From contig JAKVBX010000024.1 of assembly GCA_022446795.1 (NCBI GenBank), forward strand, positions 1-56,628: a stretch of 56,628 nucleotides of DNA, in the 5' to 3' direction. This document shows, one piece after another, positions 1-56,628 of the stretch. This stretch comes from Phycisphaerales bacterium (GTDB lineage: Bacteria > Planctomycetota > Phycisphaerae > Phycisphaerales > SM1A02). Below the pieces are notes generated by a model. The model saw nothing but the letters and a program-made list of their open reading frames with translations, did not search any database and was not told where the DNA came from. The stretch's first letter is position 1, and each line of letters opens with the position of its first letter. The translations under genes and the position numbers were made by a program.

Positions 1-114
1 ACCGCCACCACCTGCACCGCCGCCGCCGCCGCCGAAGCCGCCGCCACCGCCGCCACCGAAGCCGCCACCGCCGCCGCCAGCACCACCACCGCCGCCGCCG
101 GTGCCACCACCGAG
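1..114. repeat. Low-complexity ccgccaccg-type repeat (poly-Gly coding)
   Basis: Nearly pure repeats of ccgcca/ccgccg triplets. On the minus strand they encode a long glycine tract with scattered Ala and Phe inside the secretin-like gene that runs off the left edge. Such tracts are prone to slippage and assembly error, so the exact length is uncertain. Confidence 0.85.
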
Positions 115-1548
115 GTTCAGGTTGGGCGGATCATTGAAGTCCGGAATCGGCATGACGAGGTCACGCACGTCGTAGACCACCACGTGCTTCCGCTCATCGA
201 GCTTCTGCTCCGAGGAGATCAGCAGCATCCCGTCCTGGACTTCCCAGGCCGGATGCAGGGACGGATCACCAACCTGCTCCAGCACGCGGCCAAGGCCGAG
301 GTCCAGCGGCAGCTCGGACAGCCGGATGGTGACGAGCGTATCACGAGTGATGCTCAGTTCATCTTCCAGCGTCGACCAGTCCGGGTAGATCTTGAGACCG
401 TCGATGGCCTCCGTGAAATACTCAAGCACCTCGGAGAAGGGACGCTCGGTAAAGTTGATCTCGACCTTCTCCTCCATCAGCTTCATGACATGCCGATCGG
501 CCGGTGACACGCGGTAGCCGCCGTCTTCACCACGGCGATACGTGATCTGTGGCCAGTCCTCCGGATAGGAGTACATGCCGTTGATGGAGCGTTCACCAGC
601 ACCGGTGATGTTCTTCTTCGGCGGAATGAGCGACTTGTTGAGCTCCAACCACTCGTGGGCGTAGGCGAGGCCCTTCTCCCGATCCGAGTCAGCGAACTCG
701 CGGTAGATCAGGGTGGTTTCCATGACATCACGAAGCGCCAGGGCGGCCGGGTTCTGAGGATCGATGAAGAGGATCTCGTCAACGACCTGCAGGGCCTCGC
801 GGTACTTCAGTTCTTCCTGGAGCTTCCGGACTCGCAGCAGGCTCTCGCGGATGATCTTCTGCCGCTCATCCAGTTCACGCTGCTCGGTCGAGGCCCGGCT
901 GCGGGCCGCTTCATCACGGTCAGCCTGCTCCTTGAGCAGCTGCGCGTTGACCCGGGCCTCACCAATACGCTGGATCAACGCCTCGGCCTGGCCATTGAGC
1001 TGGTTGAACTCCAACTCGCCCAGGTACTGGCGTCGCTGTCGAAGCTTGATCTGTGCCGTCAGGATGGATCGATCAGCCGCGATGTAGTCCTCGCGGTCGA
1101 GAAGATCCTCGGCCTGCGAGACCGAGTCCTTGAACTCGATCAGTGTTCGTTGATGCTGTTCCTGCAACTGCAGTTCCACGCCCGCCATGCCAGCACCCTG
1201 TCCGGAGCCGAGCATGGAACCGTTGTCGACCATCTGCATGGCCTTCTGGAATCCCTCGCGAGCCCGCGCGTTGTCGGGCATCAGCTTGAGCACCTCGGCG
1301 TACTTATCCGCTGCTTCGCGCCAACGACCTTCGCGTTCCAGACGTTGCGCCGCGAGCAGGCCACTGTTGACACGAGCCTCGGTCATCTGCTTCTCGGAAG
1401 CAGACGTCGCCTCGGAAGACTCTGCAGTCTCTGCCGGTTCACCAGCCCCGGTGTCTTGCGCCAAGGCCGCGGGTGTGCCGCACAACAGAGCGCCGAACAA
1501 GAGCGTCGCTGCACACGCCCGGATGGAACGATCATCAAACAGGTTCAT
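1..1548 (-). CDS. Secretin-like (GspD/PilQ-type STN domain) secreted protein, 3' end missing
   Basis: Reading from an ATG at 1548, 516 codons stay open to the window edge. There is a signal peptide (MNLFDDRSIRACAATLLFGA, then TPAALA|Q). A helical region follows with a TPR-like segment at about residues 65-105 (GRWREAADKYAEVLKLMPDN) and charged coiled coil to about 280. Residues about 355-465 look like a secretin/TonB short N-terminal (STN) domain (KVEINFTERPFSEVLEYF, then ISSEQKLRKHVVVYDVRDLV). After that comes a Gly-rich stretch. In planctomycetes this order is common in type II/IV-pilus secretin-related proteins, which form or line outer-membrane export channels. The secretin barrel itself is not in the window, so the name rests on the STN part. 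It lies 210 bp downstream of carA on the same strand. A GGAG sequence precedes the start. Confidence 0.7.
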   Translation of the reverse strand, partial: MNLFDDRSIRACAATLLFGALLCGTPAALAQDTGAGEPAETAESSEATSASEKQMTEARVNSGLLAAQRLEREGRWREAADKYAEVLKLMPDNARAREGFQKAMQMVDNGSMLGSGQGAGMAGVELQLQEQHQRTLIEFKDSVSQAEDLLDREDYIAADRSILTAQIKLRQRRQYLGELEFNQLNGQAEALIQRIGEARVNAQLLKEQADRDEAARSRASTEQRELDERQKIIRESLLRVRKLQEELKYREALQVVDEILFIDPQNPAALALRDVMETTLIYREFADSDREKGLAYAHEWLELNKSLIPPKKNITGAGERSINGMYSYPEDWPQITYRRGEDGGYRVSPADRHVMKLMEEKVEINFTERPFSEVLEYFTEAIDGLKIYPDWSTLEDELSITRDTLVTIRLSELPLDLGLGRVLEQVGDPSLHPAWEVQDGMLLISSEQKLDERKHVVVYDVRDLVMPIPDFNDPPNLNLGGGTGGGGGGAGGGGGGFGGGGGGGFGGGGGGAGGGG

Positions 1549-1706
1549 GGAAATCTCCGACGTCCCCCTCCCGGGGGTCTCTCAACTCGCGACGAAACCG
1601 CCCCGCACACCACTTCCTGACGATGCGGACACACCGTCTTCGGGAAGCCGCGGCAGGCTCCGAACCGGCCCTCGCGGGCCTGGGAAGGCGTAGAGTACGA
1701 CCCCAC

Positions 1707-1740
1707 GGGCCCTTGGGCAACCAACCGGGCCAAAGGGCCC
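1707..1740 (-). terminator. Putative hairpin downstream of carA
   Basis: Inverted repeat GGGCCCTT...AAGGGCCC with three further pairs (ggc/gcc) inside, just after the carA stop. There is no T-run, so this could be a Rho-dependent end or only an mRNA-stabilising hairpin. Confidence 0.35.
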
Positions 1741-1758
1741 ACCCCGGGAGCCACCCCC

Positions 1759-2961
1759 TCAGGAGGTCGCGAGCCGCGAGGACTCCATCAGGCCGACGAA
1801 TTGCTCGAAAAGATGGCTGGAATCGTGGGGGCCGGGCGAGGCCTCGGGGTGGAACTGGACCGCAAAGATGGGCTTCTCCACGTGCCTGAAGCCCGCCACC
1901 GTGTGATCGTTCAGGTGGACATGAGTCACCACGCAGCCAGCAGCGACCAGGCTGGCCTCATCCACGCAGAAACCGTGATTCTGGCTGGTGATCTCCACCC
2001 GCTCCCGCTCGAGGTCAGAAACCGGCTGGTTGGCTCCTCGGTGCCCGAATGGAAGCTTCCAAGTGGACGCCCCCAGGGCCAGGGCCAGGAGCTGGTGACC
2101 CAAACAGATACCAAACGTCGGGTACTCGCCAGCGACCTCCCGCAGCGTCTCCACGAGGCCAGTCACCGCAGCGGGATCGCCGGGACCATTCGAGACGAAG
2201 AGGCCGTGCGGTCCATGGTCCCGGATTTCCGCGGGAGTCACGCTTGGGCTCACCCGGATGACATCACAGCCCAGGTCCGCCAGGTGCCGGTAGATATTCC
2301 GCTTTCCGCCACAGTCGATCGCCAGGACTCGCAGCGGCTCCTGTCCGGGCTCCCGGGCCATCCGACCCATGGGCCGCCAGTCACCCAGTGACTCCTGCCA
2401 GGGCTTGTCGTCGGCCAGCGAAGCGGCTTCCGCAAGGTTCCGTCCACTCATCTCAAGACTCTGCTGGGCCCGCTCGACCAATTCCTGATCTGTGGCCTCG
2501 GCACCGAGTGCAATGACGCCCCGCATGGCCCCGGAGGTCCGGAGAATCCGAACGAGGGCCCGGGTATCGATCTGCTCCAGGGCCGGGATACCGTGGGAGG
2601 CAAGCCAGGGCCCGAGGGCATCGGTCGAGCGGGAATTCGAGGGAATGGCCGATCGCTCCCGGATCACGAATCCAGCCACCTGGGGGCACTCGGATTCGAC
2701 GTCCTCAGGGCAGATGCCATAGTTGCCGACCTGGGTCGCGGTCATCACCAGGATCTGCCCGGCATAGCTGGGATCGGTCAGGGCCTCCTGGTATCCGGTC
2801 AGGGCCGTGTTGAAGACGACTTCGCCGACGCCTCGGTCACCAGGGTCGGTTGCTCCGAAGGACAGTCCCCTGAAGACGGTTCCATCTTCAAGTGCCAGTC
2901 GAGCCAGGATGGGAGTGGCATCCGTCACGTTCTGGTTGCAGTGTATCCACCCGAGAGGCAT
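1759..2961 (-). CDS. carA: Carbamoyl-phosphate synthase small (glutaminase) subunit
   Basis: About 400 residues, the usual CarA length. It hydrolyses glutamine and passes ammonia to CarB for carbamoyl phosphate used in arginine and pyrimidine synthesis. The N-terminal CarA domain is clear (LALEDGTVFRGLSFGA, GEVVFNTALTGYQEALTDPS). The C-terminal class-I glutamine amidotransferase domain has the oxyanion motif SNGPGDP, the nucleophile in FGICLGHQLLALA, the typical HRGANQPV and SQNHGF segments, and the His-Glu pair in VQFHPEASPGP. The chosen ATG (MPLGWIHC) lies 6 bp from the divergent priA start. A GTG at 2928 would give 389 residues and leave more promoter room. A much longer reading frame upstream is only the shadow of priA. 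carB is not in the window. Confidence 0.95.
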   Translation of the reverse strand: MPLGWIHCNQNVTDATPILARLALEDGTVFRGLSFGATDPGDRGVGEVVFNTALTGYQEALTDPSYAGQILVMTATQVGNYGICPEDVESECPQVAGFVIRERSAIPSNSRSTDALGPWLASHGIPALEQIDTRALVRILRTSGAMRGVIALGAEATDQELVERAQQSLEMSGRNLAEAASLADDKPWQESLGDWRPMGRMAREPGQEPLRVLAIDCGGKRNIYRHLADLGCDVIRVSPSVTPAEIRDHGPHGLFVSNGPGDPAAVTGLVETLREVAGEYPTFGICLGHQLLALALGASTWKLPFGHRGANQPVSDLERERVEITSQNHGFCVDEASLVAAGCVVTHVHLNDHTVAGFRHVEKPIFAVQFHPEASPGPHDSSHLFEQFVGLMESSRLATS

Positions 2962-2967
2962 CGGGGT

Positions 2968-5274
2968 ATGCTCGGCCACATGGAGGGGCTTTTCCCCCAG
3001 GCGACCACAGGGCTCGTTCGTGTCGCGGTCGAACGCGGACTCGATCGCTACCCGGACGGTCTCACCTATGCGCTCGACGAGGACCTCGCCGACGTCGCCG
3101 TTGGTGAGCGAGTGATCGTACCCCTTGGCCGTGGCAATACCCCCACCGGCGGCTACGTGGTGGAACGACTGTCGCAGGAATCGGCCCCACCACGAACCAA
3201 GCACGTGCTCCGGCGAGACGAGACCGCACCGGATCTTCCCGCTGACCTGCTGAGCCTGGCGGACTGGATCGCCACCTACTACCTGGCCCCCCTGGGGCTC
3301 ACGATCGCCAACATGCTGCCCTCGGCCGTCCGCAAGGGAACCGGCTCGACCACTCTCCGGCTGGTCAGCCGGGCCTCCGATCCTCCCGGCGAGGGGAAGC
3401 GGCCAACCGCCAAGCAAAAACAGGTCCTGGACACCCTGGATGAGCTGCCAGCCTCACAACGCCCCGTCGAACGCCGGTCCCTTGCCGACATGGCGGGCCT
3501 GGGCACCTGCGGACCGATTGACCGCCTGGTCGCCGCGGGCGTCCTGGTCGAAACCCGACAGACCGCCATCGAGGCGGCCTGGCATTCGGCCGCACCCGTG
3601 GACAGCCGCATGCCGACTCCGACACCGGCGCAGCAGACCGTGATCGACGCCATTGCCGCCGAACGCGATGCCGGGTTCTCCACACACCTTCTTCGCGGGG
3701 TCACTGGTTCAGGGAAGACCGAGGTCTACCTCCGGCTCATTGACCAGACGCTCCAGGCCGGTCAGATCGCGTTGATGCTGGTCCCCGAGATCGCCCTGAC
3801 GCCCCAGACCGGTGGCCGTTTGACTGGCCGTTTCCCCGACCGACGGATTGCGGTCCTGCACTCGGGACTCACCGATGCCCAGCGCAATCAACAGTGGGCT
3901 CGTGTCGCCCGGGATGATGTCGACATCGTCCTGGGCGCTCGAAGCGCCGTCCTGGCACCGATTCGACACGAGCGACTCGGGCTGGTGGTGGTCGACGAAG
4001 AACATGACCAGTCCTACAAGCAGGATTCCACCCCGCGATACCACGGTCGCGATACCGCAATCCGGCTGGCCCAGATGTCGAACTGCCCCGCGGTCCTCGG
4101 CAGTGCCACACCGTCCATCGAATCCTGGTGCAACGCCACCGAACGAGGCGTATATCGACTGCATGAACTGCAGGACCGCGCCCCGGGACTGACCGTTCCG
4201 CGGATCCGCCTTCTGGACATGGCCCAGGAACGACGTCGACAACTCCCGGGCCAGTCGATGCTGATCGGCCCGACGCTGGACCACGCGTTGCAGGAGACGT
4301 TGCAGTCCGACGGACAGGCCCTTTTGCTGCTCAATCGACGCGGCTTTGCGTCCTACGTGGCCTGTCGGAACCAGAAGTGCGGATGGATGCTGTGCTGCGA
4401 TCAGTGCGATGTCACGATGGTCATGCATCGCCATCGCGAACTGCCCCGGGGCGGCCTGCTCCGATGTCACCACTGTCTCAGCGAGTGTCGCGTACCGAAA
4501 TCCTGCGCCGCCTGTGGTGGTCCAGTAGCCGCGTTGGGCCAGGGCACCCAACGCATCGAAGAAGTCCTGGCTGCCCGGTTCCCGGAACTCCGCCCCGGCG
4601 AGACCCTGCAGCGGATCGACTCGGACACCATGCGACGCGTTGACGATCTTCACGAGGTGCTGGCCGCGTTCGGCGCGGGGCGCATCCGGGTCCTGCTGGG
4701 AACACAGATGATCGCCAAGGGCCTGGACTACCCGGGCGTGCGGCTGGTCGGCGTGATCGATGCCGATACCGCGATCCACCTGCCGGACTTCCGCGCTTCG
4801 GAGCGGACCTATCAACTCGTCGCACAGGTCTGCGGTCGCTGTGGACGCGGCGGCGATGCCGGCACCGCCCTGATCCAGACCTACAACCCGGACGCCCCGG
4901 CGATCCGGCTCGCCGCCGAACGCCAGTACCGGGCTTTCGCGGACGCAGAGTTGGTGGACCGATCGGCCTGCGGCCTGCCCCCCGCTCGTCGCATGGCCCG
5001 GATCGTGATCCAGGATCACGATCGTGCCCGCTGCACGGCACTGGCCGCAACGATGCGGGAGCGGCTCGAGGCCTTCCGGACCGAGGCCGTCGAGATCCGG
5101 GGCCCGACCGAGTGCGTCATCGCCCGGATCGCCCAGCGATTCCGACGGCAGATCGAACTTTTCGCACCGTCTGCACGGGCGCTTCACCAGGTGCTGGCCG
5201 AGGCCCGGGCGGCCGGCCTCCTCGACACGGCGGATCGAACGACGATCGACATGGATCCGATGTCCCTCATGTAG
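2968..5274 (+). CDS. priA: Primosomal replication restart helicase PriA
   Basis: 768 residues. This is a superfamily 2 DNA helicase that reloads the replisome at stalled forks. Visible parts: N-terminal fork-binding domain (VRVAVERGLDRYPDGLTYAL), Walker A GVTGSGKTEVYL at about 245, the PriA-type DEEH box (VVDEEHDQSYKQD) at about 340, and a zinc-binding insert between about 465 and 520 with repeated Cys pairs (CGWMLCCDQC, RCHHC, CAACGG). Helicase motifs V/VI follow (GTQMIAKGLDYPGV, QVCGRCGRGG). The start ATG at 2968 follows GAGAGG; a second ATG lies at 2980. It is divergent from carA, so both promoters must lie inside the opposite coding region or in the tiny gap. Confidence 0.95.
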   Translation: MLGHMEGLFPQATTGLVRVAVERGLDRYPDGLTYALDEDLADVAVGERVIVPLGRGNTPTGGYVVERLSQESAPPRTKHVLRRDETAPDLPADLLSLADWIATYYLAPLGLTIANMLPSAVRKGTGSTTLRLVSRASDPPGEGKRPTAKQKQVLDTLDELPASQRPVERRSLADMAGLGTCGPIDRLVAAGVLVETRQTAIEAAWHSAAPVDSRMPTPTPAQQTVIDAIAAERDAGFSTHLLRGVTGSGKTEVYLRLIDQTLQAGQIALMLVPEIALTPQTGGRLTGRFPDRRIAVLHSGLTDAQRNQQWARVARDDVDIVLGARSAVLAPIRHERLGLVVVDEEHDQSYKQDSTPRYHGRDTAIRLAQMSNCPAVLGSATPSIESWCNATERGVYRLHELQDRAPGLTVPRIRLLDMAQERRRQLPGQSMLIGPTLDHALQETLQSDGQALLLLNRRGFASYVACRNQKCGWMLCCDQCDVTMVMHRHRELPRGGLLRCHHCLSECRVPKSCAACGGPVAALGQGTQRIEEVLAARFPELRPGETLQRIDSDTMRRVDDLHEVLAAFGAGRIRVLLGTQMIAKGLDYPGVRLVGVIDADTAIHLPDFRASERTYQLVAQVCGRCGRGGDAGTALIQTYNPDAPAIRLAAERQYRAFADAELVDRSACGLPPARRMARIVIQDHDRARCTALAATMRERLEAFRTEAVEIRGPTECVIARIAQRFRRQIELFAPSARALHQVLAEARAAGLLDTADRTTIDMDPMSLM

Positions 5275-5307
5275 TCTCGAAAGCCGTCCTGATCGTCGCG
5301 GGATTGG

Positions 5308-5316
5308 TGCTAGAAT
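5308..5316 (+). promoter_or_regulatory. Extended -10 promoter element for sucA
   Basis: TGC-TAGAAT is a full extended -10 (TGnTAnAAT). Its end is 15 nt before the sucA ATG and no Shine-Dalgarno sequence is visible between them, so the transcript would have a leader of only about 7-9 nt. No convincing -35 is seen. Confidence 0.5.
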
Positions 5317-5331
5317 TGCCAACTTGCCCGT

Positions 5332-8166
5332 ATGAGCGACCTGCCCGCCCATCCCGGAGTTGACGCTGACGCCGAGGGGCCGACGACGGCCAATACGACG
5401 CCGTCGGTCAATGGATGGAACGGCGCCTACATCGATGACCTGTACCAGCAGTGGTCAGCAAGCCCGGAATCGGTGCCCGACCAGTGGCGGTCCTTTTTCG
5501 AGGGCTTCGACCTGGGCTACCGCGCCCCCGAGGAGGGCGACTCCGACACGCCTGGCACGTCCCGGGAAAGTCGAGTCGAGGAACTGGTTCGTCGGTACCG
5601 GGATGTCGGGCACCTGGCAGCCACGCTCGATCCGCTGAACCTGGTACATCGAAGCGTACCGGAACTCGATCCATCTTCCGTCGGGTTCACCGAGGCCGAC
5701 ATGGATCGACCGGTCGATGTCGGTGACCTGCCGATCGACGGCCCCGTCTCGTTGCGATCGCTCGTCGACTACCTCCGCCAGACCTGGTGTGGAACACTGG
5801 GCGCCGAGGTGTCCCATATCCGTGACACCACGCGGCGGAACTGGGTGCAGGCCCGCGTCGAGGCCATCGGTGGACGGCCGTCCACCCCCGAGGATGTGCA
5901 ACGTCGCATCCTGCGGGAACTGCAGCAGGCAACGGGACTCGAGCGGTTCCTCATGCGGCGCTACATCGGAAAGAAGTGGTTCAGCCTGGAAGGCTGTGAG
6001 TCGCTGATTCCCATGCTCAACGAGATGCTGGTGAGCGCCTCGGAGGATGACATCCAGGAGATCGCCTTCGGCATGGCGCACCGCGGCCGCATCAACGTGC
6101 TGGTCAACATCCTGGAGAAGAGCTACGACCAGTTGTTCACGGAGTTCGAGGAATCCTGGGCCGAGGACTTCCTGGGTGCCGGCGGTGACGTCAAGTACCA
6201 CCGTGGATTCAGCAGCTACGTCGTGACCGACGCCGGCAAACCGGTCTACCTTTCCATGTCGTCGAATCCCTCCCACCTGGAGTGGGGACATCCCGTGGTA
6301 CTGGGCCGGCTCCGCGCCAAGCAGCGGCTTCGCGATGACGCGGACCGACGGACCAGCCTGCCGGTCCTGATCCACGGTGACTCATCACTTCCCGGCCAGG
6401 GCATCACGCAGGAACTGGCCAACCTGTCGAAACTGGACTCGTACACGGTCGGTGGCTCGATCCACATCGTGATCAACAACCAGATCGCGTTCACCGCGTC
6501 GCAGGACGAGGCCTACAGCGGGATCTACTGCACGGACTTCCTCCGCGGCCTGGACATGCCGGTCTTCCACGTCAATTCACAGGATCCGGAGATGTGCGTT
6601 GCGGTCATGCAGATGGCCTACGACTACCGCCGGACTTTCCAGGATGACGTGGTGATCGATCTCTGGGGCTTCCGCAAGTTCGGTCACAACGAGACGGACG
6701 AACCGTCCTTCACCAACCCGGTGATGTACAACGCGGTCAAGTCCACTCGACCGATCCTCGACGGATATGCCCAGGCGCTCACGGAACGTGGTGTCGTCGG
6801 CCCGGAGGAGTCCAACCAGACGACGCAACGACTCATGGAACTCATGGACGAGGCGCAGAAGCGGATCAAGGATGAGCCGGTACGCCCGACGCCGATGGCC
6901 CTCGATGATCACTCGACCTGGGCAGGCTTCTCACCTGGTTACGATTCCACGCCGGTCCCGACCTCGGTCCCCCGCACCCGACTGCAGCAGATTTCCGAGG
7001 CGCTGGGTCGGGTCCCGGACGGTTTCTCGATCCATCCGAAACTGGAACGCATTCTCGAGTACCGCGGCACGGCGATCGAGAAGGACCAGCCGCTCGACTG
7101 GGCGATGGGCGAACTGCTCGCCCTGGGATCGCTCCTGGGCGAGGGTGATGACATTCGGTTCACTGGAGAAGACACCCGTCGCGGGACCTTCAGCCATCGC
7201 CATGCGGTCCTTCGGGACATCGAGACCGGCGAGGAGTACATCCCACTGAACCACCTCGGCGAACAGCAGGGGCAGTTGTGCATCCACAACAGCCCGGTGA
7301 CCGAGGGCGGCTGCATTGGATTCGAATACGGCTACTCGCTGGGTGATCCCAAGATGTTCGTCGCCTGGGAAGCCCAGTTCGGTGACTTCGCCAACGCGGG
7401 ACAGGTGTACTTCGACCAGTTCATCGCCTCCGCGGCCAAGAAGTGGGCTCGCAACAGCGGACTGGTCTGCCTGCTGCCCCACGGCTACGAGGGCATGGGC
7501 CCCGAGCACTCGTCCGCCCGTATCGAACGATTCCTGCAGTTGTGCGCAGACGACAACATGGAAGTGGTGAATCCAACCACGCCGGCACAGATCTTCCACC
7601 TGTTCCGACGACAGATGCTCCGCGGATTCCGCAAGCCACTGATCGTGTTCACGCCCAAGAGCCTGCTGCGACATCCGGTCGCCACCTCCAGCGTCGCCGA
7701 CCTGACGGATCGAGGGTTCCAGCGGGTCATCGATGATCCCGACGTGGACCAGTCGATCGCCCCCGCAGCGGACATCGACACGGTGCTCCTCTGCAGTGGC
7801 AAGGTCTACTACGACCTCCTTCAGCACCGCGAGGAAGTCGGCAACACGACCCGAGCCGTGGTTCGCATGGAGCAGCTGTATCCCTTCCCGCAGGATGAGG
7901 TCAAAGCGCTCTTCACGCGATACCCCAAGGCCACGTTCACCTGGGTCCAGGAGGAACCGCAGAACAACGGTGCCTGGTGGTTCATGTATGACTGGTTCCG
8001 GGACAACTTCGATCGTCCCATCGACTACATCGGACGTCCCGCGAACGACTCACCCGCCGTCGGCTCGTCCACGGCGCACCGGGAAGAACAGCACGCGATA
8101 CTGGTCCGGGCGTTCCGGTCCAGGACCCCTGACGCCTCCACCACGGCTACGAGCCGAGGAACCTGA
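5332..8166 (+). CDS. sucA: 2-oxoglutarate dehydrogenase E1 component
   Basis: 944 residues, close to the 933 of E. coli SucA. It is the thiamine-diphosphate-dependent decarboxylase of the 2-oxoglutarate dehydrogenase complex in the TCA cycle. Seen in order: N-terminal peripheral-subunit-binding helix ([12 protein letters not shown]), [46 protein letters not shown], the [14 protein letters not shown] and NNQIAFTA segments, [29 protein letters not shown], and the C-terminal transketolase half ([44 protein letters not shown]). The gene begins a tight plus-strand series: sucB starts 2 nt after the stop. No SD sequence is present; an extended -10 lies just upstream. Confidence 0.97.
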
Positions 8167-8168
8167 TC

Positions 8169-9434
8169 ATGCCCGTCGACATCATCATTCCAAGCCTGGG
8201 AGAGTCGATCAGCGAGGTCCGCCTCGGCCGCTGGCTCAAGCAGGAGGGCGACTGGGTCAACCAGGATGATTCCCTGGTCGAGATCGAGTCGGACAAGGTG
8301 ACCCAGGAGCTGCCGGCGCCGGCTGCCGGCGCGCTGCACATCGGTGAGGCCGAGGGCGCGGACCTGGGTATCGGCGCCGTGATCGGAACCATTGACAGCG
8401 ACGCCCCCAAGCCCGCCAGCCAACCGACGTCCAACCCGGCCACGGCTGACAGCCCCCCGGCAACGGCGGCGCCCGCCCCACCATCACCGGCGCCCCAGGC
8501 GACCCGCGTGGAGATTGCCACCGAGTCGGCCGCCGCCTCCACGCCGGTCAGGGCGACCACCATGGCCCGCAAGATTGCCGAAGACCGCGGGGTTCCCCTG
8601 AGCGACATCCATGGATCAGGCCCGCAGGGGCGGATCATGAAGGCGGACGTGCTGTCGGCACCAACCGCTGACGCGACATCCGGCACGACCGCTGATGCCG
8701 CACCACTGGTTGCCCCGGATGGTGCCAGGGGTGTTCGTCGCCAGCGACTGAGCAAGCTGCGTATGCGGATCGCGGAACGACTGGTCGATGCCCAGCATTC
8801 CGCGGCGATGCTCACGACCTTCAACGAAGCAGACATGTCGGCAGTGATCGAGATGAGATCGCTGCACAAGGACGAGTTTCACGACCAGCATGGCGTCAAG
8901 CTGGGCTTCATGTCCTTCTTCGCCCGCGCCTGCGTCAGCGCCCTGAAGCATGTTCCCGCCATCAACGCCTTCATCGATGGCGACGAGATCGAATACCACG
9001 ACTACGTCGACCTCTCTGTTGCCGTGGGAACCGATCGAGGACTGGTCGTCCCCGTGGTTCGGGATGCGGACCGCAAGTCCTTCGCCCAGATCGAAGCCGA
9101 CATCGCCGGACTGGCCGCCAAGGCACGCGACGGCCAATTGACCGTTGATGACATGACCGGGGGCACCTTCACCATCAGCAACGGCGGGGTGTACGGCTCG
9201 ATGATGTCCACGCCGATTCTCAATCCGCCGCAGTCGGGAATCCTCGGCCTGCATCGAATCCAGAAGCGGGCCATGGAAGATCCGGACAATCCCGGCCAGA
9301 TCGTGCTGCGGCCCATGATGTACCTCGCCCTGAGCTACGACCACCGCATCGTCGATGGCAGCGAGGCCGTTGGCTTCCTCGTTCACGTCAAGCAGTGCAT
9401 CGAGGATCCCGAGCGGCTGCTGCTGGGACTCTGA
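8169..9434 (+). CDS. sucB: Dihydrolipoyllysine succinyltransferase, 2-oxoglutarate dehydrogenase E2
   Basis: 421 residues. It is the core acyltransferase that takes the succinyl group from SucA-bound ThDP via lipoate to CoA. One lipoyl domain (residues 1-75) has the lipoylated lysine K43 in IESDKVTQ. An Ala/Pro linker follows, then an E3-binding domain ([29 protein letters not shown]) and the catalytic domain from about 190 with the closing [18 protein letters not shown] (His and Asp of the active site). MPSLGESI-type N-terminus ([11 protein letters not shown]) and the E2o-like C-terminus ([30 protein letters not shown]) support succinyl- rather than acetyltransferase. E3 (lpd) is not in the window. 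Confidence 0.96.
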
Positions 9435-9439
9435 CCCCC

Positions 9440-10369
9440 ATGACCGATCACGGGCATATCCCCGTCCTGGTGGACGAGGTGCTCGAGGCCCTGGCCCCCC
9501 GCCCGGGAGATGTCGTCGTCGACTGCACGCTGGGTCGAGGCGGTCATGCCCTGGCCCTGGGCCAGGCCGTCGGCCGCGACGGGCTGGTCATCGGGATCGA
9601 CCGTGACCGGCAGAACCTGGCCCACGCGTCGGACCGCCTGCAGACCGCCGGTATCCCGTTCGTCGGCATCCATGACTCGTTTGCCCGCGTCGCCCACCAC
9701 ATCGAAGACAGCGGCCGGCCCGCCAATATCGTCCTGGCCGACCTGGGCGTGTCCTCCAACCAGTTGGATGACCCGGACCGCGGATTCGGCTTCCATGACG
9801 AGGCCCCATTGGACATGCGACTGGACCAGGACGTCCCCGGGGACGTCAGTTCACTGCTGGCGGATATCTCCGAGTCGGAGTTGGCAGAGTTGATCCGGAC
9901 CTACGGTGAGGACCCCATGGCGGGCGCCATTGCCCGAAAAGTTGCACTGGAGCGGCAAACACGGCCGATCACGACCACGGGACAGTTGTCCCAACTGGTG
10001 CGGGATGCCTACGGTCCTCGTGCCCGTTCATCTCGACTCCATCCCGCAACCCGGACCTTCATGGCCCTTCGAATAGCCCTGAACGACGAGATCGCGGCCC
10101 TGGAGACCCTGCTTGACCGGATCGGTCGAGCCTGCGAGATGACCGGAAGCGAAGGCTGGCTCAGCCCCGGGGCCCGGGTCGGATTGATCTCCTTCCACAG
10201 CCTCGAGGACCGCCCCGTGAAACAGGCGTTCGCCGAACTTGATCGGCGGGGCCTGGCGGACCGGCTCACCCGAGGGGCCGTCCGACCCACGGAGGCCGAG
10301 ATGCAGGCGAATCCGCGAAGCCGCTCGGCCAAGTTCCGAGCCATCCGGCGGACGGCCGCCGGGAACTGA
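9440..10369 (+). CDS. rsmH: 16S rRNA (cytosine-1402-N4) methyltransferase RsmH
   Basis: 309 residues, usual length for RsmH/MraW. It N4-methylates C1402 in the 16S rRNA decoding centre with SAM. Diagnostic segments: HIPVLVDEVLEAL at the N-terminus, SAM-binding VVDCTLGRGGHALALG, the ADLGVSSNQLDDPDRGFGF signature, PLDMRLDQ, HPATRTFMALRIALNDE, and LISFHSLEDRPVKQAF. The ATG at 9440 is 5 nt after the sucB stop; a longer in-frame start inside sucB is not needed. In many bacteria rsmH opens the division/cell-wall cluster, which fits ftsL-like and ftsI just downstream. The usual mraZ partner upstream is missing and replaced by sucAB. Confidence 0.96.
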   Translation: MTDHGHIPVLVDEVLEALAPRPGDVVVDCTLGRGGHALALGQAVGRDGLVIGIDRDRQNLAHASDRLQTAGIPFVGIHDSFARVAHHIEDSGRPANIVLADLGVSSNQLDDPDRGFGFHDEAPLDMRLDQDVPGDVSSLLADISESELAELIRTYGEDPMAGAIARKVALERQTRPITTTGQLSQLVRDAYGPRARSSRLHPATRTFMALRIALNDEIAALETLLDRIGRACEMTGSEGWLSPGARVGLISFHSLEDRPVKQAFAELDRRGLADRLTRGAVRPTEAEMQANPRSRSAKFRAIRRTAAGN

Positions 10370-10476
10370 TCCCGGATCTTCCGGGAGCGAGAGGACGACG
10401 GGGCCGCAAGGATGCTGGCCTCGTACAGAGCGAGACCCCCGGGACTGTTCCCGGACACGCATGGACGCGGGAGTCG

Positions 10477-11163
10477 ATGACGCGAGAGAACAAGCTGGCC
10501 CTGATCGTTGGATTCGGACTGGTGCTGTTCGTCGGCATCCTGGTCTCCGATCATCTCTCCACTGCGCGTCGCCAGTCCGCGGCGTCCCTGAATCTCGGTA
10601 TCACCGGCGCTGTCGGCCAACCGGCCACTCTTGGCGATGGTTGGCTGGTCTATGGCACCGCCGCCAACGCACCTGAGGAGTCATCCCCCTCACAGGCCAG
10701 CACCACCGACCTCGCCCCGATTCCCGTCGCGGATACCCGTGAGCACTCCCCGCACCACGTGGTCGCCCCCGGTGACACGCTCCAGTCCATCTGCCTGCGG
10801 CACTATGGAGATGCATCGCTCGACGAAGCCCTCGCCAGCTACAACCAGCTCCCGGACCCGAACCGACTGGCCGCACGCACACGCCTGCTCCTGCCGCCCG
10901 TGGACATGCTGGCCGCCGCTGACGCCCCGTCAACGATCCCGTCAACGATCCCGTCAACGATCTCGACGACGCCACCCAGCACTCGCGACGCCTCCATGGG
11001 TGAGTACACCGTGCAGTCCGGCGACACGCTCTCGGAGATCGCACAGAAGCTGCTGGGATCGGCCCGTGACACCGACCGCCTGTATGAACTGAACCGCGAT
11101 GTCCTGCGTCACCGGGACGACCTCCGGGTCGGAACGTCGCTGCGTTACCCCGTCTCACCCTGA
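10477..11163 (+). CDS. Membrane-anchored protein with two LysM domains
   Basis: 228 residues. A short cytoplasmic N-terminus (MTRENK) leads to one membrane helix (LALIVGFGLVLFVGILVSD), then an extracytoplasmic region. LysM 1 lies at about 90-136 (HHVVAPGDTLQSICLRHYGD), LysM 2 at about 172-225 (EYTVQSGDTLSEIAQKLLGS). Between them is a Pro-Ser-Thr-Ile linker encoded by a 12-bp tandem repeat. LysM modules bind the GlcNAc backbone of peptidoglycan. The position between rsmH and the ftsL-like/ftsI pair suggests a wall-binding division or septal protein; this role is inference. A GGAG precedes the ATG. Confidence 0.85.
   Translation: MTRENKLALIVGFGLVLFVGILVSDHLSTARRQSAASLNLGITGAVGQPATLGDGWLVYGTAANAPEESSPSQASTTDLAPIPVADTREHSPHHVVAPGDTLQSICLRHYGDASLDEALASYNQLPDPNRLAARTRLLLPPVDMLAAADAPSTIPSTIPSTISTTPPSTRDASMGEYTVQSGDTLSEIAQKLLGSARDTDRLYELNRDVLRHRDDLRVGTSLRYPVSP
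10926..10961 (+). repeat. 12-bp tandem repeat, three copies
   Basis: Three perfect copies of cccgtcaacgat, encoding Pro-Ser-Thr-Ile three times in the linker between the two LysM domains. Copy number changes would stay in frame. Confidence 0.9.
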
Positions 11164-11175
11164 GCCCGTATTGCC

Positions 11176-11445
11176 ATGACCGCCAAGCTCATGCTGATCC
11201 TGGTCACCCTGGGCCTGACGGCCCTCGCCCTGCTGGGGTATCGCCAGCAGCGGATCGACATGGCGCATGATCTGACGCGTATTCATGATCGCTGCGACCA
11301 GGTCCGCACCGACCTGTGGACGATCCGCTGCCGGATTGCCCAGCACGTCGTCCATCTCCGGGACCAGTGGCAGGAGATGCTGGACCAGCCACTGGAGGTC
11401 GTCAGTTCGCAGCCGGACACCACGCCCGAGTCCCATGGCGGCTAG
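11176..11445 (+). CDS. FtsL-like small division protein (bitopic, coiled coil)
   Basis: 89 residues with an N-terminal membrane helix (LMLILVTLGLTALALLGY) followed by a heptad-like helical segment (QQRIDMAHDLTRIHDRCDQV). It sits 12 nt after the LysM gene and overlaps the ftsI start by 11 nt. FtsL is very poorly conserved, so identification rests on size, topology and the fixed place between rsmH and ftsI. FtsL/FtsB form a scaffold that activates the FtsW-FtsI septal synthase. An unrelated small membrane protein cannot be excluded. Confidence 0.6.
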   Translation: MTAKLMLILVTLGLTALALLGYRQQRIDMAHDLTRIHDRCDQVRTDLWTIRCRIAQHVVHLRDQWQEMLDQPLEVVSSQPDTTPESHGG

Positions 11446-13210
11446 TTCACCAGGCAGGCAGATCGATCGTCCACTCGACTGGCAGGCCCGTCGGGTCGCC
11501 GCCTGGGCCACCGCCATGGTGATCGTCGCAGGGCTGGGCCTGCTGGTGATGACGGTTCGCGTCGTGCAGCTCAAGGTCGCCCCGAGCCAGCAACTCGTGG
11601 ACACGATGAGTGATCCCTTCTCCACCCGGACAAGCGTGGGCCGTCGTGGAGACATCATCGATCGCCGTGGCCGTCTCCTCGCCACGTCGACCATCGGTTG
11701 GCGGGCTTTCGTGGACCCGCGGGAAACCGAGGACCTCGCCACCATCGGCGTTCGACTGAACCAGTTGATCGGTCTCGATGCCGTCTCCACCGACCGCCGA
11801 CTCAGCACGCGGTTGCAGAGCCGGTTCGTTCCCGTCAGTGACATCCTTGAAGACTGGCAGGTCGACCGCATTCACAGCGCGGATCTCCAGGGCGTGGGAC
11901 TGGAACGCCGGCAGGTTCGCGTCTACCCGCACGGTGATGTCGCCGCCCGTCTCGTGGGCACCGTTGGTTTCGACCACGAGGGACTCGGGGGACTGGAACA
12001 TGCCATGGAGTCCCATCTGCAGGGGCAGACCGGCACGGTCCGTTTCCTTCGCGATGTGCGACGTCGACCACTCTGGGTGGAGCACCAGGGCTACGTCCCG
12101 CATGCCGATGGTGAGCCGGTGCAGTTGAGCATCGACCTGGAGATCCAGGACTACGTCGAGCGGCGACTGCACGAGGCCGTCAAGACCCGCAACGCCGGTG
12201 GCGGGCGGGCGATCGTCGTCGACCCTCACACCGGCGAAATCCTCGCGTTGGCGGACGTCATCAATCCCCGCGAGGGCTGGCCCGGGCAGCCCGAGGATCC
12301 CCTTCGGGAGACGCACGAGCGATTGGGGCGCAACCGTTGCGTCAGTGATCCCTATGAGCCCGGCTCGACCTTCAAGCCCTTCGTCTGGGCGGTTGCCACC
12401 GAATCGGGCGTGGCCGATCCCGACGAGGTCCTCCCGACACCCGAGGCCATCCCCCACCGGACCACCAGCGGACGACGAATCCGCGATGTGCACTACTACG
12501 GCCCGATGACCTGGCGACGAGTGCTGGTGAAGTCGCTCAACAGCGGCATGGCCATCGTGGCGGAACGCATGTCCACCGAACTGCTGCAGTCCTGTGTCAG
12601 CCGATTTGGATTCGGCCAGCGGACCGGGTGCGGAATCGCAGGCGAAACCCCGGGGATCGTCACCAGTGCCACCGCCTGGACCAGCTACAGCCAGGTCAGC
12701 GTCAGCATGGGACATGAGATCGCGGTCACGCCGCTGCAGATGGTCCGTGGCTTCGCGGCCTTCGCTCGCGATGGCAGCGTGCCGTCCCTGCGACTGCTCG
12801 TCGACCGTGACGCTTCACCCATCGAGCAGCATGCGGTTTCCGCCGAGACGGCGACCCTGGTCCGCGAGACGCTCCGCGAGGTCATGACCGATGGAACCGG
12901 CCGAGCCTCGCAGTCCGAGCAGTACCAGTTGTTCGGCAAATCCGGCACGGCCCAGATGCCCCGCGTCGAAGGTGGCGGCTACCACGAGGATCGCTACATC
13001 TCCAGTTTCATCGCCGGCGCCCCCCTGGACCAGCCAGCGGTCGTCGTGCTCTGCGTGATCGACGATCCGGATCGCAGCCTGGGCGCCTGGTACGGCGGCC
13101 GGGTCGCCGGACCGGTCGTCCGCGACATGATCGACTTCACGCTGGAGTATCTCGGCGTGCCACCGGATCTGCCGCTCGATGACGATTCAACGCTGGCGGT
13201 CCAGCGGTAG
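11435..13210 (+). CDS. ftsI: Septal peptidoglycan transpeptidase FtsI (PBP3-like)
   Basis: 591 residues from the ATG at 11435. A membrane helix at about 22-45 (AWATAMVIVAGLGLLVMTVR) is followed by the class B PBP N-terminal domain (GRRGDIIDRRGRLLATS). The transpeptidase domain has all three penicillin-binding motifs: active-site Ser in PGSTFKPF (about 309), SLN in VKSLNSGMAI (about 366) and KSGT in LFGKSGTAQMP (about 501). It crosslinks septal peptidoglycan and would be a beta-lactam target. Start overlap with the ftsL-like gene indicates translational coupling. The usual murE/murF genes do not follow; the next gene is on the other strand. Confidence 0.95.
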   Translation: MAASSPGRQIDRPLDWQARRVAAWATAMVIVAGLGLLVMTVRVVQLKVAPSQQLVDTMSDPFSTRTSVGRRGDIIDRRGRLLATSTIGWRAFVDPRETEDLATIGVRLNQLIGLDAVSTDRRLSTRLQSRFVPVSDILEDWQVDRIHSADLQGVGLERRQVRVYPHGDVAARLVGTVGFDHEGLGGLEHAMESHLQGQTGTVRFLRDVRRRPLWVEHQGYVPHADGEPVQLSIDLEIQDYVERRLHEAVKTRNAGGGRAIVVDPHTGEILALADVINPREGWPGQPEDPLRETHERLGRNRCVSDPYEPGSTFKPFVWAVATESGVADPDEVLPTPEAIPHRTTSGRRIRDVHYYGPMTWRRVLVKSLNSGMAIVAERMSTELLQSCVSRFGFGQRTGCGIAGETPGIVTSATAWTSYSQVSVSMGHEIAVTPLQMVRGFAAFARDGSVPSLRLLVDRDASPIEQHAVSAETATLVRETLREVMTDGTGRASQSEQYQLFGKSGTAQMPRVEGGGYHEDRYISSFIAGAPLDQPAVVVLCVIDDPDRSLGAWYGGRVAGPVVRDMIDFTLEYLGVPPDLPLDDDSTLAVQR

Positions 13211-13213
13211 CGA

Positions 13214-14602
13214 TCACGCCACGCGTCGGTCCAGGCCGTACCGCTTCATCTTCTTGTAGAGCGTCGTCCGGTTGATCTCCAGTGACGCAGCGGTCTCCTG
13301 GCGATTCCAGTCGTGATACTCCAGCGCCCCGAGGATGATCCGTCGCTCCGGTTCCTCCATCGCCTCGCGGAGGGACAGTTCCGGGTCCACGGACGGCTGC
13401 ACACCTGGCGACACTGACGTGATTGGACGACGATCAAGATGGTCGGGAAGGTCGGCCACACCGATCACCGGCCCACCGGCCAGCACCACGGCCCGCTCGA
13501 TGACATTCTCCAGCTCACGGACATTGCCCGGCCACTGGTAGTTTCGAAGCACGCGACAGGCCTCCGGGTCGATCCCGATCACGCGACGGGCAAGCTCGCC
13601 GCCCTTCTTCGCGAGGAAGTGCTCCGACAGCGTGATGATGTCCTCATCACGTTCCCGAAGCGGAGGCAGGCTGATGTCGATGACCTTGATCCGGTAGTAG
13701 AGATCCTGGCGAAACAGACCCTGGGCCACGAGTTCTTCCAGTGGCTGGTTGGTCGCCAGGATGACGCGGGCATCAACAGACACGGGCTCGTTGGACCCGA
13801 CGGGTTCAACCACACGTTCCTGGAGCACACGCAGGAGTTTCATCTGCATCGCGGGTGGTGCCGAGTTGATCTCGTCAAGGAAGATCGTTCCGCCGCAGGC
13901 CGCTTCGAACTTCCCGACCTTGTCCGCATGGGCGCCGGTAAACGCACCCTTGACGTGGCCGAAGAGTTCCGACTCCAACAGGGTCTCTGGAATGGAGCCG
14001 CAGGAAATCTCAACGAACGGCGCGTCGCATCGCGGTGACTGCTGGTGAATCGCCCGGGCGATCATGGACTTGCCTGTCCCGGACTCACCGGTCATCAACA
14101 CGGTGGTCGGTGTACCGGCGACGGCGCGGGCCACTTCGAACACGCGGTGCATCCGCAGATCACCGCCGACCATCGCGCCGTAGTCTCCATCGGACTCGGA
14201 CGTCGAGCGAGACAGCAGCCGACTGCGTGTCATGGCCCGATCGATGGACTGAACAAGGTGCTCGGGCGTCACGGGTCGGATGAGGTAGTCCGATGCCCCC
14301 TTGCGCATGATGCTGACCGCCTCTTCGACCGTCCCGTACGCCGTCAGCACGATCGGTACGACTGCCGGGAAACGCTTGACAATGGCCTCGACGGATCGAC
14401 TGATCACATCGGGCGATCCCCCGAGAATGGCCACGGCCACATCCTCGCCCTCGCCCTGGAGGCGAGTGACCAGGGCCTCGGGATCATTCCAACCATCCGA
14501 AGATGTTCGAAATCCCCGCTCTTGCAGGAGCGAGCAGGTGGCCTGGGCGGCGACCGCATCCGGGTCCATCACGATGATCAGCGGCGTCGTGTCTGTCGGC
14601 AT
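13214..14602 (-). CDS. Sigma-54-dependent transcriptional activator with degenerate receiver (NtrC family)
   Basis: 462 residues: receiver-like domain (1-125), AAA+ sigma-54 activation domain (about 143-370) and a C-terminal Fis-type helix-turn-helix (about 415-460, NRQETAASLEINRTTLYKKM). The ATPase is intact: Walker A GESGTGKS, GAFTGA (contacts sigma-54), Walker B GGTIFLDEI, and an arginine-finger region (FRQDLYYRIKV). The receiver is odd: only one acidic residue pair remains (MDPD), the beta-3 phosphoacceptor position reads VAVAILGG with no Asp, and the KP pair is RP. The Thr of VLTAYGT remains. So control is probably not by classical phosphorylation. No kinase is adjacent. SD GGGGAG lies just before the ATG, after a 10-bp hairpin in the leader. 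Confidence 0.9.
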   Translation of the reverse strand: MPTDTTPLIIVMDPDAVAAQATCSLLQERGFRTSSDGWNDPEALVTRLQGEGEDVAVAILGGSPDVISRSVEAIVKRFPAVVPIVLTAYGTVEEAVSIMRKGASDYLIRPVTPEHLVQSIDRAMTRSRLLSRSTSESDGDYGAMVGGDLRMHRVFEVARAVAGTPTTVLMTGESGTGKSMIARAIHQQSPRCDAPFVEISCGSIPETLLESELFGHVKGAFTGAHADKVGKFEAACGGTIFLDEINSAPPAMQMKLLRVLQERVVEPVGSNEPVSVDARVILATNQPLEELVAQGLFRQDLYYRIKVIDISLPPLRERDEDIITLSEHFLAKKGGELARRVIGIDPEACRVLRNYQWPGNVRELENVIERAVVLAGGPVIGVADLPDHLDRRPITSVSPGVQPSVDPELSLREAMEEPERRIILGALEYHDWNRQETAASLEINRTTLYKKMKRYGLDRRVA

Positions 14603-14967
14603 GGCTGTTCTCCCCGGGAAAGCCGTGGTGCCTCCCCTCCGAGCACCACGGCCTCCCCGTGTAGCCCGGAATCGACATACTCCTACCCCTACTCAAGCGA
14701 ATGTTGCCGTCGGGCATCACTCCGGCGATTTTTGGCCCTACAAACGGAACTTGTTCATGAAAAAGAACTTACGAAGTTCTAATAACGGTACGGACGTTGC
14801 CGCCGCTCATCTTCTTGCTGATGGATGGAAAAGCAGGCAAAGAATCCTTGATTGAGACCCCCCGTCCCGGTAGCTTGAGGCTTGACCGTCGGAGAGGCTC
14901 TGGAGGAGAAGGCTCTTCGGCGGTCATTCCTTTTTTGTTCCACTGCAGTGGGTTAGGCGAGTCACCC
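14603..14967. other. Intergenic region upstream of the sigma-54 activator
   Basis: 365 bp without a supported gene, and locally AT-richer than the surroundings (14,690-14,800). It holds a perfect 10-bp hairpin in the activator leader (14622-14631 with 14643-14652), a minus-strand terminator-like hairpin (listed separately) and a 12-nt palindrome ccactgcagtgg near 14940. A 32-codon frame starting ATGAAAAAG at 14758 has no ribosome site and was not accepted. Confidence 0.6.
14757..14780 (-). terminator. Rho-independent terminator, minus strand
   Basis: On the minus strand AGAACTT-CGT-AAGTTCT is followed directly by TTTTTC. It lies about 190 nt downstream of the UbiA-type gene and upstream of the sigma-54 activator, so it would separate the two minus-strand genes. 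Confidence 0.5.
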
Positions 14968-15930
14968 CTAGCGGTATTCGAGCCGACCGGGCCCAAGACC
15001 CGAGAGGTCACGAAGCACCGTCATCACGGTGAATCCAACCAGGCCAAGCCCCAGGAAGCAGGCAGCCGGACCCCACAGTCCCAGGGCCGCAAACCAGGAT
15101 GCTGCGTACGCCGCGTGCCAGGCCGCCCCGTACCGCTTCAACCGCTCGCTGGCTCGTTGACCGTCGCCTGCTGTCCGGATCTTCCACCAGCCCACGAAAG
15201 CCATCGCCAGCATCGCACCACAGGGCCAGAGCAGGGCCAGGCTCGGCTGTCCCTCCGGCCAGAGGTCATGTCCACGAAGGGGCTTGACCAGCAGAATGGC
15301 CGCGGACCAGAAGAGCCAGCCGCAGGTAATGCCACCGATACCGCGAGAGGAGACCCGGGGCCGCTTGTCCTCCAGCAGGTGCACCAATGCCGCCAGGATC
15401 ATGACATGGCTCATGATCAGCCACACGGCCAGCAGCAATGGGATCCGGAAGTCGGGGATCAGCATGTGCACCGCATAGACCAACCCGACCGTAACGATGC
15501 CCACCGCTGGAATGAACCGGCCGGTGGCGTTGTAGAACACCAATGCCGCCGCCACGATGAGCGTCAGGAACACGCTGTCGGGACCGAGGAGCATCGCACC
15601 GAGGATGGCGATGATGATCAGGCCGACCAGGCCCACGGCCGCCTGTGGCACGCGGATGTCTCCGGCTGGAAGCGGTCGCCCCGGGCTGAAGGTCCGATCG
15701 TGCCGGACGTCCATGAGGTCGTTCAGGACAGAGCCGTATCCGAAGAGTCCGACAGCCACCATGAAGCCGCCGGCCAGGGACACGACCAGTTCCGTGGCGG
15801 AAGGGGTGCCACCCGTCCAGCCCAGGTGGGACAGCACGGTCACGAACCAGATATCGCAGACCGCGCCAAAACCGGCGTTGATCCGGGTCAACTGCACCGC
15901 GGTCACGACTCTGCGCAGAACTCCGGCCAT
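14968..15930 (-). CDS. UbiA-family prenyltransferase (polytopic membrane protein)
   Basis: 320 residues from the ATG at 15930 (MAGVLRRVVTAVQLTRIN). About eight or nine hydrophobic segments are present. The first aspartate-rich motif is typical of the family: LNDLMDVRHDRTFSPGRPLP (NDxxDxxxD), which binds Mg-prenyl diphosphate. The second motif is weaker (LLEDKRPRVSSRGI). UbiA enzymes prenylate aromatic or other acceptors for quinones, haem or lipids; the acceptor cannot be told from sequence. It is divergent from ribH with about 100 bp between the starts. A longer N-terminal extension is possible but would run into the ribH leader. Confidence 0.82.
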   Translation of the reverse strand: MAGVLRRVVTAVQLTRINAGFGAVCDIWFVTVLSHLGWTGGTPSATELVVSLAGGFMVAVGLFGYGSVLNDLMDVRHDRTFSPGRPLPAGDIRVPQAAVGLVGLIIIAILGAMLLGPDSVFLTLIVAAALVFYNATGRFIPAVGIVTVGLVYAVHMLIPDFRIPLLLAVWLIMSHVMILAALVHLLEDKRPRVSSRGIGGITCGWLFWSAAILLVKPLRGHDLWPEGQPSLALLWPCGAMLAMAFVGWWKIRTAGDGQRASERLKRYGAAWHAAYAASWFAALGLWGPAACFLGLGLVGFTVMTVLRDLSGLGPGRLEYR

Positions 15931-16033
15931 GGCGTCCTCGGTCTTCAGCCCATATCCAGTTCCCGATGCAGCCCGTACCATACCGTTCCGCAGCCCACTT
16001 CCGGGCCGCTTCGTCAACCCCAGCGATCTCACG

Positions 16034-16540
16034 ATGGTGCAACCCGATACCAACCAGCCCCTGGACCTTGATGCGGAGACACTCCGCATCGCCGTGGTGA
16101 CCAGTGCATATCACGCCGAGGTGACGGACGCTCTCCGCGATGCGGCCGCCGCCGCCTTCGAGGCTGCCGGTGGCCTGCCCAGTCGACTGTCGATGATCGC
16201 GGCACCAGGAGCATTCGAGTTGACGGCGATCTGTCGCGGCCTGGTCGTGGATCGCGGCAGCCGGACGCCGGACGCCGTCGTCGCGCTCGGGTGCGTCATC
16301 ACCGGCGAAACGAACCACGACCGCTACATCTGCCAGAGCGTCGCCCAGGGACTGACGGACATCACGGTGCAGTCCGGTATCCCCATCGCCTTCGGCCTGC
16401 TGACGTGCCAGAGCATGGAGCAGGCACGTGCTCGCGCGGGTGGCGATCACGGCAACAAGGGACGGGAAGCCATGCATGCCGCGATCCGAACGGCTCATGC
16501 GATCCGCAGCCTCGACGCCGGAGGCGTCCCTGCCCCATGA
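16034..16540 (+). CDS. ribH: 6,7-dimethyl-8-ribityllumazine synthase
   Basis: 168 residues. It condenses 5-amino-6-ribitylaminouracil with dihydroxybutanone phosphate in riboflavin synthesis. Family motifs: IAVVTSAYHAEV, APGAFELTAICR (substrate pocket), GCVITGETNHDRYI, and IPIAFGLLTCQSMEQARARA followed by GNKGREA. The start was set at the ATG at 16034; upstream in-frame codons overlap the divergent prenyltransferase. Its last codons overlap the nusB ATG (ATGA), the common ribH-nusB pairing. Confidence 0.95.
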   Translation: MVQPDTNQPLDLDAETLRIAVVTSAYHAEVTDALRDAAAAAFEAAGGLPSRLSMIAAPGAFELTAICRGLVVDRGSRTPDAVVALGCVITGETNHDRYICQSVAQGLTDITVQSGIPIAFGLLTCQSMEQARARAGGDHGNKGREAMHAAIRTAHAIRSLDAGGVPAP

Positions 16541-17007
16541 GCCATCCACGGGATCGTCGTCGAGTGGCACTGCAGGTCCTGTACCAGATCGACAGCGGTG
16601 GCTTCGCCGACGATGACCCGGGACTGCGACAGGCCATCAGTGAAGCGCTGGACGAGACGGAACTGGACGAGGGCACCGTCAACGACGGAATCCAACTGGC
16701 CCGCGAGGCCTGGTCACACCAGGAACAGGCCGACGCCACGCTCGAGCCGCTGTCCCCGGACTGGCCGATCCGCCGCCAGCCGATGATCGATCGCAACCTG
16801 CTTCGCCTCGCCTGGTACGAGATGAACATCGCTGGAACGCCGCCCAAGGTCGTCATCTCCGAAGCGGTGGACCTCGCCCGCGAGTTCAGCACGGCCCAGT
16901 CACCCAGCTTCGTCAACGGCGTACTGGATCGGCTCTACCAGGATCAACGAACCGGGCCGGTGAACGAGCAGGAACCCGCGCCGCCCGAGACGGCCGACGA
17001 ATCGTGA
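16537..17007 (+). CDS. nusB: Transcription antitermination factor NusB
   Basis: 156 residues. NusB binds boxA RNA with S10 (NusE) and supports antitermination on rRNA operons. Seen: the N-terminal RRVALQVLYQIDSGG, the central helix WPIRRQPMIDRNLLRLAWYEM, and the C-terminal PPKVVISEAVDLAREFS and SFVNGVLDRL signatures. It overlaps the ribH stop by 4 nt. An acidic Pro/Glu tail (EQEPAPPETADES) extends past the usual fold. Confidence 0.93.
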   Translation: MSHPRDRRRVALQVLYQIDSGGFADDDPGLRQAISEALDETELDEGTVNDGIQLAREAWSHQEQADATLEPLSPDWPIRRQPMIDRNLLRLAWYEMNIAGTPPKVVISEAVDLAREFSTAQSPSFVNGVLDRLYQDQRTGPVNEQEPAPPETADES

Positions 17008-17009
17008 CC

Positions 17010-17933
17010 ATGGGCCTGTTCAAGAGCACCATCTCGGCACTCCGCAAGGGACTCGGTCGCACCCGGGATGCGATCACCGCCCCGCTCGGGCCGCTGCTTC
17101 GCGGGAAGACCCTGGATGATGCCACGGTCACCGAGATCGAAACAGCCCTGATCAAGGCTGACGTGGGACTCGCCACGACCGCCGCCCTCGTGGGCGACCT
17201 CCGCGAAGCCGTCAAGGACGGTCGGATGCATCGAGGCGAGGAGGCCATTGACTTCCTCCGCTCTGAACTGGGACAACGACTCTCCTCGACCAACCTCGAA
17301 CTGGCTCGGTCCGACACCCCCCCGACGGTGATCCTGGTCGCCGGTGTCAACGGTGTCGGCAAGACCACGAGCGTGGCGAAGATCGCCTACGCCCTGATGC
17401 AGGAGGATCGCAGCGTCCTGGTCGCCGCCGCGGACACCTACCGCGCTGCCGCCGTGGAACAACTGGGCATCTGGTCAGAGCGACTCGGATTCGACCTGGT
17501 CCGCGGGCAGGCCGGTGCCGATCCGGCAGCGGTCGCCTTCGACGCCACCGAGGCCGCGCTGGCCCGCGAGGTCGACGTCCTGCTGGTGGACACCGCGGGA
17601 CGGATGCACAACGAGCAGGGCCTCATGCGGCAGCTCACGAAGATCCAGTCCGTGATTCGGAAGCAGATTCCGGATGCCCCACATGAAGTCCTGCTGGTCC
17701 TGGATGCCACCCAGGGACAGAATGCCCTGGCCCAGGCCCAGGCCTTCCGCGAGACCATTGACCTCACCGGCATCGTCCTGGCCAAGCTCGATGGCACCGC
17801 CCGTGGCGGGATCGTCCTGGCGATCCACGAGGCCCTCGATATCCCGGTCAAGCTCGTGGGGGTTGGTGAGCGGCCCGAGGACATCGAGGCCTTCGACCCG
17901 GGAGTCTTCATCGAGGCGCTCTTTGACGCCTGA
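17010..17933 (+). CDS. ftsY: Signal recognition particle receptor FtsY
   Basis: 307 residues from ATG 17010 (an in-frame GTG at 17004 overlaps the nusB stop). It is the SRP receptor GTPase that docks ribosome-SRP complexes at the membrane. An N domain (about 1-95) and G domain are complete: G1 GVNGVGKTTSVAKIA, G2 DTYRAAAVEQL, G3 DTAGRM, G4 TKLD-type (LAKLDGTARGG) and the closing GVGERPEDIEAFDP. The acidic A domain of E. coli FtsY is absent, which is usual outside enterobacteria. Confidence 0.95.
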   Translation: MGLFKSTISALRKGLGRTRDAITAPLGPLLRGKTLDDATVTEIETALIKADVGLATTAALVGDLREAVKDGRMHRGEEAIDFLRSELGQRLSSTNLELARSDTPPTVILVAGVNGVGKTTSVAKIAYALMQEDRSVLVAAADTYRAAAVEQLGIWSERLGFDLVRGQAGADPAAVAFDATEAALAREVDVLLVDTAGRMHNEQGLMRQLTKIQSVIRKQIPDAPHEVLLVLDATQGQNALAQAQAFRETIDLTGIVLAKLDGTARGGIVLAIHEALDIPVKLVGVGERPEDIEAFDPGVFIEALFDA

Positions 17934-17985
17934 GCCGGACCCCGGCGGAGGCCGGGCCGGATTCGCGGCCAGGGCCGGCGGACCG

Positions 17986-17991
17986 TATCAT
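17986..17991 (+). promoter_or_regulatory. -10-like element at the lptD start
   Basis: TATCAT ends 6 nt before the GTG at 17998, so transcription would start at or near that GTG. No clear -35. It could give a leaderless lptD message or, with the GTG at 18019, a 20-nt leader. Confidence 0.3.
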
Positions 17992-17997
17992 CCGGGC

Positions 17998-20900
17998 GTG
18001 CAGTGTCGACGAAGTGACGTGAACGGACGCACGTGGCTGGTCGCATGTGTCCTGGGCATGGTGATCGCGGCCCTGGGTGGAACCGCCCGGGCAGAACCCT
18101 CGCGAACCATCCCGGCCATGGCGGGTGATCGCCTCGGCGGACTGGTCTTGCCGGTCGAACCCCGGGAGGGGCCGATCCAGCTCAATGCGCTGCGCGCCTG
18201 GACCTGGACCGTCGATGGCACCAAGCGACTGCTCCTCAGCGGCGACGTCGTCATTCATATCGCGGATTTCTCGTTCGAGGGGGAAGCCGCGGTCGTCTGG
18301 CTCGACCGGATTCCCAGCGCGGATGGTGAGATCAACCAGATCGTCGTCTTCCTGCCGGAAGTCACCAGCCGAACCAGCCTGGCCGGCACCGGCCCCAACG
18401 GCCGCAACCTCCTGATCACCGGAAGCAGTCGAGGCAAGGTCGGCCTGAACGCCGCCGCGTTCTATCCCGTTCGACCTGTGGGGCAGGACGCCCTCATCGA
18501 CCTGGCTCAGCGCCGCTTGTCGGGATACGTCGCCCGGTTGATGAATTCCAAGCCCGTGCTTCAGCCGGTACCGCAGATGGTTGATCCCACGCCGGCGGTG
18601 CAATGGGCGCCGACCCCCGGTGGCAGCCTGCAGGTCGCCGCCGATGCCGCCGGTCGAATACCCGAGTCCATGGACACCCAGGAGTCCGGCTGGCTTCGCA
18701 GTCCACAGGGGATGGTCGCCTTCTCCGCGGACGAACTGAATTTTGAAACCGACGAGGAGGAGAACGTCCTCATCGCGGATGGTTCGGTGGTCGTGGAGTA
18801 CCGGCCCACCGGCGTCGCCGACGCCACCGGTGAACTGCGACTGTCCGCCGAACGCGCGGTGGTCTTCCTGGAACCCGGTTCGATCCGGGACATGAGCCGA
18901 TCACAGATGAGCGTTGATGCCATCCGCGGCGTGTACCTGGAAGGCAACGTGATCGCGGAAGCCGACCGGGACGAGTACATGGTGCGGGCCCCGCGGATGT
19001 ACTACGACTTCAAGACGGACCAGGCCGTCATGGTTGATGCGGTCATGCGGACGTACGACCGCAAGAGCAACACACCGGTCTATGCCCGGGCCGCCGAGAT
19101 GCGCCAGATCTCGGCCAATCGATGGACCGGCCAGGATGTGAACGTATCGGCCTCGGCCTTCTTCGAGCCGACCCTCTCGATCGGCTCACGCGCCGTCACC
19201 ATCGACCGCGTTCCCGGCGGGCTGGCCGAGGACGGCTCCATCGTCGAATCCTCGATCCTCGTCGACGCCCAGGACAACACGCTCCGGGCCGGGGGCGTGC
19301 CCTTCATGTACTGGCCCCACTACCGCGGCAGCGTGCAGGATGTTCCGCTGCGTGGCATCCGAACCGGGTTCGGTGACTACGAGGGCGTCATGGTGGAATC
19401 CACCTGGGACGTCTACGCCCTGCTGGGAATCAAACGACCCGAGGGCATCGACATGACCGTCGACGCAGACGGCTTCACGAAACGCGGCGGTGGCCTGGGC
19501 TTTGACATGGTCATCGACAGGCCTGGAAACAAGGGCGCACTGGACCTCTACGGCATGTACGACAGTGGGCAGCAGGTGACGGACACCGGCATCGTCCAGG
19601 ATGTTCCCGAGGAGATCCGCTACGCGACGCTGTGGGAGAACACCCTGCAGCTCGACCCGGCCTGGACCATCCAGACCCAGGCATCCTGGTTCTCCGATTC
19701 GACCTTCGTCACCGCCTGGCGACCGGATGACTTCCGCAACCGCCGCGAGTACGAGACCTCCATCTATCTCAACTGGCAGGGCGAGAATGACTCACTCTCG
19801 GCACTGGCCAAGTACGACCTCAATGACTTCCTGTCCAACAGCTGGCTGATTGCCTCGCAGGGCTACCAGACCGAGAAGTTCCCGGAAGCGATCTACCAGC
19901 GGTACGGCGACTCCTACTTCCAGGACACGCTGACCCACTCCTGGGACCTGAGGTTCTCCCGGCTCCGCGCAGCCATTCCCTCGGGTACCGAGGCCGAGAA
20001 CGGCCTGCGATCGGGCACCTACCTGGATGACTTCGGCCAACCGCTCCCCTCCTGGCAGTTGATCGAGAATGCCGCCCAGTTCAATGGCATGCGTCGCTCC
20101 TGGGTCAACCGCGTCAGCACCCGTCAGGAACTGGCCTACCCGCTGAAGTTCGATGAACTCAACGTGACGCCCTTCGGCATGGGCCAGGTCATCGGCTACT
20201 TCGAGGAAGAGACGACCCTGCCGGATGACAGCGATCAACTCCGCCTCTACGGCAGTGGCGGCGTCAAGTTGGATACCCAGTTCCAACGGGTCTACAACGA
20301 CGTCGAAAGCGACTTCCTCGGCCTGCACCGGATGCGACACCTGATGGAGCCCTACGCCGTCGTCTGGTACGGCGTCGCCAACTACGAACCGGAGGACTTT
20401 CCCAACTACGACCCCGTCGTGGATGGCATGAACACCGGTGGTGCCGTCCGGGTGGGTATGACCAATACCCTGCAGACGCATCGCGGCGGACCGGGCCGCT
20501 GGTACGCGGTGAACTGGCTGACCGTGGACACCAACGTGGTCTTCAGCACCAGCGATCGAACCGAGCGGTATCCCTACACCCAGTGGTATGACTGGCAGCC
20601 CGCCTATTCCCAGTTGGGCAACTTCTTCCACAGCTCGGTGGAGTGGCAACTCAGTGACTCGCTGGCCTTCCTGAGCCAGGGAACGGTTGACTTCGATCTC
20701 GGGGGCTTCTCGCGGGCCTCCGTTGGCATGGAGATCAACCACACACCCCGCTTCAGCACGTTCATCGAGTACCGCTTCGTTGAAGCGGGCGAGAGCAAGA
20801 TCCTCTCGCTGGGCGCCAACTACGAGCTCTCGGATACCTACATGATCGCCGTACTGCCCCAGTACGACTTCTTCGAGGACAAGTTCCAGTCGATCCGGGC

Positions 20901-21009
20901 CGACATTACTCGCGCGTTCCCGGACTTCGACCTGAGCATCTTCGTCGACTACGACTCGATCCGCGGCGAGACCCGATTCGGGGCCTCGCTGGGTGAAGTC
21001 AACTTCTGA
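17998..21009 (+). CDS. lptD: LPS-assembly outer-membrane protein LptD (OstA)
   Basis: About 1003 residues from GTG 17998 (996 from GTG 18019). Signal peptide WLVACVLGMVIAALGGTARA. Two OstA/LptA-like beta-jellyroll segments are visible at the N-terminal side (LLLSGDVVIHIADFSFEGEA; NVLIADGSVVVEYRPTG with LRLSAERAVVFLEPG), then VYLEGNVIAEADRDEYMVRA. The C-terminal two thirds alternate like a large beta-barrel rich in Tyr/Trp and end in Phe (LGEVNF), the usual BAM signal. LptD with LptE inserts lipopolysaccharide in the outer leaflet, so the host should make LPS. It lies 64 nt after ftsY. The first ~110 codons of a longer in-frame extension are the shadow of ftsY. Confidence 0.85.
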   Translation: MQCRRSDVNGRTWLVACVLGMVIAALGGTARAEPSRTIPAMAGDRLGGLVLPVEPREGPIQLNALRAWTWTVDGTKRLLLSGDVVIHIADFSFEGEAAVVWLDRIPSADGEINQIVVFLPEVTSRTSLAGTGPNGRNLLITGSSRGKVGLNAAAFYPVRPVGQDALIDLAQRRLSGYVARLMNSKPVLQPVPQMVDPTPAVQWAPTPGGSLQVAADAAGRIPESMDTQESGWLRSPQGMVAFSADELNFETDEEENVLIADGSVVVEYRPTGVADATGELRLSAERAVVFLEPGSIRDMSRSQMSVDAIRGVYLEGNVIAEADRDEYMVRAPRMYYDFKTDQAVMVDAVMRTYDRKSNTPVYARAAEMRQISANRWTGQDVNVSASAFFEPTLSIGSRAVTIDRVPGGLAEDGSIVESSILVDAQDNTLRAGGVPFMYWPHYRGSVQDVPLRGIRTGFGDYEGVMVESTWDVYALLGIKRPEGIDMTVDADGFTKRGGGLGFDMVIDRPGNKGALDLYGMYDSGQQVTDTGIVQDVPEEIRYATLWENTLQLDPAWTIQTQASWFSDSTFVTAWRPDDFRNRREYETSIYLNWQGENDSLSALAKYDLNDFLSNSWLIASQGYQTEKFPEAIYQRYGDSYFQDTLTHSWDLRFSRLRAAIPSGTEAENGLRSGTYLDDFGQPLPSWQLIENAAQFNGMRRSWVNRVSTRQELAYPLKFDELNVTPFGMGQVIGYFEEETTLPDDSDQLRLYGSGGVKLDTQFQRVYNDVESDFLGLHRMRHLMEPYAVVWYGVANYEPEDFPNYDPVVDGMNTGGAVRVGMTNTLQTHRGGPGRWYAVNWLTVDTNVVFSTSDRTERYPYTQWYDWQPAYSQLGNFFHSSVEWQLSDSLAFLSQGTVDFDLGGFSRASVGMEINHTPRFSTFIEYRFVEAGESKILSLGANYELSDTYMIAVLPQYDFFEDKFQSIRADITRAFPDFDLSIFVDYDSIRGETRFGASLGEVNF

Positions 21010-21020
21010 GGCCACTCGAC

Positions 21021-21911
21021 ATGATCCGTATCGGCATCATCGGGGGAACCGGGCTCGGCAGCGTCCTGGAGGAACAACTGGACCCCGGTCAGCGTGCGGA
21101 AATCAATCCCAAGACCCCCTTCGGGCACCCTGCCGCTCCGATCGTCATGGGTGAGATCGACGGCACCGCCATCGCCCTGCTGCAACGCCATGGCAAGCAC
21201 CACCAGTTCAGTCCCACCAACGTTCCCTACCAGGCCAACATCTTCGCCCTCAAGATGGCCGGATGCACCCACGTCATTGCCTCGGGTGCCTGTGGCTCAC
21301 TTCAGAAGAAGATCCGACCCGGCGAGCTGGTGCTCTGCGACCAGGTGATCGATCGGACGGTCCTGCGGCATCGGTCCTTCTACGCGATGCCCGAGGTCGG
21401 CGCTGCCGTCCACGTGGAGATGGCCGACCCCTTCTGTCCGACGATGCGAGCCTGGCTGCGGGAGTCCGCCGCGTCGATTCCCTCCAGCGTCCACGATCAC
21501 GGCACCTACATCTGCATCGAGGGACCGTCCTTCTCGACCCGGGCCGAGGCCCAGTTCCATCGGCGCATGGGTGGAGATGTGGTCGGCATGACCGCCATGC
21601 CCGAGTGCCGCCTCGCCCGCGAGGCCGAGATGGCCTATGCCCTCATCGCCCTGCCGACCGACGACGATTGCTGGAAACCCGGCAACACGGATTCGACCCT
21701 GCTGGAGACGATCATCGGCAACCTGGAACAAGCGACCTCGTCAGCCATTGCGATGGTCTCACGCGCCCTGCGGAACACGGAGATCCTCGAGCGGAGTCCA
21801 TCCCCGGCCCATACGGCGCTGAACAACGCGATCTGGACCGATGTCGACGCGATTGACCCAGGGGTTCGCACGGGGCTCGCTCCGCTGTGGGGCCGGGTCG
21901 TCAAGGGCTGA
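21021..21911 (+). CDS. mtnP: S-methyl-5'-thioadenosine phosphorylase
   Basis: 296 residues. It phosphorolyses methylthioadenosine to adenine and methylthioribose-1-phosphate in methionine salvage. Family segments: IGIIGGTGLG at the N-terminus, LLQRHGKHHQFSPTNVPYQAN (phosphate and ribose site), VIASGACGSLQ, GTYICIEGPSFSTRAEAQFH, and DVVGMTAMPECRLAREAEM, which carries the base-binding residues. The start is 11 nt after the lptD stop. A purine nucleoside phosphorylase role is less likely given the MTAP-type segments. Confidence 0.92.
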   Translation: MIRIGIIGGTGLGSVLEEQLDPGQRAEINPKTPFGHPAAPIVMGEIDGTAIALLQRHGKHHQFSPTNVPYQANIFALKMAGCTHVIASGACGSLQKKIRPGELVLCDQVIDRTVLRHRSFYAMPEVGAAVHVEMADPFCPTMRAWLRESAASIPSSVHDHGTYICIEGPSFSTRAEAQFHRRMGGDVVGMTAMPECRLAREAEMAYALIALPTDDDCWKPGNTDSTLLETIIGNLEQATSSAIAMVSRALRNTEILERSPSPAHTALNNAIWTDVDAIDPGVRTGLAPLWGRVVKG

Positions 21912-21925
21912 GAGGACCCCAGCGG

Positions 21926-22729
21926 ATGCAGACGCTCTCCGAGATCCGATCGCTCCTGGAGGCCAGCGGGCTGGCGCCGCGGAAACGGCTCGGCCAGAAC
22001 TTCCTGCATGATCAGAATCACGTTCGACGGCTGATCGCAGCCGCCAACCTGTCCCCGGGTGACCGCGTGCTGGAGGTCGGTCCCGGAACCGGCACGCTCA
22101 CCGAGGCGCTTCTCGACGCTGGTGCGGAAGTCGTGGCCTGCGAACTCGACGAAGGCCTGGCCGACCTGGTGGCGGATCGACTCGGTGATCGCATCACCCT
22201 GGTCCGGGGAGACTGCCTGGGTCGACACCGGCGACTGGCCGATGCCGTGGTAGAGGCGTTGGGCGATTCACCGTGGACCCTGGTAGCCAACCTGCCCTAC
22301 CAGGCGGCCAGCCCCCTGATGATCGAACTGCTGCTTCATCACCCGAACTGCCAGGGCCAGCACGTCACCATCCAACGGGAAGTCGCCGACCGTCTCGTGG
22401 CCGCCCCGGGCACCCGCGAACGGGGGCCGCTGGGCATCATCGCATCGGTCTTCGGCCGCATCGAACGGATCGGCGACGTCCCCCCGAGCTGTTTCTGGCC
22501 GCAACCCAAGGTCACCAGTGCCATGATCTCCATCGAGCCGCTGACCGTCAGTTCGCCCGTGGACCGCGATCGCTTCGCGACCTTCGTCACGACACTGTTC
22601 TCCTCACGCCGCAAGCAACTGGGCCGCATCTTCGGACGCGATCGCACGTGGCCCGACGGGATCGATCCCACCTGGCGTCCCGAGGTGCTCACCAACGAGC
22701 AGTTGCTGGCATTGTTCGACGAGTGCTGA
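21926..22729 (+). CDS. rsmA: 16S rRNA dimethyladenosine transferase RsmA (KsgA)
   Basis: 267 residues. It dimethylates A1518 and A1519 of 16S rRNA. Motifs: LAPRKRLGQNFLHDQN, SAM-binding VLEVGPGTGTLTEALLDAG, the catalytic NLPY in LVANLPYQAASPL, and the C-terminal RRKQLGRIFG. The ATG at 21926 follows 14 nt after mtnP; a longer frame starting inside mtnP is not used. Last gene of the ribH series; the convergent efp ends 9 nt further. Confidence 0.95.
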   Translation: MQTLSEIRSLLEASGLAPRKRLGQNFLHDQNHVRRLIAAANLSPGDRVLEVGPGTGTLTEALLDAGAEVVACELDEGLADLVADRLGDRITLVRGDCLGRHRRLADAVVEALGDSPWTLVANLPYQAASPLMIELLLHHPNCQGQHVTIQREVADRLVAAPGTRERGPLGIIASVFGRIERIGDVPPSCFWPQPKVTSAMISIEPLTVSSPVDRDRFATFVTTLFSSRRKQLGRIFGRDRTWPDGIDPTWRPEVLTNEQLLALFDEC

Positions 22730-22738
22730 GCCGGGCGA

Positions 22739-23314
22739 TCACGCCTTGCCCATGTAGTCGCCGTTCTCCGTGTTGATCTTGACCACCTGGCCGACCTCGA
22801 TGAAGGGTGGCACGCGAACGCGGGCGCCGGTCTCCACCGTCGCCTCCTTCAACTGGTTGGTCGCGGTGGCGCCCTTGGGCTGGGCGATCGTGTCGGTCAC
22901 GGCCAGTTCCACTGACGGAGGCAGATCCACGCCAAGGCAACGACCGTCATACATCATGACCAGGACCTCGAGATTCTCCTTGAGCCACTGGCTCTGCTCC
23001 TGGGGAATGGAGTCCGAACCGATCTCGACCTGGTCGAAGGTCTCACCATCCATGAAGACGAACGGGCCGTTGCCCTGTCCGCTGCCGTCATAGAGATACT
23101 GCATCTGGCGCCGATCGATGCTGACGTCCTCGAGCTTGTCCGAGGAATTGAACCGGTTGACCTTGATGGTCCCGGTCTCGACATTCTTCATCTTGGCCTG
23201 GACATAGGCCGGCCCCTTGCCGGGCTTGACGTGCTCGGTCCCGATGATGACGTTCAACTGCCCGTCATAGATCAGGGCCTGGCCTCTCTTCACATCAGTT
23301 GCCTTGATCGGCAT
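22739..23314 (-). CDS. efp: Translation elongation factor P
   Basis: 191 residues, three OB-like domains. EF-P rescues ribosomes stalled at polyproline. The N-terminal domain has the tip loop EHVKPGKGPAYVQ with Lys33 at the modification site. Lysine there points to a lysylation-type (EpmA) or other lysine modification rather than EarP rhamnosylation, which uses Arg. The C-terminal signature VPPFIEVGQVVKINTENGDY is present. A good SD (GGAGG) precedes the ATG. Confidence 0.96.
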   Translation of the reverse strand: MPIKATDVKRGQALIYDGQLNVIIGTEHVKPGKGPAYVQAKMKNVETGTIKVNRFNSSDKLEDVSIDRRQMQYLYDGSGQGNGPFVFMDGETFDQVEIGSDSIPQEQSQWLKENLEVLVMMYDGRCLGVDLPPSVELAVTDTIAQPKGATATNQLKEATVETGARVRVPPFIEVGQVVKINTENGDYMGKA

Positions 23315-23389
23315 GGTCAGTCCTCCAGGAAGCTCCCCATGACCGGGGAAGTCCTACAGGATACCACCCCCCCCGGCCCCGAGGATGAA

Positions 23390-24988
23390 TCAGCGTGCAG
23401 TCGCCTCGGCACGGGTTTCCCGCAGCACGGTCACCTTGATTTCGCCCGGGAAGGTCATTTCCTCCTCGACCCGCTTGGCGATCTTCTCGGCGATATGGAA
23501 GGCGTCGTCATCATCCGCCCGGTTGGCATCGACGATGACCCGCACTTCGCGTCCTGCCTGGATGGCGAAGGCCTCCGAGACAGACTCGTTCTCGGTCGCG
23601 ATGTCCTCCAGCTGCTGCAGTCGCTGGACATACATCTCCATGGACTCGCGGCGAGCCCCCGGACGGGCGCCTGAAACGGCATCTGCCGCCATCACGATGG
23701 GCGTGTATGGAGTGGTCGAGGGGATATCCGAATGGTGGCCGCCGATGGCATTGAGCACGGCTTCCGATTTCTCGCCGTACTTCTTGGCGAACTCCATGCC
23801 GATGGCGGGGTGTCCACCCTCCATCTCGTGGTCCATTGCCTTGCCGATGTCATGCAGGAACCCACAGCGTCGAGCCAGTTCGCCGTCAAGACCGAGTTGG
23901 TCCGCAATGATCTGGCTGAGGAACGCCACCTCGATGGAGTGCCGCAGGACGTTCTGCCCGAAGCTGGTCCGGAAGTGCAGCTTGCCCATCGCCTCGATGA
24001 CCTTGGGGTGCAGGCTTCGGATGTTGGCTTCCAGGGCCGCCTCGTTCCCCATGGCCACGATACGTTCCAGCATGTCCTTGCGGACCGATGCCACCACTTC
24101 CTCGATCCGGGTGGGATGCACTCGGCCGTCACTGACGAGCTTCTGCAAGGCCTCGCCGGCAATGGCCCGGCGAATGGGATCGAAGCAGGACACCGCGATC
24201 ACGCCAGGGGTGTCATCAACCATCACGTCCACGCCGGTCGCCCGCTCGAGCGCCCGGATGTTGCGGCCTTCGCGGCCGATGACTCGTCCCTTGAGATCAT
24301 CCGAGGGAATCTTGACGGCCCGCACGGTCGAATCCGCCACGTGCTCGGCGGCGAACCGCTGGATGGCCATCAGGGTGATCTCACGGCTCTCCCCACGGGC
24401 GGATTGCTCGGCCTTCTCCAGGATCTCTCTCCGAAGGGCCGCCGCATCATGTTCGCTCTGTTCCTGGACCCGCTGGAGGAGGATCTCGCGAGCCTCGTCG
24501 ATGCTCATGTTCGAGACCTCGGCCAGCCGCTTGGTGATGTCCTCCTCGCGGGCATCCAGCGCACCCGAGCGGTCATCCAACTGGGATTCCCGCTTGTCCT
24601 GTTCGCCGGCGCGTCGATCCTGGGAGGACTGCCGCTTGTCGGCCTGCTGGTTCTTCTTCTCCAGGCTGTCTTCGCGTCGATCGAGCCGGTCCTGGTCCTT
24701 CTTGACCGCCGCCTTGAGTTCACCCAGTTCCTTCTCAAGCGCTTCTCGCCGCTCGCGGACGTGCCGCTCGGCATCCAGTTCCGCCTTGTGTCGGATCGAC
24801 TCGGCCTCGGTGGTCGCCGCCTGCTTCATGCTCTCCGCCTCGCGGCGAGCAGTCCGGATCGAACCACCAGTCATCGACCGCAGCAGGAAGGCGCCGATGA
24901 CACCACCGATCACCAGGCCAACGACGCCGACGATCGCGCCCTCGATGCTGGTGATGTCGGCCAGGAATGCGGCGGGAAGCGGTTCCAC
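23390..24988 (-). CDS. rny: Ribonuclease Y
   Basis: 532 residues from a GTG start. RNase Y is a membrane-anchored endoribonuclease that starts mRNA decay. A membrane helix lies at about 18-37 (AIVGVVGLVIGGVIGAFLL), then a long charged coiled coil to about 200, a KH domain (GRVIGREGRNIRALERATGV) and an HD domain (LRHSIEVAF, CGFLHDIGKAMDHE, GGHHSD). The protein ends TVLRETRAEATAR. The SD (AAGGGAG) lies about 6 nt before the GTG and could be masked by an upstream CTCCTTT (listed separately). Confidence 0.95.
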   Translation of the reverse strand: MEPLPAAFLADITSIEGAIVGVVGLVIGGVIGAFLLRSMTGGSIRTARREAESMKQAATTEAESIRHKAELDAERHVRERREALEKELGELKAAVKKDQDRLDRREDSLEKKNQQADKRQSSQDRRAGEQDKRESQLDDRSGALDAREEDITKRLAEVSNMSIDEAREILLQRVQEQSEHDAAALRREILEKAEQSARGESREITLMAIQRFAAEHVADSTVRAVKIPSDDLKGRVIGREGRNIRALERATGVDVMVDDTPGVIAVSCFDPIRRAIAGEALQKLVSDGRVHPTRIEEVVASVRKDMLERIVAMGNEAALEANIRSLHPKVIEAMGKLHFRTSFGQNVLRHSIEVAFLSQIIADQLGLDGELARRCGFLHDIGKAMDHEMEGGHPAIGMEFAKKYGEKSEAVLNAIGGHHSDIPSTTPYTPIVMAADAVSGARPGARRESMEMYVQRLQQLEDIATENESVSEAFAIQAGREVRVIVDANRADDDDAFHIAEKIAKRVEEEMTFPGEIKVTVLRETRAEATAR

Positions 24989-25560
24989 GGCAATCTCCCT
25001 TCACTCGCGCCAAGCGGCAGGCGAGCCCGGGCGTGCTCGTAAAGGAGGTGGTTCCACTCGGTCGATCGCGGGAGGGGCGAGGCACCCGTCCATCTGACGG
25101 GCCTGATCAGGCTGGCGTGAACGCGGTCCTTGGCTCCATGAGAGCCTTCGGCCGGATCACGATGTCCTGGTGATGGGGCGTGGGTCCTGCCGGCGAGTAC
25201 CGGTCGTGCTTCCCTGCCCTGTTGTCGCCGTCTCCTGCCGGTAAGGGCCCGAACGGTCGTTCGAACCTGGATCTCGATGAATCGTGTCGGCGAGCCAGTC
25301 GCCACGCAATCAAAGGAGCTACCTGAATCTATCGGTCACCTGGGGCCATCGGTTCGTCCGGGCCCGATCAGGTGTACCGCCGGCAAATGCCGGTCCGAGC
25401 GGCCCAACCCGTTACGGGTCGACCGGTTATGCATGGATGCCCCGTTTGGCGGTTCCATCCCGCCCTCGGAGCACCCGAAAGTACGATTTGATTATCCTGC
25501 CCCCCTGCTCCCCATGTCAAGGATCTGTTTCCGGGAGCGTCACGTCCGAAGGACCCATCG
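24989..25560. other. Long intergenic region between rny and the permease gene
   Basis: 572 bp without a convincing gene; both flanking genes are transcribed away from it. It holds several dyads: gcctgatcaggc (25102-25113), gccggcaaatgccggt near 25380, acccgttacgggt near 25410, and a strong aaaggaggtg (25041) that is not followed by a usable start on the plus strand. No tRNA, SRP RNA, 6S or known riboswitch motif was recognised. A structured leader or a small RNA is possible. Confidence 0.5.
24995..25047 (-). promoter_or_regulatory. Possible SD-masking structure in the rny leader
   Basis: On the minus strand CTCCTTT (25047-25041) can pair with the rny ribosome site AAGGGAG (25001-24995), six Watson-Crick pairs and one G-U, with a 39-nt loop that holds its own CGAGC/GCTCG stem. 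In plus-strand sense the same pairing has a C-A mismatch, so it only fits an RNA read toward rny. Confidence 0.3.
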
Positions 25561-27426
25561 ATGCCCGCCCTCCTGAACTGGCTTCTGAGGCTGCTCCCGA
25601 CCAACCCCATCTGCCTCCGGCTCGTCGCCGGCGGCTCAAGGCGGTGGCGGCACCTGGTGATCCGCGGGGCCTACCTGGCGGTGATGATCGGCGTGATGCT
25701 CTTCATCCTGCTGGCCAGCCTCGGTGGAGCGAGCATGTCGATGCGTGCCCTGGCGGCCAGCAGTGCCTCGATCTTCCAGATCACGTCCTACGTGCAGGTC
25801 CTCCTGATCTGCCTGCTGACACCCGTCTTCATGGCCGGTGCCATCGTTCACGAGTCCAGCCCGAAGACCTGGGACATCCTGCTCACGACACCCTTGAACT
25901 CGCTGCAGATCGTGCTGGGCAATCTCTTCGGCCGCTACTTCTTCGTCCTGGCGTTGCTCCTGTCGAGTTTGCCGCTCTTTGCCCTTCTCCAGATGTTCGG
26001 AGGCGTCCCGGGTCGGACCATCATTGCCAGCTATGTCATCGCGGCCATGTCGGCCCTCGTCGTTGCAGCCATTGCCGTCACGCTCAGCGTTGACCGCCGG
26101 GGCGGACGACGTGCCGTCTTCGTGTTCTACGTCGTGGTGGTCCTGTACCTGACCGCGACGTTCATTCTCGATGCCAACCTTCGCATGGCGGTCCCGTCCA
26201 CAGCGGGCGTCGCCGCCTACTCGACCACCTGGCTCACCCCGCTGAATCCCTTCCTGGCCATCCAGGCCTTGTTGAGCCCAAGCACGTACGTGGTCACCGG
26301 GGAATGGTCGGAATCCTGGTGGAGCCGCCAGTGGATGGGGAACCCGATCTCCAGTTTCAACTGGCTCTGCGTGGTCATCTCCCTGGTCCTGATCGTCTAC
26401 TCCACCCTCCGGGTCCGCATCCTGGCCATCCGGGCCAGTGGCGGCTCACTGCTTCACAAGATCTTCCGAATCGCCCCGAAACTCGCGACCGAGCGGGCGG
26501 CCCGGGGCGTCGGCCACAATCCCGTGGCCTGGCGAGAATCCCACCAGCGTCGATCCGTCGGCAGCATTCTCGCCCGATGGGGCTTCCTGGCAGTCGGACT
26601 GGCTGTGCTGATCGTCATCCTGGCCGTCCACTCATCCGCCCTGGTGGACAACTCGCCGCAGGCAATGATCAACGCGGGGACTTCCCAGACCCGCAGCCTC
26701 ATCATCGCCCTGCTGTTCGCCGAGACCATCATCATCGTGCTGACCGCCATCAATCTCAGTGCCACGGCCGTCAGCCGGGAACGGGAGGACGGTTCGCTCG
26801 ACCTGATTCTCACGACGCCCATCCAACCCGGTCCCTACCTGGCGGGCAAGCACCGTGGACTGGTCCGCTACCTCCTGCCGATGATCCTGCTGCCGGTGAT
26901 CAGCATGTTGATCATCGCGGCCTATGTGATGCTGTTCGATCCGGCACCACAAACAAGGACCATGTCCACCGGCCAGGTGGTGGAGACCCCGCTGGTCATG
27001 CCCAGTGCCAGCCTCGGTTTCGCACTGGTCTTCATCCCGTTCATCGCGTTCTGCGTCATGGTCGGCCTGCACTGGTCGATCCGATCCAAGGGCACGATCG
27101 GATCCATCGTTGCCGCCGTGATCATCATCCTCGTGTTCATCGGTCTGCTGGGCACCTGTGCGCTGGCCGCTGGACACAACATCCCGGTCTTCGGTGTGCT
27201 CATGACCACGCTGAGTCCAGGCAACATCATCCTGACGATCGGCGATCCCGTGGAGTGGTTCCGGGACAGTTGGCGAAGTGACAGTTCAGGACAGACCGTC
27301 CGCACCATGCTCGTGATCGGCGGACTCATCAGCGGCCTGATCTACGTCCTGATCGCCTGGGCGATGCACCGGTCGATGACCCGCACGTTCATGATGACCG
27401 TGCGACGGCTCTCCGGAACCAATTGA
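25561..27426 (+). CDS. Double-length ABC-2 type transporter permease
   Basis: 621 residues with about twelve hydrophobic segments. Two halves repeat the ABC-2 permease pattern: ESSPKTWDILLTTPLNSLQI near 100 and EREDGSLDLILTTPIQPGPY near 405, each followed by a G(N/K)xxGR-type segment and membrane helices. So one chain probably forms the full membrane part of an exporter. No ATPase gene is adjacent, although planctomycetes often encode it next to such permeases. The substrate is unknown. SD AAGGA lies 9 nt before the ATG. The gene ends 12 nt from the convergent pdhC. Confidence 0.8.
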   Translation: MPALLNWLLRLLPTNPICLRLVAGGSRRWRHLVIRGAYLAVMIGVMLFILLASLGGASMSMRALAASSASIFQITSYVQVLLICLLTPVFMAGAIVHESSPKTWDILLTTPLNSLQIVLGNLFGRYFFVLALLLSSLPLFALLQMFGGVPGRTIIASYVIAAMSALVVAAIAVTLSVDRRGGRRAVFVFYVVVVLYLTATFILDANLRMAVPSTAGVAAYSTTWLTPLNPFLAIQALLSPSTYVVTGEWSESWWSRQWMGNPISSFNWLCVVISLVLIVYSTLRVRILAIRASGGSLLHKIFRIAPKLATERAARGVGHNPVAWRESHQRRSVGSILARWGFLAVGLAVLIVILAVHSSALVDNSPQAMINAGTSQTRSLIIALLFAETIIIVLTAINLSATAVSREREDGSLDLILTTPIQPGPYLAGKHRGLVRYLLPMILLPVISMLIIAAYVMLFDPAPQTRTMSTGQVVETPLVMPSASLGFALVFIPFIAFCVMVGLHWSIRSKGTIGSIVAAVIIILVFIGLLGTCALAAGHNIPVFGVLMTTLSPGNIILTIGDPVEWFRDSWRSDSSGQTVRTMLVIGGLISGLIYVLIAWAMHRSMTRTFMMTVRRLSGTN

Positions 27427-27438
27427 CCAGAACGGTGC

Positions 27439-28809
27439 CTAGACCAGGATCTGCGCCGGGTTCTCGATGATCTCCCGCAGGGAGACGAGGTACTTGGCGG
27501 CTGTGGCGCCATCCACGACCCGGTGATCATTGCTCAAGGTCACGGTCATCTCATGTCCCACGACCAGTTCGCCGTTCCGCACCACGGGCTTCTCCAGGGC
27601 GGAGCCGACCGCGAGGATGGCGCTATTGGGTGGATTGATGATGGCGGTGAAGTCCGTGATGCCGAACATCCCCAGGTTCGAGATGGTGAACGTGGAATCC
27701 GCCATCTCCTCGACCGTCAGACCGCGGGTCCGTGCCTTTTCCGACAGGGCCCTCGTTTCAGCCGAAATCACGCGAATGCTCTTGCGGTCCGCATCCCGGA
27801 TCGTCGCCACGACCAGGCCTCCACCACGTTCATCAGGGAGGGCCACGGCGACGCCGATGTTGACCGCCCCGTGATAGACGATCGACTCGCCGCCCCAGGA
27901 GGCATTCATCAACGGGTTGGCATACATCGCCAACGCGCAGGCCCGCACCAGGAGGTCATTCACACTGATCTTCGACCCCGTCCCGGCCAGTTGCTCGTTC
28001 AGCGACTTGCGCAGGGCCAGCAACGGCTCGACATCCAGCGCCATGCTGACCTGGTAATGGGGAATCGTCTGTGAGGACTCGACCAATCGAGCCGCGATGG
28101 TCTGTCGCATGCCGGTGAGTGGCTGCTCGAACGACTGCAACGCACCGGGAACGGCGATGACCTGGAGTTGGGACTGGTCCTCGGAAACCGGCGTCGCCTG
28201 GATCACCTGCGGTGCCGGTACGGAAGCAGGTGCCGAAGTCGTTGCGGACGTGGGCGTCATTGGGGCGGGTGCCGCCGAGGGCGGAACGGATGAACGCGTC
28301 TCGGCGCCAGCACCGACCGCGGCCAGGACATCTCGCTTGACGATTCGACCCGCCGGTCCCGAGCCCACCAGCGTTGACGGATCGACACCGTGTTCCTCGG
28401 CCAGTCGACGGGCGACCGGCGTGATTCGGAGGTGGCCCGACCGTGTCTGCACGGCCGCTGCAGGTGCTGCCGCCGGCGCTGGATCAGCTGCTGCCGGGGC
28501 TGCCTCGACGGGTTGGCTCGGGGCCGCTGCAGGAGACGACGGTGTTTCCGGCTGGCTTCCCGGCTCCTCGTCCTCTTCCAACAGGATCGCGACGACCGTG
28601 CCGACGTCGACCGCTTCTCCTTCCGCCACCGAGATCTGCTCCACGGTGCCGTCATCGAAGGACTGCATTTCCATCGTGGCCTTGTCCGTTTCCACGTCGG
28701 CCAGCACGTCACCCGCGGTGACCTCGTCACCGGCAGCGACATGCCACTTGATGATCGTCCCCTTCTCCATGGTGTCAGAGAGTCGAGGCATCGTGATATC
28801 GATGGGCAT
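27439..28809 (-). CDS. pdhC: Dihydrolipoyllysine acetyltransferase, pyruvate dehydrogenase E2
   Basis: 456 residues. It transfers acetyl groups from E1 to CoA in the pyruvate dehydrogenase complex. Lipoyl domain at 1-80 with Lys43 in VETDKATME, a long Ala/Pro/Ser linker, the E3-binding domain (TPVARRLAEEHGVDPSTL, GSGPAGRIVKRDV) and the catalytic domain with the active-site LSNDHRVVDGATAAKYL. ITMPRLSDTMEKG at the N-terminus is the PDH-type lipoyl signature, in contrast to the IPSLGES of sucB in this window. Third gene of pdhA-pdhB-pdhC, 14 nt after pdhB. Confidence 0.95.
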   Translation of the reverse strand: MPIDITMPRLSDTMEKGTIIKWHVAAGDEVTAGDVLADVETDKATMEMQSFDDGTVEQISVAEGEAVDVGTVVAILLEEDEEPGSQPETPSSPAAAPSQPVEAAPAAADPAPAAAPAAAVQTRSGHLRITPVARRLAEEHGVDPSTLVGSGPAGRIVKRDVLAAVGAGAETRSSVPPSAAPAPMTPTSATTSAPASVPAPQVIQATPVSEDQSQLQVIAVPGALQSFEQPLTGMRQTIAARLVESSQTIPHYQVSMALDVEPLLALRKSLNEQLAGTGSKISVNDLLVRACALAMYANPLMNASWGGESIVYHGAVNIGVAVALPDERGGGLVVATIRDADRKSIRVISAETRALSEKARTRGLTVEEMADSTFTISNLGMFGITDFTAIINPPNSAILAVGSALEKPVVRNGELVVGHEMTVTLSNDHRVVDGATAAKYLVSLREIIENPAQILV

Positions 28810-28823
28810 GGGAGGCGTCTTCC

Positions 28824-29807
28824 TCAGGCGTTGTACGTCACGCTTCGAACGGCTTCACAGATCTTCCGCTCGTTGGGCAGCATCTCTGCTTCCAGGTTGT
28901 GCGCATAGGGTGCCGGGACATCATCGCTGTGAACGCGGTGGACATGGTTGTCCAGGTCATCGAAGCACACCCGGTGAACCTCGGCGGCGACCTCGGATCC
29001 CACGGAAGCAAATGACCAGGACTGGTCCACCACCACGCAGCTGTTGGTTCGCCGGACGGACTCCGCGATCGTGTCTATATCCAGTGGCTTGACGGACCGG
29101 CCATCGATGACCTCGATGTCGATACCTTCCTTGGCCAGGATCTCGGCGGCCGCCATGCAGAAGTGAACCGGGCGACCGAAGCTGACCACCGTGCAGTCCG
29201 TTCCCGGTCGACGAATCACGGCCTTGCCGATCGGCAGCTCGTAGGCTTCCTCGGGGACCTCCCCCGTCATGGAGAGCATTCGCTCCGACTCCAGGCAGAA
29301 CACCGGGTCCGGATCCCGGATGGCCGCCGTCAGCAGCCCCTTGGCGTCATACGGATCCGACGGGATGACGATCTTGAGACCCGGGACGTTGGCGTAGAGT
29401 GATTCGACGCACCAGGAGTGCGTCGAGCCCAACTGGCCACCGGCGCCATCATTCCCACGGAAGACGATCGGGACCTGGAACTGGCCGCCGCTCATGTAGA
29501 GCATCTTTGGGGCGTTGTTCAGGATCTGGTCAGCGGCGACGAGACTGAACGACCAGCTCATGAACTCGACGATGGGACGAAGTCCCATCATGGCCGCCCC
29601 GATGCCCAGCCCGGCGAAACCAGTCTCGGAGATCGGGGTATCGATGATCCGACTCGGGCCGAATTCATCAAGCATGCCTCGGCTGACCTTGTAGGCGCCG
29701 TCGTACTGGGCAACTTCTTCACCGATGAGGAAGACCTTGGGGTCCTTCCGCATCTCGTCCGACATCGCCTCACGCAGAGCGTCTCGAAATTCAATCGTCC
29801 GCGACAT
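28824..29807 (-). CDS. pdhB: Pyruvate dehydrogenase E1 beta subunit
   Basis: 327 residues. With the alpha subunit it forms the ThDP-dependent heterotetramer that decarboxylates pyruvate. Typical: IEFRDALREAMSDEMRKDPK, VFLIGEEVAQYDGAYKVSRG, IIDTPISETGFAGLGIGAAM, and LEGRSxKPLD-like VIDGRSVKPLDIDTI. Start ATG at 29807 overlaps the pdhA stop by one nucleotide (TGATG), so translation is coupled. A longer frame upstream only shadows pdhA. Confidence 0.95.
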   Translation of the reverse strand: MSRTIEFRDALREAMSDEMRKDPKVFLIGEEVAQYDGAYKVSRGMLDEFGPSRIIDTPISETGFAGLGIGAAMMGLRPIVEFMSWSFSLVAADQILNNAPKMLYMSGGQFQVPIVFRGNDGAGGQLGSTHSWCVESLYANVPGLKIVIPSDPYDAKGLLTAAIRDPDPVFCLESERMLSMTGEVPEEAYELPIGKAVIRRPGTDCTVVSFGRPVHFCMAAAEILAKEGIDIEVIDGRSVKPLDIDTIAESVRRTNSCVVVDQSWSFASVGSEVAAEVHRVCFDDLDNHVHRVHSDDVPAPYAHNLEAEMLPNERKICEAVRSVTYNA

Positions 29808-30958
29808 CAGGACTTCTCCTTGGACGAATCTCGCATGAACTCCGGCAGCGAGGTCCCGGTGTAGGGGCCCCACGTGTCGACGTAGACGTCGTGGTACAGC
29901 TCGGAGATATCCGGCTCGGGCGATGCCTCGGCCCACTTCACGGCCGCCCGGATCTCCGTCCGGACTTCCTTGCTCATGGTCTTGATCGCCGCCTCTTCGA
30001 GCACGCCGGTCTTGACCAGGAACTTCGAGAGCCCATCGATGGGATCATTCGACTCGTTCTCCTGCTCTTCCTCGTGAGTGCGGTACTTGCGAGGATCGGA
30101 CATGGAGTGACCCTTGAAGCGGTAGCAGTGCATGTCCACGAAGGCGGGACGCGGGGTCTCGCGGATGTCGTCAACAAGTGCCTTCATGTCGCGATAGGTC
30201 TTGATCACGTCCATCCCGTCGACCGTGATGGCGTCCATGTCGTAGGCCACGGCCTTGTGAACCAGGTTGCCGGCGGCCGACGTACATCGTTCGATCGAGG
30301 TGCCCATGGCGTACTGGTTGTTTTCCACGATGAAGATCACCGGGATGTCCATCACCTTGGCGAGGTTGGCGGCCTCGTGGAAGGCCCCCTGGTTCAAGGC
30401 TCCGTCGCCCAGGAAACACAGTGTCACGCGGGAGTTGGGACGCTTGCGGATGACCTCGTCCTCGTACTTGGTCGCGAAGGCCAGGCCCGCCCCCAGCGGG
30501 GTCTGGGCACCCACGATCCCGTGGCCGCCATACATGTGGTTCGGCGCGTCGAAAAAGTGCATCGACCCGCCCTTGCCCTTGGCGCATCCGCCGATGCGGC
30601 CGAAGAGTTCCGCCATGCCGACCTTCGGGTCCAGGCCGCGAGCCAGGGCATGACCGTGGTCTCGATAGGCCGTGATCACGGGGTCGTCCGACTTGAGGGC
30701 GGCGATCGTGCCCACCGCAACCGCCTCCTGCCCGTTGTAGACATGGAGGAAGCCACCGGCGAGCTTGTTCTGGTAAGCCTGCATGGCCCGGACCTCGAAC
30801 TCACGAATGAGCATCATGTCCCGAAGCCACTTCAGCAGGACGTCGGGGCCGGGAATCGGCACCTGCTCGCTGTCGCGTTGCTGTGTGGATGGCGTTGATG
30901 AAGAGGTCACGGTTTCAATATCCGGTGAAGTGGGGAGTGATGGGCTCGCGGTTTCCAT
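29807..30958 (-). CDS. pdhA: Pyruvate dehydrogenase E1 alpha subunit
   Basis: 383 residues. ThDP/Mg site: GDGALNQGAFHEAANLAKV ... IVENN. Other E1-alpha segments: MMLIREFEVRAMQAYQNKLAGG, YNGQEAVAVG, YRDHGHALARGLDP, GKGGSMHFFD, GGHGIVGAQTPLGAGLA, and CYRFKGHSMSDPRKYRTHEE, which contains the loop Ser region. A disordered Ser/Thr-rich N-terminus of about 45 residues precedes the fold. The start codon lies 5 nt after a TATACT -10-like box, which supports a leaderless message from this ATG. Confidence 0.95.
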   Translation of the reverse strand: METASPSLPTSPDIETVTSSSTPSTQQRDSEQVPIPGPDVLLKWLRDMMLIREFEVRAMQAYQNKLAGGFLHVYNGQEAVAVGTIAALKSDDPVITAYRDHGHALARGLDPKVGMAELFGRIGGCAKGKGGSMHFFDAPNHMYGGHGIVGAQTPLGAGLAFATKYEDEVIRKRPNSRVTLCFLGDGALNQGAFHEAANLAKVMDIPVIFIVENNQYAMGTSIERCTSAAGNLVHKAVAYDMDAITVDGMDVIKTYRDMKALVDDIRETPRPAFVDMHCYRFKGHSMSDPRKYRTHEEEQENESNDPIDGLSKFLVKTGVLEEAAIKTMSKEVRTEIRAAVKWAEASPEPDISELYHDVYVDTWGPYTGTSLPEFMRDSSKEKS

Positions 30959-30963
30959 GCCCC

Positions 30964-30969
30964 AGTATA
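30964..30969 (-). promoter_or_regulatory. -10 box (TATACT) for the pdhABC operon
   Basis: TATACT on the minus strand ends 5 nt before the pdhA ATG; transcription 6-7 nt downstream would start on the A of the ATG. The -35 is weak. It lies in the 43-nt gap after the chagasin-like gene. Confidence 0.5.
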
Positions 30970-31001
30970 GCCGTAGAGGGCCCGGAAACAGCCCCCTGGG
31001 C

Positions 31002-31418
31002 CTACTTGGTGACGTTGATCGTGACGACCGCCTGCTCAGCCGGGGCTGTGTCGGTCTCCCAGGAACGCCGATAGTCCAGGTGGAGCCTCGCGGTCCCCAC
31101 GGATACCCCCCGGACGATCCACCACTGCCGGCCCGGTGCCCCCATGACGTCCTTCTCCGTGGAGGTGTCCGCATAGCCACTCTCGGTGATCGAGATGTGG
31201 TTCAGGCCCCTGCTGGCGGCCGAGCTCAAGGCCCATTCGAACCCCGTCGTACGATTGCTGACGAGGGTGACGCGGACCGTCTGCCCGACGGTCACGGTGT
31301 ACTCCTGGACCTGCCGGCCGGCATTCGAACCACTGTTCGAGTCGGTGGAGGCACATCCACCGACCACCAACACGGCCAGGAACAGGACGGCCAGCGTGAG
31401 GCTGCTTTTCATGGTCAT
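31002..31418 (-). CDS. Chagasin-like (I42 family) protease-inhibitor lipoprotein
   Basis: 138 residues. A lipoprotein signal ends in a lipobox (LAVLVVGGC|AS). The mature part has the three inhibitory-loop signatures of chagasin-type cysteine protease inhibitors: NRTTGFEW, GAPGRQWWIVRGVSVG, and LHLDYRRSWE. Family members block papain-like proteases; here it would sit in the periplasm or outer membrane. The start at 31418 follows AAGGAG; a second ATG is 6 nt further. It points the same way as pdhA but is divergent from the cytochrome gene. The inhibitor function is inferred from family motifs. Confidence 0.8.
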   Translation of the reverse strand: MTMKSSLTLAVLFLAVLVVGGCASTDSNSGSNAGRQVQEYTVTVGQTVRVTLVSNRTTGFEWALSSAASRGLNHISITESGYADTSTEKDVMGAPGRQWWIVRGVSVGTARLHLDYRRSWETDTAPAEQAVVTINVTK

Positions 31419-31534
31419 CCGACTCTCCTTGTCACGGGCGGATGATACGCGAATCCAGTGATTGGCCGCTGCCTCGGCTGGCCGGAAGGAACGCCAAGCC
31501 GTGGTTTCGACGGCAATTGGCAGCATTCGACCGA

Positions 31535-31540
31535 TACACT
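31535..31540 (+). promoter_or_regulatory. -10-like box for the cytochrome gene
   Basis: TACACT ends 6 nt before the ATG at 31547, which again would give a leaderless transcript. No clear -35. It supports 31547 over the longer frame that starts at 31442. Confidence 0.35.
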
Positions 31541-31546
31541 CAGGCA

Positions 31547-33778
31547 ATGCTGGTACTCCTGGCCATGCTCGCTGGAGGATTCTCACCGGACCTGGTCACG
31601 GACGGATACGTGAACGACGCGCGGTGCACCAACTGCCACGCCGATATCGCCGGCACGTTCGCGCACCACGGCATGGGACGGTCCTTCTGGGTCCCGGGAC
31701 CGGACAACGCCATCGAGGACTTCAGCGAAGAAGGTGGCTACTACCACCACCCCGCTTCCAATCTGCACTACCGCATGCGACTGGATGACGACGGGCGGAT
31801 GTGGATGAAGCAGTACGAATTGGATGGTGCCGAACAGCCCATCAACGAGGTGGAGGTTGAAGCCCACTGGGCGGTAGGCAGCGGCAACCACGCCCGAACC
31901 TATCTCCACCGTTCGCCATCGGGTGAACTCTGGGAACTCCCGGTCACCTGGTATGCCGACAAGGGCTGGCGGATGTCCCCGGGGTACGACTACCCGTACC
32001 ACCAGCGATTCAACCGACAGGTCGGCCGAGGCTGCATCTTCTGCCACACCGCCTACCCGGACGTTCCCGTCGGAGATGATCGACTCGGACGGCCGATCAC
32101 GTTCCCCGAGGAACTCCCGCTGGGCATCGGCTGCCAGCGATGTCATGGCCCCGGTGAAGCGCATGTCAACCTCGCCTACTCCGCCGATGCCACGGACGAG
32201 GAGATCGCGGCCGCGATCCTGAATCCGACGGACCTGTCTCCCGAACTCGCCGATGACATGTGCCTCCAGTGCCACATGCAACCCAGCAGCCGCCTGGGGT
32301 CCATCGTCCGACCCTTCGAGCGTGGCGTGTACTCCTACCGACCGGGCGAGGCCCTGGAGACCTACCTCGCTCACGTGGACTTCGTTCCCGAGGATCCGGA
32401 AGAGTCCGAGTTCGAGATCAACCACCACGGGTACCAACTTGCCCGCAGTGCCTGCGTCGAACACGGAGGCCGCATCAGTTGCCTCAGTTGTCACGATGCG
32501 CATCACAAGCTCTCGCCCGCCGAGATGCGAGCCCGCACGCTGACGACCTGCCTGTCGTGCCATGAGCCCGAGGCCTGCCGGGTCGAAGACGTGATGCAGA
32601 TCCCCATCGCCGAAGCGCAGGACTGTGCATCCTGTCACATGCCACACCGTGTGCCTCACGATGCGATTCACTCGGCCGTGACGGATCACCGCATTCAGAA
32701 GCCCGGCGAGATTCCCCCGCATCCAACCGAGGATGGGCCGCCCCCCGCTCATGCCGAGGCTCGGCTGCAGGATCCGGATCGCTATCGCGATGATCCGCGG
32801 GCGGCGACCTACCCGCTCCTCGGCGAAGTCCTCTCCAACCGCCCCCGCAACGTGGAACAACTCGCGACCCTGCTGGAGGGCGAAACGGCCGTCACGCCGC
32901 GATTGCTGCTGGCGCAGGGCTACGACGCTTCCGGTGATCAGGCCAAGGCCCGTGCTGGCCTGGAGTCCCTGGTCCGTGATGCCCCCTGGGCCACCACCGC
33001 TCACATCAACCTGGCGGCCATCGACGTCAACGAAGGCAATCTCGATGACGCCCGCGTTCGACTGGAAGCGGTTGTCGAGTCCACTCCCGAGGCGTTCGCC
33101 GCCTGGTCCAGCCTGGCGGCGATACACCGCCAGCAGGGTCAACTCGACAAGGCCATCGCGGCCGCACGTGAAGCGGCCCGCCTCCGGCCGCTCGATCCCG
33201 CGGCGCAGGCCCGGCTGGGTTCGTTCCTGGCCGCCGATGGAACATTCGCAGCGGCCGCCGAGGCCTTTGCCCGGGCCGAGTCCCTCTCGCCCGGTGACCC
33301 GTCCACCGGGTACAACCTGGGCCTGGCCCATTGGAAAGCCGGGAATCGGACCGAAGCCAGTCGGGCCTGGCAACAGGCACTGAGACGATCAAGCATGTCT
33401 CCACAGTTGCTTCGCGTGGCCATCATCACCGAGGCCCTTCCCTGGCCGGGCCTGGAACTCCGAACACAGGAAGCGCTCGCACGAGCAGCCGCCTTCTACC
33501 GTGCGTATCCCTCCTCCGCCGATGCCACCCTGATGCTCGCCGTTGCCATGATGGCCGATGGCCGTGGCGCTGACATCATGCCCGTGCTGCAACGGGCCAC
33601 GGAGTTGAAGGCGGACCTCGCCGCTGTCCGGCTCATCCAGGCCATGGTGGCCGCCGAATCCGGTGAGTTGTCCGCTGCTCGAGCCGTCTACGAGAGAGTC
33701 AAGGCGCGCGCCACCCAGGTGGACATGCTGCGGGAAGGGCTCCTTCGCCGAGCCGAGACGATCTTCGGGTCACCGTGA
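31547..33778 (+). CDS. Heptaheme cytochrome c with C-terminal TPR repeats
   Basis: 743 residues. A short signal peptide (MLVLLAMLAGGFS) precedes seven CxxCH haem sites: CTNCH, CIFCH, CQRCH, CLQCH, CLSCH twice and CASCH, spread over about residues 26-370. The spacing resembles the octahaem/cytochrome c554-like multihaem group. After a linker (about 400-430) come TPR units (e.g. LLAQGYDASGDQAKARAGLE, FAAWSSLAAIHRQQGQLDKA, STGYNLGLAHWKAGNRTEAS). It should be an extracytoplasmic electron carrier or reductase held in a larger complex by the TPR part. The redox partner is unknown. No cytochrome maturation genes are nearby. Confidence 0.85.
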   Translation: MLVLLAMLAGGFSPDLVTDGYVNDARCTNCHADIAGTFAHHGMGRSFWVPGPDNAIEDFSEEGGYYHHPASNLHYRMRLDDDGRMWMKQYELDGAEQPINEVEVEAHWAVGSGNHARTYLHRSPSGELWELPVTWYADKGWRMSPGYDYPYHQRFNRQVGRGCIFCHTAYPDVPVGDDRLGRPITFPEELPLGIGCQRCHGPGEAHVNLAYSADATDEEIAAAILNPTDLSPELADDMCLQCHMQPSSRLGSIVRPFERGVYSYRPGEALETYLAHVDFVPEDPEESEFEINHHGYQLARSACVEHGGRISCLSCHDAHHKLSPAEMRARTLTTCLSCHEPEACRVEDVMQIPIAEAQDCASCHMPHRVPHDAIHSAVTDHRIQKPGEIPPHPTEDGPPPAHAEARLQDPDRYRDDPRAATYPLLGEVLSNRPRNVEQLATLLEGETAVTPRLLLAQGYDASGDQAKARAGLESLVRDAPWATTAHINLAAIDVNEGNLDDARVRLEAVVESTPEAFAAWSSLAAIHRQQGQLDKAIAAAREAARLRPLDPAAQARLGSFLAADGTFAAAAEAFARAESLSPGDPSTGYNLGLAHWKAGNRTEASRAWQQALRRSSMSPQLLRVAIITEALPWPGLELRTQEALARAAAFYRAYPSSADATLMLAVAMMADGRGADIMPVLQRATELKADLAAVRLIQAMVAAESGELSAARAVYERVKARATQVDMLREGLLRRAETIFGSP

Positions 33779-34094
33779 GGCACGGCAGTCGCACGTTCAC
33801 ATCGTTGCCGCCGTGGCTGTGATCGGCAGATCACGTCAGGACACCAGCGTCACGTGATCTCCAAACAGTTGATGCCCGAACGTCGCCGGCAATGCGCATG
33901 GGATAGCGCCGCCCTTGATTGAACATCCAAGGCGACACCTCTCTTCCATGCACCGAGGGCACGATCAACCTGTTTTCCGGACCTTCCGGACGCGGGGATC
34001 GGCCAACGATTACTTTCGCAACAATCTTGAAATCGTTGCATGAAATCGCAGGAGACCCACGAAGGTCTTTCCGGCAATCAGGAGGCTCCTTTTC
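33779..34094. other. Intergenic region with a 9-bp dyad
   Basis: 316 bp, no gene seen. It contains a perfect inverted repeat agatcacgt-N15-acgtgatct at 33828-33860, which could be an operator or a weak terminator without T-run. The last 20 nt hold a strong ribosome site (caggagg) for the next gene. Confidence 0.5.
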
Positions 34095-35399
34095 ATGCAC
34101 ATGATCTCACTCACCACCACCATCATCTGCACCACCGCCAGCATGGGCCTGGCACAGAACATCTGCGATTCCGACCTGACACCGGCCGAAGCCAGGCTGG
34201 CTCGCAATCGCCAGGATGCCGGTGCCTACAGCATGCGAGCGGGACCCGTTCAACCCGTTGTCATTTCCGTCGCCTGGCATGTCCTGGAGACGACTGATGG
34301 CCGACGCGCCATCGAAGACGATGAATTGCAACTGATGATCGACTACCTCAATGACCAGTGGGAGACGGTGAACATCTCCTTTGCCGCCCACCCACTGGTG
34401 GACCGAATCGTGAACGATGTCTGGTGGGACGATGTCCCCGACGCCAATGAACTCCGGTCGATGCGACGACTGCCCAACGCGTTGAACATCTACTGGGCCC
34501 CGTCGCTGGAAGGCGGTGGGCTCTGTGGTCGCTCGAGCTTCACCTTCTCAACCCTGGACACCATCGTGATGCAGAGCAGTTGCCTGGGCTATACCGATGT
34601 TCGAGGCGTCTTTGCACACGAGGTCGGTCATTGGTTCGACCTGTTCCATACCTTTGAAACGGCTACTGGTGTCGAGTGCGTCGCCCGAACGAACTGCCTG
34701 AACACGGGCGATCTGCTGTGTGACACGCCCGCCAGTTTCGGCCTGCAGTTCACGACATGCGTCGACCCCATCACGTGCAACCGCAAGCCAGGCTCATTCT
34801 GCAACCGGAGCGGACCCTGCCCTGGCGATCCGCTGTACGACCCCAGCACGACCAACTTCATGTCGTACTCGGTCCCCCCCTGCATCTCCGAGTTCACACC
34901 CGGGCAGTACGAACGCATGCGATCAACGACCGACAACCTCCGGTCCGACTATGCCAATACCGGCCTTCACGATCCATGCCCGGCTGACATTGATGGCAGC
35001 CTCGCCGTCGGAGCCAATGACGTTCTGGCGTTGCTTGATGCCTATGGCCCGTGTTCCGATGACTGTGAATCGGATATCACCGGCGATGGCCAGACCGATG
35101 TCAATGACGTGCTGGTTCTGTTGGGCGCCTGGGGACCATGCTTCTCCTGCACGGATGCCAACGCCTGTGACGATGGTGACCCAGGGACCCTCGACTACTG
35201 CCTGTTCGGAACCTGCACCCATGAAGTGATCACCGGATGTGCCGTCGGCGAGATCCCGGACTGCAACGGCCATTGCGTGCCCGCCGCGTGGGTAGGTGAT
35301 GGTGTCTGCGATGACGGTTCCTTCACACACGATGGCCTCCCCGTGTTCCTGAACTGCGATGCGTTCAACTGCGATGGTGGCGACTGCATCTGCCCATGA
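34095..35399 (+). CDS. Secreted M43 (pappalysin-like) metalloprotease with dockerin-like and LNR modules
   Basis: 434 residues. Signal peptide (MHMISLTTTIICTTASMGLA). The protease domain has the zinc site HEVGHWFDLFH (His175, Glu176, His179, His185) and the Met-turn NFMSY; cysteines between them fit M43. The third-ligand Gly of the usual HExxHxxGxxH is Asp. At about 293-350 lie two dockerin-like calcium loops (ADIDGSLAVGANDVLALLDA; DITGDGQTDVNDVLVLLGAW), then a Cys-rich CDDGDPGTLDYCLFGTC unit, and at the C-terminus a Lin-12/Notch repeat (CNGHCVPAAWVGDGVCDDGS ... CDAFNCDGGDC). Protease plus LNR recalls the architecture of human PAPP-A. A close paralogue lies at 39344. Confidence 0.88.
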   Translation: MHMISLTTTIICTTASMGLAQNICDSDLTPAEARLARNRQDAGAYSMRAGPVQPVVISVAWHVLETTDGRRAIEDDELQLMIDYLNDQWETVNISFAAHPLVDRIVNDVWWDDVPDANELRSMRRLPNALNIYWAPSLEGGGLCGRSSFTFSTLDTIVMQSSCLGYTDVRGVFAHEVGHWFDLFHTFETATGVECVARTNCLNTGDLLCDTPASFGLQFTTCVDPITCNRKPGSFCNRSGPCPGDPLYDPSTTNFMSYSVPPCISEFTPGQYERMRSTTDNLRSDYANTGLHDPCPADIDGSLAVGANDVLALLDAYGPCSDDCESDITGDGQTDVNDVLVLLGAWGPCFSCTDANACDDGDPGTLDYCLFGTCTHEVITGCAVGEIPDCNGHCVPAAWVGDGVCDDGSFTHDGLPVFLNCDAFNCDGGDCICP

Positions 35400-35472
35400 C
35401 ACACCACCGGATCGACCCCTGAGGTCCACCGGGCTCCAATTCAACTTCTCTGCCCTGGAGAGCGAGGAATGG

Positions 35473-35504
35473 CAACCCCGCCGGTCGGCCGACCGGCGGG
35501 GTTG
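35473..35504. repeat. Perfect 32-nt palindrome
   Basis: A 16-nt arm (caaccccgccggtcgg) is followed at once by its exact reverse complement, with no loop. It lies between the M43 protease and the kinase gene and may serve as a terminator or be a REP-like element. A related imperfect copy occurs inside the PA14/LamG gene at 45552. Confidence 0.8.
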
Positions 35505-35580
35505 TACGTCTGGCGATCGCTGCCGACAACTGGCCACTGTTTCCAGGTGGCCCCGGGTTTGGCCCGCGATGGCCTTCCGT

Positions 35581-35586
35581 TAGACT
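35581..35586 (+). promoter_or_regulatory. -10-like box for the kinase gene
   Basis: TAGACT ends 9 nt before the ATG; TTTGGC lies 17 nt upstream of it as a weak -35. A nearly leaderless transcript is suggested. Confidence 0.35.
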
Positions 35587-35595
35587 TCCCCTTCG

Positions 35596-37431
35596 ATGAA
35601 GTCCCGGCTCCCGATCAACATCACGGCTCCGCTCCTGGTCGGCATTCCCGTGCTGGCCCTCGGCGTCTGGTTGTCGGTCATGTGGAGCCGCCAGTCGACC
35701 CGCATCGTCAGCGACCTCGTCGAGGACAAGATCAAGGCGATCCATGAACTGGTCGCACTGAAGATCGATGACATGGTTTCCATTCTTCCGAGGGTGTGCC
35801 AGATCAACCAACACCTGGTCGTCAGCGGGGTCCTCGATCCAAACGCCCTGGAAGACTGGCGTCCGACGCTCTACCAGGAACTGTCCAGCTTCGACATGCT
35901 CAGCGCCGTGACCTGGGGCAGCGAGGACGGACGGAGCGCATGGGTCGCAAGATATACGGATGGGTCGATCTACTGGGATCTCAAGTCGGACCCGTCGATC
36001 CCCACCATGTTCGAATGGCGGATCGATGAGGAGGGCAACATCGACTCCGAACCCACCAACCAGTTCGACTACGACCTGCATACGAGACCGTGGTACCTCA
36101 CCCCCCGGGCCGCCGGCCAGCCGGCATGGAGTCCACCCTACATCTGGGCCGGCGCTGCGGACAGCGAGGTCGCCACCGTTGGCATCTCGTATGGCATCCC
36201 CCTCTACCTGGACGACGGTTCACTGCTGGGCGTGGTGGATGCCGACTTCACGCTTGATGATCTCTCCGGGTTCCTTCGCACCATCGAGATCGGAAAGACC
36301 GGGGTCGCCATCCTCGCCGCTCGTGACGGCACACTCCTCGCCGCATCGCGGGACACCCGCATCGCCTCGGACGATGGCACGCTGTTCCAGGTCGCCGAGT
36401 CCATCGACCCCATGATCGCCAGCATCGCTGAGCCGCTCGGTAATCTCGTCCCCGGCGAAATCGCCACCGCGTCGATCCAGTTGAATGGTGAAGATCACTT
36501 CCTGCAGATCACCACGGCTGGAACCGATGTCGGTCTTGACTGGCGATTGGCCACGATCGTCCCGGAGTCCGATTTCCTGGCCGATATCGAATCGCAGTTC
36601 CAGAAGAGCCTCATCCTGAGCATCATCGTCGTCATTGCGGTCGTGCTCCTGGCGGCCGGCGGCACGCGATGGCTGCTCACCCCGCTGATCCGCCTGGTCT
36701 CGGCCGTCCGCGACGTCGGCCAGGGCAAGCTTGATACGAGAGTGGCACTGGGCACCGCGAACGAATACGTCATGCTCGGTAGCGCCATCAACGAGATGAC
36801 CGAGAACCTGGAGCAGTCCCGCGATCGGGAATTGCTGCTGCAACGCGAACTCGATCATCGTGTCAAGAACATGCTGGCGCAGATCGTCGCCCTCTGCCGA
36901 CAGACGGCTGACCGGGCCACGGAGGATCAATCGATCGTCAACGAACTGGTGGGACAGGTCACGTGTCTTTCGGGCGTTCATGAACTGCTCGGGAAGCGAG
37001 GACAGGTCGGCCTGTACATGCGTGAGCTCATTGCCGAATGTTGCCGACCGTACCTCTCGTCCGAAACGCAGTTGGAGCTGACCGGGGCCGAGATCTTCGT
37101 CCGCCCCCGGGCCGCCATGTGCCTGACGATCGTGTGCAATGAACTGGCTACCAATGCACGAAAGTACGGGGCCCTCATCTCCGAAGGAGGCCTCATCTCG
37201 ATCCAGTGGTCCGAGACCGAGGACGACGAGGGCGAACCCGCCCTGTCCTGGACCTGGACGGAATCGGGCGGCACGGCACCGACCTCAAATCCGACCCCGG
37301 GATTCGGTACCCGCTTGCTGGAATCCCTGATTCCCTATGAGATGTCCGGTTCCGTTTCCTTGACATTTGATCCCAGCGGCCTCCGCTATCATGCGACCAT
37401 GCCGATGGCGGAGTTCTCGGCACCTGACTGA
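35596..37431 (+). CDS. HWE-type sensor histidine kinase with dCache sensor and HAMP
   Basis: 611 residues. Two membrane helices (about 10-30 and 338-355) bracket a double-Cache extracytoplasmic sensor (TRPWYLTPRAAGQPAWSPPY, VDADFTLDDL). HAMP follows at about 360-410. The dimerisation/phosphoacceptor region is HWE/HisKA_2-like with ELDHRVKNMLAQIVALCRQT (His420), then the N box CNELATNARKYG, the diagnostic WxE (QWSE) and a short G box (TPGFGTRLL). HWE kinases often phosphorylate single-domain receivers, and one follows 40 nt downstream. The ligand is unknown; dCache domains bind small molecules such as amino acids or amines. Confidence 0.9.
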   Translation: MKSRLPINITAPLLVGIPVLALGVWLSVMWSRQSTRIVSDLVEDKIKAIHELVALKIDDMVSILPRVCQINQHLVVSGVLDPNALEDWRPTLYQELSSFDMLSAVTWGSEDGRSAWVARYTDGSIYWDLKSDPSIPTMFEWRIDEEGNIDSEPTNQFDYDLHTRPWYLTPRAAGQPAWSPPYIWAGAADSEVATVGISYGIPLYLDDGSLLGVVDADFTLDDLSGFLRTIEIGKTGVAILAARDGTLLAASRDTRIASDDGTLFQVAESIDPMIASIAEPLGNLVPGEIATASIQLNGEDHFLQITTAGTDVGLDWRLATIVPESDFLADIESQFQKSLILSIIVVIAVVLLAAGGTRWLLTPLIRLVSAVRDVGQGKLDTRVALGTANEYVMLGSAINEMTENLEQSRDRELLLQRELDHRVKNMLAQIVALCRQTADRATEDQSIVNELVGQVTCLSGVHELLGKRGQVGLYMRELIAECCRPYLSSETQLELTGAEIFVRPRAAMCLTIVCNELATNARKYGALISEGGLISIQWSETEDDEGEPALSWTWTESGGTAPTSNPTPGFGTRLLESLIPYEMSGSVSLTFDPSGLRYHATMPMAEFSAPD

Positions 37432-37471
37432 CCGGGATTGATGCCTGTCTGCCGAGGGGTGAATCGTCTCT

Positions 37472-37837
37472 ATGCTGGATACGAAGGAACATAGCCTGCT
37501 TGTTGTCGAGGACACCTTCCTGATCGGAATGCAGCTCAAGCAGGATCTGGAACGGCTCGGCTACAACGTGCTTGGACCGGCCCCATCCGTCTCGGCCGCC
37601 TTGAAGCTGATCACGAACACGACGCCCGGGGGGGCCGTGCTGGATGTCAATCTCGGGCGGGAAGACTCGATCCCCATTGCCCGGAAGCTCTCCGAGCTCT
37701 CGGTCCCGTTCCTGTTCATCACGGGATTCGAAAACGTCTCCATCAAGTCCGATGAGTTCGGAAGCCGGCCGCTGATTCGCAAACCCGTCCTCTTCGACAC
37801 GCTCAAGACGGCACTGGCCAAGCTCATGGACGCCTGA
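37472..37837 (+). CDS. Single-domain response regulator (receiver)
   Basis: 121 residues. Receiver fold with the acidic pair in VVEDTFL, the phosphoacceptor Asp in GGAVLDVNLG, the conserved Thr in FLFITGF and the Lys in LIRKPVLF. No output domain. The Pfam-like spacing and VxDVNLG motif are common in partners of HWE kinases. It lies 40 nt after the kinase gene and 6 nt before the esterase gene, so the three probably form one transcript. Output may run through protein-protein contact. Confidence 0.9.
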   Translation: MLDTKEHSLLVVEDTFLIGMQLKQDLERLGYNVLGPAPSVSAALKLITNTTPGGAVLDVNLGREDSIPIARKLSELSVPFLFITGFENVSIKSDEFGSRPLIRKPVLFDTLKTALAKLMDA

Positions 37838-37843
37838 TGGCCC

Positions 37844-38881
37844 ATGGTGGTCACCGGCCCCATCTCGCTGGCATTCGTGTCGCTCGCAACGACGACTTAC
37901 CTCTTCGCCGCCGACCTTCAATCAGATCTTCCGTACGAATCGCCAGGCAGTACCTCGGCCGTCCTGGATGTGTATCGACCAGACGATGGTCTGCAGCCGG
38001 GCGTGCCCACGATCCTGTTCATTCATGGCGGCGCGTGGTACGCCGGGGACAAGACGGATTCACCCGATTTCCTGACGGCCCTCGCTGACGCGGGCTATGG
38101 AGTCGTGTCCGGAAACTACACGCGATCCTCACCCGAGTTCTCCTCCTATCCCCAAGCGGTTCATGACGTCAAGGCCATCGTCAAGTGGATCCGAACAGTC
38201 GGCAGCGAGTTGGGATTGTCCCCAACGGTGATCTCGACCGGGCCGTCTGCTGGCGGTCACCTCACCATGTTGCTCTCGACCAGTTCCGGGATCGAGGTCT
38301 TCGAGCCACTGGCCCCACCACCGGGCGGATACGACATCCAGGCCGCGATTCCATTCTGGGGACTGTCCGATCTGGTGACGCAGGCAAACGACATGGGCAG
38401 CAGTGGCCCACTGGCCTGGTTCCTGGGCGATATCTATGACGCTGATTGTCATGATCTCTATGTCGAAGCCTCCCCCATCACCTGGGTCAGTACGGATGAT
38501 CCGCCGATCCATCTCGCTCATGGGCTCCTCGACCACCTGCATCCATGGCGACAATCGCTTGAGCTCCAGCAGGCGATGCAGTCCCTCGACATTCATGCCT
38601 CCGCTGAATACTTCGTTGGCGGCCATGGGTTCGAGGAATACGGTGGCGAGTGGGTTGCGGCAGCCATGGTCATCGACATGATTCCCGAACTGCTGGCACA
38701 GGGGCGGACGCCAGACATTGATCGCGACCACGACATTGATGTTGATGATCTGCTCGTCATGCTCAGCAACTGGTCGACGTGCCCCGAGTTACCCGCCGAC
38801 TGCCCCGCGGATCTGGATGGCGACGGAACGGTGGGCCTGCCCGACCTCATGCAATTGCTGAACGACTTTGGAAGTCGTTGA
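37844..38881 (+). CDS. Secreted alpha/beta hydrolase (HSL/BD-FAE-like esterase) with dockerin-like C-terminus
   Basis: 345 residues. Signal peptide (GPISLAFVSLATTTYLFAAD). HGGAWY (about 60) is the HSL-type oxyanion motif; GPSAGGH carries the nucleophile Ser (about 135); an Asp near 229 (GLLDHLHP) and the His of GGHGFEE near 260 complete the triad. An ester substrate is likely; the polymer or small-molecule target is unknown. The C-terminus has two calcium loops (DRDHDIDVDDLLVMLSNW; DLDGDGTVGLPDLMQLLNDF). Start only 6 nt after the receiver gene suggests co-transcription with a two-component system. Confidence 0.85.
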   Translation: MVVTGPISLAFVSLATTTYLFAADLQSDLPYESPGSTSAVLDVYRPDDGLQPGVPTILFIHGGAWYAGDKTDSPDFLTALADAGYGVVSGNYTRSSPEFSSYPQAVHDVKAIVKWIRTVGSELGLSPTVISTGPSAGGHLTMLLSTSSGIEVFEPLAPPPGGYDIQAAIPFWGLSDLVTQANDMGSSGPLAWFLGDIYDADCHDLYVEASPITWVSTDDPPIHLAHGLLDHLHPWRQSLELQQAMQSLDIHASAEYFVGGHGFEEYGGEWVAAAMVIDMIPELLAQGRTPDIDRDHDIDVDDLLVMLSNWSTCPELPADCPADLDGDGTVGLPDLMQLLNDFGSR

Positions 38882-39343
38882 ATACGCTTTGACACGCGTA
38901 ACTCCCGTCGCCTGTCAGACCAATGCACTGCCAGACAAGAACTTAGAGTTTCATTGAGCCAGGCTGCGGACTGGCCGCACCCTGCCAGTGCGCGCCACCG
39001 ATTCGGTACCAACAACTCGGCACCGGCAAACTCCGGCATTTCGCGCTTGACCTGAACGTGCTCTCGGCGCACTATCGGGTTGTCCAGCCCGGGGGAGGGC
39101 TACCGTGCGAATGACTGCAGATGTCATCACCGGGAACCGAAACACCTGCCAAGGTGATCGGTGCCGACCGCTGTCGCCGCGCCAGGATGACATGGCGACT
39201 GCCGCGCGAACCCACACCGAGGACGGAGACGCCAACCCCCATGCACGAAACGCCGCACATGACACGCGAGAACCGATGACGGCTCATGTCCCGGATCACG
39301 GGTCGAAGCCGGGATCTTCTCGCCGAATGGAAGGATTCCAAAC
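38882..39343. other. Intergenic region upstream of the second M43 protease
   Basis: 462 bp with no supported gene. A promoter-like TTGACC-17-CACTAT lies at 39047-39075, which would leave a leader of about 260 nt. No clear hairpin or known leader motif was recognised. Confidence 0.45.
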
Positions 39344-40495
39344 ATGTCTCGATGCAGCATCGTCGGCCTTCTCATGCTCACCCTGTTCTCCAGCCGGACC
39401 ATGGCCCAGGAGTCGTGCGGCGCTCACATGACGCCAGCGGACATCCAGCGAGCCTGGGAACGCTACGGCCCCGACCGGGGCCCCATCACACCGATCAGCC
39501 AGGACATCCTTGTCGTCACCATCGCCTGGCATGTCCTCGGACGCACGACCGGAGAGGTCGCCATGACGGAAGACGAACTCCAGGCCATCCTGGACATGCT
39601 CAACAACCGCTGGGACCCCATCGACATCGAGTTCAAGGCTCACCCCGTGGTCGATCGGATCATCGATGACGAGTGGTACGACCAGGGCGTACCGGATGCC
39701 AACGTCTTTCGCGCGATGCGGCCGATGCCCAACGCCCTGAACATCTACTGGGCGCCCACGCTCCACAACGGACTGCTCTGTGGCATCGCGGGCTACTCCT
39801 TCTCAGACCTGGACTCGGTGGCCATGCAGACGACCTGCTTCGGCGATTCCGATGTGAGCGGAATCATGTCGCATGAGATCGGTCACTGGTTCGATCTGTT
39901 TCACACCTTCGAGCATGCACTGGGCCTGGAGTGCGTCGCTCGGACGAACTGTTCCCACGCCGGCGACTTCTGCTGCGACACCCCAGCCGACTTCAATACC
40001 GGGTTCGAGGCCTGCGTCAATCCGGACACCTGCCGACTTCGCCACGGCGAGTGCAGCGAGCAACCCGGTCCCTGTGACGATGATCCGTTCTATGAACCGT
40101 CTACCATCAACTTCATGTCGTACATACCAACGGGCTGCCTCAAGGAGTTCACGTCCGACCAGTATGATCGCATGCGATACTCACTCGAGACCTTCCGACC
40201 GGGGTATGTCAACACGGGACTGCACGCCCCCTGCCCCGGCGACCAGAATGGCGACCTGCTCACCGACATCGATGATCTCCTGGTCATCATCAACGGATAC
40301 GGGAACTGCACCGGCCCCTGCCCGAGCGACCTGGATGGCAACGGCATCGTCAACGTGCTGGACCTGCTCATCGTGTTCGACAACTGGGGCAGCTGCTTCG
40401 ATTGCACGGACCCCTTCGCCTGCGACGACGGCGATCCGAACACGATCGACTACTGCTGGTTCGGGACCTGCGTGCACGACCTGGAAAGCCGCTGA
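39344..40495 (+). CDS. Secreted M43 (pappalysin-like) metalloprotease with dockerin-like module
   Basis: 383 residues. Signal peptide (MSRCSIVGLLMLTLFSSRTMA). The zinc site is HEIGHWFDLFH (His176), again with Asp in place of the usual Gly, and the Met-turn is NFMSY. Much of the protease domain matches the paralogue at 34095 (e.g. PNALNIYWAP, LECVARTNC, CDTPA). Two dockerin-like loops follow at about 296-350 (DQNGDLLTDIDDLLVIINGY; DLDGNGIVNVLDLLIVFDNW), then CDDGDPNTIDYCWFGTC. The LNR module of the paralogue is missing, so the chain ends shortly after. A GGAAGG precedes the ATG. Confidence 0.87.
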   Translation: MSRCSIVGLLMLTLFSSRTMAQESCGAHMTPADIQRAWERYGPDRGPITPISQDILVVTIAWHVLGRTTGEVAMTEDELQAILDMLNNRWDPIDIEFKAHPVVDRIIDDEWYDQGVPDANVFRAMRPMPNALNIYWAPTLHNGLLCGIAGYSFSDLDSVAMQTTCFGDSDVSGIMSHEIGHWFDLFHTFEHALGLECVARTNCSHAGDFCCDTPADFNTGFEACVNPDTCRLRHGECSEQPGPCDDDPFYEPSTINFMSYIPTGCLKEFTSDQYDRMRYSLETFRPGYVNTGLHAPCPGDQNGDLLTDIDDLLVIINGYGNCTGPCPSDLDGNGIVNVLDLLIVFDNWGSCFDCTDPFACDDGDPNTIDYCWFGTCVHDLESR

Positions 40496-40624
40496 ATGGG
40501 CTGACCATTCCCGGACCGAGTCACCGAACCCCGAACCAGGACGGCCCAGGCGGCCACAGGAAGCCCATCCCTATATATAGGATCGCCGCTTCCAGCGAAT
40601 GCCCCCCCATCTCAGGCGTGGGCC

Positions 40625-40653
40625 TTGATCCAACTGGGATTGAAGACCAGAAT
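40625..40653 (+). promoter_or_regulatory. TTGATC-type promoter of the beta-helix gene
   Basis: TTGATC (40625-40630) is followed after 17 nt by CAGAAT (40648-40653); the gene starts 36 nt further, behind a GGGGGAGAG ribosome site. The same TTGATC element recurs before the genes at 51234, 54746 and 56260. A palindrome cctatatatagg lies at 40570-40581. Confidence 0.45.
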
Positions 40654-40689
40654 GGAGGGGATAAGCCCTCCGGGGGAGAGAAGAGACCC

Positions 40690-43440
40690 ATGCGATACCT
40701 CACCGCTGCCATGGCAGCCGCCGGCCTGCTCGCAGGATCGGCCCATGCTGCAACCATCTCCGTGCCCGGGGACTATCCAACGATCCAGGAAGCCGTGGAT
40801 GCGGCCGTCACCGGGGATGAGATTCTCATTTCCGAAGGCGTCTACACCGGCAGTGGTGACAACGTCGTCGAGATCACCGGCAAGTCCATCACCCTTCGAG
40901 CCGTCAACCCCCAGTCGGACGCCACGGTGATCGACGGTGAGGGCGAGCGGCGAGGCATTCGCTGCTTTGGCGCCGATACCAACGGAACAGTGATCGAGGG
41001 TTTGACGCTGACCAACGGCTCCGCATCCATCGGGGGCGGCCTGTCCATCCAGTCCTCGACGATCATCGTGCTGGGATGCACCGTGACCGGCAATACCGCG
41101 GATACCGATGGCGGTGGCCTGCACTGCCTGTATGGCGGATTCGAACTCACCCAGTGCCAGCTCACGGGCAACGTCACCGGCGGCAACGGCGGTGGCGCCT
41201 TCGTCCGCTATGGAACAGCCGCCATCACCAATTCCGACATCAGCGCAAACACCGCAGACGAATTAGGTGGAGGCCTGTACGCCGCCAACTCGGAAGTCTC
41301 CGTCATCGAGACGACGATCGGTTCCAATGCCAGTTCAAGCAGCGGCGGCGGCGTCCTGTTGATCAGTTGCCAGCCTGACCTTCAGGCCTGCACGATCGAA
41401 GCCAACACGTCCAGCACCGGCGCCGGAATTCGCGTACTGGGCCCGGACACCTGTTCGATTACCGGCTGCACCATCTCCGGCAACCAGGCCACCGATGCTG
41501 GAGGCGGCCTGGAATCGGCCAACGCCAATCCCACGCTCGTGAACACGGTGACCTGTGGAAACACACCGCAGAACATCCTCGGGACCTGGTCTGATGGCGG
41601 CGGCAACTGCGTCACCTCCTTCTCGTGCCAGGACACCGACCAGGATGGCTACCCGGACGAGTGCTCCACCGTCGGCGACGGTGTCCACGAGGTTCCCGCG
41701 GAGTTCCCGACGGTCCAGGCGGCCGTGATCGCGGCCGGAAACGGCGACACCATCCTCGTGTCACCCGGCACGTGGACGGGCACCGGCGACTCGGTCATTC
41801 GACCGAACGGCAAGCAACTCCAGATCCAGTCCACCGACGGTCCGGAAACGACGATCCTCGACGGCGAAGGCCTGCGGACCGTCATCATCTGCAGTGGCGG
41901 CGAGACCGAGGAGACCCTGTTCGAGGGCTTCACCATCACCGGCGGATCGAACTACTCCGGCGGCGGCATCCGCTGCATCGCCAGCAGCCCCCGATTCGTC
42001 AACTGCCTGATCCAGGGCAACACCGTGGGCGACTTTGGTGCCGGCCTGTACAGCAGTGGCGGCAGCCCACGCCTGGAGAGCTGCATCATCCGGAACAATG
42101 TCGCGGATGACAACGGCGGCGGCGCCTATTGCATCGGTGGCGGACCGATCTTCACCAGTTGCGACTTCAGCCAGAATGCCGCCAGTGACGGCGGCGGCGG
42201 CCTGTCACTGCTGGGTTCACTTGGCACCATGACCCAATGCACCATTTCCGCCAACGGCGCTGGTGGCCCGGGGGGCGGCCTCGACTGCAGCAACAGCAAC
42301 GCCACCTTCACCCTGTGCACCATCGTGGACAACGCCACGATGGAGACGGGCGGCGGCGTGTACGCCAACGGTGGAACCAACTCCTTCTTCGACTGCAACA
42401 TGAGCGGCAACTCCGCATACGACGGTGGTGGCATCACGCTTGTATCGTCCATGGCCTCTCTCACCGGATGCACGATCAGTGACAATACGGCAGCATCTGC
42501 CGGCGGCCTGCGAGCCGACACCTCCGAACTCATGCTGACCGACAGCCTGATCACCGGGAACACGGCCACCGATGCCGCGGGAGACGGCGGCGGCCTGCAC
42601 CTCTCCTACTGCACGCTCGACCTCGTCACGTGCCTGGTGGCCGGGAACAGCTGTGGCAACCTTGGCGGCGGGCTCTACGCTTTCGGAGGGCTGCTGACAC
42701 TCTCGCAGACTGAACTCCTTGCCAACCAGGGCACGTTCGGCGGCGGGCTGTACGGCACGTCCACCGAGGCGACGATCACCGACACCACGATCAGCAGCAA
42801 TACGGTCGAAGCGGATGGAGGCGGGCTCTACGCCACGTCCACCGCCCTGACCCTGTCCGGATCCCGGATCGACTCGAACCATGCCGAGGGCAACGGCGCC
42901 GGCATCTACCTGGTGAACAGTGAGCCGACCCTGACCGACTGCCTGATCCACGACAATGCGGCCGACGGCGCCTTCAGCGATGGTGGCGGCATCCACTTCT
43001 ACGTCACCAACGGCCTGGTCGAGGGATGCACCATCTGGAACAACACGGCCTCGCGACGCGGCGGCGGCATCTACTGCCGCATCAACAGCGCCCCGGCGAT
43101 CTCCAACTGCACGATTGCCACGAACACCGCCGATGCCGGCGGCGGCGTCTTCTCGCAGCAGTCCAATCCGTCGATCGCCGGCAGTACGCTGTGCGGCAAT
43201 GCCCCGGACAACGTTGAGGGCACCTACGCCGACGGCGACGGCAATGCCTTCCTGGAGACCTGCGTATCGGACTGCCCGGGCGACGTCGATGGCAACGGAG
43301 TGGTGGACGTGAATGATGTTCTCCTCCTGGTGAGTGCCTGGAACACCGCGGACTACGACGCCGATCTCGATGGAGACGGCCTGGTGGATGCCGACGATGT
43401 GCTGATCCTGCTGGCTCACTATGGCGACACCTGCCCCTAG
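40690..43440 (+). CDS. Secreted right-handed beta-helix protein with dockerin-like C-terminus
   Basis: 916 residues. Signal peptide (MRYLTAAMAAAGLLAGSAHA). Two tandem beta-helix units are seen, each with the same N-terminal cap: VPGDYPTIQEAVDAAVTGDE at about 23 and VPAEFPTVQAAVIAAGNGDT at about 333, linked by DQDGYPDEC. The coils carry POMP/parallel-helix repeats (GNTA, GGGL, xCTIxxN). The end holds a dockerin-like pair (DVDGNGVVDVNDVLLLVSAW; DLDGDGLVDADDVLILLAHY) and finishes in DTCP. Beta-helix folds in such proteins bind or cut polysaccharides; no catalytic residues could be assigned. A longer in-frame start at 40402 lies in the previous gene and is not used. Confidence 0.85.
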   Translation: MRYLTAAMAAAGLLAGSAHAATISVPGDYPTIQEAVDAAVTGDEILISEGVYTGSGDNVVEITGKSITLRAVNPQSDATVIDGEGERRGIRCFGADTNGTVIEGLTLTNGSASIGGGLSIQSSTIIVLGCTVTGNTADTDGGGLHCLYGGFELTQCQLTGNVTGGNGGGAFVRYGTAAITNSDISANTADELGGGLYAANSEVSVIETTIGSNASSSSGGGVLLISCQPDLQACTIEANTSSTGAGIRVLGPDTCSITGCTISGNQATDAGGGLESANANPTLVNTVTCGNTPQNILGTWSDGGGNCVTSFSCQDTDQDGYPDECSTVGDGVHEVPAEFPTVQAAVIAAGNGDTILVSPGTWTGTGDSVIRPNGKQLQIQSTDGPETTILDGEGLRTVIICSGGETEETLFEGFTITGGSNYSGGGIRCIASSPRFVNCLIQGNTVGDFGAGLYSSGGSPRLESCIIRNNVADDNGGGAYCIGGGPIFTSCDFSQNAASDGGGGLSLLGSLGTMTQCTISANGAGGPGGGLDCSNSNATFTLCTIVDNATMETGGGVYANGGTNSFFDCNMSGNSAYDGGGITLVSSMASLTGCTISDNTAASAGGLRADTSELMLTDSLITGNTATDAAGDGGGLHLSYCTLDLVTCLVAGNSCGNLGGGLYAFGGLLTLSQTELLANQGTFGGGLYGTSTEATITDTTISSNTVEADGGGLYATSTALTLSGSRIDSNHAEGNGAGIYLVNSEPTLTDCLIHDNAADGAFSDGGGIHFYVTNGLVEGCTIWNNTASRRGGGIYCRINSAPAISNCTIATNTADAGGGVFSQQSNPSIAGSTLCGNAPDNVEGTYADGDGNAFLETCVSDCPGDVDGNGVVDVNDVLLLVSAWNTADYDADLDGDGLVDADDVLILLAHYGDTCP

Positions 43441-43683
43441 CCACGATCCGCCAGGTCATCGCGGTTCAGGCAGAACACCAGTCCCGCTTCAGCAGGGGCA
43501 TGAGCATCCCCGGTGAAGTGGCCACGCGCCACCACGTCTCGATATTCGCACGATCGTCAACACGTGACATTTCTTCCCGATTCGGTTCACAAGGACCGAC
43601 GGGCCGTTGTAGACGATTACGGGGGGGGTCATTGCTGACGATCACACACCACGAAACGGGGGAGGGAACAGGAGCCCCGGATC

Positions 43684-45018
43684 ATGCGTTCCCACTTGCC
43701 CTCGCTCTTCACCAGCCTCTTCCTGACCAGTGCCTGCGCCATGGCGGGAACGCTCCATGTACCCGCCGACTACGACACCCTCCAGGATGCGGTCGATGCG
43801 GCGGCAGACGGCGATGAAATCCTCATCGGCCCGGGCAACTGGACCGTGGGATTCGTACCCCCCTCCACGCCGCAGGTCGTCGACACGCTCGGCAAGTCGC
43901 TCGTGATACGGTCGACTGATGGACCGGAGAAGACCAGCATCGATGGCGAGGGCCGGCGACGCGTCATCACCGTCAGTCCGAACAAGTACGCAACCGTTCA
44001 TCTTGACGGACTGACGATCACGGGCGGCGACACCGATGAGCGAGGCGGCGGAATCTATGCGCCGGAGACCAATCTCACGATCACCAACTGCATCATCACG
44101 GGCAATGCCGCATACGACTTCGGCGCCGGAGTCTGCTGCTGGCACAGCAACCTGGTCATGGAGCGCTGCACGGTCTCCGACAACAGTGGGCATGCCAGTG
44201 GCGGCGGGCTCCGCTGCCTCGGTTCGGGAACAGTCTCGATCTCCGACTGCACCTTCACCAGCAACCGGACGTGGCAATACTCCGGCGGCGCCATCAGCCT
44301 CTATGGCATCATCACCGGCAGTGTCACCAACTGCATCATCAGCAACAACGAGTGCACGTTCGGATTCGGCGGCGGCCTCTCGATGTGGTCCGGCTGCCAA
44401 GTGAACGTCGCGAACTGCACGATCACCGGAAACGCATGCGGTGGACAGATGGGTGAAGGCGGTGGAATCTCATGTCGGTCTGCCTGCATCTCAACGATTA
44501 CCGACTGCCTGATCACCGGCAACACGGGAATACGAGGCGGCGGCCTGTACCTCCACGACCGCTCCGAGGTGTACCTTGCCCGATGCGAGATCAAGTCAAA
44601 CACGGCCGAGCACGGGGGCGGGATCCAGAACTCGCAGAAATGCATTGTCACGCTCGACAACTGCGTCGTCTCGAACAACATCAAGACTGGATTGGCCGGC
44701 GGAGGAATCCTTACCGACTACTGGAATCCGGACGAGTCCTGGGAACCGATTCGGCTGGTCGACACATTCGTCTGCGACAACACACCGGATCAGATCGACG
44801 GCTTCTGGCTGGGCTATGGCACGACCGAGGTATCCGATGACTGCCCGACCTGCACTGGTGACGCCACTGGCGATGGCGTGATCAACGTCGATGATGTTCT
44901 GCACGTGCTCTCCGCCTGGGGCGGCTACGACCCAGAGGCCGACGTTGACGATGACGGATTGGTTGACGTGAACGATGTCCTGTTGCTGTTGAGCCGGTTC
45001 GGCACCCCCTGTCCCTGA
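43684..45018 (+). CDS. Secreted beta-helix protein with dockerin-like C-terminus
   Basis: 444 residues. Signal peptide (SLFTSLFLTSACAMA). It has the family N-cap (LHVPADYDTLQDAVDAAADG), one set of helix coils (ITGGDTDERGGGIYAPE, CIITGNAAYDFGAGVC, and so on) and the C-terminal loops (DATGDGVINVDDVLHVLSAW; DVDDDGLVDVNDVLLLLSRF) ending in TPCP. About half the size of the neighbour at 40690, whose duplicated helix it resembles. AGGAG lies about 10 nt before the ATG. Confidence 0.85.
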   Translation: MRSHLPSLFTSLFLTSACAMAGTLHVPADYDTLQDAVDAAADGDEILIGPGNWTVGFVPPSTPQVVDTLGKSLVIRSTDGPEKTSIDGEGRRRVITVSPNKYATVHLDGLTITGGDTDERGGGIYAPETNLTITNCIITGNAAYDFGAGVCCWHSNLVMERCTVSDNSGHASGGGLRCLGSGTVSISDCTFTSNRTWQYSGGAISLYGIITGSVTNCIISNNECTFGFGGGLSMWSGCQVNVANCTITGNACGGQMGEGGGISCRSACISTITDCLITGNTGIRGGGLYLHDRSEVYLARCEIKSNTAEHGGGIQNSQKCIVTLDNCVVSNNIKTGLAGGGILTDYWNPDESWEPIRLVDTFVCDNTPDQIDGFWLGYGTTEVSDDCPTCTGDATGDGVINVDDVLHVLSAWGGYDPEADVDDDGLVDVNDVLLLLSRFGTPCP

Positions 45019-45071
45019 TCCGCGGCCAGCCTCACTCTCGACATCCTGTTGATGACGCCCTGCTCTTCCGT

Positions 45072-45099
45072 GGCCTCGGCAGACCTTTCTGCCGGGGCT
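45072..45099 (+). terminator. Hairpin downstream of the beta-helix gene (diverged 29-nt element)
   Basis: cctcggcaga and tctgccgggg pair (one G-U) around the loop cctt, extended by g73-c98 and g72-t99. The core resembles the CCGGCAG hairpin that recurs from 51000 on, with a shorter loop. Confidence 0.5.
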
Positions 45100-45222
45100 G
45101 CCTTCATGTTCGAGTCCGTCATCTTCAGACCCGATGCACTGCGGCATATCGCCTCGAACTCGCTGGAACACATGCAGGGCCTGCCAGGACTGTCGCCACG
45201 GTTGAAATGACCGATTTCGCAC

Positions 45223-45250
45223 TTGGTCCCGACGACCCCCGTGCTACCTT
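45223..45250 (+). promoter_or_regulatory. Promoter candidate TTGGTC-16-TACCTT
   Basis: TTGGTC at 45223 and an extended -10 TGC-TACCTT at 45242-45250, about 90 nt before the PA14/LamG gene. The GTGCTAnnnTTG context matches the one before sucA. Confidence 0.35.
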
Positions 45251-45339
45251 GGGATCTGGCACAATGGTCCCGTGACCGGGATCACCTGGCCACTGAAAGC
45301 AACGCTCTCGGTGGCCGCCGCGGCGAAGGAGCAGGACCC

Positions 45340-48300
45340 ATGGGACGATTGAACGCCATTGGCCGCCGCGCCACCAACCGGCTGCTGATCGCCATGGGCC
45401 TGGCGATCGCCCCATTGTCGGCTGAGGCCATGGCTGGAGCGGATCAAATCGCCGCCCGCCCACCGCTCGATCGCCAGGTCTCACCGCCGAAGCAGATCAC
45501 CGACCGCATCTGCCTGACGCCATCAACCACGGCGCAGTCCCACCCCCCTGCCCGCCGATCGGCCGATCGCGGCGGCTGCACGGGAAGCGAACTCATCTAC
45601 CGCCACGATGATGGAACCTATGAAGTCGGCGTCCGTTCCGACGGTACCCACGGTGGATGGCTGAACACCTTCACGATCGAGGGAGACGCAGTGGTCATCG
45701 AGGCCATTGATGTCGCCTTTGCCATCGTGACCGAGTCGGCCCCCGCAGCCGTGTATCTCTGGTCGGATCCCAATGGTGATGGTGACCCCACCGATGCGGA
45801 AGTCCTGGCATCAGCCACGCTGACCGCAACCGACTATCTCGTTCAGCGGGTCGACATCCCGGACACGTACATCGGCGAGGCCGGCACGACCTACTTCGTG
45901 GGCGTCCTGATGGCCTACGCCGAACCGGTCGACGCGGCCTTCCCGGCGGCCTATGACAACTCGGAACCCAACACGACGGGTGTCAGTTGGATCATCGGCG
46001 CCAATAGCCCTCTCAATCCCGACGACCTGACCGACGGCGCAATCGAGTTCGCCCTGATCGAAGATGCCCTGGGGGGCGCCACGATGGACCTCGGGGTCCG
46101 GGCCGTCTCGACAGCGACGTTCGACTGCAACGACAACGGCGTACCCGATCACGAGGAAATCAACGACGGCATCGCCGATGACTGCAACAGCAACTGCATC
46201 CCCGATGACTGCGAAGTCCTGGAAGCCGACTGCAACGGTAACGGTCTGCCGGATGACTGTGATCTTGGTGGCGAGCCGGTACCGGTGTATGCCTATGACG
46301 ATGGCTTCGGTGATAACAACATCGGCCTGTCGGGAGCAGGCGATGTGATCTGGCTCAACCACTTCACCATCCAGCCCAATGGCGAGGTCCTGGCCGGCAT
46401 GAAAGTGGCATTCGGCCTCGCGGCTGAAGGCACCCCCGCCCTTGTCCACGTCTGGGATGACCCCAACGGCGATGGCAATCCCTCGGATGCCAACACGCTC
46501 TGGACATTCAACATGACTGTCCAGGCTCCCGATACCAATCAGTTCATCCCGATCCCCTTTGATGACGGCATCATCCTGGGACCCGAGGGCACGAGTTTCT
46601 TCGTCGGGGTCCAGGTCATGCACGCGACCGGTGAGTATCCCGCCAGGATCGATCAGTCCAGTGACCAGCAGGAGAGCTGGCTCGCCGCCGGATCGGATGT
46701 CGTCGACCCCGACAATCTCGCCAACGCACCGATCTTCGGACTGACGGGCGGCATTGGCTTCCCGGGCAACTGGATGATCCGCGTCATTCCCGAGGCCGAC
46801 ATTCCTCCGAATGACTGCAATGTCAACGGCATCCCGGACGAATGCGACATCGCAGACGGCGGCGCCGATTCAGACTGCAACGGCAATGGCGTACCGGATT
46901 CCTGCGAGATCGATGCCGATGACTGCAATGGCAACGGACTGCCCGACGAGTGCGACCCGGACTGCAATGGTGACGGTATTCCCGATGACTGCCAGGTTCC
47001 GGAATCCGACTGCGACAACAACGGCATCGAGGATGAGTGCCAGTTGAAGAATACCGGCCTCGTCGGCCTGTACTACGACAATGACTCCTGGGAAGGCGAC
47101 TTCGTTCTCTCTCGAATCGATTCGGAGATCGACTTCTCCGAGAACAATTTCCCACCAGCACCCATGCCGCCGGACAACTTCAGCGTCCGCTGGGTCGGCA
47201 GCCTCGTTCCGCCGACCACCGGAACCTACACCTTGAGCATCGAGCACGATGACAGTGGCGCGGTGTACCTCAATAGTTCCCCGGTAATTCCGCTCAATGG
47301 CACGGGAACGCACACGACCACGGCGGATCTGGTTGCCGGACAGGCATACCACCTCCGCGTTGATTTCGCCGAGAACTCGTTCAGCCACTACTGCAAACTG
47401 CGATGGATACCACCCGGTGGATCCCTCGACATCATCCCGACGGCGCACCTCCGCCCGGTGTTTGACAGCAACGCCAACAACATCCCGGATATCTGCGACT
47501 TCGGCGACTGTGACCAGAACGATTTCCCCGACAACATCGACCTGGAGTCACCACTGGGACGGGACTGTAATGGGGATGGCATCCTGGACAGCTGCCAGGC
47601 TGGATGCGACTGCGACAACAACGGGTTCCTTGATTCCTGCGAAGCCGACGCCCCCAGTGGCCTGATCGCCCAGTACTTCAAGAACGACGCCGCTGACAAT
47701 CAGTTCGTAGATCGCGTCCTGGTCCGGATCGACTCGGAAGTCGACTTCGACTGGGGTGGCGGCAGCCCTCACCCCAGCATGCCGAACAACGAATTCACCA
47801 TCCGCTGGACCGGCACCGTTACAACGACCGCTGCCGCTGGCGTATACGAGTTCTTTACCCAGACTGATGATGGCGTCCGCCTGTGGGTTGACGACGAGCA
47901 GTTGATCGACCAGTGGGTTCCCCAGTCCAGCACGGAGCATTCGGGATCCCTCTCCCTCGACGCCAACACCGTCTATTCCATCAGGATGGAGTACTTCGAG
48001 GATGGCGGCGACGCCGTCGCTCGCCTGAGTTGGCGTCCGCCCGATGGACAGAAGACCATCATTCCAAGCAGTGCCCTCGGCCCGATGAACGATAGCGATG
48101 GCGACGGCATTCCCGACACGTGCAACGCCGACTGTAATGGCAACGGGGTACCGGACAGCCTCGACCTTGCTGATGGCACCAGCAGCGACTGCAATGGCAA
48201 TTGCACACCGGATGAATGTGACGTCGTGATACAGGTGAATTACGGACAGGCTCACTGGCGATTCGAGCAGATCGACGGCAACAGCGTCATCGACTCCGGA

Positions 48301-49221
48301 CCAAACGACATGTCCGGCACGTTTGACAACGGCCTGGCCACGTATGCCGCCGATGTCGCGACCGATCCCGTTCCACAGACCGGCCTGACCAACAGTCAGT
48401 CACTGGATCTGAATTGGCAGAGCACTTCCGCCTCCGGGACGTACACCGTCAACGACACGAATGGCGTGCTGTCCATGGGGAACCAGGACTTTACGATCGA
48501 GGCCTGGGTCAAGCTGGACCATCTCAGCACGACCGGCGGTGCCAACCAGCGGCAGTATCTCTGCCAGAAGAAACCCCTGCCTTCCCAGGATGGACTACTG
48601 GACTACGCCTTCCTGGTTCAACGTGGCAACAACGAGCCCATCCCGAACTACGGCGAATACACCGGCAGCGGACGGGAAATGCAACTGGTCTTCGGTTCGG
48701 GAACGAACACCTCCAGCCGCTGGGGCGCGACATCCAACCTGGAGATCAATGACCTTGAGTGGCACCTGGTGTCAGTGGCCTTTGATGCCAATCGGCGCGT
48801 CGTCCGGTTTGGGCTTGATGGCCAGTTCGAGGAGGTCCAGATCTCCAGCAGTGCGCCCAGCCATACCACGAACGATGGACCACTCCGCGTCGGCGGTCAT
48901 CAGAATGGAACGGGAACGGATAATCACTTCCTTCGCGGCGCCATTGATGAAATGCGAATCAGTCGTGGTGTCGTTCCGACGACAATGCTGCTCGATGCCC
49001 AGGGATACCCCTACTCGAATGATGATGACGCCAATGGCACCCCGGATGAATGCGGATGCGAAGGCGACGTGACGGGCGACGGCATCATCGATGTCAATGA
49101 CGTCCTGCAGGTCATCGCGGCCTGGGGTGGAACGGACCCCGATGCTGACGTCAACGGCGATGGAACGGTCGGCGTCGACGACCTGTTGATTGTCATCAAA
49201 CGATGGGGACCGTGCCCGTGA
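45340..49221 (+). CDS. Large secreted multidomain protein: duplicated unnamed domain, Ca-binding repeats, two PA14, LamG, dockerin-like end
   Basis: 1293 residues. Start at ATG 45340 behind GAAGGAG. Signal peptide (LLIAMGLAIAPLSAEAMA). Two similar domains (about 87-256 and 314-485) share WLNTFTI/WLNHFTI, AFAIVTESAPAAVYLW versus AFGLAAEGTPALVHVW, and DPNGDGDPTDA/DPNGDGNPSDA. About 15-17 DCNGNGxPDxC repeats, like thrombospondin type-3 calcium loops, link the parts. PA14 domains lie at about 571-707 (GLVGLYYDNDSWEG, SIEHDDSGAVYL) and 772-917 (GLIAQYFKNDAADNQF, TQTDDGVRLWVDDEQLID). A LamG-like fold follows at about 967-1219 (FTIEAWVKL, LRGAIDEMRISRGVV). The C-terminus (DVTGDGIIDVNDVLQVIAAW; DVNGDGTVGVDDLLIVIKRW) ends GPCP. 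Probably adhesion or glycan binding; no catalytic domain seen. Confidence 0.87.
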   Translation: MGRLNAIGRRATNRLLIAMGLAIAPLSAEAMAGADQIAARPPLDRQVSPPKQITDRICLTPSTTAQSHPPARRSADRGGCTGSELIYRHDDGTYEVGVRSDGTHGGWLNTFTIEGDAVVIEAIDVAFAIVTESAPAAVYLWSDPNGDGDPTDAEVLASATLTATDYLVQRVDIPDTYIGEAGTTYFVGVLMAYAEPVDAAFPAAYDNSEPNTTGVSWIIGANSPLNPDDLTDGAIEFALIEDALGGATMDLGVRAVSTATFDCNDNGVPDHEEINDGIADDCNSNCIPDDCEVLEADCNGNGLPDDCDLGGEPVPVYAYDDGFGDNNIGLSGAGDVIWLNHFTIQPNGEVLAGMKVAFGLAAEGTPALVHVWDDPNGDGNPSDANTLWTFNMTVQAPDTNQFIPIPFDDGIILGPEGTSFFVGVQVMHATGEYPARIDQSSDQQESWLAAGSDVVDPDNLANAPIFGLTGGIGFPGNWMIRVIPEADIPPNDCNVNGIPDECDIADGGADSDCNGNGVPDSCEIDADDCNGNGLPDECDPDCNGDGIPDDCQVPESDCDNNGIEDECQLKNTGLVGLYYDNDSWEGDFVLSRIDSEIDFSENNFPPAPMPPDNFSVRWVGSLVPPTTGTYTLSIEHDDSGAVYLNSSPVIPLNGTGTHTTTADLVAGQAYHLRVDFAENSFSHYCKLRWIPPGGSLDIIPTAHLRPVFDSNANNIPDICDFGDCDQNDFPDNIDLESPLGRDCNGDGILDSCQAGCDCDNNGFLDSCEADAPSGLIAQYFKNDAADNQFVDRVLVRIDSEVDFDWGGGSPHPSMPNNEFTIRWTGTVTTTAAAGVYEFFTQTDDGVRLWVDDEQLIDQWVPQSSTEHSGSLSLDANTVYSIRMEYFEDGGDAVARLSWRPPDGQKTIIPSSALGPMNDSDGDGIPDTCNADCNGNGVPDSLDLADGTSSDCNGNCTPDECDVVIQVNYGQAHWRFEQIDGNSVIDSGPNDMSGTFDNGLATYAADVATDPVPQTGLTNSQSLDLNWQSTSASGTYTVNDTNGVLSMGNQDFTIEAWVKLDHLSTTGGANQRQYLCQKKPLPSQDGLLDYAFLVQRGNNEPIPNYGEYTGSGREMQLVFGSGTNTSSRWGATSNLEINDLEWHLVSVAFDANRRVVRFGLDGQFEEVQISSSAPSHTTNDGPLRVGGHQNGTGTDNHFLRGAIDEMRISRGVVPTTMLLDAQGYPYSNDDDANGTPDECGCEGDVTGDGIIDVNDVLQVIAAWGGTDPDADVNGDGTVGVDDLLIVIKRWGPCP
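45552..45574. repeat. Imperfect palindrome inside the PA14/LamG gene
   Basis: ccgccgatcgg pairs with ccgatcgcggcgg apart from two extra bases. The surrounding sequence resembles the perfect palindrome at 35473 and encodes RRSADRGGC in the linker after the signal peptide; the copy at 35473 would read RRSADRRGC. Confidence 0.5.
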
Positions 49222-49310
49222 CCCAACGGGATCCACTCCGGCTCGCCCCTGGAGCGAGTCCTGCGATGAAGCGGGGTCATACCAGCACCAACCAACCAGG
49301 AGTTCGGCCG

Positions 49311-50261
49311 ATGAGCCAATGGGCCATGGCCGCCCTCCTGGCGGTGTTCGCCGGAGCGGCGAGCAGCATGGCGGACACGATCCATGTGCCGGCAGAGGCA
49401 CCCACGATCAGTGACGCTGTCGCGACCGCTGGCCCCGGCGACACGATTTTGATCGCCGCTGGAACGTACACCGAGTCGGGGATCTTCATCGATGACCCGG
49501 ACATCACGATGATCGGCGAGGTGAACAGCGACGGTACGCCAGCGGTCACGCTGGATGGCCAGGGAACGAATGACATCCTGCTGGCCATCGGCCTGGTCAA
49601 TGCGACCGGCGCCACGATCGAGAACCTCCGGTTCACCGGCTCCATCGGAAACGCCGTGTGGATCTACCACCACTCCCCAACGATCCGAAACTGCCTGTTC
49701 ACCGGAAACTCGACTGTCTTTGCCGGAGGGGCCATCTGGTCCTCGGACACGCAGGCCGTCATCGAGTCCTGCCAGTTCATTGGCAATACTGCCGGGGACA
49801 ACGGGAGTCTCGTGCTTGCCAAGGGCACGACGGGAACCCGTGGCCATGCCGGCCCCGTCTTCCGCGACTGCCTGTTCCAGGACAATGACGGCTACTGCAC
49901 GCTCATGGTCCAGTTCCATGACGCGGACGTCGAGAACTGTGACTTCCGCGGTAACAGCGGCCACTCGGCCATCTACGTTCACTCCAGCACGCTTGATGTC
50001 TCGGGCAGCCTGTTCTGTGAAAACGGGGGCGCACCGATAACCGGACCGTACGATGACGGTGGCGACAACACGTTTACCGACACCTGCCCCGTGGACTGCA
50101 TGGGTGATCTCAATGGCGATCTCCTGATCGACATCGATGACCTGCTCTTCCTGCTGGGGGCCTACCAGGTCAATGCCGATGGTGACTGTGACGATGACGG
50201 AGATACCGACGTCGACGACCTGTTGCTCCTGATCGGGGCCTATGGCCAGGGCTGTGGATGA
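49311..50261 (+). CDS. Secreted beta-helix protein with dockerin-like C-terminus
   Basis: 316 residues. Start at ATG 49311 because CAGGAG lies just before it and the signal peptide (MSQWAMAALLAVFAGAASSMA) begins there; an earlier ATG at 49266 would add 15 polar residues. N-cap IHVPAEAPTISDAVATAGPG, a short set of coils (CLFTGNSTVFAGGAIWSSD, CQFIGNTAGDNGSLVL), and loops DLNGDLLIDIDDLLFLLGAY and CDDDGDTDVDDLLLLIGAYG ending GQGCG. It follows the PA14/LamG gene by 89 nt and may be on the same transcript. Confidence 0.83.
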   Translation: MSQWAMAALLAVFAGAASSMADTIHVPAEAPTISDAVATAGPGDTILIAAGTYTESGIFIDDPDITMIGEVNSDGTPAVTLDGQGTNDILLAIGLVNATGATIENLRFTGSIGNAVWIYHHSPTIRNCLFTGNSTVFAGGAIWSSDTQAVIESCQFIGNTAGDNGSLVLAKGTTGTRGHAGPVFRDCLFQDNDGYCTLMVQFHDADVENCDFRGNSGHSAIYVHSSTLDVSGSLFCENGGAPITGPYDDGGDNTFTDTCPVDCMGDLNGDLLIDIDDLLFLLGAYQVNADGDCDDDGDTDVDDLLLLIGAYGQGCG

Positions 50262-50286
50262 CAAGGCCGTCCGGTTGACACCGACT

Positions 50287-50315
50287 TTGACCCCCCCATG
50301 CGATTGCAGTAGTCT
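50287..50315 (+). promoter_or_regulatory. Promoter TTGACC-17-TAGTCT
   Basis: TTGACC at 50287-50292 and TAGTCT at 50310-50315, spacer 17 nt, 45 nt before the SYLF lipoprotein gene. Close to a standard sigma-70 promoter and clearly different from the TTGATC elements of the neighbours. Confidence 0.55.
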
Positions 50316-50359
50316 CCCTCCTCGACTTGCCAACACCTGACAACGGGAAGGAACCACAC

Positions 50360-50932
50360 ATGCGATCCACGCACTTCAGCTTCATCGGTATGTCATTGCT
50401 CATCGTGACGATGGCCATGCTCATGTCCCTCACGACCGGATGCTCCACCACGCCGAAGGTCGAAGACCAGGGGAAGATCCTCGCGGACAGCCAGGAGGCC
50501 ATGGAGTGGTTCACCAGCAACGTCTCTGGCCTCGGGTCCCAGTTGGCCAGTTCGGCGGGCTACATCGTGTACCCGGGTGTCGGGCAGTACGGCATCCTGA
50601 TCAGCGGCGGGAAGTTCGGTCGCGGTGTGGTCTACAACAGCCAGGGCACCCAGGTCGGCTGGGCCTACCTCAACGCCGCATCCGCCGGACTGCAGGTCGG
50701 CGGCCAGGGCTTCAAGATGCTGGTGGTCTTCGAGAACGCGGCCACCATGCAGGAGTTCGAGCAGAACAAGTTGACCGGTGATATCGGCGCCACGGTCGTT
50801 GCCGCCGACGCCGGCAAGGCTGGAGCGGCTTCCTTTACGGACGGTGTGGCGGTGTACCAGGGTGGCCAGACCGGACTGATGGCGGGCGCCAGTATCGGGA
50901 TGGACTACATGCGATACGAAGCCGTCCAATAG
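50360..50932 (+). CDS. SYLF/Ysc84-domain lipoprotein
   Basis: 190 residues. Lipoprotein signal with lipobox LMSLTTGC|STT. The mature part shows the SYLF pattern: AGYIVYPGVGQYGILISGGKFGRGVVYN ... VGGQGFKMLVVFENAATMQEF and SIGMDY (written here as two segments of one domain). SYLF domains bind lipids or phosphoinositides in eukaryotes; bacterial members are small envelope lipoproteins of unknown role. Start ATG 50360 behind GGGAAGGAA. It is the only gene of the right-hand cluster with neither a dockerin-like end nor an ATPase fold. It has its own promoter. Confidence 0.8.
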   Translation: MRSTHFSFIGMSLLIVTMAMLMSLTTGCSTTPKVEDQGKILADSQEAMEWFTSNVSGLGSQLASSAGYIVYPGVGQYGILISGGKFGRGVVYNSQGTQVGWAYLNAASAGLQVGGQGFKMLVVFENAATMQEFEQNKLTGDIGATVVAADAGKAGAASFTDGVAVYQGGQTGLMAGASIGMDYMRYEAVQ

Positions 50933-50999
50933 CAACGGCGGCCTCCTCTCCCCCGCCGACCCCGGTCTACCGGGAGCGGCCCGATTACCGATTCCACCA

Positions 51000-51028
51000 C
51001 AGCCCCGGCAGAGACCCTGTCGGGGCTG
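51000..51028 (+). terminator. Repeated 29-nt hairpin, copy 1
   Basis: 12-bp stem (cagccccggcag / ctgtcggggctg, one G-U) with loop agacc, downstream of the SYLF gene. Followed by cttcct, not a strong U-tract. Near-identical copies at 52513, 54627 and 56119. Confidence 0.65.
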
Positions 51029-51066
51029 CTTCCTGCATTTAGATGTCAAACCGACACTCCCAGCGC

Positions 51067-51095
51067 TTGATCCCATCGGCTGAGTCGTCATGATG
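51067..51095 (+). promoter_or_regulatory. TTGATC element, copy before the GH18-like gene
   Basis: TTGATC (51067-51072), 17-nt spacer, ATGATG (51090-51095), i.e. a -10 of CATGAT with spacer 16. The gene starts 138 nt later, much further than in the other copies. Confidence 0.35.
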
Positions 51096-51233
51096 GACCC
51101 ACTGGCACGTCCAGTTGGGGGAAGGCCGGCCGGACGACCATCCTGACCGCCCCCCGTTGAACGCTGCCCCGAGACGACGAACCCGCCGGCCAAAGCTGTA
51201 TTCGATATCACCAGGCATCGGAGGAGAACACGG

Positions 51234-52460
51234 ATGAACCGGAAACAACGACTGATCGCCATGGCCCTGGCGCTGCTGCTCCCCTCGCTGGCCCTCGCGG
51301 AGCTCGATGGACCGATCAACAAGCCATTCATCAAGTCCGTCGGCGCCTGGATCTTCGTAGGCGAGGACGACCGGCAGGAGGGAAGCAACTATTGGAACAG
51401 CAACAGCTCCTACCAGTCGCTGATTCAAAACAACGTCTATGAAGCCGTCGACGTCTTGTGCATCGGCCTGATCAATACCGTCCAGGTCAATGCAACGACA
51501 TGGCCAAGCACGACCCATGGTGGCTCCGGATGGACCCTTCACTTCACGGGTGCCGGCCATGACGCGGGAGGCCAGGTGCCTGGCGCACCCACAATGCCCC
51601 CGGGCGGCTACACCAACCAGACCTACTTTGAGCAGATCATCCAGGATGCCCGGGCTGCCAATCCCCACATCCGCATCACGGTCGGCTCGATGTATGCCCC
51701 CGGCGATGTGTTCAGCCGGATCTTCGCGGACCCGGCCAATCCCCAGGAGTCCGAAGCCCGGTCATTCGCTGAAAATGTCGCCGAGTTCTGCCTGCAACAT
51801 CAGATCAATGGCTACGACATCGACTTCGAAGAACCCCTGGCAACGAACACGTCCGCCGAACAGTTCAATCTCATCATGAGCGAACTGGGAACCGCCTTCC
51901 GAGAGAAGTACGATCTTGCCTATGGCCGCAATCTCTGGCTGCTGATGACCCCGGCTGTATCCAACGTGAGCGTACAACTCAATTCCAATTCGTCAAACAT
52001 CATCAATGCCAACCTCTATGCCATGAACCTCCAGATGTACAATGGTGAGTACCAGCAGACGTTGTACTGGGACACCCTGGGCGTCAACTCGAACCTCTAC
52101 GGCTACACTGGAAGTTGGGAAGTGCCGGCTGATTCCGAGGGCAACTACAATCCGCCAACACCGGAAGCCGTGCTCAAGGACAATGCCTCAAGCAACAGCC
52201 AGCAGATCATGATGTGGCGATTGAACTCCGGCCCCCCGGCGCTCTGGCAGCTGGAACAGAGTTACCAGAAGCAACTCTACGCCGCCACTTTTCCACAATC
52301 AGGCGATGTTGACGGCGACACCGATGTCGACTCGAACGACCTGTCAGCACTCCATGCCACCCTGGGAATCTGCCAGGAAGATGTCAATCACGACGGCGAC
52401 ATTGACATCGACGACCTGCTGCTCCTGATCGAAAGCTGGGGGGAGTCCTGTACGCCATAG
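51234..52460 (+). CDS. Secreted GH18-like (chitinase-fold) protein with dockerin-like C-terminus
   Basis: 408 residues. Signal peptide (LIAMALALLLPSLALA). GYDIDFEEP at about 194-202 matches the GH18 DGxDxDxE motif with its acidic catalytic Glu; ITVGSMYAP before it and LLMTPAVSNV, YAMNLQMYNG after it fit strands of the TIM barrel. It could hydrolyse chitin-like or other GlcNAc glycans, or only bind them. The C-terminus has loops DVDGDTDVDSNDLSALHATL and DVNHDGDIDIDDLLLLIESW ending in SCTP, nearly the same as the protein at 54746. The uup gene is convergent. Confidence 0.75.
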   Translation: MNRKQRLIAMALALLLPSLALAELDGPINKPFIKSVGAWIFVGEDDRQEGSNYWNSNSSYQSLIQNNVYEAVDVLCIGLINTVQVNATTWPSTTHGGSGWTLHFTGAGHDAGGQVPGAPTMPPGGYTNQTYFEQIIQDARAANPHIRITVGSMYAPGDVFSRIFADPANPQESEARSFAENVAEFCLQHQINGYDIDFEEPLATNTSAEQFNLIMSELGTAFREKYDLAYGRNLWLLMTPAVSNVSVQLNSNSSNIINANLYAMNLQMYNGEYQQTLYWDTLGVNSNLYGYTGSWEVPADSEGNYNPPTPEAVLKDNASSNSQQIMMWRLNSGPPALWQLEQSYQKQLYAATFPQSGDVDGDTDVDSNDLSALHATLGICQEDVNHDGDIDIDDLLLLIESWGESCTP

Positions 52461-52512
52461 CTCGCGGCTGGCCTGCCAACAGCCCCCTCGCCCTCCAGGC
52501 CCCGATCCACCA

Positions 52513-52541
52513 CAGCCCCGGCAGAGACCCTGTCGGGGCTG
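52513..52541 (+). terminator. Repeated 29-nt hairpin, copy 2
   Basis: Same 29 bases as copy 1, preceded by the same ccaccacag context and followed by tttcctc. Lies between the GH18-like gene and the convergent uup stop, so a terminator role for the plus strand fits. Confidence 0.65.
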
Positions 52542-52561
52542 TTTCCTCGAATCCCGTTATC

Positions 52562-54385
52562 TCATCCACTCTTGCCCGAATCGATGGCTTCGAGCTCAAC
52601 CCAACGGGCATACAACGCCGCGACCTTCTCCTGCGCCTTGCAGAGTGCTTCATAGCACTTTGCCGCTTTGATGTGATCCTGCGCCAGTTCGGGATCAGCC
52701 ACTTCCTCATCAAGGCGTTGTACTTCAGTTTCCGCTTCCAGAATATCCTGCTCAATGGAGTCGTATTCACGCTTCTCTTTGTAACTGAGCTTTCGGGTTC
52801 GAACTGACACACCTGCCCGGGCGGGCTTCCTGGCTGCCGTCTCGGTCACCTGCCTGGACTTGCTCATTGCCTTTCGCGCAGCATTCCATTGGTCATACGT
52901 CTGGAACGTCTTGACGCCACCATGGCCATCCAGACCGAGATACTCGGTCGCGATGCGCTCCAGCATGAAACGGTCATGGGTCACCAGGACGATCGCGCCA
53001 GGAAACTCCAGCAACGCCTGCTCAAGCACCTCCATTGACGGAATGTCAAGATCATTGGTCGGCTCATCAAGCAGGAGTACATCCGCCGGCCGCAACATCA
53101 GGTTGGCAATGAGCAGCCTGGCCTGTTCACCTCCCGACAGGTTCCCGACGATCGTCGCCAGTTGATCAGGCTCAAAAAGAAACCGTTTCGCCCAGCCCGT
53201 CACGTGAATCATCTTGCCCCGGTAATCAACCATATCCCCAACGGGACAGAGCGATTCCTGGAGCGTTCGACTGGCGACCAGGGTCGAACGATGCTGACTG
53301 AAGGTCACGATCCTGAGGTCCGCCGCCTTCTTGATGGTCCCGCCATCCGGATCCAGCTCGCCGTTCATCAAACGGATAAGCGTGGTCTTCCCGGAACCAT
53401 TGACGCCAAGCAGGCCAATACGCTGTCCCGGGGAGAGCATGAGCTCAAGATTCTCGAAGAGCAGCTTGTCACCCATTGATTTCCTGACACTGTGCAGGGC
53501 AAGCAACTTGTGTGTCTTGCGCTCTGTCGCCTGGAAATCGATGGTTGTGGTCTGATCTGGCGCTGCGATCCGGTCACGGGCCTGCTTCAATTCGTCACGG
53601 CGCCGATCTGTCGCCTCAACCTGGGTCTTGTTTCGTGTCTGCCGTCCCTGGATGCCCTGCCTGAGCCACGCCGTATCACGGCGGACCTTGTTGGCCAGTG
53701 CGGACTCCGCCGCTTGCTGGGCATCAAGAAATGCCTCCTTGCGCCTGAGAAATTCCGAGTAATCACCCTCTGCCTTGAACGTTCCTCCTGGGTAGGCAGG
53801 CGATAACTCGATAATCCGACTGGCCGTATTCTCCAGGAACACTCGGTCGTGGGTCACGAACACAAGCGCCATCGCAGCCTGTTGAACAAATGCCTCCAGC
53901 CAGAGAACACCCTCGAGGTCGAGATGATTGGTCGGCTCATCCAACAGGAGCAGGTCGGGATCCGTCGCAATGGCAGACGCCAGTGAGAGTCGTTTTTTCC
54001 AACCACCGGAAAGTGAATTGACGGGCCTGTCGAAATCCTCGAACCCGAGCTTTGAAAGCGCGATGGAAGCGGACGTTTCATTCTCCAGTTGCTCAGCAGA
54101 ACCGGGCCCCAGTGATTCAAGGACTGCGGACAATGGTGTTGCGTTGTCGCTGAATCGATCATCCTGCTCGATATAGACGATCTTCGTGTTCCGGCGACGC
54201 GTGACTTCCCCCCCATCAGGCACCTCACTTCCAGCGAGAATCTTGAGAAGTGATGACTTGCCCGATCCATTAGGCCCGATCAGGCCCACGCGATCGCCAT
54301 CCTCGATGTGAATGGCGACGCCTTCGAAAAGCGTATTGGCCGGATAAGCCTTGGAAAGATCTTGTGCCGAAAGGATAGTCGCCAT
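52562..54385 (-). CDS. ABC-F family ATPase, Uup-like
   Basis: 607 residues, no membrane segment. Two ABC domains: Walker A GPNGSGKSS and GVNGSGKTT, signatures LSGGWKKRL and LSGGEQARL, Walker B LLLLDEPTNHLDL and VLLLDEPTNDLDI, switch His in VTHDR (both). The linker between them (about 230-300) is charged and helical; the C-terminal coiled coil (about 530-600) is typical of Uup. ABC-F proteins act on the ribosome or, for Uup, on DNA structures. It is the only minus-strand gene of the island and its codon use is visibly less GC-rich than the neighbours, which may reflect a separate origin. Confidence 0.9.
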   Translation of the reverse strand: MATILSAQDLSKAYPANTLFEGVAIHIEDGDRVGLIGPNGSGKSSLLKILAGSEVPDGGEVTRRRNTKIVYIEQDDRFSDNATPLSAVLESLGPGSAEQLENETSASIALSKLGFEDFDRPVNSLSGGWKKRLSLASAIATDPDLLLLDEPTNHLDLEGVLWLEAFVQQAAMALVFVTHDRVFLENTASRIIELSPAYPGGTFKAEGDYSEFLRRKEAFLDAQQAAESALANKVRRDTAWLRQGIQGRQTRNKTQVEATDRRRDELKQARDRIAAPDQTTTIDFQATERKTHKLLALHSVRKSMGDKLLFENLELMLSPGQRIGLLGVNGSGKTTLIRLMNGELDPDGGTIKKAADLRIVTFSQHRSTLVASRTLQESLCPVGDMVDYRGKMIHVTGWAKRFLFEPDQLATIVGNLSGGEQARLLIANLMLRPADVLLLDEPTNDLDIPSMEVLEQALLEFPGAIVLVTHDRFMLERIATEYLGLDGHGGVKTFQTYDQWNAARKAMSKSRQVTETAARKPARAGVSVRTRKLSYKEKREYDSIEQDILEAETEVQRLDEEVADPELAQDHIKAAKCYEALCKAQEKVAALYARWVELEAIDSGKSG

Positions 54386-54529
54386 AGCTCACTCTGATCA
54401 GCGGACGTCTGCTGCAGGGAGATGGATGATATGACAATCGATCACACACCTGGCAATACACACCGGCCTCTACCAGGGATCCTACCGGGCCAGGTCGTCA
54501 CTGCCCGACCTGGAGGCCAGGCCTGCGCC

Positions 54530-54625
54530 GGTAATGAGACGAATCGCGGCGAGATCGATGCTGATCATCATCGAGGCCTGGGACCCCTGGCCGAACCCCC
54601 ATGTTCACCTCGCGTGAACCCCACC
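54530..54625 (+). pseudogene. Remnant of a dockerin-like gene 3' end
   Basis: Bases 54554-54600 align with the end of the gene at 54746 (atcgatg ... atcgagg..tgggacc) but lack 5 nt, so the frame shifts: GEIDAD in one frame continues as LIIIEAWDPW in another, against IDDLLDVIEGWDQ in the intact gene. The following tgaaccccaccgcagcc and the hairpin are identical to the intact copy. So a former dockerin gene probably lay here and lost its 5' part. Confidence 0.45.
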
Positions 54626-54626
54626 G

Positions 54627-54655
54627 CAGCCCCGGCAGAGACCCTGCCGGGGCTG
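54627..54655 (+). terminator. Repeated 29-nt hairpin, copy 3
   Basis: Perfect 12-bp stem with loop agacc. It lies between two divergent genes, so it terminates no intact gene; it fits as the end of the decayed dockerin gene just upstream. Followed by ttccttctatatatgg. Confidence 0.65.
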
Positions 54656-54682
54656 TTCCTTCTATATATGGAAGGCACACCC

Positions 54683-54711
54683 TTGATCCTCGCACCGGAT
54701 CTGCAATGATG
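54683..54711 (+). promoter_or_regulatory. TTGATC element, copy before the beta-helix gene
   Basis: TTGATC (54683-54688), 17 nt, ATGATG (54706-54711), then the GGGAGGGG ribosome site and ATG at 54746. Read as sigma-70 type, the -10 is AATGAT with a 16-nt spacer. Confidence 0.45.
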
Positions 54712-54745
54712 CCCGGATCTTGATTTCACATTGGGAGGGGAAACC

Positions 54746-56086
54746 ATGAATCGCATCGCTGCTGTAGTCGCCGGTCTGTCACTGGCTTCCGTTGGAACCT
54801 CTGCAACCTACGCTGCAACCCACACGGTCTGCCCGAGCGGATGCGACTACACGAGTATCCAGGATGCGATCAGTGCGTCTGTCGATCACGACGTGATCAC
54901 GATTGCCCCCGGGATATTCCATGAGCACCGCCTTGACCTTGGCGGCAAGGCCATCACCATCCAGGGCACCCGCGACAGCAATGGCGCTCTTGCGACGACC
55001 ATTGATGCTGGGCAACACGATGATGTGTTCGAAATCCACTCCGGTGAAGGCAACGACACGGTGATCAAGGACCTGATGATCACCGGCTGTGGCGTCACCG
55101 GGATCTACACCTTTAACAGCAGCCCAATCATCATCGGCTGTCAGATTACAGGCAACACGAGTTGGGACGTCGGCGGGGGGATCCAGTGCGATGGTACCGG
55201 CGCGACCCAGATCATCGACTGTACCATTACGGACAACACGGCATTGAAAGGCGGCGGGATCATGTGCCGGCAACCGGACGCCGTCATCAGGGGCTGCGTG
55301 ATCACCGGCAACACGGCCTCGGAGGGCTTCGGCGGCGGGATCTACTGCGGCGAAGGGCATCCCACCATCACGGACTGCACGATCACGGACAACACGGCCC
55401 ACCACGGCGGCGGTGGCATTTTCCTCTTTGAGGACAACTCATCTTCGATCTCTCACTGCACAATCTCAGGTAACACGTCCAGGGGTGAGGGATTATTCCC
55501 TGGCGGGGGCGGGATCTACATCTTCCCGCGCGGGACACCTGCGATCCTCGACTGCACGATTTCTGACAACACGACCAACCGGGGTTCCGGCGGCGGGCTC
55601 TACGTCTATATTTCTGCCAAGCCCACCATCACCAGCTGTACGATTACGGGCAATCATGCCCCTCACGGCTCTGGCGGGGGGATCTACTGCGATGTTGATA
55701 GCCAACCCACCGTCATCGGCGGCACCATCTCGGGCAACTCCCCTCATGGAATTTTCAGGGCGCACGAATCATCGCGAGGTGACGCGCCTGATGTCGGGCA
55801 TGTCATTCTCGAGGACGCGATGGTCTGCGGCAACGGCAACGCCACATCAGTGCTTCAGGTTGCGGGCATGTTCATGCATTTCGGAGAGACCCGGATCGCC
55901 AATGACTGCGATCCAGGCACAGATACAGGCGACCTCGACGAGGACGGCGATGTTGATACGGATGACCTGTCTGCACTGCATTCAGTGCTGGGTGTCTGCA
56001 CGCACGACACCAACCACGACGGCATCACTGGCATCGATGACCTGCTGGATGTGATCGAGGGTTGGGACCAGTCCTGCACGCCATAG
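54746..56086 (+). CDS. Secreted beta-helix protein with dockerin-like C-terminus
   Basis: 446 residues. Signal peptide (MNRIAAVVAGLSLASVGTSA). N-cap variant VCPSGCDYTSIQDAISASVD with two Cys, regular coils (CTITDNTALKGGGIMC, CVITGNTASEGFGGGIYC, CTISDNTTNRGSGGGLYV), then the dockerin-like end (DLDEDGDVDTDDLSALHSVL; DTNHDGITGIDDLLDVIEGW) finishing SCTP. The dockerin part is of the same subtype as that of the GH18-like protein, while the helix matches the partial gene at 56260. Strong ribosome site GGGAGGGG. Confidence 0.85.
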   Translation: MNRIAAVVAGLSLASVGTSATYAATHTVCPSGCDYTSIQDAISASVDHDVITIAPGIFHEHRLDLGGKAITIQGTRDSNGALATTIDAGQHDDVFEIHSGEGNDTVIKDLMITGCGVTGIYTFNSSPIIIGCQITGNTSWDVGGGIQCDGTGATQIIDCTITDNTALKGGGIMCRQPDAVIRGCVITGNTASEGFGGGIYCGEGHPTITDCTITDNTAHHGGGGIFLFEDNSSSISHCTISGNTSRGEGLFPGGGGIYIFPRGTPAILDCTISDNTTNRGSGGGLYVYISAKPTITSCTITGNHAPHGSGGGIYCDVDSQPTVIGGTISGNSPHGIFRAHESSRGDAPDVGHVILEDAMVCGNGNATSVLQVAGMFMHFGETRIANDCDPGTDTGDLDEDGDVDTDDLSALHSVLGVCTHDTNHDGITGIDDLLDVIEGWDQSCTP

Positions 56087-56118
56087 CCCCCCTGGTCCAC
56101 AACACCTGAACCCCACCG

Positions 56119-56147
56119 CAGCCCCGGCAGAGACCCTGCCAGGGCTG
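56119..56147 (+). terminator. Repeated 29-nt hairpin, copy 4
   Basis: Same element with one C-A mismatch in the stem, followed by tttcttta, a better U-rich tail than in the other copies. Downstream of the beta-helix gene at 54746. Confidence 0.65.
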
Positions 56148-56195
56148 TTTCTTTATAAAGAAGCCCCCAGCCAGCCACCCTGACCCTGTTCCCCC

Positions 56196-56224
56196 TTGAT
56201 CCAGGCACCAAAATCACCATGATG
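56196..56224 (+). promoter_or_regulatory. TTGATC element, copy before the last gene
   Basis: TTGATC (56196-56201), 17 nt, ATGATG (56219-56224), 36 nt before the ATG. The same order hairpin - TTGATC - ribosome site - gene as at 54627-54746. Confidence 0.45.
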
Positions 56225-56259
56225 GAGGGATCACAACTCCATCTTGGGGAGGGGAAACC

Positions 56260-56628
56260 ATGAATCGCATCGCTGCTTCCGTCGTGGCCATTTTGGCCTT
56301 TGCTGGAACATCATTCGCTGCCACCATCAATGTGCCCGGCGACCAGCCCAGCATTGCGGCGGCGATCAGCGCGTCAGTCAATGGCGACGTGATCAACATC
56401 GCCCCCGGCACCTACAACGAGCACTCGCTCAACCCCGGCGGCAAGGCCATCACCATCCAGGGCACGCTCAATGGAGATGGAACACTGGCCACCACCATCG
56501 ATGCCCAGCAGGGTGGCCGCGTGTTCACGATCGAGTCTGGTGAAGGTGACGGAACCGTGATCAAGGACTTGGTGATTACTGGTGGCTCGGCTGGGGACGG
56601 CGGCGGGATCTACTGCAACGTCAGCAAC
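56260..56628 (+). CDS. Secreted beta-helix protein, 3' end missing
   Basis: 123 codons to the window edge. Signal peptide MNRIAASVVAILAFAGTSFA, then the N-cap INVPGDQPSIAAAISASVNG and the first helix coils (GTVIKDLVITGGSAGDGG). The stretch from GGGAGGGGAAACC through the first seven codons is almost identical in DNA to the start of the gene at 54746, and GKAITIQGT recurs, so the two are recent tandem duplicates. A dockerin-like end is expected past the edge. Confidence 0.8.
   Translation, partial: MNRIAASVVAILAFAGTSFAATINVPGDQPSIAAAISASVNGDVINIAPGTYNEHSLNPGGKAITIQGTLNGDGTLATTIDAQQGGRVFTIESGEGDGTVIKDLVITGGSAGDGGGIYCNVSN

Follow-up and report, generated by a model that had tools for sequence, protein, structure and literature searches.

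Introduction

Dockerins are almost automatically taken for parts of cellulosomes. Here we describe a dockerin-like module that occupies about 150 places in a single 3.5-Mb planctomycete genome without a recognizable cohesin, and that likewise occurs without one in genomes of a second phylum. Cellulosomal dockerins (PF00404, and the solved structure 2y3n_B) are among its closest described relatives, with the calcium loops and the fold in common. It departs from them in that its cargo is largely not cellulolytic, in that it carries co-occurring pairs of cysteines, and in that the genome encoding it has no recognizable cohesin scaffold of the kind found in cellulosomal systems. An intramolecular clasp is known in the Ruminococcus flavefaciens dockerin DocScaA where, in the part of PMC5934362 that deals with it, Trp-651 and Pro-727 are described as stacking; in the tag studied here we presume a disulfide in that role instead.

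Three further systems invite comparison. The 'planctosome', in the sections of PMC6461901 that treat the Nemodlikiaceae, has dockerins of planctomycetes attached to peptidases among other proteins, as here, but the model as set out there requires cohesins and we recognize none in our source genome. PEP-CTERM/exosortase likewise marks many exported proteins with a tag at the C-terminus, and in this order its distribution is reciprocal to that of the tag described here; unlike PEP-CTERM proteins, hardly any of our tagged proteins have an end resembling a membrane helix. The third is a family model, NCBIfam NF041540 (dockerin_GC, 'GC-type dockerin domain-anchored protein'), which describes the same two-loop module. 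Its entry, as far as shown, names no receptor, disulfide or mechanism.

Nine proteins of the window carry a two-loop module

The window is the whole stretch of 56,628 nucleotides that was analyzed. A reading made from the sequence alone had claimed that nine otherwise unrelated proteins share a C-terminal tag of two calcium-type loops, and the module is indeed present in all nine, which are encoded on the forward strand between positions 34095 and 56086 (Table 1). Their other domains, by Pfam, are M43, BD-FAE esterase, beta-helix, PA14, laminin-G-like and GH18. The proposed motif, DxNxDGxxDVxDLLxLLxxW, holds as a two-loop pattern and is loose in its letters: loop 1 is degenerate or variant in three proteins, being degenerate in the first M43 protease and followed by DLSALHxxLG in the GH18 protein and the last beta-helix protein. 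The module is C-terminal in seven of the nine proteins and internal in both M43 proteases. Six chains have the cysteine-bearing ends originally reported (CP in three, CTP in two and GCG in one); these ends do not come directly after loop 2 as had been stated, and lie 12–14 residues past its last Asp, beyond the helix that follows the loop.

Table 1. Two-loop modules of the window, with scores in bits where a match was reported.
Protein	Gene or ORF	Tag	Strand	Chain end	Cysteines and position	NF041540	PF00404
M43 protease	gene 34095-35399	34977..35141	+		internal, Cys-rich tail after; 4 Cys (N side, two linker, C side)
BD-FAE/alpha-beta hydrolase esterase	gene 37844-38881	38708..38878	+	FGSR	without either clasp Cys; linker Cys pair	17.1
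Second M43 protease	gene 39344-40495	40232..40396	+		internal, Cys-rich tail after; 4 Cys
Beta-helix protein	ORF 40402-43440	43273..43437	+	TCP		31.7	20.0 (below cut-off)
Beta-helix protein	gene 43684-45018	44851..45015	+	PCP		34.2
PA14/LamG protein (sequence folded)	ORF 45223-49221	49057..49218	+	PCP		29.4	23.9
Beta-helix protein	ORF 49203-50261	50097..50258	+	GCG
GH18 protein	gene 51234-52460	52296..52457	+	SCTP	CTP subclass; Cys after helix 1, none before loop 1		27.0
Beta-helix protein	ORF 54731-56086	55922..56083	+	SCTP	CTP subclass

The first of the beta-helix ORFs probably starts at MRYLTAAM. Pfam-matching proteins in the first half of the window are mostly housekeeping proteins. We also considered whether the window is the densest cluster of tags in the genome. 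With nine tags in 22.5 kb it ranks above the other places among the 144 compared, but four of these tags are manual additions made for the window alone; by NF041540 places alone it has five, and stretches of C9 and C23 have six, and we make no claim of clustering.

Predicted fold and family membership

The module is predicted with high confidence to have a dockerin fold, with two calcium-type loops and a helix after each. An AlphaFold2 model of the PA14/LamG tag, built with the nine window tag sequences, has a pLDDT of 96.1, and the closest solved structure is the Bacteroides cellulosolvens dockerin 2y3n_B (Foldseek E 8.2e-4, TM 0.86; VIA-align Z 9.4, rmsd 1.4 A over 54 residues). The same structure is likewise the top match in a sequence search (2.8e-9), followed by calmodulins. 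The positions of the calcium ligands are conserved in the tags, which suggests that they bind calcium.

The system had been put forward as a candidate for an undescribed one, which overstates the case: the domain already has a name in NF041540, though we found no paper on a GC-type dockerin tag in the open-licence literature, including under Planctomycetes sorting, PEP-CTERM, and orphan or Cys dockerins. Membership of NF041540 calls for a whole-protein score of at least 29 bits, which three of the nine window proteins reach; the esterase lies below the cut-off and the other five have no match at E 1. Dockerin_1 (PF00404, whole-protein score above 22.9 bits) takes in two of the nine, with six not listed, and has 33 matches in the source genome at E 0.001, of which 31 are over the cut-off. 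The NF041540 model fits the tags of genus g3 best, with a top match per genome of 56–60 bits compared with 45 in the source genome.

The tag across the source genome

The genome that holds the window comprises 3.54 Mb in 78 contigs and is 96% complete. NF041540 has 150 matches in it at E up to 10 (150 of 199 candidates scored), 47 of them over the cut-off; the weakest rows of this list are doubtful, and it contains only five of the nine window tags, so that it misses some. We parsed the surroundings of these places with a profile seeded by the nine tags of the window and obtained 161 two-loop modules, of which 152 were kept after removal of eight with thrombospondin-3-like repeats and one cut by a contig end; one tag with masked letters adjoining (L067) was kept unchanged. 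The proposal of a common tag on unrelated proteins of secreted type is supported, goes beyond a chance likeness and extends to about 150 places genome-wide, mostly C-terminal: 142 of the 152 tags lie at most 23 residues from the C-terminus, and ten are internal.

Export of the tagged proteins is suggested by a Sec-like N-terminus, judged by a crude rule, in 52 of the 82 tagged frames for which an upstream stop was in hand. Only two of 151 tagged proteins have a stretch resembling a membrane helix within the last 40 residues. Searches with Pfam and NCBIfam of 105 tagged proteins, selected by length, show a cargo of beta-helix proteins, proteases (S8, C1, C25, M12B-like and M43), esterases, glycosidases, arylsulfotransferases and others.

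Paired cysteines and a presumed clasp

The cysteines on the two sides of the module occur together. When the five residues before loop 1 are considered, 125 of the 152 tags have both, 17 neither, eight the C-side cysteine only and two the N-side cysteine only (p 1.2e-14), and a wider window (given as 6 or 7 residues) yields 127, 15, six and four respectively (p 9e-13). The linker contains no cysteine in 98 tags, two in 40, one in 12 and three in two, and the total number of cysteines is even in 136 of the 152, while 10,000 shuffles average 107 (or 110) and never exceed 124.

To control for kinship, we paired every tag with the neighbor closest to it in loops and helices, with cysteines masked. 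Both sides differ in 22 of these contrasts, one side alone in 14 and none in 116, and 11 of the 15 Cys-less tags have a nearest neighbor that carries both clasp cysteines; from these contrasts it seems that the pair has been gained or lost jointly, and several times. A profile-based parse of 80 named loci gives a similar picture, with both cysteines in 96 of 115 tags, neither in 13, the C-side alone in five and the N-side alone in one, after thrombospondin-3-like repeats, short flanks and duplicate cores were dropped by rule. Because these loci were recruited partly by a pattern that contains the N-side cysteine, tags lying elsewhere than at the matched place were tallied separately, and among these 26 have both, six neither, four the C-side and one the N-side cysteine only (p 6e-4). 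A regular-expression parse of the same loci (both 60, neither 7, C only 7, N only 4; n = 78) was replaced, as it misplaced the loops in several rows.

The simplest reading of this co-occurrence is an intramolecular disulfide, and the terminal cysteine is most likely one half of a bond with the cysteine just before loop 1. In the AlphaFold model of the PA14/LamG tag, residues 10–11 and 51–52 are in strands that would pair with one another. A single clasp cysteine is found in ten of the 152 tags, among them the CTP subclass (the GH18 protein and the last beta-helix protein of the window, and L004), for which the partner may be the cysteine that follows helix 1.

A proposed docking tag and the search for cohesins

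On balance we think it probable that the module is a dockerin tag, locked by calcium and a putative disulfide, that docks its cargo on a presumed lineage-specific receptor that is not recognizably a cohesin. It would be a dockerin with a helix after each of its two calcium-type loops, and its ends would be held by a disulfide that joins the cysteine before loop 1 to the terminal or near-terminal one and makes the known dockerin clasp covalent; co-occurrence suggests that a second cysteine pair would often lie in the linker. About 150 exported enzymes and beta-helix proteins would be docked on a common extracellular receptor that is not recognizable as a cohesin, and each lineage would have its own receptor, such that helix faces would be alike within a lineage and less so between lineages. 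Should such a receptor exist, a large share of these bacteria's extracellular proteome would be organized by it, and protein display would have in this module a compact tag locked by a disulfide. A broader proposal is possible and we offer it only tentatively, namely that the locked C-terminal tag and a receptor unrelated to cohesins form a protein-display system of their own, which took over from PEP-CTERM in part of the order, stands beside the type IX secretion system (T9SS) in some Flavobacteriales, and has binding faces that change together with the receptors.

The absence of cohesins claimed by the sequence-only reading is borne out within the reach of the models. Pfam PF00963 has no match in the source genome, and neither has a profile that we built from ten cohesin-like domains of the phylum, at E 0.1, which also finds none in six of the other seven tag-rich genomes of the same order (see below). 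Among 15 genomes of the order the ten-row profile matches only G278, G220 and, weakly, G198, and the domains of G278 and G220 are among its rows. No cohesin passes the Pfam cut-off in any of 15 tag-bearing genomes reached through the named loci (among them G251, already counted with the tag-rich genomes of the order), where a single match is weak and broken by stops. As there is no recognizable cohesin, the view that this is not an ordinary cellulosome dockerin is supported, as far as cohesin models can tell.

The closest rival to the docking reading is a very divergent cohesin. An ordinary cohesin-dockerin system, for example the 'planctosome' of freshwater Nemodlikiaceae, could have a cohesin too far diverged for the models, and it would account for the predicted dockerin fold; cohesin/dockerin complexes for peptide degradation have been proposed in a planctomycete family in the relevant part of PMC6461901. 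PF00963 is also present in 41 of 294 genomes of the phylum at E 0.001, two of which belong to this order, and one of the eight tag-rich genomes of the order, G278, has a cohesin-like domain beside dockerin-like loops. We nevertheless regard this alternative as rather doubtful, given that the ten-row profile draws a blank in the source genome and in six of the other seven tag-rich genomes, and the Pfam cut-off in the 15 tag-bearing ones, and one cohesin in one genome cannot be a general scaffold. The G278 domain was considered in that role and rejected, being an inner domain of a secreted-type protein with a metalloprotease-like motif (HEVGHVLGLDH, by eye) as well as the dockerin-like loops.

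Helix faces within and between lineages

If the tag docks on one receptor in each lineage, its helix faces are the part expected to be shared, and the pattern observed is suggestive of this. Identity over the helix and adjoining positions is 0.38 among tags of the source genome, 0.45 among the flavobacterial ones and 0.76 in genus g3, where the uniformity is inflated by a set of 16 rows that the family model scores highest; the source-genome set is uncleaned. Between sets it is 0.17 for the source genome and g3, and 0.34 for the source genome and the flavobacterial set, while at the calcium positions identity between the source genome and g3 is 0.79. Within one tag of the source genome, repeats 1 and 2 are more alike (0.45) than they are between different tags (0.37). 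This excess is next to none in g3 (0.71 and 0.70) and in the flavobacterial set (0.50 and 0.48), and the within-tag symmetry is shown for the source genome only. The likeness of tags from one cargo to another could derive partly from copying of the tag sequence.

These comparisons bear on a second alternative, that the module is merely a cap stabilized by calcium and a disulfide that protects or folds exported proteins and has no receptor. The clasp and the calcium loops are stabilizing features, and the cargo is very diverse, as such a cap would allow. But helix faces that are more alike within a lineage than between lineages, with calcium positions kept, are something that a cap need not show, and we consider it unlikely.

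The tag in a second phylum

Flavobacteriales or Crocinitomicaceae titles are borne by ten of the 80 loci, and all 12 tags parsed from them have both clasp cysteines. The nine genomes labeled Flavobacteriales behind these loci have 12–21 NF041540 matches each at E 0.01, and the presence of several tags per genome speaks against stray contigs. GC content at the flavobacterial tag loci is 0.52–0.66, which is high for marine Flavobacteriales, and a record titled Bacteroidia (L280) has tag letters identical to those of one titled Planctomycetaceae (L278); binning of these loci is thus uncertain and should be checked.

The same nine genomes have SprA (nine of nine) and 30–67 matches to Por_Secre_tail, and the presence of T9SS in these tag carriers raises a third alternative, in which the module is an outer-membrane secretion signal comparable to the C-terminal domain of T9SS cargo. 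The families C25, M43 and S8, present among the tagged proteins of the source genome, are often carried by T9SS, and the cargo also includes GBD_T9SS_assoc, by its Pfam name. Against this, neither SprA nor Por_Secre_tail has a match in any of 20 Phycisphaerae genomes searched, the source genome included, so that the system there is at least not T9SS, and ten of 152 tags are internal. A secretion signal is in our view very unlikely.

Least credible of all, and hardly to be entertained, is a reading along the lines of the original suggestion, in which the terminal cysteine itself is a sorting or anchoring residue, subject to lipidation or processing: among 142 C-terminal tags 123 have the clasp-position cysteine, 116 have one among their final four residues and in 37 it is the very last residue, but this cysteine co-occurs with its N-side partner, 15–17 of the 152 tags are without either, ten are internal, and an end like a membrane helix is seen in two of 151 proteins.

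Distribution in the order and PEP-CTERM

In a survey covering 294 genomes from the phylum, 11 match NF041540 at E 1e-5 when up to 19 candidates are scored in each. Relatives had been named as the place to count tagged proteins, and the eight genomes that make up families f1 and f2 in the same order all prove rich in them, with at least 18 or 19 matches each and 64–223 candidates at first look. Three further genomes of the same class have a few (two in G127, one in G209 and four in G287), and the seven genomes of families f3 and f4, also in this order, have no match at E 1e-5 and 4–9 candidates. As many as 29 candidates occur in genomes of the class that have no match, so fainter tags are possible in them.

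The distribution of PEP-CTERM (PF07589) is the reverse. There are no matches in either f1 genome and 10, 16, 9, 10, 2 and 2 in the f2 genomes, compared with 123, 69, 55, 34, 42 and 67 in those of f3 and f4, in which G220 has none and has neither system; in the four genomes of genus g3, 9–16 PEP-CTERM matches stand alongside the tags. The tag is therefore abundant in PEP-CTERM-poor families of this order and scarce in PEP-CTERM-rich ones, a reciprocity that compares four families and may reflect one or two events. In two families the tag stands where PEP-CTERM does in their sister families, and it may have replaced PEP-CTERM functionally. The tags of the source genome do not themselves appear to be PEP-CTERM cargo, with no PF07589 match in that genome and a membrane-helix-like end in only two of 151 proteins.

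In stretches of f3 and f4 genomes chosen for PEP-CTERM ends, all 21 of the two-loop modules parsed are without either clasp cysteine, and 14 of 23 aligned modules lie directly before a PEP-CTERM-like end. Exchange of one tag for the other on homologous proteins has a single example: of 48 frames taken by C-terminal pattern from 22 stretches of PEP-CTERM genomes, several of them out-of-frame noise, one (in G077) matched a tagged protein of the source genome, with 31% identity over 277 residues (E 1e-20). The reciprocal pattern provides a ready set of genomes in which a receptor could be sought by comparison. A membrane protein that processes the tag had also been suggested; exosortase was considered for this and discarded, as it is found in 15 of 15 genomes of the order whether tagged or not. 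In the source genome the exosortase gene adjoins that of an apparent polysaccharide-export protein, as judged by eye.

Variation in the tag and its C-terminal neighbours

In both tagged M43 proteases of the window the dockerin-like module is followed by a Cys-rich tail, and tags in L010, L039, L043, L087, L097, and L128 are likewise trailed by Cys-rich stretches. A subclass ending in CTP (the GH18 protein and the last beta-helix protein of the window, together with L004) has a Cys arrangement that differs from that of other tags; its two window members carry DLSALHxxLG after loop 1, and L004 has a related variant. At L179-L194, from same-order families f3 and f4, PEP-CTERM ends are immediately preceded by dockerin modules lacking Cys, such that these proteins have two consecutive C-terminal modules.

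No PEP-CTERM match was found in the genome holding the window (G000) or in tag-rich G251, despite the presence of an exosortase in each. By eye, an EpsI-like part accompanies the exosortase, fused to it in G000 and as a separate gene in G251, and a protein resembling a polysaccharide-export component adjoins it in both. In G278, also tag-rich, a cohesin-like domain lies inside a metalloprotease-like protein, flanked by dockerin-like loops.

Locations of features
Feature	Location	Remark
E1 and E2 genes, 2-oxoacid dehydrogenase	window 5332-9434; window 27439-31180	two separate sets
1111-aa ORF	window 17674-21009	no Pfam match at E 1e-5
TPR-repeat protein, doubled CXXCH motif	window 31442-33778	immediately upstream of tagged cluster
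M43 proteases	window 34095-35399; window 39344-40495	tagged
HWE histidine kinase, Cache-like sensor domain	window 35596-37431	between tagged protease and esterase genes
GH18 protein	window 51234-52460	tagged
Last beta-helix protein	window 54731-56086	tagged
Cohesin-like domain protein	L139:368-2071	G278
Exosortase loci	L199:4461-6254; L200:4364-6302	G000 and G251

Tags in genomes labelled Flavobacteriales

Nine genomes labelled Flavobacteriales (G300-G308) encode C-terminal dockerins with the clasp (the presumed disulphide across the tag) and also carry a T9SS. The GC content of their tag loci (L208, L219, L226, L229, L249, L250, L261, L266, L275, and L277) is 0.52-0.66, and their binning therefore needs caution. 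L278, titled Planctomycetaceae, and L280, titled Bacteroidia, share identical tag letters, a sign that one of these two records is mis-binned.
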